Virus record (IMG/VR): IMGVR_UViG_3300012349_000010
Coordinates: 1 to 40,703 of that record
Source: a virus
Direction: 5' to 3' (one strand)
Length of the DNA stretch: 40,703 bases
In this document: one piece after another, positions 1 through 40,703 of the stretch
How the letters are laid out: each line of letters opens with the position of its first letter
How positions within the stretch are numbered: the stretch's first letter is position 1
Position numbers and translations under genes: made by a program
The notes under the pieces: generated by a model
The model's input: the letters and a program-made list of their open reading frames with translations, nothing else
Databases searched by the model: none
Told to the model about the DNA's origin: nothing

Positions 1-42
1 AAATATTCGTTCGGACGGCTAAAAATCGTTTATGCTTGGCAT
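1..42 (-). other. possible 5' end of a small ORF crossing the contig ends
   Basis: A minus-strand ATG at 42-40 opens a frame reading MPSINDF, then an amber TAG at 21-19, then PSERIF up to base 1. If base 1 joins base 40703, the same frame continues without another stop into the open frame at the right edge (40703-40587). The position, just after the stop of the previous leftward gene at 72, suits the start of the next operon gene. The amber codon breaks it: it could be a real mutation, a sequencing error, or a sign that the true start lies after it. Circularity is inference. Confidence 0.3.
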
Positions 43-71
43 ATTTATTCTTTAGTCTCCGAATGAGAGTT

Positions 72-332
72 TTATATCTCTTTATATAATTCTTTCATTG
101 TTAATAAATCTACGTTTAAAATATTTATAAGTCCAATTATCATTCCAAGCGTAACACCGTTACCTGATTTAAGATCGCTTCGTGTTACTAAAATAGTATA
201 TTTAATTGATGCGTCTAAATCTTCTAATGAACAGACAGAAGTCAATTTGATTTTAATACTTTGAAGTAAATGAAGTAAAGTTTCTACTTCAATAATGAGT
301 TCTTCAAGTTCACTCTTATTAATTTCAGACAT
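72..332 (-). CDS. hypothetical protein, 86 aa
   Basis: I do not recognise this protein. It is mostly helical: an acidic N-terminus with a leucine-rich stretch around residues 10-30 (possible short coiled coil), then a more hydrophobic half with a GVTLGMIIGLINIL segment near residues 59-72 that could be buried or weakly membrane-associated. It overlaps the upstream gene by 8 nt, so translation is probably coupled. The end of that upstream gene lies close to a GAA-triloop inverted repeat (345-361 on the + strand). It is the last gene of the leftward cluster before the left edge. Confidence 0.6.
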   Translation of the reverse strand: MSEINKSELEELIIEVETLLHLLQSIKIKLTSVCSLEDLDASIKYTILVTRSDLKSGNGVTLGMIIGLINILNVDLLTMKELYKEI

Positions 333-654
333 TGTGTTTTTCCCTTTCAGCTTCGCTGAAAACTTCCTTTTCTAGTATCTCCGTTAACTCAGTTAGCTTC
401 GCTGTCTTTTTGTTCTTTGAACAAAAAGAACAAGTTGGATGCAAAATACCTCGAACTTTCTGACCAGCTTTAAGCTGCTTTTGCATAAGCAAAAAGGGAT
501 TTTTACACTTATGGCATATTGCACGTTTGCCGACTAAAAATTCACGCTTTGCATAATGTGAACAGTCAGGATGTAAGCATCTATATATCTCGATATTAGA
601 TACTGAGCGTTCATATTCATGCAAATGAAAATAACTTTCTTCCTTATTCATCAT
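325..654 (-). CDS. small zinc-binding protein, 109 aa
   Basis: Cysteine and histidine pairs recur through the chain: CLHPDC near residues 26-31, CHKC near residues 47-50, and HPTC followed by CSFC near residues 73-79, so it probably binds one or two zinc ions. The C-terminus is charged and helical. The start overlaps the upstream gene's stop in an ATGA arrangement (a second ATG follows immediately). Small zinc-ribbon proteins of unknown role are common in phage early regions. The function is not recognisable; nucleic-acid or protein binding is a guess from the zinc ligands. Confidence 0.65.
   Translation of the reverse strand: MMNKEESYFHLHEYERSVSNIEIYRCLHPDCSHYAKREFLVGKRAICHKCKNPFLLMQKQLKAGQKVRGILHPTCSFCSKNKKTAKLTELTEILEKEVFSEAEREKHNV
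345..361. repeat. short inverted repeat, 7-bp stem, GAA loop on the minus strand
   Basis: Perfect stem TTTCAGC / GCTGAAA with loop TTC on + (GAA on the coding minus strand). It lies inside the 3' end of the zinc-binding gene. It is one of the dispersed GNA-loop palindromes found throughout this window. Confidence 0.8.
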
Positions 655-902
655 TGCTTCGCACCATCTTCTTTTTCTTTTTCCATTGTATTTAAATTTA
701 TAGGGTGCCTATAGCCTTCAAAATCTATATACATTACATTTAAATTATGTCGAGTGCACCAAACTTGAAGACCAATTTTTGTAAAACCTATATCTAATTG
801 TGCATATTCGCGTGGAGATTTATTTTCTGGTAAACTTTTTAAACATTCTTTACAATGAATATAACTTGTGATCTCTAGTTGATTTGAAATATTATGTTTC
901 AT
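651..902 (-). CDS. small zinc-binding protein, 83 aa
   Basis: Contains HCKEC near the N-terminus and CTRH further on, a typical four-ligand zinc site seen in small phage proteins. I place the start at 902 because AGGAAAATAAG lies just upstream of that ATG; an in-frame start at 917 would add five residues. The stop overlaps the next gene's ATG. The 5' end overlaps the 3' end of the frameshifted small ORF at 892-1048. No specific function can be assigned. Confidence 0.65.
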   Translation of the reverse strand: MKHNISNQLEITSYIHCKECLKSLPENKSPREYAQLDIGFTKIGLQVWCTRHNLNVMYIDFEGYRHPINLNTMEKEKEDGAKQ

Positions 903-1048
903 TCTTATTTTCCTCATCTATGCATCTAATAACATCACTTAAAATACCATGAAGTTGTTCTTGCATTTGACGTAATTCAGACATAATTTTAAGAACTTGA
1001 TCGATGAATTATATCAGTAAAAGTTTCGAGAGTTTTAATGTTGTTCAT
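892..1048 (-). pseudogene. small helical ORF split by a probable frameshift
   Basis: An ATG at 1048 reads MNNIKTLETFTDI and runs to a TAA at 991-989. One base over, the frame reads FIDQVLKIMSELRQMQEQ and continues as a coherent amphipathic helix to a TAA at 894-892. Skipping one base near 'gatataattcatc' joins the two into a protein of about 50 residues. The second half also has its own ATG at 984 (30 residues), so it could be translated alone. The split may be a sequencing error, a real mutation, or two tiny genes. Confidence 0.4.
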
Positions 1049-1052
1049 AGAT

Positions 1053-1961
1053 TTAATAGGGGTGCCACGGCGCTACTTTTTCGTACTTGAACGCTTTGAT
1101 ATTCTTTTTCAGAGTTTCACTTTCTAGCTCGTCTATATGTGTGTAAACACATGGATTAGAATTAAATGCGCCCGCACAGCGGTCCCAATTAAATTTAAAT
1201 TCGTTTTTATTTAACACTGTGTAAGCTATTTCATTAAATATATCCAACATTTTTTCTTCCCATCTTTTAAGCATAAACGTTGGGAAGTGAATCAATTGCC
1301 TTCTAAAAGTATCTCGCTGGACTTCTTTCTGAAGTCCAAAGTAATTTATCATGCCATATTTATAGCCAGTGGCCCAAGCATAAGTTAAAAACTGCGGCGT
1401 GTAATTATATAGATTCGTGACACGCTCTTGTGTTTTGTGGTCTACCCACAAAATTTCATGTTGGTTAGTTTCGCTAATTAGGTCTATTCGACCTTCTACT
1501 ATAAATAGAAACTTTTCGTCTTCAAAAAGAATTTTACTAAATCCCACCTCGGTAGAGGATTCCATCTTGCTATTTTTAAAAACTCTGAAATCGTCATTAT
1601 TATAACGAGTTACGTAATCGTAAATTCGCTTCTCAATGAATTTTTCAAATTCATCGCTTAAGCCTGCCGCGGCACATAATTTAACTTTTTTTGTAAAAAG
1701 TAAACTCATCGCTGCAGCGTCATAATTACTTAGCGTTGGAAATTGGGCTCGAATTGAATAATATGAATCTAAAATTGTATGAATCAAAGAGCCCTTTCGG
1801 ATGGACTCGGATGGGCCACCGACTACGCGGAGATTCTCTATATATGCGTACTTCCACGCCATAGGACAATTTAAGTAAGTTGAGATTTGTGAAGCATCGA
1901 GTGTGAGGATGAACTTTTTATTATTTTGTTCCATTTGAATTATTTTTAATGATTTTTTCAA
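1053..1961 (-). CDS. PD-(D/E)XK nuclease of the RecB/Cas4 type
   Basis: The RecB-family motifs occur in order: a GSLIH motif (H61), then EGRIDLI with D160, then WVDHKT with D174-H175-K176, then QFLTY with Q190 and Y194. These are the metal and catalytic residues of the PD-(D/E)XK_1 fold. C32 near the N-terminus and C262 and C271 near the C-terminus resemble the iron-sulphur ligands of Cas4/AddB, but I count only three, so a cluster is uncertain. Family members are 5' exonucleases in recombination or host DNA breakdown. It follows the vWA and SNF2 genes in the same leftward cluster. Start 1961 has GGAG upstream; an in-frame ATG at 1934 gives a more family-like N-terminus. Confidence 0.85.
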   Translation of the reverse strand: MKKSLKIIQMEQNNKKFILTLDASQISTYLNCPMAWKYAYIENLRVVGGPSESIRKGSLIHTILDSYYSIRAQFPTLSNYDAAAMSLLFTKKVKLCAAAGLSDEFEKFIEKRIYDYVTRYNNDDFRVFKNSKMESSTEVGFSKILFEDEKFLFIVEGRIDLISETNQHEILWVDHKTQERVTNLYNYTPQFLTYAWATGYKYGMINYFGLQKEVQRDTFRRQLIHFPTFMLKRWEEKMLDIFNEIAYTVLNKNEFKFNWDRCAGAFNSNPCVYTHIDELESETLKKNIKAFKYEKVAPWHPY

Positions 1962-2211
1962 AAAGCTCCAAGCTTTTTGAAAAAGCTAGTTTACGCTCAG
2001 GTATAAAGTTGGTCCCTAATGCTAAGTTTTTTAGTTTATCAAATTTATCTATATCTTTTTCAACTACGTCGAAAAGATTAAGACGTGATTTCTCTAATAG
2101 AATCTTCTCGATTAACGAGAAAGCTAAAATTAGATTCGTGCCACTTGGTATTCGGTCAAATAATTTAAGGCGCTCATCTAGCGAGCGTTCTAATTGTTCT
2201 AGTTTATTCAC
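1921..2211 (-). CDS. hypothetical helical protein, 96 aa
   Basis: A charged, leucine-rich, probably all-helical protein (LEQLERSLDERLKLF at the start, repeated K/E/L patterns after). It overlaps the vWA gene upstream by 8 nt and the nuclease gene downstream by up to 41 nt, so the three are likely translated as a unit. I do not recognise the family. Its place between the two genes suggests a partner or adaptor for one of them, which is inference only. Confidence 0.6.
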   Translation of the reverse strand: MNKLEQLERSLDERLKLFDRIPSGTNLILAFSLIEKILLEKSRLNLFDVVEKDIDKFDKLKNLALGTNFIPERKLAFSKSLELFEKIIKNNSNGTK

Positions 2212-2728
2212 TTATAAAGCCTTTTATTTTATTTTCTAATTCTTTAACATTTTCAATTTTATTCAATTCGATAAAATTGAAACTGTTGTCCACTACCGTG
2301 CCAAGTTTTGTTAGAAATTCTGGGACAGGAGGATTCCCAATATATATTATATCTATCTTTAAGCCTTTACTAGCTTCTAACGCCGTTTCGGCGTTATTGG
2401 GGCGGCCATCCGTTACTAAAAGACAGTAACTGCAGCCTTTATTTTTAATCGTGTTAAAAGCCTCCGACAAGTTGGTACTTCCTGTCGGAAGACCAATATT
2501 CGTTACTTCGTTACACGAATCGTTAAACTCAAAGAGTTTAATTCTATTTAGTTCTAATTTGCTTAGTATTTCGTTAACTATTACGTATTTAGCTTTGCCG
2601 ATTTCCGTCGTTTCATACATTGATCCTGATGTGTCGACTAACAAGCATTTACCGCTACGCGATAAATTTAGCTTTTCTTTTAGATTTAATTTGTTACTTT
2701 CTGTATGACGTTTAATTAAATTACTCAT
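2204..2728 (-). CDS. von Willebrand factor type A domain protein
   Basis: The metal-ion-dependent adhesion site is complete: VDTSGSM (D32, S34, S36), PTGSTNL (T85) and VTDGRP (D107), in a 174-residue protein that is little more than one vWA domain. vWA domains bind a partner through the bound metal; in bacteria they often work with MoxR-type AAA+ ATPases, none of which is visible here. Its neighbours are a SNF2-type helicase upstream (6 nt gap) and, downstream, a small helical protein and a RecB-type nuclease. A vWA protein inside a phage replication/recombination cluster is uncommon. Its partner could be the helicase, which is inference. Confidence 0.88.
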   Translation of the reverse strand: MSNLIKRHTESNKLNLKEKLNLSRSGKCLLVDTSGSMYETTEIGKAKYVIVNEILSKLELNRIKLFEFNDSCNEVTNIGLPTGSTNLSEAFNTIKNKGCSYCLLVTDGRPNNAETALEASKGLKIDIIYIGNPPVPEFLTKLGTVVDNSFNFIELNKIENVKELENKIKGFISE

Positions 2729-2734
2729 AATTTC

Positions 2735-4318
2735 CTAAAGATGTTTAGATAGGACGGTTTCTGCAAACTCTTTCAAAAATTCTAGGCTCTGCTCGCTATC
2801 GCCTACGGCGCCAATACCTAATTCACCTAAAATATTTCGCTTTTCATAGACTTTTTGATGAAAAAATTCATCTATTGTGTTTACTGCTATTGGATATGTA
2901 ATAGTCACTGCATGTTGTTGGCCGTCACGATGGAAGCGGCTCTCGAATTGTTCTTCGTCGGCACTACTCCATTGTCGTTCTAATACTAATGCATTGGCAC
3001 AACTTTGAAGGTTTAAACCGACACCGCCCGCTAGCGCGTTTATTACTAAAAGACGTGACTTTTGATTATTAAAATCATTAACTATTCGGTCCTTACGGAC
3101 CGTAGAGTCTTCACCGCTTAGTTTAAGCGGATTAAGATTTCGCGCAGCGAAAGCTTGGTATAATGTATCTCGCACGGAGTGATGATGAATGCCGATAGCC
3201 AAACTTTCGTCAGTGCTTTCTAAAAAATCCTCTGTCCACTCTATCGCAAATTTAATCTTAGCAACGCCCGTGATAGCTCTTAACTGTGCCAACCAACCTA
3301 AAATGTCGTTTGATTTTACTGCTTTTCCATTTTCACGTAGAAAGTTACGAAACAAGTCAAGAGTTGAATTATAGCTCTTTTTGATGATAGGATCATCAAT
3401 TTCAATTAATTGAAAGTCACGAGTTAATGCTGGCAAATTGGTTAAAACTTCATGCTTCTCACGACGGATAATGTAGTTGCTAGTTATTTCATGGAACTTA
3501 TTTAAGTAGACTGGATTAATTCGTGTGTATTGGTCTTTTTCGTTTTGAATTAACCATGTGCGACGAAACGCGTCGCGAGAATAAAATCTTCCAGGGTCTA
3601 AGAGGTTTAAAATCGTGAAGTATTCATCGGCGCGGTTCTTAATCGGCGTACCGCTAAGCGCGATTCTATATTCAATTTTGCTTTCACTTATTAATTCAAG
3701 TAACGCTCGTGTGCGTAAAGCACTCGGATCTTTAAAATGTTGGACTTCATCTATTACGATAGCTTTTAAATTTAACTTATTTAAAGCTTCTTTCACGCCC
3801 TTCCTTGATAAGAAGTCCATACTTATGATGTATAATTTAAAACCGGGTAAGATGTGTTTTCTATCTGTTATTGCCATGATGGAAAATACACCGTTGTCAT
3901 CTTGTGTTAGTGCCCAGTCGTGAAGTTCGCGCGCCCATTGGAAAGTTGTCGTTGGTTTTACAACTACTAAAGTTGGAAAAACTAATTGTTTCGATCGTTT
4001 TAGAACGATCGAGGCTTGGATTGTTTTTCCAGTGCCCATAGCGTCAGCAATCAGTGCTTTCAGCCCTGTTTTTTCTACAAAAACTACACCGTCTTGCTGA
4101 TAGTCATATGCTTTCTTCGTTTTGTCAAACGACAAGAAAGATTCATGAACAGTGTCTTTAATTTCTTGTTTTTGTGGTTCGCATTGTACTGTAATGCGAA
4201 GCTTAAATTCCAAGTGTCCACAACTATAAACAAAAATGTCTTTTTCGCCTACGGCAAATTGACTTTGGATACTAACAGGTTTACTGCACGTAGGGCAGAT
4301 TTGATGCAGGATTGCCAT
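2735..4318 (-). CDS. SNF2-family DEAD/H helicase with N-terminal zinc site
   Basis: All the main superfamily 2 motifs are visible: Walker A DAMGTGKT (K98), DEVQ (190-193), SGTP (222-225) and the motif VI region ESRFHRDGQQ near 455-465. An N-terminal CPTC (C8, C11) and CGH (C33) suggest a zinc ribbon. Proteins of this kind translocate on double-stranded DNA, in phages probably during replication or recombination. I choose ATG 4318 (MAILHQICPTC, 527 aa) because it abuts the upstream stop at 4321; an in-frame ATG at 4348 would overlap that gene and has no visible ribosome site. Several short perfect inverted repeats lie inside it, including one at 3138-3152. Confidence 0.9.
   Translation of the reverse strand: MAILHQICPTCSKPVSIQSQFAVGEKDIFVYSCGHLEFKLRITVQCEPQKQEIKDTVHESFLSFDKTKKAYDYQQDGVVFVEKTGLKALIADAMGTGKTIQASIVLKRSKQLVFPTLVVVKPTTTFQWARELHDWALTQDDNGVFSIMAITDRKHILPGFKLYIISMDFLSRKGVKEALNKLNLKAIVIDEVQHFKDPSALRTRALLELISESKIEYRIALSGTPIKNRADEYFTILNLLDPGRFYSRDAFRRTWLIQNEKDQYTRINPVYLNKFHEITSNYIIRREKHEVLTNLPALTRDFQLIEIDDPIIKKSYNSTLDLFRNFLRENGKAVKSNDILGWLAQLRAITGVAKIKFAIEWTEDFLESTDESLAIGIHHHSVRDTLYQAFAARNLNPLKLSGEDSTVRKDRIVNDFNNQKSRLLVINALAGGVGLNLQSCANALVLERQWSSADEEQFESRFHRDGQQHAVTITYPIAVNTIDEFFHQKVYEKRNILGELGIGAVGDSEQSLEFLKEFAETVLSKHL
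3138..3152. repeat. short inverted repeat with GCA triloop
   Basis: TTTCGC / GCGAAA around loop GCA on the + strand, inside the helicase gene. Here the GNA loop is on the non-coding strand, an exception to the usual orientation. The core is GCGCAGC, a d(GCGNAGC) mini-hairpin sequence. Confidence 0.75.
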
Positions 4319-4320
4319 AA

Positions 4321-4539
4321 TTAAATTCCGTAATCTGGTAGATTCCAATAATCAGGTTTAGGGCCGGACCACACTTCAGGAATTAGCTTAGTATAAACTA
4401 TTTTCTCGAGTGTCTGAAATTGTCTTAGAGCAGCGCCATGAAAAGCCTTACGTTTTTTTAAGACATTCTCATAATCTTCAAGGCGGCAAGCTAAATGAAA
4501 TCCAATGAATTTTAATTCTTTATCGGTTAATTGTTCCAT
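4321..4539 (-). CDS. hypothetical protein, 72 aa
   Basis: A small, basic-then-aromatic protein ending in a proline/tryptophan/tyrosine-rich tail (PKPDYWNLPDYGI). The N-terminal two thirds looks helical (LTDKELKFIGFHLACRLEDY). It directly precedes the SNF2 helicase gene, with 2 nt between stop and start, so the pair is probably co-translated. I do not recognise a family. Confidence 0.6.
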   Translation of the reverse strand: MEQLTDKELKFIGFHLACRLEDYENVLKKRKAFHGAALRQFQTLEKIVYTKLIPEVWSGPKPDYWNLPDYGI

Positions 4540-4633
4540 ATTTCACCTCGTGAGAAGCTCATTAATGTAAATAGTGCTTACAATGAGAAAGAAAACAAAA
4601 TACTCAAATCTTGATTCTTGAAATTTATATCTT

Positions 4634-4764
4634 CTAGTTTTCACTTGGTTGTTCCAATTTAAGTATTTCTGTTCCACACTCAGGACAATTATTTGGCATA
4701 GTATTAAAAATAAATTCTTCTTCACATTCTAAGCATCGCCATGTTTTATCGTATTTAGTTTCAT
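4634..4764 (-). pseudogene. tiny zinc-ribbon gene with an apparent -1 frameshift
   Basis: An ATG at 4764 overlaps the upstream stop as ATGA and has AGGAG seven bases before it, an ideal start. Its own frame ends after 11 codons. One base back, the frame reads TKYDKTWRCLECEEEF, then NNCPECGTEILK, to a TAG at 4636-4634: a two-CxxC zinc ribbon of about 43 residues with no start codon of its own. Restoring one base near the start ('atgaaact') joins the two. Either the gene is broken, the sequence has a one-base error, or the ribosome slips. The 60-codon frame on the same strand here is a shadow. Confidence 0.5.
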
Positions 4765-5357
4765 TCTTTTACTCCTGTTTGTTTTGCATATATTACAGCG
4801 TCCTCATAGCTACATTTCATTGATTTTTGTAATTTTGCTACTATTTTCTGAAATGGAGTTAACATTTTACCATTCTGCTTCGCAGTCTGCTGCGCAGTTT
4901 CAAACTTTCTTATTCGCTCCCGCGTTTTCTCAATTAGTTCTTTCTTAATTTGATTTTTGCTAATCTTTTTATTACAAATGTCTGACATTTCTTCCATGAT
5001 CTTCTGACAAATTGTAATAAAGACTAGTAGGGTTTCGGGAGAGCTTTGGTCCCAATAAGGACGGCGGGCGATGCAAAACTCTTTAGCTGTAGTAACGATA
5101 TTGAATGTACGGTCACTTACTAATTTATCCATCTGATGTGGACTAAGCAAAAAGATACGAAACATTCCTAAAAGCTGGTTTTTTTGCTCAATAGTAGTCG
5201 TGGCGTCTTCAAATTTTAGTTTCCAGTAATCTACGCTTGCGCGTAGCTTACATTCGTTATTATCGCATACACTGTTATTTGGTTCGTCGCACTGCTCGCT
5301 ATGCTCGCAGTGGAGAATTTTAGTTTTGCAATAATAGCATTCTTGGTAATGTTCCAT
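4761..5357 (-). CDS. hypothetical protein with Cys-rich N-terminus, 198 aa
   Basis: Residues 1-36 hold seven cysteines and two histidines (CYYCKTK, CEHSEQC, CDNNEC), likely one or two zinc sites. The rest is helical and basic, with a coiled-coil-like stretch around 140-165 and a final segment (LQKSMKCSYEDAVIYAKQ) that resembles small DNA-binding helical domains. I do not recognise it. It is translationally coupled to neighbours on both sides (TAATG upstream, ATGA downstream). The CTGCTTCGCAG and CTGCTGCGCAG palindromes near 4877-4898 are inside it. Confidence 0.7.
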   Translation of the reverse strand: MEHYQECYYCKTKILHCEHSEQCDEPNNSVCDNNECKLRASVDYWKLKFEDATTTIEQKNQLLGMFRIFLLSPHQMDKLVSDRTFNIVTTAKEFCIARRPYWDQSSPETLLVFITICQKIMEEMSDICNKKISKNQIKKELIEKTRERIRKFETAQQTAKQNGKMLTPFQKIVAKLQKSMKCSYEDAVIYAKQTGVKE

Positions 5358-5614
5358 TAATGACCTCTTGTTTTTCTTACAGATTCGCGGCTCACCATTA
5401 CGTCAACAATGTTGACTGGCGCGTCGCTTTCCACTGAGAGGCGGCATTGTGATTTGTTACTTTCCTCTCTCACGAAAAGGTTTTTGTCACAATCTTTTTG
5501 TTTAAATGTTCTGTAAGAAAATGCCAGTTTTGCGCTCAATACTCGCTCGGCGGGGACCGCAGTCCAGGCTGCCGGAGGCATGGGTACGGAGCGCACTGTG
5601 TAGAGGACTGGCAT
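5357..5614 (-). CDS. doubtful first ORF of the leftward operon, 85 aa
   Basis: This frame starts only about seven bases after the -10 box of the leftward promoter (5621-5626), so it would be translated from an almost leaderless message. Its composition (MPVLYTVRSVPMPPAAW) is unlike its neighbours and I recognise no family. In its favour, its stop overlaps the next ATG as TAATG. It could equally be a non-coding leader. A shorter protein from an internal start is also possible. Confidence 0.35.
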   Translation of the reverse strand: MPVLYTVRSVPMPPAAWTAVPAERVLSAKLAFSYRTFKQKDCDKNLFVREESNKSQCRLSVESDAPVNIVDVMVSRESVRKTRGH

Positions 5615-5620
5615 GGGAGC

Positions 5621-5649
5621 ATTAGAGCACTGATTGAGTGTGCTGTCAA
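5621..5649 (-). promoter_or_regulatory. leftward sigma70-type promoter
   Basis: On the minus strand: TTGACA (5649-5644), a 17-bp spacer, then TCTAAT (5626-5621). The spacer ends in AATCAGTG, nearly the same as in the rightward promoter, making the two promoters imperfect mirror images. It should drive the leftward genes from 5614 down to the left edge. Confidence 0.75.
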
Positions 5650-5710
5650 GTCCTAAATTTCATTTAGAATCAGTGACTTAGAACGAAATGGCACTAAAGT
5701 AGGTTTGTTG

Positions 5711-5977
5711 AAAAAAACTACCCCCCCTCTCCCCCTGCTTAGGGCTCCTGCCGGACCTTGATTCGACAGGACTTAGAGCGGACCATCGTCCGCTGCGCGG
5801 CCGCCGCTCGTTCATTTCTCGCGTAGTTATTTTTTGGCGGTCCTTTGTTTTCAATAAGTTAGTTTTCAGTTTTCTATTATATATAAACTAAAATATATAT
5901 AAAATTATCTAAACCATTGAAAACACTAGACCACTCTCAAATAGGGCTCAAATGACGAGGGGGGGGGTAGTTTTTTT
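5711..5977. repeat. 17-bp inverted repeat flanking the AT-rich core
   Basis: The left arm at 5711-5727 is seven A, CTA, seven C. The right arm at 5961-5977 is seven G, TAG, seven T, its exact reverse complement. The arms are 233 bp apart and enclose the AT-rich segment between the two promoters. They could be binding sites for an initiator or regulator. The arms are homopolymer-rich, so their exact lengths depend on read quality. Confidence 0.75.
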
Positions 5978-6038
5978 CTACGGGGTATCTTTATCATTAA
6001 AATTACGTAATTCAATGATTTTAAAGGCTTTATTTTAC

Positions 6039-6067
6039 TTGACAGCGCGCTGAATCAGTGGTATAGG
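6039..6067 (+). promoter_or_regulatory. rightward sigma70-type promoter
   Basis: TTGACA (6039-6044), 17-bp spacer, TATAGG (6062-6067). The segment ACTTGACAGC..AATCAGTG is nearly identical to the leftward promoter. The transcript would have a leader of about 120 nt before the ATG at 6196, with a hairpin around 6083-6097 (CCAAAC/GTTTGG) and a T-run at 6116-6121 that could act as an attenuator. Confidence 0.7.
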
Positions 6068-6195
6068 GGGTATGAAAGGGGTCCAAACTGAGTTTGGCCC
6101 GTACCCCCATGGTCGTTTTTTGGCGGTGTTAGCACTACGAAATTCAGTGTTTTTTGCGTCTAAACTATGATTTTTTTTTGAATTGAGGATAAAAA

Positions 6196-6456
6196 ATGTC
6201 AATTTTACGCCGTCCACGCATTCGCAATAAATACACACGCGGTTTTTACAACGCAACGATGTTTATTTGTCCAATTTGCTATGAAACACATAAAGCATTG
6301 AGAACTCGTGCTACTGTAAAGATTACGTACTGTTTTAAGCAGGCTAAAATGTTTCATATTACGGACCATGTAACGAAGAATTGTAACTTTGATAATTGTG
6401 AATATATGAAAATGAAAAAGCTTTTAGGCCCATTCGTATTTCATTACGAAGATTAA
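6196..6456 (+). CDS. small basic zinc-finger-like protein, 86 aa
   Basis: It begins with a very basic segment (LRRPRIRNKYTRG), followed by CPICYETH near residues 26-33 and a second cluster of Cys and His (HVTKNCNFDNC), which together could hold one zinc. A basic tail plus zinc site suggests nucleic-acid binding. It is the first gene of the rightward transcript from the 6039 promoter, the position typical of an early regulator; this role is inferred only from place and chemistry. Confidence 0.65.
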   Translation: MSILRRPRIRNKYTRGFYNATMFICPICYETHKALRTRATVKITYCFKQAKMFHITDHVTKNCNFDNCEYMKMKKLLGPFVFHYED

Positions 6457-6717
6457 AGACCGCAATGTTATAAGTAACATTTGATGTACCAAAACGTTTT
6501 GTTTCGTACGATACTCATTTTTTTTGTCCATCCATAAAGATCGCGCAATTTGATGATGATTTGCGCGATGCCGAAGGTACCGTTTGATGTACCAGCTATG
6601 TGTCAGTAGGACAAAGTAGTTGACACGAAGTGGCACTAAAGTCCTCTTGACGCGCATCATTATATATGTATAATCGACAGTATGGTCATGGTTCAAAATT
6701 CACGAAAGGGGAAAAAT
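6457..6717. promoter_or_regulatory. intergenic control segment with repeated sites
   Basis: It contains a hairpin AATGTTA/TAACATT (6464-6481), two copies of TTTGATGTACCA (6480-6491 and 6583-6594), an inverted repeat ATCGCGCAA/TTGCGCGAT with a 12-nt loop (6540-6569), a second copy of CGAAGTGGCACTAAAGT (6626-6642, one mismatch from 5684-5700) and the promoter at 6647-6674. The paired sites look like operators. I see no convincing gene. Confidence 0.55.
6647..6674 (+). promoter_or_regulatory. strong sigma70-type promoter of the stand-alone gene
   Basis: TTGACG (6647-6652), 16-bp AT-rich spacer, perfect TATAAT (6669-6674). Transcription should start near 6681, which rules out the in-frame ATG at 6682 and favours the start at 6718. 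Confidence 0.8.
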
Positions 6718-7173
6718 ATGAGTAGTCCTGCTCCCGCGCAGTCTACCGGACTTCCTGAGAAGGAAATTACGAAGAAATTCAAGATCTTTGACGTTGATAG
6801 CTTCAGCATCAAAGAAGAGACAAAGACGTTTAAGTTTCAGCCCGCAGCGACAAGCGAAGAGGCCATTAAACGCCTTGGCAACGATGAGAAAGTGCTTGTC
6901 GAAGCATTGAATGAAGTTTTGGAACACCGTACGATTATTGCGAACCGTCCTGCGGGCGTTAGTAAGAAAGCGGTCCTCGACTTCATTAAAGGTTGGCGCA
7001 ATGCGGAGCCGTATCGTAGCATGGTCAAAAAGAACAAAGGCGACGAAGGCTGGAAGACAGAATATAATGCTCAGACGGATTCAATCTTTGCCGCAATCAA
7101 AAACATTCCGCCGATGGTTGAGTTAATTAAAAACCTGCCATCTGGCGGCGATGAAGAGGAAACTGAAGAATAG
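6718..7173 (+). CDS. hypothetical protein on its own promoter and terminator, 151 aa
   Basis: A soluble, helical, strongly charged protein with a disordered N-terminus (SSPAPAQSTG) and an acidic tail (GGDEEETEE). I recognise no family. The start at 6718 follows AAGGGG at a good distance and lies 37 nt after the predicted transcription start. A perfect -10 box, a strong ribosome site and a strong terminator directly after the stop make it a monocistronic and probably highly expressed unit. The acidic tail recalls phage single-strand-binding proteins, but no OB-fold signature is evident; a host-directed early protein is equally possible. Confidence 0.85.
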   Translation: MSSPAPAQSTGLPEKEITKKFKIFDVDSFSIKEETKTFKFQPAATSEEAIKRLGNDEKVLVEALNEVLEHRTIIANRPAGVSKKAVLDFIKGWRNAEPYRSMVKKNKGDEGWKTEYNAQTDSIFAAIKNIPPMVELIKNLPSGGDEEETEE

Positions 7174-7192
7174 TTCGTAAAACAAAGTTTAG

Positions 7193-7227
7193 GGCCGCAT
7201 CGTGTTAATCCATGGTGCGGCCTTTTT
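7193..7227 (+). terminator. rho-independent terminator of the stand-alone gene
   Basis: A 9-bp stem GGCCGCATC / GGTGCGGCC (one G-T pair) around a 12-nt loop is followed by five T at 7223-7227. It begins 19 nt after the stop codon at 7173. Confidence 0.88.
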
Positions 7228-7270
7228 GTTTTATAGCGATGTTTAATTTGAACCTGAAGAAAGTTGTCGT

Positions 7271-7312
7271 TAGACAAAGAAAGACCGCGTCCTGGGCATT
7301 CTGGCGCGGTCT
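7271..7312 (-). terminator. terminator of the leftward three-gene island
   Basis: Read leftward, AGACCGCG / CGCGGTCT (7312-7305 with 7289-7282) forms an 8-bp stem, followed by a T-rich run (TTCTTTGTCT). It lies about 20 nt beyond the stop of the 7332 gene, back to back with the rightward terminator at 7193. Confidence 0.75.
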
Positions 7313-7331
7313 AAAGATTAATCAAAAGATT

Positions 7332-7703
7332 TTACTTGCACTTCCATTCTACGACCTCCTCTTCGTGTTCTGGCGAGTAATAGGACGGCACGATTTTTTT
7401 GCCGACTACGATCTTTTCACAAACTTGCTCACGCTCGATGTTTACACTTACCTCAACGTGTTCAGAAAATTTGCGCGTGACGCTACATGAATAATTGTCA
7501 TACTTCTTTTCGATGCTTCCGGCTCCGCCGACTAAAGTGGCAGCGAGTCGTGAAAATTCGTCTTTGTCACTGGCGTATAGAGTATAGTGAATCGAGTAAG
7601 GACAGAGATTCAATTCGGGTTCCTCACTCAAAAATTCTTTAAGTGCTGTCAAACCTTCAATTAGATTGTCAATTTTTTCGATCGCTTCATTTTCGTTTTT
7701 CAT
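7332..7703 (-). CDS. hypothetical protein, 123 aa
   Basis: The N-terminus is helical (ENEAIEKIDNLIEGLTALKEFL), then an alternating pattern typical of beta strands (ISIHYTLYA-like, SVTRKFSEHVEVSVNIE) and a C-terminus rich in E and V. I do not recognise it. I place the start at 7703, where ATG overlaps the previous stop as ATGA and GGAGAGG lies upstream; an in-frame ATG at 7727 would add eight residues. It is the last gene of a short leftward island ending in its own terminator. Confidence 0.7.
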   Translation of the reverse strand: MKNENEAIEKIDNLIEGLTALKEFLSEEPELNLCPYSIHYTLYASDKDEFSRLAATLVGGAGSIEKKYDNYSCSVTRKFSEHVEVSVNIEREQVCEKIVVGKKIVPSYYSPEHEEEVVEWKCK

Positions 7704-7855
7704 TGTTTTTCCTCTCCATTCATCCAAGCTACTAGTTTTTGATGTAGCTCATTAATTTCTCGTATCTCAGTAGGTTCTTCATTAGCGAGTCGAATTGCTT
7801 TCACATATAGCATACGTTCAATATTTCTGATACGTTCCGGTACTTTATTTTTCAT
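7700..7855 (-). CDS. hypothetical helical protein, 51 aa
   Basis: Reads MKNKVPERIRNIERMLYVKA and continues as a charged amphipathic helix to TGA at 7702-7700. AGGAG lies nine bases before the ATG. The stop overlaps the ATG of the next gene (ATGA), so the two are translationally coupled. It is too short for confident family assignment; a helical dimer or coiled coil is likely. Confidence 0.65.
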   Translation of the reverse strand: MKNKVPERIRNIERMLYVKAIRLANEEPTEIREINELHQKLVAWMNGEEKQ

Positions 7856-7866
7856 TGTTTTTTCTC

Positions 7867-7959
7867 CTAATTGAAAAAGAGTCTCAAGATTGCCGCATCA
7901 ATTAAGATCGCAGCGAAGCAAGTCAAGATCACGAGCACGTCACCAATGTCCAGGTTCAT
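7867..7959 (-). CDS. 30-residue single-pass membrane peptide
   Basis: MNLDIGDVLVILTCFAAILI is followed by DAAILRLFFN and TAG at 7869-7867. Almost the whole chain is one hydrophobic helix. AGGAGG seven bases before the ATG is the best ribosome site in the neighbourhood, which argues that this tiny frame is real. It leads a three-gene leftward island. Very small membrane peptides in phages can be holin-like or act on host membrane proteins; which applies here is unknown. Confidence 0.6.
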   Translation of the reverse strand: MNLDIGDVLVILTCFAAILIDAAILRLFFN

Positions 7960-8359
7960 ATCTAACCTCCTGACCCTATTCTAGTCTTATATAAACTTCT
8001 GTCTATAGCACCATAAAGATATTTAGTTTTAAAACTTTAGTTTAAACTTTAGTTCCAGCTTTAGCTGGAAGGGAATCCCCGCTTTTAAAGCTAAAACCAA
8101 ATTCCTAGTTACCAGTAATTCTTACATACATAAAACTCATACATTTATACTTACAAATATTTATACATAAAAGAATTTGCGAAGCAAATTGCACCAAATA
8201 CGGTCACGCGAAAATTTGCCCGCTTCGCGTCCGAACTCTGGCCTAAAGTATTGAAATAGCTTAAGATAAAAATCTATTGACAGTGCCGCCACCTTCGTGC
8301 CACCCTACGGGTGCCGCGTCGTAGTGTGTCAAACAGCGATGATAAAAGGTGCGAATGAA
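7960..8359. other. 400-bp intergenic stretch between divergent units
   Basis: I see no convincing gene. It holds two copies of AAACTTTAGTT (about 8030-8060), an inverted repeat TTCCAGC/GCTGGAA (near 8053-8070), a GAA-triloop palindrome (8174-8190) and a CACCC-TAC-GGGTG palindrome near 8300. A TTGACA at 8279 has no good -10 partner. It should contain promoters for the leftward island and for the late operon, but I cannot place them with confidence. Confidence 0.5.
8174..8190. repeat. GAA-triloop inverted repeat
   Basis: AATTTGC / GCAAATT around GAA, containing the GCGAAGC heptamer at 8179-8185. It is in the non-coding spacer before the late operon. Confidence 0.8.
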
Positions 8360-8719
8360 ATGAGCATTGAAGAAGCGCAAAAACGCATAGCTAACTCTCC
8401 ATTAAAGCTATTACAAGACGCCATAGGCGAGGTGCGAAGCAATATGAACAAAGAAAACATAAACTGGCTCGAAAATGAAGCTCTCGTAGAGAGACTCGCC
8501 GCGGCGGCCCATATCTTTTGGGTCGATAAAAAAGTTCAAAACGATAAAGATTATGCTCCAATAATTGATGTGAGTAAATCATATAACGAATTGAATCTGC
8601 AAAGTCAAGAGTTTTACAAATTAATGATTAAGAAGATTCCAGAGCTTCTTTATTTAGCTGGATTCACCATAGTGCCATTAATAGAAAGTTCAAAATGCGC
8701 CGCCGCAGGCGGCGACTAG
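8360..8719 (+). CDS. hypothetical protein, 119 aa
   Basis: A helical protein (MSIEEAQKRIANSPLKLLQD) with a hydrophobic C-terminal third (IPELLYLAGFTIVPLIES). I take ATG 8360 as the start; in-frame starts at 8339 and 8297 exist but have no better ribosome site, and the segment before 8360 is a repeated element also found at the start of the 9135 gene. The last codons (CAAAGGD) are encoded by a GCA-triloop palindrome (8698-8714). It opens the late rightward operon, where small terminase genes often lie, but I cannot show that it is one. Confidence 0.6.
   Translation: MSIEEAQKRIANSPLKLLQDAIGEVRSNMNKENINWLENEALVERLAAAAHIFWVDKKVQNDKDYAPIIDVSKSYNELNLQSQEFYKLMIKKIPELLYLAGFTIVPLIESSKCAAAGGD
8698..8714. 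repeat. GCA-triloop inverted repeat at a gene end
   Basis: CGCCGCC / GGCGGCG around GCA. It encodes the final alanines and glycines of the 8360 gene and ends just before its TAG. Confidence 0.8.
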
Positions 8720-8757
8720 TTTCGCCTTCGGCCAATGGCCGAATTTAGTGTCGTGAA

Positions 8758-8889
8758 ATGGAAGCTATTGAAACAATAATTAGAGTTTTAATTATTTTAG
8801 TGGGAATTACAATTCTTTTAACAGTAGTTAGAATAAAAATAATTGATTTAATTAAATTTCCGTCCCGCCGAAGGCGGGGGAGCGAATAG
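8758..8889 (+). CDS. 43-residue single-pass membrane protein
   Basis: MEAIETIIRVLIILVGITIL, then LTVVRIKIIDLIKF and a basic tail (PSRRRRGSE) before TAG at 8887-8889. One strong transmembrane helix followed by positive charges suggests a cytoplasmic C-terminus. The basic tail is encoded by a GAA-triloop palindrome (8864-8878), so the protein end may have been rewritten by that element. There is no strong ribosome site upstream. Candidate roles include a holin-like or lysis-regulating peptide; this is a guess from size and topology. Confidence 0.5.
   Translation: MEAIETIIRVLIILVGITILLTVVRIKIIDLIKFPSRRRRGSE
8864..8878. repeat. GAA-triloop inverted repeat
   Basis: CCCGCC / GGCGGG around GAA, overlapping the 3' end of the 43-residue membrane gene. 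Similar elements follow at 8908-8920 (GTA loop), 8998-9012 (GAA loop) and 9083-9097 (AAA loop). Confidence 0.8.
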
Positions 8890-9134
8890 TTTCAACTTCA
8901 CTTAAGACCGCCGTAGGCGGCGAATAATTTTAACTTAGTTTTAACTTAGTTTCAATTTAGTTTTATCTTAGTTTCCATAGTAATTAATTTATGCCCGCCG
9001 CCCGAAGGGCGGGCGGTGAAGAGTTTCCGTAACGATTAACTTAAATTAAGCTTGAATTAAAATCATTTCGTTCAATACCGCGGACGCCAAAGGCGTCTCG
9101 CGGTCAAGACAAGAAAATTCGTTAATACAAAATA
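8890..9134. other. intergenic stretch packed with hairpins and short direct repeats
   Basis: I see no gene. It holds palindromes at 8908-8920 (CCGCC-GTA-GGCGG), 8998-9012 (CCGCCC-GAA-GGGCGG) and 9078-9103 (CCGCG plus GACGCC-AAA-GGCGTC with one bulged base). Between them is a run of imperfect repeats of TTTAACTTAGT with an 11-bp period (about 8927-8976). Confidence 0.6.
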
Positions 9135-9530
9135 ATGAAAGATGCGAACGAAGTGAGCAACTTTGATGCTAATTTAGACGCCGCGCTGGCCGCCGCCGGG
9201 ATAAAAAACAAAGATTCATCTGATGAAGTGCGAAGTATCCTAACGCCGGAAGACGCCGCGCAGCAGATTCGTAATTTAATGATCTATGCCGAAAATGAAT
9301 CTGTGCGTTTACGCGCAGCGGAGCTGAGTTTAAAAATAAGTGGCTTTAATTTTGGCGAAGACGCCAAAATTGTAAATGATAATAAGTCAATAACGATTAA
9401 TATAATAGATAAAAATGGGACCGACGAAGTCGGGCTCTTTGATTTACTTTTACCGCGTAGCGCAGCATCGTTTAGCACAGCACAGCACAACATAGATAAG
9501 TTAAATTCCGCCGAAGGCGGCGAAGAGTAA
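9135..9530 (+). CDS. candidate small terminase subunit, 131 aa
   Basis: The centre (EDAAQQIRNLMIYAENESVRLRAAELSLKIS, described by its pattern of helix and alanine/leucine spacing) resembles the oligomerisation helices of small terminase proteins, and the gene precedes the large terminase, though several genes intervene. The N-terminus would be the DNA-binding part but shows no clear helix-turn-helix. Alternative start: GTG 9153 (SNFDANLD). It contains a 10-bp-stem palindrome at 9348-9371, and its C-terminus (SAEGGEE) is encoded by a GAA-triloop palindrome at 9508-9520. Confidence in the coding call is higher than in the function. Confidence 0.55.
   Translation: MKDANEVSNFDANLDAALAAAGIKNKDSSDEVRSILTPEDAAQQIRNLMIYAENESVRLRAAELSLKISGFNFGEDAKIVNDNKSITINIIDKNGTDEVGLFDLLLPRSAASFSTAQHNIDKLNSAEGGEE
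9348..9371. repeat. 10-bp-stem inverted repeat inside a gene
   Basis: AATTTTGGCG / CGCCAAAATT around a four-base loop AAGA, fully coding. It is one of the longest perfect stems in the window. Confidence 0.8.
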
Positions 9531-9574
9531 TAATTTGTGGTAATTATGAATGTATTTAGTAGAAATTTTAGCCG

Positions 9575-9591
9575 CGCCCCCGAAGGGGGCG
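9575..9591. repeat. GAA-triloop inverted repeat
   Basis: CGCCCCC / GGGGGCG around GAA, in the spacer between the 9135 and 9676 genes. Confidence 0.8.
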
Positions 9592-9606
9592 GTGGAGAGC
9601 ATTAAT

Positions 9607-9636
9607 TTCGTGTCACTTCGTGTCACTTCGTGTCAT
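9607..9636. repeat. three tandem 10-bp repeats
   Basis: TTCGTGTCAC occurs three times head to tail (the third copy ends in T), followed by two looser GTCGTTTAGT-like units. The 10-bp period puts each copy on the same face of the helix, as expected of a cooperative protein-binding site. It sits about 40 bp before the 9676 gene. Confidence 0.7.
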
Positions 9637-9675
9637 GTCGTTTAGTGTCGTTTAGCTAAATTTACGGGGTAAGTT

Positions 9676-9954
9676 ATGTCTACAGTTGAAATTAAATCTG
9701 AAGTTCGCGAAGCGAAGTCGATTTTAGATGAAATCTTTAAAGGCCATAACGCTTTTATTCTTTATTTCCGTCAAGGAAACCGCCCTCCGATGTCTAAAGT
9801 CTTTATGAACAAGGGAAATTTACACAATGCAATAGAACGTGCGAAGCAGCATTGCGCCGTGATGGATTATAAATTTTGCGGAGTCTACTCATTTATAGTT
9901 GATTTAGACGAACAAGAAAAGATTCGTGAAAATGAGTTAGGAGTTCATATCTAA
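9676..9954 (+). CDS. hypothetical protein, 92 aa
   Basis: A compact mixed alpha/beta protein (IFKGHNAFILYFRQGNRPP, then a helix, then VYSFIVDLDEQEK). GGGG lies seven bases before the ATG. I do not recognise the family. It contains a GAA-triloop palindrome (9704-9716), and its stop codon lies inside another palindrome (9951-9965, CTAAGC-TTC-GCTTAG). Confidence 0.6.
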   Translation: MSTVEIKSEVREAKSILDEIFKGHNAFILYFRQGNRPPMSKVFMNKGNLHNAIERAKQHCAVMDYKFCGVYSFIVDLDEQEKIRENELGVHI

Positions 9955-9984
9955 GCTTCGCTTAGCACAGCACAGCTTAATTTG

Positions 9985-10003
9985 AAATTCACGAAGTGAA
10001 TTT
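9985..10003. repeat. GAA-triloop inverted repeat, 8-bp stem
   Basis: AAATTCAC / GTGAATTT around GAA. A second near-copy, TTCAC-GAA-GTGAG at 10008-10020, follows at once and contains the GTG start codon of the next gene. Confidence 0.8.
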
Positions 10004-10015
10004 GGAGTTCACGAA

Positions 10016-10222
10016 GTGAGCTTCGTCGGCCGTCTAGTTCATTATAAAGTAAAAGATAATTGTTTAGCAGCAATTATCACAAAAGATATGAAAACTACAG
10101 ATTTGTCGATGACGCTAGTTGTCTTTACGGCGGATGGCGTTGATTTTGATATGAAAACAGCTACTTATGATCCGTTAGGAGTGACCGAAGGTCACTGGCA
10201 TTATTTAGATGCTCACAAATAG
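10016..10222 (+). CDS. small beta-rich hypothetical protein, 68 aa
   Basis: The alternating pattern (GRLVHYKVKDN, AAIITKD, MTLVVFTADG, GHWHYLDAHK) suggests a small barrel of the SH3-like kind common in phage accessory proteins. The start is GTG, with GGAG eight bases upstream; that GTG lies in the right arm of a GAA-triloop palindrome (10008-10020). The role is unknown. Confidence 0.6.
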   Translation: MSFVGRLVHYKVKDNCLAAIITKDMKTTDLSMTLVVFTADGVDFDMKTATYDPLGVTEGHWHYLDAHK

Positions 10223-10241
10223 TTTTCGCCGGAGGCGAAAA
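10223..10241. repeat. GGA-triloop inverted repeat holding a ribosome site
   Basis: TTTTCGCC / GGCGAAAA around GGA. The Shine-Dalgarno GGAGG of the next gene (10231-10235) is formed by the loop and the first bases of the right arm. The TAG of the preceding gene (10220-10222) ends at the left arm. Confidence 0.85.
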
Positions 10242-10242
10242 A

Positions 10243-10497
10243 ATGAATGGACGAAACTCCGTAATTCACCGCGCCTTTGAATTTATAAAAATTCTTAACG
10301 AATCTAAATATGGAGTTACTAGACATGAACTCGCGCAGCGATTTGAAATTTCTGAAAAAACGGTACAGCGTTGGCTTACGTCTTTAAATGAAACTCAATT
10401 TCCAGTTATTATGATTTATGATAATCACACTCCTCGCTATAGATTTCTAAAACAAACAGATTTTTCGCAGGAAACTAAAAATGGAACGAAACTTTGA
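10243..10497 (+). CDS. winged helix-turn-helix DNA-binding protein, 84 aa
   Basis: Residues 10-50 match the HTH_11/DeoR-like pattern: a helix (HRAFEFIKILNES), then GVTRHELAQRFEISEKTVQRWL, where the recognition helix is SEKTVQRWL, and a wing-like PRYRFL at the end. It probably binds DNA and may regulate late genes. Its ribosome site lies in a stable hairpin (10223-10241), so ribosomes finishing the previous gene may have to open it. It overlaps the next gene by 17 nt. Confidence 0.7.
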   Translation: MNGRNSVIHRAFEFIKILNESKYGVTRHELAQRFEISEKTVQRWLTSLNETQFPVIMIYDNHTPRYRFLKQTDFSQETKNGTKL

Positions 10498-10750
10498 ATC
10501 TGAGATTCGAAGATTAGCAGATTTCTTACGTAGTAATTTCGGTGATGAAATCACCGAAGGTGAACTTGTTATAGATAATACAATTCAAATATTAAATAAC
10601 AGCAAAATATATAAAGACGAAAGCCGTAGGCTCTCGAATTGGTTTATGAAAAATTGGTCAGACGAAGTTCGGGACGGTAGCGCCGTTGATAATGCGATAA
10701 GACTTTTAGCTTCATATAAGAAAATACGTGATGGACGAGAAGCGGCGTAA
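10481..10750 (+). CDS. hypothetical protein with an internal tandem duplication, 89 aa
   Basis: Two halves align along their length: RRLADFLRSNFGDEITEG with VIDNTIQILNN, and RRLSNWFMKNWSDEVRDG with AVDNAIRLLAS. Each half is a helix, a DE(I/V)-x-(E/D)G turn and a second helix. I do not recognise the family; duplication of a helix pair suggests a small scaffold or protein-binding fold. A GAA-triloop palindrome with a 9-bp stem (10538-10558) encodes the DE-turn of the first half. Confidence 0.6.
   Translation: MERNFESEIRRLADFLRSNFGDEITEGELVIDNTIQILNNSKIYKDESRRLSNWFMKNWSDEVRDGSAVDNAIRLLASYKKIRDGREAA
10538..10558. repeat. GAA-triloop inverted repeat, 9-bp stem
   Basis: TTCGGTGAT / ATCACCGAA around GAA, fully inside the duplicated-helix gene. 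Confidence 0.85.
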
Positions 10751-10765
10751 TATAATATAGTTAGG

Positions 10766-10782
10766 AATTTACGAAGTAAATT
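10766..10782. repeat. GAA-triloop inverted repeat at the lysozyme start
   Basis: AATTTAC / GTAAATT around GAA. The TTG start codon of the lysozyme (10781-10783) overlaps the right arm. Confidence 0.8.
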
Positions 10783-11335
10783 GAATCTTTTAACTCAGAA
10801 CGTTTTAGATCATTTTGTGAAATATGAAGGTAAAGTACCGCATTTTTACTTAGACCCTTCGGGTCTAGTAACCATTGGTATAGGTTGTCGCGTAGCGACA
10901 ATTCATGAAGCGCTTCAACTTGATTTTTTATATAAAGATAGTAAACTTCCCGCGGAGCGCGATTCAATTCGCAACGATTTTATTATTGTAAGTCAATCTA
11001 TTTCGGGTCAGGATACTTCGTATTACGATTTATTAACTAACCTCTTCTTATCAGAAGAGGATATTGTTAAGTTATTTATAGTTAAATATCTTGAAAAACT
11101 TCATTACACTAAGACCTATTTCGCTGATTTTGATAGCTTTAGTGACAACATTAAGTTGGCACTGCTAGATATGACGTTTAATCTAGGTGTGACGGGTTTA
11201 ATTATGAAATTTCCAAAGTTTACTAAAGCTTTGCAACGCAAAGATTGGATGGCGGCGGCCGCCGAATGTGATCGTCACGGAATTAGCGCGGAGCGAAATA
11301 GTTTCGTACGAAATACTTTCTTAAATGAGGCTTAA
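10781..11335 (+). CDS. endolysin, glycoside hydrolase 24-type lysozyme
   Basis: The catalytic triad has exactly the spacing of T4 lysozyme: E16, eight residues, D25, five residues, T31 (YEGKVPHFYLDPSGLVTIG). The later part (NIKLALLDMTFNLG) matches the conserved C-terminal lobe. It cleaves the peptidoglycan sugar backbone. There is no signal peptide, so export should depend on the holin encoded just downstream. The start is TTG, in the right arm of a GAA-triloop palindrome, with only a weak ribosome site. Two perfect palindromes (10851-10867 and 10885-10901) cover the codons of the catalytic-site loop, including D25. Confidence 0.88.
   Translation: MNLLTQNVLDHFVKYEGKVPHFYLDPSGLVTIGIGCRVATIHEALQLDFLYKDSKLPAERDSIRNDFIIVSQSISGQDTSYYDLLTNLFLSEEDIVKLFIVKYLEKLHYTKTYFADFDSFSDNIKLALLDMTFNLGVTGLIMKFPKFTKALQRKDWMAAAAECDRHGISAERNSFVRNTFLNEA
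10851..10867. repeat. TTC-loop inverted repeat in the lysozyme active site
   Basis: TAGACCC / GGGTCTA around TTC, coding for the LDPSGL segment that carries catalytic D25. A GTA-loop palindrome TTGTCGC/GCGACAA follows at 10885-10901. Confidence 0.8.
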
Positions 11336-11367
11336 TTTTGATTTTTGGAGGAATTAAAAATAAGATT

Positions 11368-11553
11368 ATGAAAGACATTATTATGGGAGTAATCCGTCAT
11401 TTCCTTACTTCATTTGGTGGAGGTTTAATTGTTAAAGGACTTCTGACTGCCGCACAGTTTAATGAAATATTAGGCGCGGCAATGGCTTTAATAGGACTAA
11501 TTTGGTCAGTACTGGACAAGGCAAATCGTTTACCCCAGTCTACTATAAAATAG
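11368..11553 (+). CDS. holin-like membrane protein, 61 aa
   Basis: MKDIIMGVIRHFLTSFGGGL is followed by a loop and ILGAAMALIGLIWSVLDKAN, giving two hydrophobic segments. The pattern (helix with GG, short linker, LIG-IWS helix, charged end) matches small phage holins that sit beside lysozyme genes. It would form the membrane lesion that releases the endolysin. The start is uncertain: GGAGG lies 16 nt upstream of ATG 11368, and an in-frame TTG at 11338 precedes that site. Confidence 0.7.
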   Translation: MKDIIMGVIRHFLTSFGGGLIVKGLLTAAQFNEILGAAMALIGLIWSVLDKANRLPQSTIK

Positions 11554-11560
11554 TTTCGTT

Positions 11561-13072
11561 ATGAATATTAATTTTGAATTTCGTAACATCGAACAAAAGA
11601 AATTCTTCTATTCTACGGCTCGAAATTCCTGTTTTTCGGGCGGTTTTGGTAACGGTAAAACTTTCTCAGGCTGTCAACGGCAATTTTTAATGCAAATAAC
11701 TTATCCAGGTTATGTAAGTTTATTTGCACGTCAAACTTATAAAGATTTACGTTCAACAACACAAAAGACTTATTTTAAGATATGTCCGCCGTCGTTTATC
11801 GAACGTCATAGTGATCAGGAAGGCATTACAGTATTAAAAAATGGCTCCGTTTGTATGTGGCTTCATCTTGATGCTTTCGATGAAAAGTCTCTGCGCGGCC
11901 TTGAAATTAATTCCGCTTTAATAGATCAAGTAGAAGAAATTGAAGAAGCCATATATTTAGTTCTCGATTTTCGTGTCGGACGGTGGGATAAAGCAATGGT
12001 TCCGCAGAAACTTAAAGATGCTTTTTTCCAACGCACTGGAAAAAGGTGGCCATGTAATGACTACGGCGGAGATCGGGTTCCAAATTTTATGGACATACTT
12101 TGTAACCCGGAATCAGAATTTTCATGGATCTATAAACGCTATCATCCTCTTTCTATCGAAAGAAAAAATAATCATTTTTATATCGAAAGGGCTACTGACG
12201 AAAGTTTAAATGATCCTTTAACTATTGTCAACGCTAAAGATCGTGACGAGGAATGGGTTAATAAGTATTATTACGGAAAGTGGGGCGTCTCTTCGAGTCA
12301 AATTCATAGAATCCTGCCGGATTCCATATTAAGTCCAGATTTAGATTTTATTAAGAATCTACTTAATAAGGCAGCACTCTTTAGAGTGCTGGATCATGGC
12401 GAGTCAGCACCTACGTGTTGTTTATTTGTCACCGCCATTAACAACATTCACGTAATATTCGCAGAATATTATATAGCAAACGAAGTCATTTCGACGCATC
12501 GCCGCAACATTAATGATCTTACAAATTATTTCATCTCATTAACTAATAGCCGAAAATTCGAAGAATTTTCGGACTACGCTGACCCGGCGATTTTTAAACA
12601 AACTTTACAAAAATACGGTGGATTTTGGTCCGTTGCTAAAGAATATAGTGATGACGATATTGATGCTCCGCCCGTATTTTGGGCGCCCGCTGACAATAAT
12701 GAATTTGCGACTCGCAATAGAATAAATGAATTGCTTCGCATTTCACAGAAATTCGTACATCCAATTACTAAAATTAGTCCGGCGCCAGCGCTTTATTTTA
12801 TTAAATTTGATGCAAATTTGTGGCCCTATGGATGTAAGAATACCATAATTCAGGTTCAAAGCCAGCGGCGTGAAGTTTTGAGTTCTGAAAATGGACGAAC
12901 TATTTATAGCGATGCACGAAATAAAAACGTTACAGATCATGCGTATGATTGCGTACGGTATTATGTCGCACAGCACAATTCATCTTTGATTGAACCCGTT
13001 AGGGTTCCACCAAAACGCAGTTTTACAAGCATGCTTAAATCTACTAAATTTTATAAGGAAATCACGCAGTGA
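11561..13072 (+). CDS. terL: terminase large subunit
   Basis: ATP-driven packaging motor and nuclease. Walker A is GGFGNGKT (residues 27-34). Walker B is ALIDQVEE with D122 and E125/E126. The C-terminal half shows RNase-H-like nuclease acids: FRVLDHGES, the FSDYADPA segment, and the late DHAYDCVRYY motif. Length 503 aa is normal. It overlaps the portal gene as GTGA. Several palindromes lie inside, including a 10-bp stem with a GAA loop (12550-12572) within the nuclease domain. Confidence 0.95.
   Translation: MNINFEFRNIEQKKFFYSTARNSCFSGGFGNGKTFSGCQRQFLMQITYPGYVSLFARQTYKDLRSTTQKTYFKICPPSFIERHSDQEGITVLKNGSVCMWLHLDAFDEKSLRGLEINSALIDQVEEIEEAIYLVLDFRVGRWDKAMVPQKLKDAFFQRTGKRWPCNDYGGDRVPNFMDILCNPESEFSWIYKRYHPLSIERKNNHFYIERATDESLNDPLTIVNAKDRDEEWVNKYYYGKWGVSSSQIHRILPDSILSPDLDFIKNLLNKAALFRVLDHGESAPTCCLFVTAINNIHVIFAEYYIANEVISTHRRNINDLTNYFISLTNSRKFEEFSDYADPAIFKQTLQKYGGFWSVAKEYSDDDIDAPPVFWAPADNNEFATRNRINELLRISQKFVHPITKISPAPALYFIKFDANLWPYGCKNTIIQVQSQRREVLSSENGRTIYSDARNKNVTDHAYDCVRYYVAQHNSSLIEPVRVPPKRSFTSMLKSTKFYKEITQ
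12550..12572. repeat. GAA-triloop inverted repeat, 10-bp stem
   Basis: CCGAAAATTC / GAATTTTCGG around GAA, coding, in the terminase nuclease domain (the SRKFEEFSD region). Confidence 0.85.
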
Positions 13073-14970
13073 TTATTAGCCCTTGGACTATAAAAATCGC
13101 TAACGCAAATAAGTATTACGATGCTTGGTCTACGCGATTTAAATGTAAGCGACTTCAAGACTATTATGAAGGTTTTCAATGGGCCGCTTTGGGTAATCTT
13201 TCGCGCAGCGACTTTTATAGACCTTACACTTTAAATGTCGTATATTCTTCAATCAAAGCTAAACTCGCCAATATCATTATTCAAAACTTACAGTTCCTAG
13301 TTTCCCCCCGACCGGGACGGTCGGACTGGAACCAAGAGTTTGCGATGCGTAGCGCACTTTTAAAACAAGATGTTTTAAATACTATTACACAAAATCCATC
13401 TACGGATGTTAATGAAGATATAAAACTTGCTGCGTTAGATTCATTTTTTAGATTTGGTATTCTTGAAATTGGTTATAGCGCGGAGTGGTTAAATCCGTCG
13501 GCAAAGCCGCCGCTCATGGCTTCGCATGAAGACTCGTCAGTGTCTCCTGACAATGACGAAGTTATTAAAAAACCAATTCCAATTCCTATATCTGAACAAA
13601 TTTACTTTAAACATATTTCCGCGAAGCGATTTAGAGTTTCGACATCAGATTCAAATAAGTTAAAACATTGCTCTTGGTGTGGCTATTATGAATACATGTA
13701 TAGAAGTGTTTTAGAAAATACTAAAGATATAGACTTCCCCAAAAACTTGCGTAGCAAATATTATCCCGCCGACACGGCGACTGGGGATATTTATTTCAAT
13801 AAAGACCGAGATTTATCTCCCGATGTAGCGCGAGCGTTAGCGAGCGGCGAAGTTTGTAAAGTTTGGAAAATATATGACAATATTTCTAATAAATTTCTTC
13901 TTCTATTAGAAGACGAGAATTTCGAAGAAATCTATGAGGCGCCTTTTGAGCGGCTTCCGTTTGCAACGCATCGTTTTGATTTGCGCCTAGAAGGTTGGTA
14001 TCCAATACCGCCGGTCTTTCAATGGTTAAGTCCACAAGACGAAATAAATGAGTCGCGTGAACAAATGCGACGTTACCGTCGTCGCTTTACTCGAAAGTTC
14101 GAGTATACAAAAGGCTCCATAGTTCCAGATGAATTAGAGAAGTTTAAGAATGAAATAGACGGCGAGATAATTGAGACAAAAAATCCCGCTGTTAATGGCC
14201 CTGCAATTCGTGCCATTAACAATCCTGAAATTGGGATTAGTATTGAGCATGGATTAATTACCGCAAAAGATGACTTTGATATTGTCGCTGGCAATGTTGT
14301 CGCGCGGGGCCGCGCCAGCGATCGCCAAACTGCTACCGCAGTTAACAAACTGGCTCAAGTCGAAGAAATACGACAAAGTATTGAACAAATAGATTTCTTA
14401 AAATTTATTTCTGCCGCAGGTAGAGAAGCTCTGCTTCTGGCAGGCGAACGCCTGTCCGAAGGCATTTGGATTAAGTTTACTAAAGATCCTGGTGATGAAC
14501 AATCTATTTTACAAGAACTTCAAGTAAATTTACCGATATTTAAATATATCACGTCATCGGATGTTGAGGATGGCTACGATTTCGATGTCACTATCGACGT
14601 AATAAATGCGACGCCGGCCCAGCAAGCTGAACAAGAACAGATATTTATTAAATTCTTAACACTTTTGACTAATTTTCCGATGATTTCTCTATCTCCATTA
14701 CTTATACGTGAATGCGCATTTAAAATTGGTTATCGTAATGAACGTATTATTCAAGAATTTCAACGGGCTGCTTTACTTACCCAAATGGAGAAAGCCTCGC
14801 AAATGCAGAATCCATCTCTACTTCAAACAGCAATGCCTGGAGGATTAAATAATCAGCAAACTCAACAAAAAACTAATGGTCGAGCAGAAGGGGCATTTAC
14901 ACGAGCTTTACCTAATTCAGAAGACCAAATACGCTCACAATTATTGCAACAACTTTCTGGGAATGCCTAG
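13069..14970 (+). CDS. portal protein
   Basis: The dodecameric head-tail connector through which DNA passes. Identification rests on its place directly after the large terminase, its length (633 aa) and its podovirus-like layout: an N-terminal clip/wing region, a long predicted helix (ASDRQTATAVNKLAQVEEI), and a Gln/Asn-rich C-terminus that would form the barrel or tail. The start is GTG, overlapping the terminase stop. A GGA-loop palindrome (13308-13324) is coding. Sequence similarity to specific families cannot be tested here. Confidence 0.85.
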   Translation: MIISPWTIKIANANKYYDAWSTRFKCKRLQDYYEGFQWAALGNLSRSDFYRPYTLNVVYSSIKAKLANIIIQNLQFLVSPRPGRSDWNQEFAMRSALLKQDVLNTITQNPSTDVNEDIKLAALDSFFRFGILEIGYSAEWLNPSAKPPLMASHEDSSVSPDNDEVIKKPIPIPISEQIYFKHISAKRFRVSTSDSNKLKHCSWCGYYEYMYRSVLENTKDIDFPKNLRSKYYPADTATGDIYFNKDRDLSPDVARALASGEVCKVWKIYDNISNKFLLLLEDENFEEIYEAPFERLPFATHRFDLRLEGWYPIPPVFQWLSPQDEINESREQMRRYRRRFTRKFEYTKGSIVPDELEKFKNEIDGEIIETKNPAVNGPAIRAINNPEIGISIEHGLITAKDDFDIVAGNVVARGRASDRQTATAVNKLAQVEEIRQSIEQIDFLKFISAAGREALLLAGERLSEGIWIKFTKDPGDEQSILQELQVNLPIFKYITSSDVEDGYDFDVTIDVINATPAQQAEQEQIFIKFLTLLTNFPMISLSPLLIRECAFKIGYRNERIIQEFQRAALLTQMEKASQMQNPSLLQTAMPGGLNNQQTQQKTNGRAEGAFTRALPNSEDQIRSQLLQQLSGNA

Positions 14971-14972
14971 GA

Positions 14973-15446
14973 ATGGCTTATTTATATTTAACTAATTCAT
15001 TTGAGAAAATTTTAATTAATGACGAAGATAAAGAAAGATGTTTAAACCATTCTTGGCACAAAGTAACTAATGATAGTGGAAGCGCAATAATTACATCCGA
15101 TATTAATGGAATAACTACGTCTTTAGGAAGATATATTTTAAATTATAATGGACCATTAGATATAGACCATCGAGATCGAAATTATTTAAATAATCAAAAA
15201 AATAATCTTAGAATTGCAACAAGGCAACAAAATTTAGCAAATCAACCTTATTATATAAATAATACAAGTGGTTACAAGGGTGTAACTTGGCATAAGAAGA
15301 GTAAAAAATGGTATGCTCAAATAAAAGTTAATAGACAACATATTCATTTAGGTACATTTCATGATATTAAATTAGCCGCTAAAGCCTACAATGACGCCGC
15401 CGTGAAATATTTTGGTGAATTTGCATGGTTAAATAAAATAGATTAA
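14973..15446 (+). CDS. HNH-AP2 homing endonuclease, copy 1
   Basis: Three parts: an N-terminal beta-rich segment (LTNSFEKILINDEDKERC), an HNH core PLDIDHRDRNYLNNQKNNLR (D65-H66 and N78), and an AP2 DNA-binding domain from about residue 97 (NNTSGYKGVTWHKKSKKW through GEFAWLN). Enzymes of this family nick or cut DNA at a target site and spread by copying into it. It sits between portal and a small head gene, starts 2 nt after the portal stop, and is AT-rich with none of the GNA palindromes of its neighbours, which suggests recent arrival. Confidence 0.9.
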   Translation: MAYLYLTNSFEKILINDEDKERCLNHSWHKVTNDSGSAIITSDINGITTSLGRYILNYNGPLDIDHRDRNYLNNQKNNLRIATRQQNLANQPYYINNTSGYKGVTWHKKSKKWYAQIKVNRQHIHLGTFHDIKLAAKAYNDAAVKYFGEFAWLNKID

Positions 15447-15447
15447 T

Positions 15448-15717
15448 ATGAAGCAACCATTTTATCAAGATTTAACTAGCCTTAGTGAAGACGAACGAAT
15501 TCATTTAATTGGACGTCACGTTACTAAATATAACAAAGTTGTTAGTTTCTTAGTCGAATCTGATTTCGTCGAACCTGGCAAAGCCGATAGATATATTACT
15601 AAACTTTTAGCTTTATTTCCTGACATAGAAATTCTAAATAAAAGTGAGGCTCTGATTGATAATGTTTGTTTAATTAAAGTAGGCCCAAAGGAGAAAAAAT
15701 CATGCCCGAATTCTTAG
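15448..15717 (+). CDS. hypothetical protein, 89 aa
   Basis: A helical protein (QDLTSLSEDERIHLIGRHV, then YNKVVSFLVESDF, then ADRYITKLLALFP). It follows the homing endonuclease and overlaps the next gene by 16 nt. Small proteins at this place in podovirus head operons are usual, but I do not recognise this one. The ribosome site is weak. Confidence 0.65.
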   Translation: MKQPFYQDLTSLSEDERIHLIGRHVTKYNKVVSFLVESDFVEPGKADRYITKLLALFPDIEILNKSEALIDNVCLIKVGPKEKKSCPNS

Positions 15718-15908
15718 AGAAGAAACTTAAAGCTCGTTACGGCGCTAATTCAGATATTCCGTATAAAATAATGAATGCAAAGGGTTACATGAAAGGTTCG
15801 AAGGAGACAAAAGCAGGGGCCGCCGCGCAGCGGAAACATGAAGCCGACAGGGGAAATTTGCGAAGCAAATTGCGAAATAAGGTATTCAGCGCATTTAAGA
15901 ATAAATAA
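15702..15908 (+). CDS. conserved small phage protein, 68 aa
   Basis: MPEFLEKKLKARYG is followed by a small-residue and charged middle (GYMKGSKETKAG) and a basic helical end. This pattern is familiar from small genes between portal and scaffold in many phages, though its role is not known to me. GGAG lies eight bases before the ATG. A TTTGC-GAA-GCAAA palindrome is coding near the C-terminus (around 15857-15869). Confidence 0.7.
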   Translation: MPEFLEKKLKARYGANSDIPYKIMNAKGYMKGSKETKAGAAAQRKHEADRGNLRSKLRNKVFSAFKNK

Positions 15909-15910
15909 TT

Positions 15911-16468
15911 ATGCCAGAAGGATTTAGTTCCACTCAAACTAATTTACTTAATAATATTCGTAATACTTTAAGTTCTATTATTGGTCCTAATTGGATTTCT
16001 GGTGATCTTCCAAATCCTTATTCCAAAAATTCTGAAGAAAAAAGAAGAGCTTATGAAGCATTAGCTTCTTCTGGAATGCAGGCTTTCAGTGGAATTGTTC
16101 CATTTAATAAAATAGGTACAACAGCCGCACATTTTGATATTTCAGAAGCTATGAATAAATTATTGGAATTAAAAGGTTACGGCGGATCAGATATTACTGG
16201 AAATATAGCTAGAGCAAAGATAATGAACGATATCTTTATGGGACGAAATTGGACTAAGATACATGATATTACAGATTCTAATCTTTTAGAATTAGGCAAA
16301 ATATATAAAAATATATCTAATCTTACTAATATAGAGCCTAGAATAACTGTCGGTAATCAGTCATTTTCAGTAGAATCTTTATTTCCGCCATCCTCTTCAG
16401 AGCCTCCTAAATGGTATGGTCCAATGAAAGAAAAAACTAATATATTACCATTTAAACCTAAAGAATGA
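15911..16468 (+). CDS. hypothetical protein of foreign composition, 185 aa
   Basis: I do not recognise it. It is largely helical, with a proline/serine-rich end (LFPPSSSEPPKWYGP). The gene is more AT-rich than the head genes around it and I find no GNA palindromes in it, in contrast to both neighbours. It lies between the small protein and the scaffold, a position where accessory genes are often inserted. A moron-type cargo gene is plausible but unproven. Confidence 0.6.
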   Translation: MPEGFSSTQTNLLNNIRNTLSSIIGPNWISGDLPNPYSKNSEEKRRAYEALASSGMQAFSGIVPFNKIGTTAAHFDISEAMNKLLELKGYGGSDITGNIARAKIMNDIFMGRNWTKIHDITDSNLLELGKIYKNISNLTNIEPRITVGNQSFSVESLFPPSSSEPPKWYGPMKEKTNILPFKPKE

Positions 16469-16520
16469 TTTTCGTTTCTTGGTTAACTTCGTTTAGCTTA
16501 GTTAAGAAAGTGAGAAAATT

Positions 16521-17351
16521 ATGGCTGAAGAAAAAAATTCGGACACGACGGGCCTCGATTCTAAGATTGAAAAAGCTTCTGAAGAAATAGAAAAGGAAAT
16601 AGAAAAGTCGCCGGAAGGCGACGAAAAAGAAGAGAAAAAAGACGACGAAGTCGAAAAAGAAGTTGAAGAAAAAGAAGAACTTTCCGATGAGGAGATTAAG
16701 AATGCTAAGAATCTCTTTAAGCTCTTAAAGAATCCTCTGACGGCTAAAGAAACTTTAACTATGATGGTCCGGGCTGCGGGCTTGACGCCAGAATCTACTA
16801 AGCAAGAAGAAAAAGCTACAACTAAAACGATTAAAGATATTGTTAAAGAGAAATTAGGCAAAGACTATGAATTTCTCTCCGAGAAACTTTCTGACGTTTT
16901 AGAAGATGTCGTGACGAAAGTCACGAACGAACGAGTCTCGAAAGTCGAGTCCGAAATTGCGGCTCAAAAAGACGAAAATTTAAAAGAAAAGATTGCTGCT
17001 GCGCAGCAAAAAGTAATTAGTGAATACCGAGAAGTTTCTGATGCTGTTTTACGCGAAGCGGATAGAATTTTAAGTGAGCAAGAATTAATACCGGGAAAAA
17101 ATTCTACTCCTGAGAAATTTTTTAAGACTCTCATTATGACCGCTGCGGCGAATAAAAACGTAAATTTAATAAAAAAGACTTCAGCTTCGTCTGACCAAGA
17201 TTCGCGACGCGAAAAGAACGCTCGCGATGTCAATGCACTTTTAAGTTCAGGTCGGGTTACTTCGAGCGAAGCGAAGAAGTCAACTCAAGTCAAAAACTTA
17301 GATGATGCCATCCGTGAAGCCTCACGGATGATTGAAGAGAGTCTAAAATGA
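16521..17351 (+). CDS. capsid scaffolding protein
   Basis: A 276-residue, very charged, coiled-coil protein: runs of E and K over the first 60 residues, a conserved-looking centre (NAKNLFKLLKNPLTAKETL), and long helices to the end. Its place directly before the coat protein, its size and its composition fit a scaffold that directs head assembly and is then removed. The final codons are a palindrome (17310-17329, ATCCGTGA/TCACGGAT). The stop overlaps the putative coat ATG (ATGA). Confidence 0.85.
   Translation: MAEEKNSDTTGLDSKIEKASEEIEKEIEKSPEGDEKEEKKDDEVEKEVEEKEELSDEEIKNAKNLFKLLKNPLTAKETLTMMVRAAGLTPESTKQEEKATTKTIKDIVKEKLGKDYEFLSEKLSDVLEDVVTKVTNERVSKVESEIAAQKDENLKEKIAAAQQKVISEYREVSDAVLREADRILSEQELIPGKNSTPEKFFKTLIMTAAANKNVNLIKKTSASSDQDSRREKNARDVNALLSSGRVTSSEAKKSTQVKNLDDAIREASRMIEESLK
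17310..17329. repeat. inverted repeat, 8-bp stem, AGCC loop
   Basis: ATCCGTGA / TCACGGAT around AGCC, in the 3' end of the scaffold gene about 20 nt before the coat protein start. Confidence 0.75.
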
Positions 17352-18556
17352 AAACCAAACAAGAGTTAAAAGTTCTGCGAAATAGAGCTATAAAAAGTTC
17401 TATTTCGTGGATTCCAGCATTAGTTGGGATCATTCTTTACTATATTCACGGGCGCCCATGTTTTTTATTCGCCACTATTACGTTTGGCGATACCGCCGCG
17501 CCGTCCGATATTGCGATATACTTTGATGCTTTGTTTTCTCAGTCTTTAGCTTTGTATCGTAAGGAACTTACTGATAATATTGGAACATCTAATGCTTTTT
17601 TCAATAAATTGATTAAGTCAGATATGTACGAATCCGCCCCTGGCGGTACTGATATACGGGAACCTTTAATGTACGCACTTTCTCCGATGGAAAGCTATGA
17701 TGGTTATGATGAACTTTCTACCGCAACGACAGACGGCGTCACGGAAGCTATTTATTTGTGGCGTCAACTTGCTGTTCCTGTTTCTTATTCGATGAAAGAA
17801 TTGAAACAAAACAAGCAGAGAATACTAGACTTGGTAAAAACCAAGATGAAACAAATGGAAATGGGTTTTCAAGAAGGATTTGCGACTCATTTCATGCAAG
17901 GTTCTGGCGACGGCGCTTTGGCTACGCCAAAAGTTAATTTAGCTAATGGTTCATCTTCTATTGATCCAATAGCTAAAATGATTGCGTACGATCCTACGGC
18001 GTCAGCTTTGATTGGAAACATTAATCAATCTACGTCTACATGGTGGCGGAATAGACAAAAAGAATCTGCCGCTACGACTTATGATGGTTTTCTCAAAGAA
18101 TGGATGAACATTTACAATAGTTGTGCATTAGGCACCGGTGGGCCGCCGGACCTTTGTATTTGTGATCAAATAACTTACGAATTGGCATCGTTTGCACTGT
18201 ACCAAAGGTACAGGCAAACTAGCTCTGCTATGGATTTTCCATTCACAAATATAAAGATTCCTTTTGGTGCAAACAATTCACTTCTCGTTTTAGATGAGAA
18301 AATACCTGATGCTTATGGAAATTTGACTAGCACGGCTACGCATGGAACAATGTATTTGATTAATACAAAGTTCTTTAAAATGCGTTATGAAGAATCATCT
18401 GATTTTGAGATGCTAACTGACGAAAATGGTAAGAAGTTTGCAAAACCAATAAATCAGGACTCACGAGTCGGACATGCGGCTTGGATGGGAAATATCTCCT
18501 GCAATAACCGGCGTAAGTTAGGGGTATTTGGAAAAATAGCAAGAACATTAACATAA
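17348..18556 (+). CDS. major capsid protein (N-terminus uncertain)
   Basis: From residue 42 on (ATITFGDTAAPSDIAIYFDA, then EPLMYALSPMESYDGYDEL) it reads as an HK97-fold podovirus coat protein; the ending (GHAAWMGNISCNNRRKLG) also fits. The first 41 residues are odd: a hydrophobic stretch (ISWIPALVGIILYYIHG) not expected in a coat protein. An ATG at 17458 followed by six T would give MFLFATITFGD if one T were removed. So the true start may have been displaced by a one-base change, or the extension is real. ATG 17348 overlaps the scaffold stop and has AGAG upstream. Confidence 0.9.
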   Translation: MKTKQELKVLRNRAIKSSISWIPALVGIILYYIHGRPCFLFATITFGDTAAPSDIAIYFDALFSQSLALYRKELTDNIGTSNAFFNKLIKSDMYESAPGGTDIREPLMYALSPMESYDGYDELSTATTDGVTEAIYLWRQLAVPVSYSMKELKQNKQRILDLVKTKMKQMEMGFQEGFATHFMQGSGDGALATPKVNLANGSSSIDPIAKMIAYDPTASALIGNINQSTSTWWRNRQKESAATTYDGFLKEWMNIYNSCALGTGGPPDLCICDQITYELASFALYQRYRQTSSAMDFPFTNIKIPFGANNSLLVLDEKIPDAYGNLTSTATHGTMYLINTKFFKMRYEESSDFEMLTDENGKKFAKPINQDSRVGHAAWMGNISCNNRRKLGVFGKIARTLT

Positions 18557-18746
18557 TTAGGTTTCTCCGAAGGAGAAAATTCCGAAATTTATTCGGCGGC
18601 GTGCCGCATCAGTCAATAAAGCGTTTGGCGTTGAAACATGACTACGCTGAAGATTTTCTCCTTCGGAGACTCGGCTAAAAAGACAAATTTAGCTCGAAAC
18701 TAAAAGTTTCGACTTTTAAGGAAGACAAACCTAAAAGGAGAAAGAG
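18557..18746. other. structured non-coding segment after the coat gene
   Basis: It contains a GAA-triloop palindrome (TTTCTCC-GAA-GGAGAAA, 18562-18578) and, in opposite orientation, its partner (18653-18669); the 17-nt pair 18564-18580 and 18653-18669 are exact reverse complements and could form a long hairpin over about 72 nt. GAAACT-AAA-AGTTTC lies near 18695. AAAGGAG precedes the next ATG. It may stabilise the coat message or limit read-through; no T-run follows, so I do not call it a terminator. Confidence 0.6.
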
Positions 18747-19304
18747 ATGAGATTCAAGTATTCAGGCTCAAAAAAAGATGTAGGAATAGTCACAATTAAA
18801 AATGCTGATACCATTACAATCAAAGGCGGCGCTCCTGTCGCTTTAGCGGCAAATGCTACGGATGATGGTTTAGCTGTCGTTTCTGTTAACAATTTTGCGG
18901 CTGCAAAGAATGGTTTCTTTTTTGGTTTTGCAACTTCTGATATTGCTGCTGGATCTTTTGGTGAAGCACAAGTTTTTGGATATTTTGATTATGCGCGAGT
19001 TCGTACTGCGACAAGAAGCGATTCGGCGGCAGTTTGGGCGAGTTATCCCGCAGGAGTTTTAGGAGATTGGTTAGGTTTATGTACTGGAACAGGTGGCGCG
19101 GCAGGAAGTATTGCGGCAGATCAAGCTGTTTCAAGATTAGCGGCGGGTGCTGCACTTTCTGTTTCTGGATTGTGGCCGATTGTTTTAGGTTCTGCTTATG
19201 CTTCTGCAACGACGCAGGCGTCATCTTTAGCTGGCGGTTTAATTACAGATGCTAGCGCAACTGCTTCAATTAGTGCGATGAAGATACTTGTAAGATCATT
19301 TTAG
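18747..19304 (+). CDS. capsid decoration-like protein A, 185 aa
   Basis: The protein alternates short strands with Gly/Ala/Ser-rich turns. It is clearly paralogous to the 22372 gene: both begin MRFK, share IKxGxPVxL, DGLxV, FFGxA, VFGxF, (Y/K)AR and an xGD(W/V)L region, and end in (V/L)(R)(S/A)(F/L). Its place next to the coat protein and its beta-rich nature suggest a head decoration or head-fibre protein; this is inference, since the sequence gives no diagnostic motif. GGAGAAAGAG precedes the ATG. Confidence 0.65.
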   Translation: MRFKYSGSKKDVGIVTIKNADTITIKGGAPVALAANATDDGLAVVSVNNFAAAKNGFFFGFATSDIAAGSFGEAQVFGYFDYARVRTATRSDSAAVWASYPAGVLGDWLGLCTGTGGAAGSIAADQAVSRLAAGAALSVSGLWPIVLGSAYASATTQASSLAGGLITDASATASISAMKILVRSF

Positions 19305-19340
19305 CTTCCTCCTTTCAGTAACGTGAAGTCAGAGAGCAGT

Positions 19341-19370
19341 ATGCTTATTTTTTACTTCGTAAAAATATGA
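19341..19370 (+). CDS. nine-residue leader peptide coupled to the glycosyltransferase
   Basis: ATG CTT ... ATA TGA encodes MLIFYFVKI, with AGAG just upstream. Its TGA overlaps the glycosyltransferase ATG (ATGA), and that gene has no visible ribosome site of its own; a palindrome TTTTTAC-TTC-GTAAAAA occupies the site instead. Translation of the leader could deliver ribosomes to the main gene. Confidence 0.35.
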   Translation: MLIFYFVKI

Positions 19371-20089
19371 GAGTAATGACTTTAGTCAATACACTTACTT
19401 CTGTATCTTCATTCGTCTATGCGAATCATGTGGAATATTTTGTTTACACTGCGAAGCAGCGACCGGACATTGAATTTATATTCTATACTCCACACCGATC
19501 TACAATCGACAATGCAAGAAATATGGCGGCGAAGCTGGCCATGCAATATGAATGTGAATATTTAATGTTCATAGATGACGACGTCTTGATTCCACGAGAT
19601 GCATTGCTTAAATTGCTTGATGCAAAGAAAGACATCTGCTCTGGTTTAGTAATTATTAGAGGCTATCCATTTAATTGTATGTTATTTAAGTGGTTAGATG
19701 AAACTACTAAACGAGATTTAACATATTATAACGACCTCCCAAAAGGAGAAGATGGAAATTTAGAATTATTAGTGCCATGTGCTGCCGTAGGCTTTTCATG
19801 TTGTTTGATACGTACTGAAATATTATTTGATCTGCCCGAACCGTATTTTGTTACTGGACGTACTAATACTGAAGATGTTTATTTCTGCATGAAAATTCGT
19901 GATCTGACTCCCGTCCCATCTATTTTTTGTCGGACGGATGTACGATGCGGTCATTTATTAAATCCTGAACCTATTGAATATGAAACTATAGAAAAGTTTA
20001 AGGAATTTTATAAACCTACAGTTGAAGAAAATAAGAAATTTAAACGTGACCAAGAATATATTGATAAATGCTTAGCAAAGCTAGGTTAA
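19367..20089 (+). CDS. family 2-like glycosyltransferase (GT-A fold)
   Basis: The 240-residue protein has the GT-A pattern: an early strand, YECEYLMFIDDDVLIP with the metal/nucleotide-sugar DxD site at D70-D72, and a late acidic motif (TGRTNTEDVYF) likely holding the catalytic base. It would move a sugar from a nucleotide donor. Placed among decoration and fibre genes, its target may be a virion surface protein, but host surface or DNA are alternatives. It is apparently translated by coupling to a tiny leader. Confidence 0.8.
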   Translation: MRVMTLVNTLTSVSSFVYANHVEYFVYTAKQRPDIEFIFYTPHRSTIDNARNMAAKLAMQYECEYLMFIDDDVLIPRDALLKLLDAKKDICSGLVIIRGYPFNCMLFKWLDETTKRDLTYYNDLPKGEDGNLELLVPCAAVGFSCCLIRTEILFDLPEPYFVTGRTNTEDVYFCMKIRDLTPVPSIFCRTDVRCGHLLNPEPIEYETIEKFKEFYKPTVEENKKFKRDQEYIDKCLAKLG

Positions 20090-20090
20090 A

Positions 20091-21233
20091 GTGAATTTAA
20101 TAGAATTATTTAATCAAAGTGATAATAGCGTTAATCTCGCAGAGCATATTGCCGTAGGCAAAGACGCTACTATTGATGGTAATGATATTTTTGGAAGTAT
20201 TTCTTCTTTTCAAATCATAAATATTAAGGAAATTATTACAAATCAAGTATCTTTATCTGATTTTATTTGTGCTGAGAATATTCTATTATATTTAAATACT
20301 GATAATGCAATAGATTATTCTTCTACAAAATTTGTTGGTTTAGGTACTACTGTAAAAAGTCTTGACACTTCTGTAGGAAATATAAGTAGATTAATTGGAA
20401 ATGCTGTAACTGTTGAAAATACTGCTAATAATTTAGTAGATAGATTGATTGGAAGTCAAATTACAGTAAAAAATGATGGAACGGGTCTTACAAATACAAT
20501 AATAGGATTAGCTTTAGATATTGATAGGTATGATTCAAATATTAATGATGAAGTAATTAACATAAAGGGTATAGATTTATATTGTTTTATTGATGCAAAT
20601 TTAAAAGTAACTAATTTACATGGAATTCATATTGAACCATGGGATTTAGATGGTGCTATTATTACAAATTTACGTGAAATATTTGCAGCTGATTGTTTAG
20701 CTAAAGCTACATATCCATATTTTTTATGGTTTGACGCTCCAGGTGTTTTTAATATTGATGCAAATGGTGCGATAAATCATTATAATCCAGCTATAACTAA
20801 ATATGTTGCTGGTGCGGCAATTTATGAGAAAATTATTCAACAATGGAACGATAGTGTAGCTGAAATTGGAACACAAAAAGGCTCTACGGGAACATTACGT
20901 AAAGTTAGACTTATTGGCGCGGGCGTTGAAGTTAAAGATGGCTCGACTTGGAAAGACATTGAAGCAGCAAATTTTGTTATGCAATCTTCAGCTTTACGAA
21001 CGAATACTGTAGATGCTGCAACCGGAAGGTTGCAGGCTTATGATGTTGACGGCGCGGTGTATGTAGATTTTATTACATTGACAAATGGCAATACTCCAAC
21101 TTGTATCATTAAAGCAACAGATTTTAAAGCAAGTGATGGAACGTCAGGAGCCACTTTCACTATTACGATTCCTGCCGTTGGCACCATTACAGTTAAAAAT
21201 GGTTTAATTACTGCTTCAACTTTAGGAGCGTAA
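20091..21233 (+). CDS. fibre or head-fibre protein, 380 aa
   Basis: It is rich in strands, N, D, T and I, with repeated IG/VEN/LTN-type turns as in trimeric phage fibres. The last third (RKVRLIGAGVEVKDGSTWKD, then TFTITIPAVGTITVKNG) resembles C-terminal fibre tips. It starts with GTG one base after the glycosyltransferase stop. Composition is uneven: 20091 to about 20870 is AT-rich and lacks palindromes, while the end has them (21016-21035, CTGCAACC-GGAA-GGTTGCAG), suggesting a mosaic gene. Confidence 0.6.
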   Translation: MNLIELFNQSDNSVNLAEHIAVGKDATIDGNDIFGSISSFQIINIKEIITNQVSLSDFICAENILLYLNTDNAIDYSSTKFVGLGTTVKSLDTSVGNISRLIGNAVTVENTANNLVDRLIGSQITVKNDGTGLTNTIIGLALDIDRYDSNINDEVINIKGIDLYCFIDANLKVTNLHGIHIEPWDLDGAIITNLREIFAADCLAKATYPYFLWFDAPGVFNIDANGAINHYNPAITKYVAGAAIYEKIIQQWNDSVAEIGTQKGSTGTLRKVRLIGAGVEVKDGSTWKDIEAANFVMQSSALRTNTVDAATGRLQAYDVDGAVYVDFITLTNGNTPTCIIKATDFKASDGTSGATFTITIPAVGTITVKNGLITASTLGA

Positions 21234-21240
21234 AAATTAA

Positions 21241-21387
21241 ATGACTGAGGAGCAGCATTTAACTCAAATGACCGCTTCGCTAATCTTAGGTTTGGCGAAA
21301 GCCAATGCTCAGTTAGACTTGCTTAAAGAAGAAAATAAAAATCTAAAAATTGAACTAGATAGACTTAAAAATGGAGACAAAAATTAA
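21241..21387 (+). CDS. small coiled-coil protein, 48 aa
   Basis: ATG 21241 to TAA 21387 encodes MTEEQHLTQMTASLILGLAK, followed by a heptad-like helix (LKEEN, LKIELDRLK). It overlaps the methyltransferase start by 17 nt, so translation may be coupled. Such short coiled coils can trimerise fibres or act as chaperones, and it lies immediately after a fibre gene; a role in fibre assembly is a reasonable guess. The upstream ribosome site is weak. Confidence 0.5.
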   Translation: MTEEQHLTQMTASLILGLAKANAQLDLLKEENKNLKIELDRLKNGDKN

Positions 21388-21904
21388 GCTAAACTTCGGC
21401 GCGGGAGATACAAAACTTGATGGTTTCGTTAACATTGATATGAATATCTCAGTTAAGCCTGACTTAATAACTGATATTAGATTACATTGTTTACCATTTC
21501 AAGACGCTTCATGTGAAGTTATTCATTTTCTACATTGTTTAGAACATATCGAACTTAAGTTTTGGCCTTTCGTCTTCGACGAGTTCTATCGTCTTTTAAT
21601 GCCTAATGGCGTTCTTCTCTTAGCTTTTCCCAATTTTGAAATTTGTTCTACTTATTTCTTAGAAAATTATAGAGGAATGCGCGAGTTTTGGCGCAATACT
21701 TTATATGGGCGGCAACTTTATGCTGGTGATTATCATGTAACTGGAATGTTGACACCGGAAGTAATAAATTGGTTAGAAAGATTTGGTTTTATAAATATTC
21801 GTTACGCGCCTGAACCAGAAGAATGGAATATTTTTATCAAGTGCCAAAAAGGAATTAGATATACTCGAGAAGATATACTACGTAAGGAAATTTTTGAAAA
21901 ATGA
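21371..21904 (+). CDS. class I SAM-dependent methyltransferase-like protein
   Basis: The fold signature is at the start: KLNFGAGDTKLDGFVNID (SAM-binding glycine loop about residues 7-13, acidic D23 after strand 2). HCLEHI and LLMPNGVLLLAFPN match later strands of the Rossmann fold. Members of this group often modify sugars or small molecules; with a glycosyltransferase nearby, glycan methylation is plausible. Length is 177 aa, short but complete for the core. Its stop overlaps the ATG of the homing endonuclease (ATGA). Confidence 0.75.
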   Translation: METKIKLNFGAGDTKLDGFVNIDMNISVKPDLITDIRLHCLPFQDASCEVIHFLHCLEHIELKFWPFVFDEFYRLLMPNGVLLLAFPNFEICSTYFLENYRGMREFWRNTLYGRQLYAGDYHVTGMLTPEVINWLERFGFINIRYAPEPEEWNIFIKCQKGIRYTREDILRKEIFEK

Positions 21905-22362
21905 AAGAAATAAATATAACTAATTCTTCTAAAAAATTTGTTGTAGATGATGAAGATGAATATAAAGTTAAATTATATAAATGGTATTTACATGATACTA
22001 AACATTCTTTAATTATTAAAAGAACTCAACATCCTCAAATTTCAGTAGCAAGTTATATTTTAGATAATAATGGAATAACAGATCATAAAAATCGAGATCC
22101 TTTTGATAATAGAAGAAAAAATCTTAGAAAGTGTACGAATAAACAAAATTGTCACAATCGTAAATGTCCTACTAATACTAGTGGATTTATTGGAGTAATT
22201 TGGCGTAAAGATAGGCATATGTGGGAGGCAAGAGTTAGAATAAATGGTGTAGATAAATATTTAGGACGTTTTTATGATCCAAAAAATGCTGCAAAAACAT
22301 ATGATGAAGCAGCTAAAAAATATCGTGGTGAATTTGCTGTTTTGAATTTTCCAAACGAATAG
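21901..22362 (+). CDS. HNH-AP2 homing endonuclease, copy 2
   Basis: Same layout as copy 1: N-terminal NSSKKFVVDDEDEYKV, a core GITDHKNRDPFDNRRKNLR and an AP2 part (NTSGFIGVIWRKDRHMW through GEFAVLNF). The core D-H and N residues are present. It is very AT-rich. It starts in ATGA overlap with the methyltransferase stop and ends 9 nt before the second decoration gene. Confidence 0.9.
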   Translation: MKEINITNSSKKFVVDDEDEYKVKLYKWYLHDTKHSLIIKRTQHPQISVASYILDNNGITDHKNRDPFDNRRKNLRKCTNKQNCHNRKCPTNTSGFIGVIWRKDRHMWEARVRINGVDKYLGRFYDPKNAAKTYDEAAKKYRGEFAVLNFPNE

Positions 22363-22371
22363 GAGTCATAA

Positions 22372-22872
22372 ATGCGGTTTAAGATGGCTGGCGGTAACAG
22401 AGAACACGTCATAGTTTCGATTCGTAACTCTGAATCATTAATCACAATTAAGCAAGGTTCGCCGGTCTTTTTAGACCCAACTTTAGGAGATGGTCTTTCA
22501 GTAAAGAGCGCGGAGAGTTTTGATTTAAATAAATCTGGTCTATTTTTTGGTGTGGCATTAAACGACACGCCGCCAGGTTTAAATGGCGATTCGATTGTTT
22601 TTGGCTTCTTTCAGAAAGCTCGAATTATGACACAAAGCCGCGCCGCGTCAACGGATTCATGGCCAGGATACGACGCGGCAAACATTGGTGATGTGCTAAA
22701 CGCAGTTACTATTGCAAATGCACAAGCATTAACGCCGGATGGGAGTCCGAATTTAGGTGACTATATAATGCTAATGGAAAGCTACAGCTCCGCTGCATCT
22801 TCTGCTTCAGATTCAAGCGATTCAGATTTGTTTAAATTAAAAAATCTTAATGTATTTCTAAGGGCACTTTAG
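22372..22872 (+). CDS. capsid decoration-like protein B, paralogue of A
   Basis: It begins MRFKMAGGNREHVIVSIRNS and shares with the 18747 protein the IKQGSPVFL, DGLSV, SGLFFGVAL and SIVFGFF-type motifs in the same order, with a shorter C-terminal half and a Ser-rich stretch (SSAASSASDSSDSD). The two copies are separated by a glycosyltransferase-fibre-methyltransferase block and a homing endonuclease. A decoration role is inferred from place and paralogy. GGAG precedes the ATG. Confidence 0.65.
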   Translation: MRFKMAGGNREHVIVSIRNSESLITIKQGSPVFLDPTLGDGLSVKSAESFDLNKSGLFFGVALNDTPPGLNGDSIVFGFFQKARIMTQSRAASTDSWPGYDAANIGDVLNAVTIANAQALTPDGSPNLGDYIMLMESYSSAASSASDSSDSDLFKLKNLNVFLRAL

Positions 22873-23060
22873 TGGATGCTAAAAATGTAAAATATAAATT
22901 TGTAGTTATTCAATTTAGCGTATCACCAGACGCTTTACTTAGAGTCGCTACCGAATTAAATAGCCATTCGGTAGATTCAGACGGCACGGAGTGGGAAGTT
23001 GATTATATTTTTAGATTCAATGAACAATGGGTCTTTCTCTTTAAGAAAGTAAAGAAATGA
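22872..23060 (+). CDS. hypothetical protein, 62 aa
   Basis: A small alpha/beta protein (KYKFVVIQFSVS, a helix, then WEVDYIFRFNEQWVFLFKK). It starts with GTG overlapping the previous stop by one base and overlaps the next gene by 4 nt (ATGA), so it is embedded in the operon. I do not recognise it. Confidence 0.6.
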   Translation: MDAKNVKYKFVVIQFSVSPDALLRVATELNSHSVDSDGTEWEVDYIFRFNEQWVFLFKKVKK

Positions 23061-23683
23061 CTTTTGCACAATTGAAAACTAATATACGAAACTCACTTAA
23101 CGATAATGGCATAACTTTTTATAGTGCGGACGATATTAACGATTCCGTAGATGATTCTTACCAAGAGATAGCTGCGTTAACACAATGCATTATAAAGAAA
23201 ACAATAGTCAGCTTCCAGACCACACCATATTATGATTTTAAGGTACTGGGCATAAATGATTTTTTAGCTGTGACAGCAATTTTCAATAACAATAATAATC
23301 GTTGGCTCAGAGATAATATAACTTATAGGGATTTAGACTTATTACGCAGCAACTGGGAGACATGGGTTGGCACGCCGTCTTTTTGGCTACCTGCAAGTTA
23401 TAAATATACAATAATTGTTCCTAATTATTCTAATATTTCAGGTCTTCAACCTTTCGATTTATATTATTGGGCGACGGCGCCCGCTGTCGTAGATGCCAAT
23501 ACACCTCTAATCGCGAACGACATGCAAAAACTCATAGAATGGTATGGAATTGCGGACTTAATCGAACAGGCCGAAGAGTTCACAAAAGCCTCTATTTACT
23601 GGCAACAATTTTTTGAAGGAATAGAAGAATATTCTCAACGAGTTAAAAATTTAGCTAAATCAGATTTAATTAGAATCGGATAA
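23057..23683 (+). CDS. head-tail adaptor-like protein 1
   Basis: A 208-residue protein with helices at both ends and strands between: TFAQLKTNIRNSLNDNGITF, then a beta core (WVGTPSFWLPASYKYTIIVP), then a helical tail. The order resembles adaptor proteins that sit under the portal and link it to the nozzle. The next structural gene (24163) has the same plan and may be a distant paralogue. The two are separated only by a homing endonuclease. Assignment is by position and fold pattern. Confidence 0.6.
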   Translation: MTFAQLKTNIRNSLNDNGITFYSADDINDSVDDSYQEIAALTQCIIKKTIVSFQTTPYYDFKVLGINDFLAVTAIFNNNNNRWLRDNITYRDLDLLRSNWETWVGTPSFWLPASYKYTIIVPNYSNISGLQPFDLYYWATAPAVVDANTPLIANDMQKLIEWYGIADLIEQAEEFTKASIYWQQFFEGIEEYSQRVKNLAKSDLIRIG

Positions 23684-23685
23684 TT

Positions 23686-24159
23686 ATGAAAGAAATAAAT
23701 TTATCTAATTCATATTTAAAATTTATTGTAGACGATGAAGACGCTGGAAAAGTTTCTATTCATTCATGGAATATTAGTGATAAAGATGGAGGAAGCTATA
23801 CTATTAAATCTCAAATTAATAACACAACAGTTACTTTAAATCGTTATATTTTGAATTACTATGGTGATTTAGAAATTGATCATAAAAATAGAAATTATTT
23901 TGATTTTAGAAAAGAAAATCTTAGATTAGCTACTGGAAGTCAAAATTGTGCAAATAGAGCCGTTCCGATACATAATACATCTGGTTATCGCGGTGTTATA
24001 TGGAAAGAAAAAAATAAAAAGTGGGAAGCATTTATAGGATTTAAAGGTAGGAGAATTTATCTAGGAATATTTTCAAATAAAGAAGATGCTGCTCGATGTA
24101 GAGATAAGGCAGCTAAAAAATACTTTGGTGAGTTTGCTTATTTGAATTTTAAGGAGTAA
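23686..24159 (+). CDS. HNH-AP2 homing endonuclease, copy 3
   Basis: N-terminal NSYLKFIVDDEDAGKV, core LEIDHKNRNYFDFRKENLR and AP2 part (HNTSGYRGVIWKEKNKKW through GEFAYLNF). It starts 2 nt after the adaptor 1 stop. Its last codons (AAG GAG TAA) supply the ribosome site for the next gene, whose first codon is ACG rather than ATG, and its TAA is in frame with that gene. Confidence 0.9.
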   Translation: MKEINLSNSYLKFIVDDEDAGKVSIHSWNISDKDGGSYTIKSQINNTTVTLNRYILNYYGDLEIDHKNRNYFDFRKENLRLATGSQNCANRAVPIHNTSGYRGVIWKEKNKKWEAFIGFKGRRIYLGIFSNKEDAARCRDKAAKKYFGEFAYLNFKE

Positions 24160-24162
24160 CCT

Positions 24163-24843
24163 ACGCCAGTTTGGACAACTTTCGACTTAAATCGCTTCGC
24201 TGCCGAGGGGGAGAATAATTTCTCATCACAATATCCATGTATCATAGATAGGTATGCGTTGAATATCTTGGCAGGGACATCGCTATACTTAGTTCCAGAT
24301 TATTTTCTCAGTATTCGACGCATGACATGGAAAGGAATCAAAATCTATCCTTTAAGTCATCGTGATTTTAGAGATTACATACTCCCAGTATCGTCTAGCG
24401 GACGACCGTATTGGTACATCTTTAATAACGTCGGTGTCTCGACGATTAAGCTCTATCCTACGCCTGATGAAAATATTATAGCTGATCAAACAAATCTATT
24501 CTCATCAAATATTCCAAATCAGTGCATTATTGAAGGCTATAGAACACCGGACCAGTCTTCTTTTAAAATTCCAGACTTCTTCAGAAGAAGATTATTAAAA
24601 GCGTATGTAGCGAAAATGTGCTTTGCAATGGAAAGTCGAGGCCAGAATCTTAAAGCTCAGAAGTATTGGTCTGATAAATATAATAAGCTCGTAGAGATTT
24701 ATGGTGAGCTTCTTTATGACTTAATCAATAAGCCACGTAAATTAGTTGCCTCGCAAGAACCGACACTCGCACTTTTATCTTCGCCAGCAAAACCTTTGTT
24801 GCCACTTTCGATGCGCGGCGTTTATATAGATTCTGAAGAATAA
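24163..24843 (+). CDS. head-tail adaptor-like protein 2, probable ACG start
   Basis: The conserved-looking N-terminus (PVWTTFDLNRFAAEGENNF) begins upstream of any ATG, GTG or TTG. The codon before PVW is ACG at 24163, six bases after AAGGAG. The first standard start in frame, TTG 24259, would lose 32 residues including this segment. The body (GRPYWYIFNNVGVSTIKLYP, then a helical C-terminus) fits an adaptor or tail-tubular protein. I therefore propose initiation at ACG, about 227 aa. Read-through of the upstream in-frame TAA is a less likely alternative. Confidence 0.7.
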   Translation, partial: TPVWTTFDLNRFAAEGENNFSSQYPCIIDRYALNILAGTSLYLVPDYFLSIRRMTWKGIKIYPLSHRDFRDYILPVSSSGRPYWYIFNNVGVSTIKLYPTPDENIIADQTNLFSSNIPNQCIIEGYRTPDQSSFKIPDFFRRRLLKAYVAKMCFAMESRGQNLKAQKYWSDKYNKLVEIYGELLYDLINKPRKLVASQEPTLALLSSPAKPLLPLSMRGVYIDSEE

Positions 24844-24844
24844 A

Positions 24845-25693
24845 ATGTCAGACGAAGAGACATATTATCGTCGTTATATAAATGATCTGCCTTCGGCAGC
24901 TACATCAGCACCGCTATCTCCAATTACTGATATCCCTGACACGGCGGAGACCGTGTATTACAGACGTTATATAAATGATTTATTTAATTGCGGTATTGAT
25001 ATAACTCCTGTCAGCGACGATTTTAATCGTGCTGACACTTCTGCTTTCGTCGCGCCGTGGGTGAGTTATTTTAAAGGCGGCACAAATAATAACTACTTAA
25101 GCATAGTTAGTAATCAATTAAGATTTAATCGAAATGGCACTAATCCTAATTCGCCGTTTTGTATAAGATATGACGGGGTTGACATACCATCTACTACGAA
25201 GGGCCAATATTCACAAGTTACTATAAAAAGCGGCCCAACGGATGAAAGTCACGCTTTTGAAGTTTGGTTAGCTATTAGAATGCAACAGGTTGGCGTAGGT
25301 GTTGCGCTAAGCAACATTAAAGGTTATTTCATGCAGTGGGGAAATAATAGTTTAAATACTCCTGGTACATGTCAAAAATATTTAACTCTCTATAAATGGA
25401 CTGGAACGGCGCTTTCAGTATTATTTTCAACTACCGTCCACACTAAAAATGATTCTAATGTTCCTGTAATCGAGCCTGGAGTTACGGCTCGATTACAGAA
25501 AGGTGGCTGTAATGCTAATGGAAAGATTATTATTACTGGTAGTTCAAGTGGTGACGTAACTCAAATTTTTGCTGATAACGCTATTCCAAATGGCCAGCCC
25601 GGCGTAGGCGCAATTAATAGTATGAACTCTAGTTTAGTTTATCCAATTTATGCAGATGACTGGAAGGGCGGAATTATTTCAGGTGATTATTAA
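24845..25693 (+). CDS. beta-rich tail-associated protein, 282 aa
   Basis: The N-terminus carries a duplicated motif, TYYRRYINDLPSA and VYYRRYINDLFNC, about 34 residues apart, which may be two docking peptides. From about residue 58 (SDDFNRADTSAFVAPW) the chain looks like a lectin-type beta sandwich (laminin-G/concanavalin pattern), ending IYADDWKGG. It could be a fibre or receptor-binding part attached to the adaptor or nozzle. ATG is 1 nt after the previous stop. Confidence 0.6.
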   Translation: MSDEETYYRRYINDLPSAATSAPLSPITDIPDTAETVYYRRYINDLFNCGIDITPVSDDFNRADTSAFVAPWVSYFKGGTNNNYLSIVSNQLRFNRNGTNPNSPFCIRYDGVDIPSTTKGQYSQVTIKSGPTDESHAFEVWLAIRMQQVGVGVALSNIKGYFMQWGNNSLNTPGTCQKYLTLYKWTGTALSVLFSTTVHTKNDSNVPVIEPGVTARLQKGGCNANGKIIITGSSSGDVTQIFADNAIPNGQPGVGAINSMNSSLVYPIYADDWKGGIISGDY

Positions 25694-25696
25694 TTT

Positions 25697-27748
25697 ATGC
25701 CACAAATAAAAATTAGCGACTTCAGTGCAGGGTGGGAGCCGTCTAACGACGCTATCAACGGTAAGAAAAACTGTCTCTTAAAAATGGACGCTGTAACTTT
25801 AAATCAAAACGGCGCATTAGTTTTAGGTGGTGGTACACAAAAACAGGGCGCAGCGTTTACTAATAAAGTTCATTCTCTTTACTCTAAATTTATTAATACA
25901 CATCGTATAATTTATTCCGCGACGGCCGCCGGCGAAGTTTTTAGAGATTTTGATGTAACGCGAACTTTAATTGGGACAGGAGGTTCTGCAACGCGAGCGG
26001 CATTTTCCTCTGTTTTTAATTTTGGATTAATTGCCTCCGGCAATTTACGTTTAAAAGACGATACAGTAAACATCACGAATCTTGGCTTAGCCAAACCCGA
26101 TGATGGTCCAACTAATACCGGGAATGGCCCATCCGTTTGGGTTGAAAATTCAGCAATTTTAAACATAGCTGGAAGTTTAAATCATTTTGTTGCTTACGAA
26201 GCTGCGTCTTTAACAGTAACTAATGATACATTAGTGATCGGCGCAGCCGCTTCAAAGAGAGCCGTTATTGAGAATACAAATTCAGACGATTATCCGCCGT
26301 TTGACTCACTTACTTTCGTTAATGACAACGATGGAAATGATGATGATACTTTTAGTTTAGATATTAAACCTGATGATGCAACTAAAGTTTATTTTGTTTC
26401 TGTCGGTTTATTATTAGAAATACCTTCAGCCCCCGGCGTTAGTGTTGATAATTGGTATGGTTTTATTTGGCGATCTTGGGATACCCCTAATCCTTTTCTT
26501 AACGCAATAAATCCATTCATAACTTTAACGGCGCGTCGCGGCGATTTCTTACGTTATGGTTTCGATAACACTCTTAATTGGCGTACAATTAAAGGAATCA
26601 GAATCACTATAGTTGGAACAACGGTTCAAAATTACAGTGTAAATAATATTCACTTCTATGGAAGTGACCAAAGTTTACTTAACGGCACTTATGAATATAC
26701 TCAAATTAATGTTTTAAGTAACGGCGCTTATGTTGGTAAGTCGCCGCATGGCCCAATTACGTCCAATATTTATGTTCTCTCTTCCTATACTATAGTTTTG
26801 CCACAAGATCCTACATTAGTTGAACCTCAAACTAATGAAATTTGGATTTTCCGACGCGGCGGAAACTTAGATAAGTTTTACTTAGTTAAAGTAATGCGTT
26901 ATGATGAGTATGGTACTTTTGAAGATCATCTCTCCGATATAGATGCACTAACTTTAGGAATAACTCTTAACGAGTTCTTATTATCATTGCGGCCAGCAGA
27001 TTTGCCTGATGACATTTTAGCTATCATTTCTCAATTCTATCAAAGAGTTCTTTATTTTACTAACTCTACTATTTATTTTTCTGAAATTAATTCACCTGAT
27101 TCTTACGATTCACGCCTCCCTATTAAATTTTCTGGGGCGCCGACCGAAATTTTTATGTGGGCTAAGAAAGTTGGTGAGAATATAATTTTAATTGGAACTA
27201 CAGAAGAAATTTATATTCTAACTGGAACTTTTGTGCAGCTTCCTGATGGTGTTTTAGATGTATATTTAAGACCGCTAGGTGTAGATTATACAGCTATTAG
27301 TATAGATGCCGCCGTTTACGGCGGTTCTTTAATATATATGTCCGCAATAGGTTGGCGCGCATTAAGTTTAAATGGTCAAAGTATATCCTTATCTTTCGAT
27401 AAAATAGACACTCTTTTTCAAGGCCAATTACCTGGCGCGGCGCCAGTCAACTATAATAGATATGGATATGGAGTAACTCCAATTTATGTTTATCCACAGC
27501 TAAGATATGGATGTTGTGTAGCGCGAGATAAATTATGGACTTCTGTTCCATGTATTACTACAGATCCTTACACAAATTTTAGTCGTAGAATGCAGGTTTA
27601 TGACTTTGTACGTAAATATTGGCGACCGCTCCAATATAATGTAAGCGTTTTAGCAGCTTGCGATGACGGCGCGGTGATTGGATTTTTTGAAAATGATAAT
27701 TATATTCGTAATATAGATCATGCCTTTTTACGAACGTTAGATACTTAA
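25697..27748 (+). CDS. tail nozzle-like protein, 683 aa
   Basis: A long, strand-rich protein (MPQIKISDFSAGWEPSNDAI; later WIFRRGGNLDKFYLVKVMRY, and FSGAPTEIFMWAKKVGENII) with the repeating hydrophobic pattern of a beta-propeller or platform. Its order after the adaptors and its length fit the nozzle of short-tailed phages (the role of T7 gp12 or P22 gp10). There is no tape-measure gene in the window, consistent with a short tail. Identification is from context and pattern. Confidence 0.7.
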   Translation: MPQIKISDFSAGWEPSNDAINGKKNCLLKMDAVTLNQNGALVLGGGTQKQGAAFTNKVHSLYSKFINTHRIIYSATAAGEVFRDFDVTRTLIGTGGSATRAAFSSVFNFGLIASGNLRLKDDTVNITNLGLAKPDDGPTNTGNGPSVWVENSAILNIAGSLNHFVAYEAASLTVTNDTLVIGAAASKRAVIENTNSDDYPPFDSLTFVNDNDGNDDDTFSLDIKPDDATKVYFVSVGLLLEIPSAPGVSVDNWYGFIWRSWDTPNPFLNAINPFITLTARRGDFLRYGFDNTLNWRTIKGIRITIVGTTVQNYSVNNIHFYGSDQSLLNGTYEYTQINVLSNGAYVGKSPHGPITSNIYVLSSYTIVLPQDPTLVEPQTNEIWIFRRGGNLDKFYLVKVMRYDEYGTFEDHLSDIDALTLGITLNEFLLSLRPADLPDDILAIISQFYQRVLYFTNSTIYFSEINSPDSYDSRLPIKFSGAPTEIFMWAKKVGENIILIGTTEEIYILTGTFVQLPDGVLDVYLRPLGVDYTAISIDAAVYGGSLIYMSAIGWRALSLNGQSISLSFDKIDTLFQGQLPGAAPVNYNRYGYGVTPIYVYPQLRYGCCVARDKLWTSVPCITTDPYTNFSRRMQVYDFVRKYWRPLQYNVSVLAACDDGAVIGFFENDNYIRNIDHAFLRTLDT

Positions 27749-27752
27749 CTTT

Positions 27753-28706
27753 GTGGCCACAAATCAAACAGTTAATATTTTAACACCCATTTTTGATGGC
27801 GGTGATCCGCGTACGCGGAAAGATTTACTAACTCTTAAATTAAAAATAGATACAGGTAATTCGCCTTTAGCTATTTCACTTGGAGGTGTAAGTTTAGGTA
27901 ACATCACGGCGGACGGTCTGACTGAAGTCATATTTGATTTAACTTCTACTTTCGCTTCTGTTTTAAAGAGTTTTAACTTAAGTTTAACTGGGGCCGTCGC
28001 GGACTTTGTCCTCAACGATATTACTGTTGACTATAATGAACGCCCAGCTCCGCTGACTTCGTTCAAATTGCTTAAATATGATTTTGGAGAAATCAATTCA
28101 GTACGTAAACGTGTACGAGTTTGGCCGTTTGAGATAGATACTTTAGGAAATACAATTTATATAACGCCATATGTAAATGGCATCGCCGCCACGACTCAAA
28201 GTTTTAGTAATAGTGATGGGTTTCCCAGGACTTTTTTATATCAATTTATAACAGACGTTTTCGGAACGGACTATGGTGTTTACATTTCTACGAACGATCA
28301 GTCAAAAGTTTTTGAAATTTATAAAATACATCCACCGACGATTGTTCAGGCTTTACCCATAGCAAAACGGTACGACCAAGTCGGAGTAACGGAATTATTT
28401 AGATATGGGAAAATTCGTAAATTTTATGTCCGCCTTATCCCCTTCGGGGGTACGGTTATTCCATATAATGTTCTGTTCCAGGACACATCACAAGTATCAG
28501 GCTCTTTTACCGTCGTAGACGGTAAAGAGGACACTTATGAAATTGGCGTCCCAAAGACGACAGCGGGCCAAATATTAAGATTAGAACTTGGGCCTACGAG
28601 TTTTGATTTTCATCGCACTGATATAATTTTACAAGTAGCTAAATCAGGAAAAGATACTGAAAATGAATTGATTCCTTTAGATGGTTCCACCGGAGGTGGA
28701 AGCTAA
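27753..28706 (+). CDS. tail structural protein, 317 aa
   Basis: A beta-rich protein (TVNILTPIFDGGDPRTRKDL, then VRVWPFEIDTLGNTIYITPY). It starts with GTG 4 nt after the nozzle stop. It may form part of the nozzle tip or a fibre-binding collar. Its final codons (DGSTGGGS) are encoded by a GGA-triloop palindrome (28685-28701), which also carries a GGAGG ahead of the next gene. Confidence 0.6.
   Translation: MATNQTVNILTPIFDGGDPRTRKDLLTLKLKIDTGNSPLAISLGGVSLGNITADGLTEVIFDLTSTFASVLKSFNLSLTGAVADFVLNDITVDYNERPAPLTSFKLLKYDFGEINSVRKRVRVWPFEIDTLGNTIYITPYVNGIAATTQSFSNSDGFPRTFLYQFITDVFGTDYGVYISTNDQSKVFEIYKIHPPTIVQALPIAKRYDQVGVTELFRYGKIRKFYVRLIPFGGTVIPYNVLFQDTSQVSGSFTVVDGKEDTYEIGVPKTTAGQILRLELGPTSFDFHRTDIILQVAKSGKDTENELIPLDGSTGGGS
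28685..28701. repeat. GGA-triloop inverted repeat at a gene junction
   Basis: TTCCACC / GGTGGAA around GGA, containing GGAGG at 28692-28696, 12 nt before the next ATG (28709). Confidence 0.8.
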
Positions 28707-28708
28707 GT

Positions 28709-29128
28709 ATGTCATCTAAATTAGACAAAGAAAAGTTAGATTCTTTATTTACAAAGAATACGGATCTTCATGGCCGCCGTTTCGTTAACGCGGGCCGCAG
28801 TGTCGATAATGGAGATTTCATTACTAAAGGCGAGTTAGATTCACACGAAGTTATCACAAAAACTGTAACTAAAGTAACTAATATTCAAGGTAATTTAGCA
28901 CTTAAGCAAGATCTTTCGGAGAAAGATCAAGCGAATGGTTATGTTGGTTTAAACTCTTCGAGTAAGATAAGTGGTTTGCAGCAAACTTATGGAACTTCTT
29001 CTAATACTGCATGTGAAGGAAATGATTCTCGAATCACTGGATATTGGACGATTTTAACTAATGGCGATCCGGTTTCACCGGAAATAATTTTTGCGGGCGG
29101 CGACGTAGTAAATATCTACGTTCCGTAA
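28709..29128 (+). CDS. tail fibre protein, 139 aa
   Basis: An N-terminal charged part (MSSKLDKEKLDSLFTKNTDL), a helical stalk, then the phage-fibre pattern SEKDQANGYVGLNSSSKISG, QQTYG, GNDSRITG, and a tip (ILTNGDPVSPEIIFAGGDVV). It probably forms a short trimeric fibre or an adaptor to the longer fibre that follows. It contains an 8-bp palindrome with a GGA loop (28910-28928). Confidence 0.7.
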   Translation: MSSKLDKEKLDSLFTKNTDLHGRRFVNAGRSVDNGDFITKGELDSHEVITKTVTKVTNIQGNLALKQDLSEKDQANGYVGLNSSSKISGLQQTYGTSSNTACEGNDSRITGYWTILTNGDPVSPEIIFAGGDVVNIYVP

Positions 29129-29130
29129 TT

Positions 29131-30246
29131 ATGAAATTAGAAGAAATTATTCTTAGAGGTTTACGTTCGGCGCAGCCGAGTGTAAGCTCGGTTCCGAAAG
29201 GTACAATTTATTTTGTTACAGATGAAAGTAAATTAGAACGAAATAGTGGTTCGGCGTGGCAAGATATTTCGTCCGCTGGCGCACTTTCTTCACATCATAC
29301 GACGCATGAAAACGGTGGAACGGATGAAATATCTGTTGCTGGATTAAGCGGACTTTTAGGAGATGCTCAAACTCCATTGGGTCATCATGCTTCGCATGAA
29401 AGCGGCGGAAGTGATGCAATAAAATTAGATGATTTGTCGGCGCCAGATGACAATACAGATCTTGACGCATCTACTACTAAACATGGTTTAATGAAAAAAT
29501 TCCCTGGAGGGACTACTAATTTTCTTCGCGAAGATGGTAGTTTTGCCGCGCCGTCTGGTGGCGGCGTAACTTTAGTTCCTAGTGTTTTAATTGCAACTAA
29601 TACGTCTTATGTTTCATTTTCAACTATAACACTTGGCGCGGCTTCATCATTAGTCGGATGGTTTTATTTTACTGGAGGAAGTTTAGCTAATTATTCACCA
29701 ATTTGGGAGCAAAACTCTCAAAATGAAATGTATTATGGTGACGGCGGTTCATCTGGTAAATTTGCAATAATAAAATCTAATTCAATTATTTTTAGATCAA
29801 CAAGTAATTTACCCGCAATTAATTCTGGATGGCATTTTCTTGTTATAACGGATAACGGCTCCGCTGTTAAGGCTTATGTTGACGCAGTCGATATTGGTAA
29901 TTCAATAGGAAGTTACACTAGTTTGAATGGTATGGCTTTGACTCGATTAAATCAAGGAAGTAATGCTAATAATTATTTTGGATATATTTCAGAATGTGCT
30001 ATCTTTAGTCGAGCATTAAGTTCTGGTGAAGTTACGACTTTATATAATAGCGGCGCTGGAGTCTACGGCGATCCTGCTAATGCACCATTTAATTCTGGAT
30101 TAGTTGCGGGATGGCACTTAAGCGAAGGCGGAATATCTATTGTTCCAGATTTTTCAGGCAATGGACATGATGCGACATTAAACTATCCTTCAGGAAATGG
30201 TGCGGCGTTATGGGCACCGTTACAAAACATTATAACGCCTCCGTAG
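29131..30246 (+). CDS. tail fibre with C-terminal lectin-type domain, 371 aa
   Basis: The N-terminus (QPSVSSVPKGTIYFVTDESK) is typical of fibre heads. Two copies of a HHxxHExGGxDxI motif (HHTTHENGGTDEI and HHASHESGGSDAI) form a short repeated stalk seen in many fibres. From about residue 145 a laminin-G/concanavalin-like domain follows (GWFYFTGGSLANYSPIWEQN through VAGWHLSEGG, DFSGNGHDATL), which may bind host glycans. Its TAG stop lies in a palindrome that also holds the ribosome site of the next gene. Confidence 0.8.
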   Translation: MKLEEIILRGLRSAQPSVSSVPKGTIYFVTDESKLERNSGSAWQDISSAGALSSHHTTHENGGTDEISVAGLSGLLGDAQTPLGHHASHESGGSDAIKLDDLSAPDDNTDLDASTTKHGLMKKFPGGTTNFLREDGSFAAPSGGGVTLVPSVLIATNTSYVSFSTITLGAASSLVGWFYFTGGSLANYSPIWEQNSQNEMYYGDGGSSGKFAIIKSNSIIFRSTSNLPAINSGWHFLVITDNGSAVKAYVDAVDIGNSIGSYTSLNGMALTRLNQGSNANNYFGYISECAIFSRALSSGEVTTLYNSGAGVYGDPANAPFNSGLVAGWHLSEGGISIVPDFSGNGHDATLNYPSGNGAALWAPLQNIITPP

Positions 30247-30250
30247 GAGG
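30238..30250. repeat. GTA-triloop inverted repeat holding stop codon and ribosome site
   Basis: CCTCC / GGAGG around GTA. The fibre stop TAG (30244-30246) and the Shine-Dalgarno GGAGG (30246-30250) of the gene at 30258 are both inside it. Confidence 0.85.
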
Positions 30251-30257
30251 AAAAGAA

Positions 30258-30929
30258 ATGAAGAAAATTTTAATAATTTTAGTAACTATTATTTTAATGT
30301 TTTTGTTACCACATGGTGATAAAAATATAGACGCGGCTTTTTTACAATTCTTATTACCGCTTTTATCTGGATTAGCAGGCGGTTTAGGGAATCGCGGAGC
30401 GACACAAACTGGAACGCAGACTTCTACAGAAAAAGGAACGGTTTCACCACTTCTTGATCCTTATGCAACGAATTTAGAAAGAAGTATTGGAACAAATTAT
30501 TTAAATATGATGCCAGGTACCGCTGGATATAATCAATACTTAGCTGGTGGTATTAGAAACATAAATCAAAATACGGATTTACAACGTCAAGGATTAAACT
30601 CGATTCTAGCGTCTAGAGGCATAAGTGGTCCCGCTGCCGGGACGGCACTTGGTAACTTAGAAAATCAAAGATTCGGAAATATTACGCAGTGGCAACAACA
30701 AGCTCCATTTATGGCATTGCAGCCTGCGGCGCAATTCTTCTCCCAAATACCATTTGGGAGAACGGAAGATATAACTAAAACAGGACGTGAAACACAAACC
30801 ACACCGGGAAATATATTAGGCGGCGGCCTAACGGGACTTACTGCAATGCTTGCAAATTTATTTGGTCAAGGTAGTTATAGTGGTAGTAATTATCCAAACA
30901 ATCCATCGGCATTACCAATAAACACATAA
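30258..30929 (+). CDS. internal virion protein with N-terminal hydrophobic segment, 223 aa
   Basis: It starts MKKILIILVTIILMFLLPHG, a membrane helix or signal peptide, then a Gly-rich stretch (LLSGLAGGLGNRG) and a Gln/Asn/Gly-rich body (QQQAPFMALQPAAQF). Its position before two long helical proteins matches the small ejected protein of short-tailed phages (the place of T7 gp14), which inserts into the outer membrane. I use ATG 30258 because of GGAGG seven bases before it; an in-frame ATG upstream at 30210 lacks a site and overlaps the fibre gene. Confidence 0.65.
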   Translation: MKKILIILVTIILMFLLPHGDKNIDAAFLQFLLPLLSGLAGGLGNRGATQTGTQTSTEKGTVSPLLDPYATNLERSIGTNYLNMMPGTAGYNQYLAGGIRNINQNTDLQRQGLNSILASRGISGPAAGTALGNLENQRFGNITQWQQQAPFMALQPAAQFFSQIPFGRTEDITKTGRETQTTPGNILGGGLTGLTAMLANLFGQGSYSGSNYPNNPSALPINT

Positions 30930-30951
30930 AATTATAGAGGAGTAAAATCAC

Positions 30952-32112
30952 TTGCCTCTTGATGTTTCAGGAATCAATTCAATAATTAATGCTTTTCATG
31001 CGGGCGTACAAGCCCGTCTTGAAAAGCAAAGATTAGCACAGCAACAGCAACAAGAAATTGCTCGGCAAGAAGAAGAGACTGCTAAACTTGCACAACAAAA
31101 AGAAGAATACGAATCTACTTTAGCACAGCGTCAAAAAGAAGCGACGGCGGAAGCAGAATTTAAACAAAAAGGTCTTGATATAAATGAAGCTGTACGAAGA
31201 GGACAAATAATAACTACCCAAGCAAATCTTGCTAATAGTGTTTCTGCAGGAGGAAATCCGCCATTTGGTTACAAACCAGTATCTACACGTCAGCAAGAAA
31301 TTTATCCTGGGCAATTTGGAACAATTACAACATATAGTCATCCTAACGGCGAAGCAGGCGGTGCCCCGGATTTCGAAGCATTAAATCCTGACGATAAAAT
31401 TAAATTAGATGCATATCGTACACAGCAAGTTGGAGAAGTAGGACAGCAATTTGCTTTAGAGAGATTAGAAAAAGGTGGTCAAATTAAAGGCTTAATGCAA
31501 GAAGCAGAAAATCAATTTAAACTCCAAGCTCAAAGAGAAAAATCTAAAGCAGATTATAGTCGTGCACTTGACGTTCAACACCTTAGAAATCAGGGCGCTG
31601 AAAACGTTGCACAAATTAATGCAACGGCGCGCAAAGTTGCGACAGGCGAAACTAAACTTTCTACTTCAGAGAATGATAAATTAACATCTTTAAATTCTTT
31701 GTATCGTGCTATTAATAATGCTAAAAGTTTACTTGAACAAGATAATTATAGTTATTTTCAAGGATTAAGTCTTTCAGGTTTAATGTCAAATACTAAAGCG
31801 CTGCGCGGCGAAACGGGTGCGACAAATCCACTATGGCCGCAAATCAGCACGGCATTAGGAACATTAGAACAAACTTATGGTTTGCTTGAAAGTGGCAAAG
31901 CAATATCAAAGATAGAGCTTGATATGATTAAGTCACATCTTCCAGATACGTCACATTTACAAAGTTCAGCACAGGTTAAAAGCAATTTAGATTATTTACT
32001 AACGGAAATACCCAAGATAACTAATGATATTTACGCGGCGCATGCTGGCTTAGGAAATCAGAATTTACGCATCACGCCAAAAAAGACATCATTGGATGAG
32101 ATTTTTAAATAA
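30952..32112 (+). CDS. internal virion (ejection) protein, coiled coil, 386 aa
   Basis: It is very rich in Q, K, E and A (LEKQRLAQQQQQEIARQEEE), with long coiled-coil stretches through residues 20-85 and 150-220, then a more globular helical end (SLYRAINNAKSLLEQDNYSY). It corresponds by place to the middle core protein of short-tailed phages. The start is TTG, with GAGGAG about nine bases upstream. The downstream gene follows directly. Confidence 0.7.
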   Translation: MPLDVSGINSIINAFHAGVQARLEKQRLAQQQQQEIARQEEETAKLAQQKEEYESTLAQRQKEATAEAEFKQKGLDINEAVRRGQIITTQANLANSVSAGGNPPFGYKPVSTRQQEIYPGQFGTITTYSHPNGEAGGAPDFEALNPDDKIKLDAYRTQQVGEVGQQFALERLEKGGQIKGLMQEAENQFKLQAQREKSKADYSRALDVQHLRNQGAENVAQINATARKVATGETKLSTSENDKLTSLNSLYRAINNAKSLLEQDNYSYFQGLSLSGLMSNTKALRGETGATNPLWPQISTALGTLEQTYGLLESGKAISKIELDMIKSHLPDTSHLQSSAQVKSNLDYLLTEIPKITNDIYAAHAGLGNQNLRITPKKTSLDEIFK

Positions 32113-34200
32113 ATGCCCCAAGATACACAAACTAAAATTAATGAGGCTTTACGTCAAGGTTATCCACTTGACGAAGTCAAGGCTTTTTTATTAAAAAAAG
32201 GAATTGATCCCGCGCCATACTTTAAAATTCAACAAAAAGAATCTTCTTTAAAAGAAACGCCACCATCTAATTTTAAACCTCCTGAAATTACGCCATATAA
32301 TATTAGTCCGACTAAAATAGATTTAAAGCCAGAAGAACCAAGTGGAATTGGTCCGGCACAAACGCCGTTAACTACGCTACGAAAACGAAATTATATTGAA
32401 GTAATGAATGATTTACAAGATAAATTAAGACAATCTTTTCGTGTCGGTGCAACTACTGTTGCAGGAATCGGCGCAGCGGCTGGTGCTACAGCACTTGGCC
32501 AACCAGAATTTGCGCCACTTGCGGCATCTTCAGGTATGGCAATAACTGATGAATTGTTACGTAAAGCTGGAAACGAGCCTACTTCTGCGCCAGTTGATGT
32601 AGGAACGTTAGGAAATATTGCACAACAAACAGTAATAAATGAGTTAGGAGGTAAATTATTTAGTAGTTTTGGCCGCGCCGCGTCAGAAGCAATAACTCCA
32701 GGTTCAGTTATTGGACCAATTTATAAATACGAACCTACTTATTCACAAATGGGCACGCGGCGTACAACTTCACAAATTTTAGAAGATGTTTTAGCGCCGA
32801 CTCAAAAATTAGCGCAACTTGCAAAACAAAAAGAACTAACGCAATCAGAAGCTGAAAATTTAATACAGCGTATTACGACTATTAATACTCGCCTCGGCGA
32901 GCCCGTAAACGTCGAAGGCCGTCTTATACAAACTGAAGCAAAACAAAACTATCAAAAAGTAACACAATTAGCTTCACAAAAAGCAGAAGAAGCTAAATTA
33001 ATAGCAAACACTAATGTGTTTACACATGTACCATCTAATACTCAAATAAAAGGCCCCATTGATGCAACACAAACTGTGCAACAGGCTTTGGATATAGTCA
33101 ATGATTTTAAAACAGGAGCAATTCGCCCTGAAGCGGGCGATAGATTAATTCGGACGGCACAAAATATATTAAATGAAGCTGGAGTAATTGTAGATCCACA
33201 AACAGGCGCTATTTCTCATCAAATACCGCTTTCATTCGAGAGCGCTTGGGAATTTAAGAAGTCTTTAGGTAATTATGCAGCAGATCAATTCGATAATAGA
33301 GCGAGTTTCTTGGCATCCGAGTATCGAAATTTGACTCGAAATTTAAATCAAGATATAGAGAATAGCATTCAAACTTGGCCCAATAATTCTCAAGACGCGC
33401 TAGCGGCATGGCATGATGCAAAACGTATGATTGGCGCACGTGAAGCGGCATTTTTTCCAGAGAACGTTGAAGGAAAATATATTGGTAAATTAGCTTTAAA
33501 AAATGTCATGGAAACCGCGCCATCTATTAATGCGACGATAGATAATGTCGATAAACTACAGAAAGCTCTGCTTACAGGAGATTTGAATGCTTTAGTTCAG
33601 CATCCGGGCGGAACAATATCTAGCATAGCAGACACTAATTTAAAACGTGAATTAGGAGCGTACCAAGTAAAAAGAATGATGCAAGAGAGCGGTGGCGACA
33701 CTAAAAAACTCTTAGAAAATTGGAACAATCCTAATATGCAAGAAAACTTTAAAATTCTTTATAATAAGACTCAGCGCGAAGCGATTGGAAATTTCTTTAA
33801 TACTATTGATTCATTGAGCCAAAAAATGCAAAGTGGTGGAAGTATTTATTTAAAACTAAGGCTTGCGACTGGCGTAATTTATGCTGGATCTTCGCTTGCA
33901 CGAACTATAGCAACAGGTGAACCAGTTTCAACAGGGGGTGTTGCGGGAATTGGTGTTGTAAGTTTAGCTTTTAGTGGACATTATTTAGGACGTTTATTAA
34001 TTAGTCCGAAGACCGCGCCGCTTATTCAAGCTATGGTTTCAGGCGGACCATTAAATATGAGTGTCGAAGCGGCGAATCGTATTTTAGCCCAAAACTTACG
34101 CGGCGCGGCCGTAGATATTATTTATGATAATGGTACTTCAAAGAAAGCCGTTATTAATAACGACGGGAAGGCCGTACCATTGAAACAAAAAGTCGAATAA
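32113..34200 (+). CDS. large internal virion (ejection) protein, 695 aa
   Basis: The N-terminus (MPQDTQTKINEALRQGYPLD, VKAFLLKKGIDPAPYF) is a small helical unit; a Pro-rich linker follows, then long helices and hydrophobic segments (TTVAGIGAAAGATALG near residue 113 and VAGIGVVSLAFSGHYLG near residue 617). Long helical proteins with membrane-like patches at the end of the late operon are ejected into the cell envelope to form the DNA channel. No lytic transglycosylase motif is visible. Its 3' end overlaps a leftward small membrane gene by 47 nt. Confidence 0.7.
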   Translation: MPQDTQTKINEALRQGYPLDEVKAFLLKKGIDPAPYFKIQQKESSLKETPPSNFKPPEITPYNISPTKIDLKPEEPSGIGPAQTPLTTLRKRNYIEVMNDLQDKLRQSFRVGATTVAGIGAAAGATALGQPEFAPLAASSGMAITDELLRKAGNEPTSAPVDVGTLGNIAQQTVINELGGKLFSSFGRAASEAITPGSVIGPIYKYEPTYSQMGTRRTTSQILEDVLAPTQKLAQLAKQKELTQSEAENLIQRITTINTRLGEPVNVEGRLIQTEAKQNYQKVTQLASQKAEEAKLIANTNVFTHVPSNTQIKGPIDATQTVQQALDIVNDFKTGAIRPEAGDRLIRTAQNILNEAGVIVDPQTGAISHQIPLSFESAWEFKKSLGNYAADQFDNRASFLASEYRNLTRNLNQDIENSIQTWPNNSQDALAAWHDAKRMIGAREAAFFPENVEGKYIGKLALKNVMETAPSINATIDNVDKLQKALLTGDLNALVQHPGGTISSIADTNLKRELGAYQVKRMMQESGGDTKKLLENWNNPNMQENFKILYNKTQREAIGNFFNTIDSLSQKMQSGGSIYLKLRLATGVIYAGSSLARTIATGEPVSTGGVAGIGVVSLAFSGHYLGRLLISPKTAPLIQAMVSGGPLNMSVEAANRILAQNLRGAAVDIIYDNGTSKKAVINNDGKAVPLKQKVE

Positions 34201-34285
34201 TAAATTTAAGAATCGGTTCACCGATCCAAAGTAGCATAATTATTACGAATCCAATAACATTGATAAGTTGTTGAGTATCTGTCAT
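34154..34285 (-). CDS. 43-residue single-pass membrane protein
   Basis: MTDTQQLINVIGFVIIMLLW, then IGEPILKFIIRLF and a basic end (RPSRRY). AAAGGA lies about seven bases before ATG, and the ATG overlaps the previous stop as ATGA. One membrane helix with a basic C-terminus. It overlaps the 3' end of the ejection-protein gene on the other strand. With the 53-residue partner upstream it forms a two-gene membrane cassette, possibly lysis or superinfection-related. Confidence 0.6.
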   Translation of the reverse strand: MTDTQQLINVIGFVIIMLLWIGEPILKFIIRLFVSMVRPSRRY

Positions 34286-34443
34286 AAAATTTTCCTTTGT
34301 CGGAATTTAGTAAGTATTCTGTCAAATAATATTATAGGATAAGTTATTCCATATATAACAATTAATTGAATCATTGCAATGCTCAATATATATGCTGAAA
34401 GAAATAGAAAGATAACGACTAGAATTACACCTAATAAGATCAT
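34282..34443 (-). CDS. 53-residue two-helix membrane protein
   Basis: MILLGVILVVIFLFLSAYIL, SIAMIQLIVIYGITYPIILF, then a basic tail (DRILTKFRQRKIL). Two hydrophobic segments and a positively charged end are typical of small holins or antiholins. GGAAGG precedes it inside the end of the homing endonuclease gene, whose stop overlaps this ATG (ATGA). It is far from the rightward lysozyme/holin pair, so it may have a separate role. Confidence 0.6.
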   Translation of the reverse strand: MILLGVILVVIFLFLSAYILSIAMIQLIVIYGITYPIILFDRILTKFRQRKIL

Positions 34444-34907
34444 AAAACATTTCCTTCCTCATCTTTATTTAAATAAGCAAATTCACCAAAAAGTTCTCTA
34501 GCCCTCTTATTATAGGCACATGCGGCATCTTTCTTATCATTAAAAGTACCTAAATATATTAATCTTTGATTTATTTTAATCTGAGCGCGCCACTTTTTAT
34601 TATCTAAAGTTACACCTTTGAATCCTGATGTATTGTTTATTTGATAAGGCATATTTATTTTATTTTGGCTTCTAGTACAAATTCTAAGATTTTTCTTTCT
34701 ATTGTCTAACCAATTATAATTTATATGATCTATTTGAAGCGGACCGTCATATTGAAAAATAAAACGGCCTAATGTAACAGTTTTATAATTAACTTCTGCT
34801 TTAATTATATTATTACTAACGCTCCAACTCCATTTTATACAACGAACATAATCTTCTGAGTCAATTATAGCTTTTTCATGAGAATTAGTTAAATATAAAT
34901 ATTGCAT
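34440..34907 (-). CDS. HNH-AP2 homing endonuclease, copy 4
   Basis: N-terminal LTNSHEKAIIDSEDYVRC, core PLQIDHINYNWLDNRKKNLR and AP2 part (NNTSGFKGVTLDNKKW through GEFAYLNKD). It is AT-rich. It lies 6 nt after the helicase-like ATPase gene and is coupled by ATGA to the small membrane gene that follows. Confidence 0.9.
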   Translation of the reverse strand: MQYLYLTNSHEKAIIDSEDYVRCIKWSWSVSNNIIKAEVNYKTVTLGRFIFQYDGPLQIDHINYNWLDNRKKNLRICTRSQNKINMPYQINNTSGFKGVTLDNKKWRAQIKINQRLIYLGTFNDKKDAACAYNKRARELFGEFAYLNKDEEGNVL

Positions 34908-34913
34908 AAAATA

Positions 34914-36098
34914 TTAAGGATTTTTTTTACCTTCGAGTATATCTATTCCTCTTTGCGTTAAACGATAAATGGGCGCTACGCCGTTCATGCTTAACTCAAT
35001 TATGTTTGCTTGAAAAAATCTGGCCAGAAGATCTTCTAAGTCATGTACGCTAATATCATTCCAAAACTTAAGTAGCAAATCACTTCTTTTCATTTGATGT
35101 TGAGTAGATTCGTACAGAGCACTCAATATTAAAGCCCCTGATTTTGCTTCGCTAGAGCTTCCTGAACTCATTGTAATCTCCTGATAGTTTGATTTAAGAT
35201 CCATAATTTCATTAATAGCTACTTCAAAATCATTCTTATTTATTTCTGTCTTAAGTTGATTTGCAGCTAATATTATTGCTAGTTTAAGAACCTGGCTATG
35301 AATTCTTTGTAATATACCTGCTCTTGTACCTAGTTTTTTATAAGAAGTATATAGAGAAGCGTACCAGTAATCATATTCGCGGCGGGCGTCATCTGTAATT
35401 ATAACTTCACCTTTTAGCTTGATTATCTCTTTTAAATAATTAATTAATGGACTTAAGTCATATTTATCAAAATCTATATACATTAACGAATTAGCTTTAC
35501 GAGTCTCGTTTGGTCGAATTAAAAGCGTTCGACCAAGTAGGCCGCCGTCTACTGCTAATTTGTTATAAATGTCTTGAAGTAAAGCAAAATTGCTTCCTGC
35601 AAACATACTTAAACATAATTCTTTTATTACGAAATGTCCTGATCTTAAATTTCGTTTATATTCAATTTTATAATCATATAAGTCTGTTAACATTGGAATT
35701 AAGTCAGGATCTTTAATAAAGAACCCGCTAAGTTCTTCTGCAAGTAATATACATTGTCCGCCCCGTAAAGTTACGCCTGTTTTACGTATTCCAATATCCT
35801 GCGAAAGTAATTCAAGTAAAGCTTCTTTTGAAGTAGAGCCTATTAGAGTTTTAGTGTGTGAAAGAGAATCAAGTAATTTTGCACATAACTTAATTGGCGC
35901 ACCCTTACGATATTCTGCTGAATCCGCAAGGAGGACGATATATAAATTAGGATAAACATTATCTATTCCATGTTTATAATAAAGATTATTTCTTAGCAAA
36001 GCTCCTATGGTGGCGTAGCCAGCCCATTTCCAAAATGATTGAGGCGATTCATATTCTATTGTATAATCCAAAAGCAAGGAAACGAAGTCTTTTGTCAA
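34914..36098 (-). CDS. helicase-like P-loop ATPase (DUF3987-like)
   Basis: A 394-residue ATPase with an unusual P-loop, LLADSAEYRKGAPIK (58-66 region; K65), of the RK(G/S) type used by the DUF3987-like phage and plasmid helicase group; the first glycine is replaced by alanine. ILLAEEL (E121-E122) is the Walker B strand. The C-terminus forms a winged helix (LYESTQHQMKRSDLLLKFW through VAPIYRLTQRG). Such proteins lie beside DNA polymerases and probably act in replication as helicase or loader. No primase zinc or TOPRIM part is visible. Confidence 0.75.
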   Translation of the reverse strand: MTKDFVSLLLDYTIEYESPQSFWKWAGYATIGALLRNNLYYKHGIDNVYPNLYIVLLADSAEYRKGAPIKLCAKLLDSLSHTKTLIGSTSKEALLELLSQDIGIRKTGVTLRGGQCILLAEELSGFFIKDPDLIPMLTDLYDYKIEYKRNLRSGHFVIKELCLSMFAGSNFALLQDIYNKLAVDGGLLGRTLLIRPNETRKANSLMYIDFDKYDLSPLINYLKEIIKLKGEVIITDDARREYDYWYASLYTSYKKLGTRAGILQRIHSQVLKLAIILAANQLKTEINKNDFEVAINEIMDLKSNYQEITMSSGSSSEAKSGALILSALYESTQHQMKRSDLLLKFWNDISVHDLEDLLARFFQANIIELSMNGVAPIYRLTQRGIDILEGKKNP

Positions 36099-36160
36099 GA
36101 CAATATCTCATTTTACATATGTTGATTTTATAGTAAGTTTTTACGACACTTACCTGCCTT

Positions 36161-36622
36161 TCAATCTTTGAAATTCAATACGGCAAATTCACCGTGATAT
36201 TTCTTAGCAGCTTCGTCACGAACTTTAGCTGCTTTTTCTTTATCTTGGAAATAACCTAAATGAAATCTTTTTTTATTTACAGTTATTTGAGCACACCAAT
36301 TTTTATTTTTTCTATTATAAAATACTCCAATATACCCAGATGTATTGTTTGTTCGTATTTCTCTATTAAATCTATTTTGTTGTAATGTAATTAATCTGAG
36401 ATTTTCTTTTCTACAATCTATCCAATTATGGTTTTTATGGTCAACTTCGAGTGGCCCACTATATTGAAGAATAAAACGACCTAATGTAGTGGTTTTCCCA
36501 TTAATAGTTGCAGTTATATTATTGCTATTAGTTTTAGACCAAACATATTTTATACATCTAATATAATCTTCACTATCTATTAAAATCTTTTCATGACTAT
36601 TACCTAAAATTAAATATTGCAT
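36161..36622 (-). CDS. HNH-AP2 homing endonuclease, copy 5
   Basis: N-terminal LGNSHEKILIDSEDYIRC, core PLEVDHKNHNWIDCRKENLR and AP2 part (NNTSGYIGVFYNRKNKNW through GEFAVLNF). It begins 4 nt after the DNA polymerase stop and separates polymerase from the helicase-like gene. Copies 4 and 5 have more similar N-termini to each other than to copies 2 and 3. Confidence 0.9.
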   Translation of the reverse strand: MQYLILGNSHEKILIDSEDYIRCIKYVWSKTNSNNITATINGKTTTLGRFILQYSGPLEVDHKNHNWIDCRKENLRLITLQQNRFNREIRTNNTSGYIGVFYNRKNKNWCAQITVNKKRFHLGYFQDKEKAAKVRDEAAKKYHGEFAVLNFKD

Positions 36623-36626
36623 GATT

Positions 36627-39158
36627 TTAAACCTTAAATTCTTTCATATTCATCCAATTTTCATCACTAATCATAATTTCACAGGGAATACTGAGTTCAA
36701 AGTTTCTCGAAAGAGAGCAATTTATAAAGCTAAATTTACGTTCATAAATCAACTTCGCAGTTTCAATATATTTATTTATAAAATCTTTGGATACCTCAGC
36801 GAGAAAAGAATCATGGCTTTCGTTTAAAAATCTAAAGTCTTTTATGTAGTGATCTTTTAATTGAGTTACGATTCGATGCAGAGAGAATTTAGTCAAATCT
36901 GATACTGTGCTTTGTTGGATATAACCAATAGCTTCTCCTACTAAATAGTCATCATATTTTGCTAGAAATTGACGCCGTCTTCCAAAAGGAGTAACAAGAA
37001 TTCTACTATCTTTAATTAAACATTCTTTAATTTCTTTATGAAAAATTTCTCGTATTTTAGGATTATTTTGATGAAATTTAGTTAAGATTTCTTGACATTT
37101 ATCTACTGGTAAATGTGAAATCTGAGATAATCGTATTTTGTGAATGTTATTATTACCAGCGTGCCGTGTAATTTTACCAATATGATAGTAAGATACACCT
37201 ACTTTTGGTATAAACGGTCTATCTTTGAATACCTGCTCCGCTGATATTCCAAAAAGTAAAGACGCTGTTTTTTGATGTATATTAGGTTTCAAGTCAAATT
37301 GCGCTAATAAATCATAATCTTCACATAATACTGCTACAACGCGAGCCTCTGCTTGACTACCGTCAACTTCAATAAACACAAAGTCTTTAGTCGGGACGAA
37401 CATACTACGTAGGTCAGCGGCGATTTCTTTATCTTCAATTTCTTCAAAGATTTCTTCATCTACTTTAAAACCGTGTTTCGTTATTGTTTGTAATGAACGT
37501 CCTATACGTATCTTTTCACCGTTAGCGGTGAAAATCTCATCTATCGTTTTAGAAAAAGATGTTCGTCCAGATTCAGTCCCAGCTAAATTACTGCAACTAC
37601 AAAATCGTCCGTCAGGACGAAGCGGCGTATTTATATACTCCGTAACTTTAGCCAACTTTCGCGCTAATATAATACGAGATATTATATCACTTTTCACAAC
37701 GTCAGTTGTGAAATTAATAAGTAAATCATCTAAAGTTTCTTTATCGCATTTAAACCGGCGATTTCCATCTTCGCTGATTTTATATCTAACGGGAAATTTT
37801 AATTCATTGTAGATTAATTCTCCAACCTGGGGGTTGCTTTTTGGATTAAAATGAGGATTTGCAATAAGATTACGGAGAATGAGTAGATTTGAATTATACA
37901 GCATCGAATACTTTCTGTTAAGTTCATGCTTAACAGAATCGTCGATGCGAATGCCAGTTTCATCTATATTTTTATAGATTAATATAAGTGGATTTATCTC
38001 CTTATTATAAAGCTCTGCGAGAGCAGAGTCCTCTAGTTCTTTATCCATCTCGATGCTACTTATGTGCGCGGCAAGCGCATCTTTACTACAATAAATATAA
38101 AGACGGTCCCGTGAGTGCAATTTAGGATTAAATTCTTTTCCTTCGTCTTTATAATAACTAATTGGAGTATAAATACTTGTATAAAAATCTAAACCTTTTG
38201 GAAGCTCAGGATAAAGTAAGTGACCTTTTAACATCGTATCTGATTCCACGTTCTCTACGTGGAATCCATGCCGCTCCAAGATTGTCCAATCATATTTTAT
38301 ATTCTGGTTATTTTTAGCAATAGGGGCGCGTAGAACACGCGACACGAGTCGCCATAACATTACTTCTTCAGAATTAGAGATTGTTTTGTCACCAAGCATT
38401 GGTACAGTAACAGCTTCGATTCCGTCAAACGTAAAACTAATACAGGTTATTAAACCGTTATAGGTTTCTATATCAAAGCTAAGACGTGTTGCGTCTTTAA
38501 TGTAAGAGCGTTCTAAAAATCGCTGAAAATCTTCGGCGCGGCGCGCCACCCAGATTTTTCCAAAATCTTCTACTTTATTTATATTGTATTGATTCTCTAC
38601 TATCTTCCTGTAGTCCAAGGAAATGTAACTTCGTGCGGTCCAGTCTGAAAATAAATATTGCGGCCCGATAGTAGGAATAATTTTTGGATAGAAATCAAGC
38701 TGCGCTTGCCAGTCTTCCCTTACGGGAAGAATAGAACCACGATAGCAATTAATCCAATACTTACGGCCTTTTGGTTTCTTAATTTCATTTAAATGAGTAA
38801 ATACTGCGCGTAGCGCAATGTCATCTAATGGAACAATAATATTAGGCTTAACATATTTGATTTCGTCGAATAAAATACTTTCATATTTATTTATATCTAA
38901 TTTTGACATTGCTAAACGTAATTTTTTAGGATTAATTCCTGAATACTCTAATTGCTCTTTAATAAATGCGGAGCGATAGCATTCTTTTAGATTTAATTTA
39001 TATTGGTGCAATATGTCATCTATAAATCTTTCTTGAAAGCCGCTAAGCGCCAGACCGTTTTCTAAGTCTTCACGAAGTGGATAGCCTTGTAAGAAGAAGA
39101 TGTTCGCATCAGCATAGCCATGCGATGATACGAGAATTTTTTCTTCTTCAATTTTCAT
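36627..39158 (-). CDS. polA: family A DNA polymerase with N-terminal uracil-DNA-glycosylase-like domain
   Basis: Replicative DNA polymerase of 843 aa. Residues 1-190 have the uracil-DNA-glycosylase fold pattern (ANIFFLQGYPLREDLENGLA, CYRSAFIKEQ, YVKPNIIVPLDDIALRAVF), as also known for the SPO1 enzyme. The 3'-5' exonuclease follows: SFDIET (D229, E231), AKNNQNIKYDW, YCSKD (Y356, D360). Polymerase motif A is VDGSQAEAR (D599), motif C is SHDSF (H782, D783). Motif B is unusual: YHIGKITRHAGNNN, with K662 in place but Tyr at the usual Arg position (658) and Asn-Asn where Tyr-Gly is common (671-672). Numerous perfect inverted repeats lie inside the gene. Confidence 0.95.
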   Translation of the reverse strand: MKIEEEKILVSSHGYADANIFFLQGYPLREDLENGLALSGFQERFIDDILHQYKLNLKECYRSAFIKEQLEYSGINPKKLRLAMSKLDINKYESILFDEIKYVKPNIIVPLDDIALRAVFTHLNEIKKPKGRKYWINCYRGSILPVREDWQAQLDFYPKIIPTIGPQYLFSDWTARSYISLDYRKIVENQYNINKVEDFGKIWVARRAEDFQRFLERSYIKDATRLSFDIETYNGLITCISFTFDGIEAVTVPMLGDKTISNSEEVMLWRLVSRVLRAPIAKNNQNIKYDWTILERHGFHVENVESDTMLKGHLLYPELPKGLDFYTSIYTPISYYKDEGKEFNPKLHSRDRLYIYCSKDALAAHISSIEMDKELEDSALAELYNKEINPLILIYKNIDETGIRIDDSVKHELNRKYSMLYNSNLLILRNLIANPHFNPKSNPQVGELIYNELKFPVRYKISEDGNRRFKCDKETLDDLLINFTTDVVKSDIISRIILARKLAKVTEYINTPLRPDGRFCSCSNLAGTESGRTSFSKTIDEIFTANGEKIRIGRSLQTITKHGFKVDEEIFEEIEDKEIAADLRSMFVPTKDFVFIEVDGSQAEARVVAVLCEDYDLLAQFDLKPNIHQKTASLLFGISAEQVFKDRPFIPKVGVSYYHIGKITRHAGNNNIHKIRLSQISHLPVDKCQEILTKFHQNNPKIREIFHKEIKECLIKDSRILVTPFGRRRQFLAKYDDYLVGEAIGYIQQSTVSDLTKFSLHRIVTQLKDHYIKDFRFLNESHDSFLAEVSKDFINKYIETAKLIYERKFSFINCSLSRNFELSIPCEIMISDENWMNMKEFKV
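37513..37534. repeat. inverted repeat, 9-bp stem, in the polymerase gene
   Basis: TTTTCACCG / CGGTGAAAA around TTAG. Others in the same gene are GATTCCACGT/ACGTGGAATC (38242-38266, 5-nt loop) and CTCTGC/GCAGAG (38013-38028, GAGA loop). Confidence 0.8.
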
Positions 39159-39254
39159 AATTTATTTTGAGTTCTTTTTTAATTTATGAGGCGAAAGAAC
39201 CCAATAGAAAACCTCATTTCATATAGAAGCTAGGCAACTATATGAAACTTAAAG
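39159..39254 (-). promoter_or_regulatory. upstream region of polymerase with an inverted repeat
   Basis: A 10-bp inverted repeat TTTCATATAG / CTATATGAAA (39217-39226 and 39238-39247) with an 11-nt spacer, and a weaker ATGAGG/CCTCAT pair (39186-39217), lie between the polymerase start and the preceding gene. They may be an operator or a message structure that controls polymerase expression. Confidence 0.5.
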
Positions 39255-39671
39255 TTAAAATGGTGTCTTGTAGTCGTAATATGTGTAATCTACGACTTTT
39301 GGAATTTGCCGTCCCTCAAAGATTTGATTCTCAATTTTAACTTGTAGTTTCTTTCCTACAAATTTTTCCCAATCATCAATATCAAGTGTTGGAGAGTTTG
39401 CTTTACACAATTCTTCAACAAACTCCGCTTCACTTTTACCGCTCACGGCAGCAAGCATTGGTCGTAAGAACCCTAGCACTTTAGAATTAAAGCTCCGCTC
39501 AATAGTTCGAGTGTCTTTATCTTCTAAAGTGTATTCGTGCCAGTGGTTTATAGAATCTCCATCTTTAGACGGCGCGGTCCATGCTTTGGTTATTGTTGCC
39601 TTATACCATCCAGGAACGATAGGCATTCCTTTTAATAAATCACTAGTTGGAATTGAGATTTTCATAGTCAT
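39255..39671 (-). CDS. possible single-strand DNA-binding or DUF669-like protein, 138 aa
   Basis: A beta-rich protein (IVPGWYKATITKAWTAPSKD, SINHWHEYTL, RTIERSFNSKV) with a C-terminal strand and acid/aromatic end (KKLQVKIENQIFEGRQIPKV, then DYTYYDYKTPF). The pattern GWYxxxI and KxxxVKIExxxFEGR resembles the DUF669-like phage proteins found beside polymerases, thought to bind single-stranded DNA. Its gene lies directly upstream of the polymerase in the same operon. AGGAG is nine bases before the ATG. Confidence 0.6.
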   Translation of the reverse strand: MTMKISIPTSDLLKGMPIVPGWYKATITKAWTAPSKDGDSINHWHEYTLEDKDTRTIERSFNSKVLGFLRPMLAAVSGKSEAEFVEELCKANSPTLDIDDWEKFVGKKLQVKIENQIFEGRQIPKVVDYTYYDYKTPF

Positions 39672-39724
39672 TTACGTTTTCTCCTAAGTTAAGTTGGTTA
39701 TTGGTTTGTTAGTTTGGTTAGTTA

Positions 39725-40045
39725 TTAGCGCTCTCTAAATTTGTCAGATTGAACTACGATACCGGTTATAATATCCTTCAACTGATTGATTGAGGCATTA
39801 AAATTCCCTACATCTTTTTTTAATTGATCTATATGTTCTTTCATTACAGCAACACTCTTTTCTAATTCAGAAAAACGAACAACATTTTGTCTTTGCTCAT
39901 CATAATAATCATTATAACGTTCATCATATTTATCTATACGATGTTCTAAAAATTGTACCGTAACTCTAATTGATACAATATATGCAACTCCTACAGCGAT
40001 TTGTATAGCAATAAATAATATTGCTTGAACAGTATTTATTTCCAT
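39725..40045 (-). CDS. membrane-anchored coiled-coil protein, 106 aa
   Basis: One N-terminal membrane helix (VQAILFIAIQIAVGVAYIVS), then a long coiled coil (VRFSELEKSVAVMKEHIDQL). It resembles small phage proteins such as inner-membrane spanins or XhlA-type haemolysins. It sits in the leftward early operon, not with the lysis genes, so a replication-membrane or exclusion role is also possible. Its first 20 residues match a truncated copy at 40521-40583, on the far side of an HNH gene. Confidence 0.65.
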   Translation of the reverse strand: MEINTVQAILFIAIQIAVGVAYIVSIRVTVQFLEHRIDKYDERYNDYYDEQRQNVVRFSELEKSVAVMKEHIDQLKKDVGNFNASINQLKDIITGIVVQSDKFRER

Positions 40046-40524
40046 TAAAATTTTTGTTTGTAATAATTTCTTAAATTAGTTCTACATTTCTCTATGTTTT
40101 CTTCATAATATTCTTTACGATGTTTTTTACTACATTCTTTACAAACATTATCTAATTTATCATAGGTATTACTGCTATAAAATTCAGTCTTTGATTTCAA
40201 AAGACCACAATTAGAACAAATTTTCTGTAAATTAGGATCTCCTTTTAAATTCAATATTTTTTGTCTTCTATGAAGTAATTTATGATAAATCCTATTTTCA
40301 CAAACTACCAAATTATTATTAGAATTATTTAATCCATTATTATCATGATGGTGTACTACCGCTTCTATAGGTAAATATTTTCCTAAAACTTTTTCTACAA
40401 TTAAAATTTGTTCAAAAATATAGCCTCTATTAGAAGCTCTAGGATGGTTAGGCGTATATATCATTTTATATCCACCATATATATGTGAATTAAGTCTTCT
40501 TTTTAAAATTTGTCCGATTTTCAT
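40045..40524 (-). CDS. HNH endonuclease with zinc ribbon, 159 aa
   Basis: This is a different family from the five HNH-AP2 genes: an N-terminal HNH part (EAVVHHHDNNGLNNSNNNLV, with the HH-D-N-N pattern) and a C-terminal two-CxxC zinc ribbon (CSNCGLLKSKTEFY, CKEC). It probably cuts DNA as a homing enzyme. It starts in ATGA overlap with a truncated membrane gene and ends overlapping the ATG of that gene's intact copy. Confidence 0.85.
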   Translation of the reverse strand: MKIGQILKRRLNSHIYGGYKMIYTPNHPRASNRGYIFEQILIVEKVLGKYLPIEAVVHHHDNNGLNNSNNNLVVCENRIYHKLLHRRQKILNLKGDPNLQKICSNCGLLKSKTEFYSSNTYDKLDNVCKECSKKHRKEYYEENIEKCRTNLRNYYKQKF

Positions 40525-40583
40525 ACGCCAATTACTAGCTGAACACCAATAAATAAAATTGCTTGAGCGGAACTGAGGTCCAT
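40521..40583 (-). pseudogene. truncated 20-residue copy of the membrane coiled-coil gene
   Basis: Reads MDLSSAQAILFIGVQLVIGV and stops. It aligns without gaps with the first 20 residues of the 39725 protein (MEINTVQAILFIAIQIAVGV). The HNH gene begins right at the break, so it was probably inserted here, with a second 5' end supplied to the intact gene downstream. It may still be translated as a membrane peptide. Confidence 0.55.
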
Positions 40584-40586
40584 AAA

Positions 40587-40703
40587 TTAAAACTCTGGTA
40601 ATGATTTAATAAAGTCTTTTGCTTTTTTTACTTTAATTAATAAAATACGAGATTCGTGCATTATTGCTTTTAATAATTCTGGAATACTTTCTATTACATC
40701 AAT
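40587..40703 (-). CDS. 3' part of a small helical protein, cut by the right edge
   Basis: The open frame from the edge reads IDVIESIPELLKAIMHESRI and ends KAKDFIKSLPEF at TAA 40589-40587. It precedes the truncated membrane gene by three bases. The 5' end is missing here; if the window is circular, the frame continues into bases 1-18 and reaches an amber codon at 19-21 with an ATG seven codons before it. Confidence 0.55.
   Translation of the reverse strand: MDVIESIPELLKAIMHESRILLIKVKKAKDFIKSLPEF

Follow-up and report, generated by a model that had tools for sequence, protein, structure and literature searches.

The DNA analyzed here, referred to as the window, is the 40,703-nt stretch at positions 1 to 40,703 of IMGVR_UViG_3300012349_000010, from an uncultured soil phage. 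A preliminary description of this DNA had pointed to dozens of short perfect hairpins, within and between genes, and the nine hairpins that it quoted are all present exactly as given. The features to which we refer are as follows, with hairpin loops set off by hyphens.

345-361, minus strand: TTTCAGC-TTC-GCTGAAA, cGAAg loop on the minus strand, within ORF 325-654 (minus strand)
3138-3152, plus strand: TTTCGC-GCA-GCGAAA, within the SNF2-helicase ORF 2735-4348 (minus strand); GNA loop on the template strand
7561-11560, unstranded: densest stretch, with 25 of the 70 cGNAg hairpins (stem of at least 4 bp) in the 4 kb preceding the terminase gene
8174-8190, plus strand: AATTTGC-GAA-GCAAATT, intergenic; the identical 17-mer recurs at 15855-15871
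8698-8714, plus strand: CGCCGCC-GCA-GGCGGCG, at the end of ORF 8297-8719
9575-9591, plus strand: CGCCCCC-GAA-GGGGGCG, intergenic
9985-10003, plus strand: AAATTCAC-GAA-GTGAATTT, intergenic
10180-10196, plus strand: AGTGACC-GAA-GGTCACT
10223-10241, plus strand: TTTTCGCC-GGA-GGCGAAAA, directly preceding the start codon of ORF 10243; includes GGAGG
10538-10558, plus strand: TTCGGTGAT-GAA-ATCACCGAA, GNA loop with T-A closure, in ORF 10481-10750
10766-10782, plus strand: AATTTAC-GAA-GTAAATT
10851-10867, minus strand: TAGACCC-TTC-GGGTCTA, cGAAg on the template strand of the lysozyme-like ORF 10781-11335
10885-10901, plus strand: TTGTCGC-GTA-GCGACAA
12453-12471, plus strand: TAATATTC-GCA-GAATATTA, in the terminase large subunit ORF
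12550-12572, plus strand: CCGAAAATTC-GAA-GAATTTTCGG, 10-bp stem, in a poorly conserved protein stretch of the terminase ORF
13308-13324, plus strand: CCGACCG-GGA-CGGTCGG, G-C closure
15855-15871, plus strand: AATTTGC-GAA-GCAAATT, intergenic
18562-18578, plus strand: TTTCTCC-GAA-GGAGAAA, immediately 3' of the capsid gene
21016-21035, plus strand: CTGCAACC-GGAA-GGTTGCAG, an example of a cGNNAg tetraloop
28506-28526, plus strand: TTTACCGTC-GTA-GACGGTAAA
28685-28701, plus strand: TTCCACC-GGA-GGTGGAA
28910-28928, plus strand: GATCTTTC-GGA-GAAAGATC
36627-39158, minus strand: family-A DNA polymerase, 843 aa, with residues matching 3'-5' exonuclease motifs

Excess of perfect hairpins in the window

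We compared the window with local dinucleotide shuffles, codon-preserving shuffles, other phages, and bacteria, and the excess of hairpins held against each. Among perfect hairpins with a stem of at least 7 bp, 36 have a 3-nt loop (3.9 expected) and 17 a 4-nt loop (3.5 expected). GNA-loop hairpins closed by C-G occur 46 times, compared with 0.9 times in dinucleotide shuffles and 2.6 times (maximum 6 in 100 shuffles) in codon-preserving shuffles, the comparison for which the preliminary description had called. Triloop stems of at least 7 bp exceed expectation about 10-fold, and the cGNAg class about 18- to 50-fold; the excess peaks at loops of 3 to 4 nt and is weaker and uneven at 5 to 16 nt. 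For stems of up to 7 bp, the probability of a further base pair at cGNAg sites is about 0.65 in the window and about 0.27 in controls.

The triloops are biased toward GNA, as had been claimed: among those with a stem of at least 6 bp, 36 of 58 are GNA/TNC, compared with about 16% expected, and 29 of these 36 are closed by C-G. With stems of at least 5 bp, 46 of 60 GNA/TNC triloop hairpins carry the C-G closing pair on the GNA strand. Most triloops had been described as GAA, GCA, GTA, or GGA closed by C-G; two of the quoted hairpins have GNA loops with other closure, by T-A at 10538-10558 and by G-C at 13308-13324.

The stems were said not to be copies of one element, and indeed 38 distinct inner 5-bp stems are found among the 46 hairpins. 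A mobile or dispersed palindromic repeat family (REP-like) that had spread through the genome could account for the local copies of CCGCCGNAGGCGG at 8700, 8865, 8908, and 9508, for the TTCACGAAGTG-like copies at 9695-10778, and for the two occurrences of AATTTGCGAAGCAAATT. As a general cause it is largely refuted and highly improbable, given this diversity of stems around a constant loop class and the hairpins that lie inside conserved genes (terminase and polymerase) and leave them unbroken. The AATTTGCGAAGCAAATT 17-mer also occurs in bacteria, with 63 copies in G030 and 26 in G037, where it looks like dispersed repeats; the slices of these two genomes have no general cGNAg excess.

In N4-like phages, hairpin promoters are read by a giant virion RNA polymerase. 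We rejected such promoters here, as the window has no giant virion RNA polymerase and its largest ORF is the 843-aa DNA polymerase.

The loop rule and the folding of DNA

Of 79 classes of closing pair and loop in the window, the four CGNAG pentamers hold ranks 1 to 4, as they do among 96 classes in the enriched relatives; in trait-free phages they rank 34 to 85. The CGNAG core is itself over-represented in the window (291 versus about 199 to 227), unlike in the relatives G009, G010, and G019, where this excess is absent. Tetraloops of the form cGNNAg are enriched in the window (21/216 versus 22/676, p = 4e-4) and in relatives (70/1202 versus 163/6269, p = 6e-8) and not in control phages, with GNYA enriched as much as GNRA. 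The mini-hairpin motif has at least two G-C pairs beside the loop; the second stem pair in the 46 hairpins is G-C in 31 and A-T in 15, and C-G extends best (18/32). In the published rule for DNA mini-hairpins (PMC4686876), G-C pairs accompany a loop that is GNA or GNNA. The triloop and tetraloop preferences of these phages are the rules of stable d(cGNAg)/d(cGNNAg) DNA mini-hairpins, and the proposed link to d(GCGAAGC)-type hairpins holds. The d(GCGNAGC)/d(GCGNNAGC) mini-hairpins of Hirao and Yoshizawa (PMC4686876) have the identical loop and closing pair but are mainly a chemical and aptamer motif, whereas in the phage they form a signature of genome composition. The ViennaRNA dna_mathews2004 tables, as run, give GNA triloops no special value, and a loop-energy regression was uninformative.

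Loop type separates DNA folding from RNA folding. The GNA loop had been placed usually on the coding strand, and in eight genomes the ratio of coding to template strand is 61:31 (stem of at least 5 bp), but stemless CGNAG pentamers are biased likewise (501:428; odds ratio 1.7, p = 0.03 for hairpins versus background), and background composition explains most of the preference. Given the loop, hairpins form at similar rates on the coding strand (39/164) and the template strand (18/97). Stem mismatches are G.T and A.C equally often (8:8), and TTTT lies within 8 nt on either side of 4 of the 46 hairpins, compared with 11% of random positions. Because the two strands are enriched alike, G.T is not favored, and terminator T-tracts are lacking, these results indicate that DNA rather than RNA is what folds. 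Selection for mRNA hairpins that serve stability, translation, or termination would fit the modest coding-strand excess over background, the hairpins that adjoin start codons (10223-10241), and a few terminator-like hairpins in relatives (G009 32460). It is nevertheless very unlikely, since template-strand loops, which would read UNC in RNA, show nearly the same enrichment, the tetraloop rule is GNNA and not only GNRA, and neither G.T pairs nor nearby T-tracts exceed their controls. The same strand symmetry, loop rule, and indifference to G.T disfavor message control, which had been suggested as a cause.

Placement, turnover, and distribution

Hairpin density drops as constraint rises, from 14 in 5.5 kb of intergenic DNA to 13 in 8.3 kb of genes without conserved orthologs and 20 in 27 kb of conserved genes. 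Protein conservation beneath hairpins is not below the gene average. Most hairpins are not conserved between relatives (77 to 87% identity), and stem pairs are lost at the background rate (0.110 versus 0.100, with few long stems). Homologous hairpins with altered stems that still pair occur in G009 and G019 (32460/21396) and in G019 and G010 (30723/7597).

These data bear on selection at the DNA level, in which the hairpins would be single-stranded DNA elements for priming, protein binding, nuclease protection, or packaging, kept since cGN(N)Ag folds best. The exact DNA loop rule, the joint excess of core and stem in the window, the changed but paired homologous stems, and the peak in density just ahead of the terminase gene, found also in G009 and G007, are in its favor. 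Against it, relatives have their hairpins at different sites, stems lose pairs no more slowly than background, placement is not regular, the least constrained DNA is the densest, and G011, whose polymerase and terminase are about 50% identical, has no such hairpins. We regard this explanation as doubtful.

The phages that carry the trait belong to one group of uncultured soil phages and differ strongly in its strength; we did not see it in 52 unrelated phage contigs, in 3 records of cultured phages, or in the slices taken from 40 bacterial genomes. The collections searched contained no close relative of the window. A sequencing artefact is unlikely, as near-identical contigs from different metagenomes (G009, L083, and L006) share the sequence and ORFs stay open. 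The trait is on or off among phages with 50 to 60% identical polymerases and is present in the more distant G016. This pattern, with mild enrichment at one Rickettsiales and one Oscillospiraceae locus, would suit a process of the bacterial host, whose replication or repair would make hairpins in any DNA it copied. Such an origin is unlikely, given that 11- to 20-kb slices of 20 genomes from the order of the Rickettsiales MAG and of 20 from the phylum of the Bacteroidota MAG lack the signature. A prophage and host search of bacterial genomes by terminase alignment gave no match. A Sak4-like annealing protein is encoded in all 18 phages compared except the window and the fragment G020; in G016 its gene lies beyond the first 40 kb, and its absence from the window may reflect a contig end near the expected place.

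Fold-back synthesis as a possible origin

That something generates or keeps the hairpin shape was rightly judged in the preliminary description, and of the causes it offered, a template-switching polymerase fits best; packaging or single-strand signals, also on its list, are conceivable causes. We infer that mutation rather than selection is the probable cause and that the hairpins may be footprints of fold-back (template-switch) DNA synthesis that mini-hairpins nucleate again and again, a reading that is moderately supported and to which we give about an even chance. Phage DNA would become single-stranded in replication, recombination, or repair, and a 3' end or exposed strand with cGNAg or cGNNAg would fold into an extraordinarily stable mini-hairpin. 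A polymerase would then copy a few bases, using the strand itself as template, and resume its normal template, leaving perfectly complementary arms, mostly 4 to 8 bp, around the loop. More tentatively, these phages may use, or be prone to, self-priming synthesis with the d(cGN(N)Ag) mini-hairpin as 3' primer, their replication or recombination machinery writing hairpins whose density would reflect the frequency of such events.

Direct tests of the origin of the arms were null or underpowered. At some sites, G009 42338 and G009 12213 among them, arms were seemingly rewritten in one cluster with flanks unchanged or nearly so. On the G009/G019 branches, pairs are not gained faster beside existing CGNAG cores (8/231 versus 214/5936), and hairpins do not clearly surpass random windows in the frequency of clustered derived changes between quiet flanks. 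Where relatives differ, the arms are changed equally often (17:17), whereas a simple one-way snap-back predicts changes in one arm.

E. coli and phage T4 are both known to undergo template switching at imperfect inverted repeats (PMC7202029). In this quasipalindrome correction, studied with thyA and lacZ reporters and T4 rIIB, arms are made perfectly complementary with the nascent strand as template, much as in our proposal, but it acts at single hotspots, whereas the phage hairpins are genome-wide with a strict cGN(N)Ag preference, of which we found no description in the literature searched. Earlier work also found more short perfect inverted repeats in coding DNA than chance predicts, with template switching proposed, but reported the excess as small. 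Template-switch-like changes in rRNA genes, in which arms are corrected, show an enrichment of DNA-stable loops (PMC8794818); those loops are tetraloops, and the phage loops are mostly triloops in protein genes and intergenic DNA. DNA polymerase theta, an A-family enzyme like the phage polymerase, primes its own synthesis on a very small hairpin at the 3' end, but it is human and has special residues, and E. coli Klenow exo- failed to extend stem-loops in the assay in which it succeeded (PMC11292364). The phage family-A enzyme is a candidate for the synthesis step.

A chemical rule from synthetic oligonucleotides, that of the best-folding DNA loops, surfaces here as a strong signature across the genome of a natural virus, and from it one can read directly how single-stranded DNA folds when it is replicated in cells. 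The debate over mutation or selection as the source of surplus small inverted repeats becomes testable, and natural pairs to compare exist in phages that have similar polymerases but differ in the trait.

Two further observations count against fold-back synthesis. The surplus of CGNAG cores in the window would fit a joint origin of core and stem, though G009, G010, and G019 lack it, and the window's polymerase keeps residues that match proofreading motifs.

Hairpin excess and loop rule

The preliminary description reported perfect short hairpins throughout the genome, and every hairpin it quoted is present in the window. With loops required to be maximal, we counted 36 triloop hairpins with stems of at least 7 bp versus 3.9 in dinucleotide shuffles, and 17 tetraloop hairpins versus 3.5; against the same shuffles, loops of 0 to 2 nt showed little excess and loops of 5 to 16 nt a weak, uneven one. 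GNA triloops closed by C-G (cGNAg) with stems of at least 5 bp numbered 46, versus 0.9 expected. The claimed excess also held when each gene's amino acids and codons were kept, with 100 such shuffles giving a mean of 2.6 and a maximum of 6; the outcome that the preliminary description named as refuting it therefore did not occur. Separately, perfect inverted repeats with stems of at least 7 bp were also in excess in the window at loops of 8 nt (15 versus 4.2) and 12 nt (10 versus 3.7), with no obvious loop motif. A perfect 14-bp hairpin with a CCA loop lies at 1954-1984, close to where the PD-(D/E)XK nuclease ORF starts, and is possibly a terminator or operator.

Next, we determined how often a given loop and closing pair carried a stem of at least 4 bp. 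In the window, a stem was present at 24% of CGNAG sites; the other triloops closed by C-G had one at 5%, and the remaining classes at about 2-3%. The four CGNAG pentamers held ranks 1 to 4 of 79 loop/closing-pair classes in the window and ranks 1 to 4 of 96 in five enriched relatives; they ranked only 34 to 85 in eight trait-free phages (seven from distant polymerase clades plus the relative G011). An RNA rule would favor GNRA and UNCG only. The cGNNAg tetraloops were enriched, GNYA equally with GNRA, and obey the same chemistry as the triloops. By the published rule, DNA mini-hairpins are extraordinarily stable when G-C pairs accompany a GNA or GNNA loop (PMC4686876). Neither template switching nor an excess of small inverted repeats is new; the open-licence literature searched gave no account of so strong a genome-wide signature, restricted to one phage group, that follows the DNA mini-hairpin loop rule so exactly.

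Strand and placement

Template-strand GNA loops (UNC in the message) were enriched nearly as strongly as coding-strand loops. In the window, stems occurred at 18 of 97 template-strand and 39 of 164 coding-strand CGNAG sites; the relatives gave 41/592 and 67/708, respectively. The coding-strand preference noted in the preliminary description is real but mostly due to placement of the CGNAG pentamers. In-stem A.C mismatches were as frequent as G.T (8:8, small numbers), and terminator-like T tracts were not enriched at the window's hairpins (4 of 46).

The window is an IMG/VR virus record of 40.7 kb from a tailed phage, with these genes:
1053-1961, minus strand, PD-(D/E)XK nuclease
2735-4348, minus strand, SNF2-type helicase
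11561-13072, plus strand, terminase
17348-18556, plus strand, capsid
34914-36098, minus strand, DUF3987-type primase/helicase
36627-39158, minus strand, family-A DNA polymerase

Per 10 kb, intergenic DNA held 25.6 hairpins, genes for which fewer than three orthologs were detected held 15.7, and conserved genes held 7.4. The densest stretch, the 4 kb preceding the terminase gene, has small unique ORFs and holds 25 of the 70 cGNAg hairpins with stems of at least 4 bp. Such a density pattern would result if mutation supplied hairpins without direction and protein constraint then filtered them, but it is no proof of this. The small-ORF region also has short tandem repeats at 8925-8968 (11-bp, TAGTTTTAACT-like) and 9607-9641 (10-bp, TTCGTGTCAC-like), and 9135-9530, within the hairpin-rich stretch, weakly matches terminase small subunit family phrog_2538 (E = 0.0025).

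Distribution among phages and bacteria

A search with 12 kb of the window gave no DNA-level match to a cultured phage, and the related phages, located via polymerase and terminase, are all uncultured. Most members of the closer polymerase clade show the trait more weakly than the window, with 20 (G010), 19 (G009), 14 (G019), 14 (G007), 11 (G020), and 8 (G004) cGNAg hairpins, each versus about 1 expected. More distant clades lack it. The tree has two exceptions: G011, inside the enriched clade, has zero hairpins, and G016, outside it, has them at 12 of 134 sites. A host process behind the trait would account for such coming and going, and we consider it improbable. The trait was absent from 11-20 kb slices of 40 bacterial genomes, from 52 unrelated phage contigs (638 kb), and from three cultured-phage records with distant polymerases. 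Bacterial loci picked for carrying AATTTGCGAAGCAAATT reached 7.5-8.3 hairpins per 10 kb, and then only in short pieces (window, 11.3).

The exact 17-mer AATTTGCGAAGCAAATT has 63 copies in a groundwater proteobacterium MAG (G030) and 26 in a Lachnospiraceae MAG (G037), the source loci being L164 and L165 for the two genomes, with zero copies of its reversed control. Mild local cGNAg enrichment with differing stems was seen in a Rickettsiales MAG (L239/L346) and an Oscillospiraceae MAG (L225/L351). Virus contig L306 (IMGVR_UViG_3300047557_002464) carries another 10 cGNAg hairpins over 14.5 kb; comparison with the window's polymerase, terminase, capsid, and helicase detected no similarity.

Hairpin turnover and possible origin

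We regard fold-back DNA synthesis, which cGN(N)Ag mini-hairpins would nucleate, as the most likely cause, with about an even chance of being correct. In E. coli and phage T4, template switching at quasipalindromes is well established (PMC7202029). Pol theta, a relative of the window polymerase's family, has been shown to start brief snap-back synthesis at two terminal base pairs, but Klenow exo- did not do so (PMC11292364).

The main rival, DNA-level selection, appears unlikely. Among the alignable phages (G007/G009, 97% identical; G019, 84-87%; G010, 77%), most hairpins were not shared outside G007/G009. With G010 as the outgroup and long stems few, stem pairs were lost at 0.110 versus a background of 0.100, so there is no sign of purifying selection on stems. 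At least one shared hairpin (G009 32460/G019 21396) is probably a terminator under selection, because a compensatory change keeps its pairing and a T run follows.

As to fold-back synthesis, some hairpins came about through clusters of changes where the sequence had otherwise changed little. For example, G009 42338-42353 has four changes and none in 20 flanking bases, and in G009 12213-12226 the 5' arm is intact and the loop and 3' arm carry five changes. But overall, the two arms changed equally often, change clusters with quiet flanks were not clearly above background, and point gains of pairs beside existing cores did not rise.

Simple loss of proofreading was rejected as the reason, since the window polymerase, by its sequence and a partial alignment, has residues matching exonuclease motifs DIE, NxxxD, and YxxxD. 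A Sak4-like ssDNA-annealing gene, polymerase-adjacent in relatives, was not found in the window; it may be missing through contig limits, because the window ends (1-1053 and 39671-40703) lie near its expected place. The N terminus of the polymerase has a weak, below-cutoff uracil-DNA-glycosylase-like match (E = 9e-4). Three HNH endonucleases (34440-34907, 36161-36622, and 40045-40524), two with AP2 domains, are insertions in the neighborhood of the genes for primase and polymerase.
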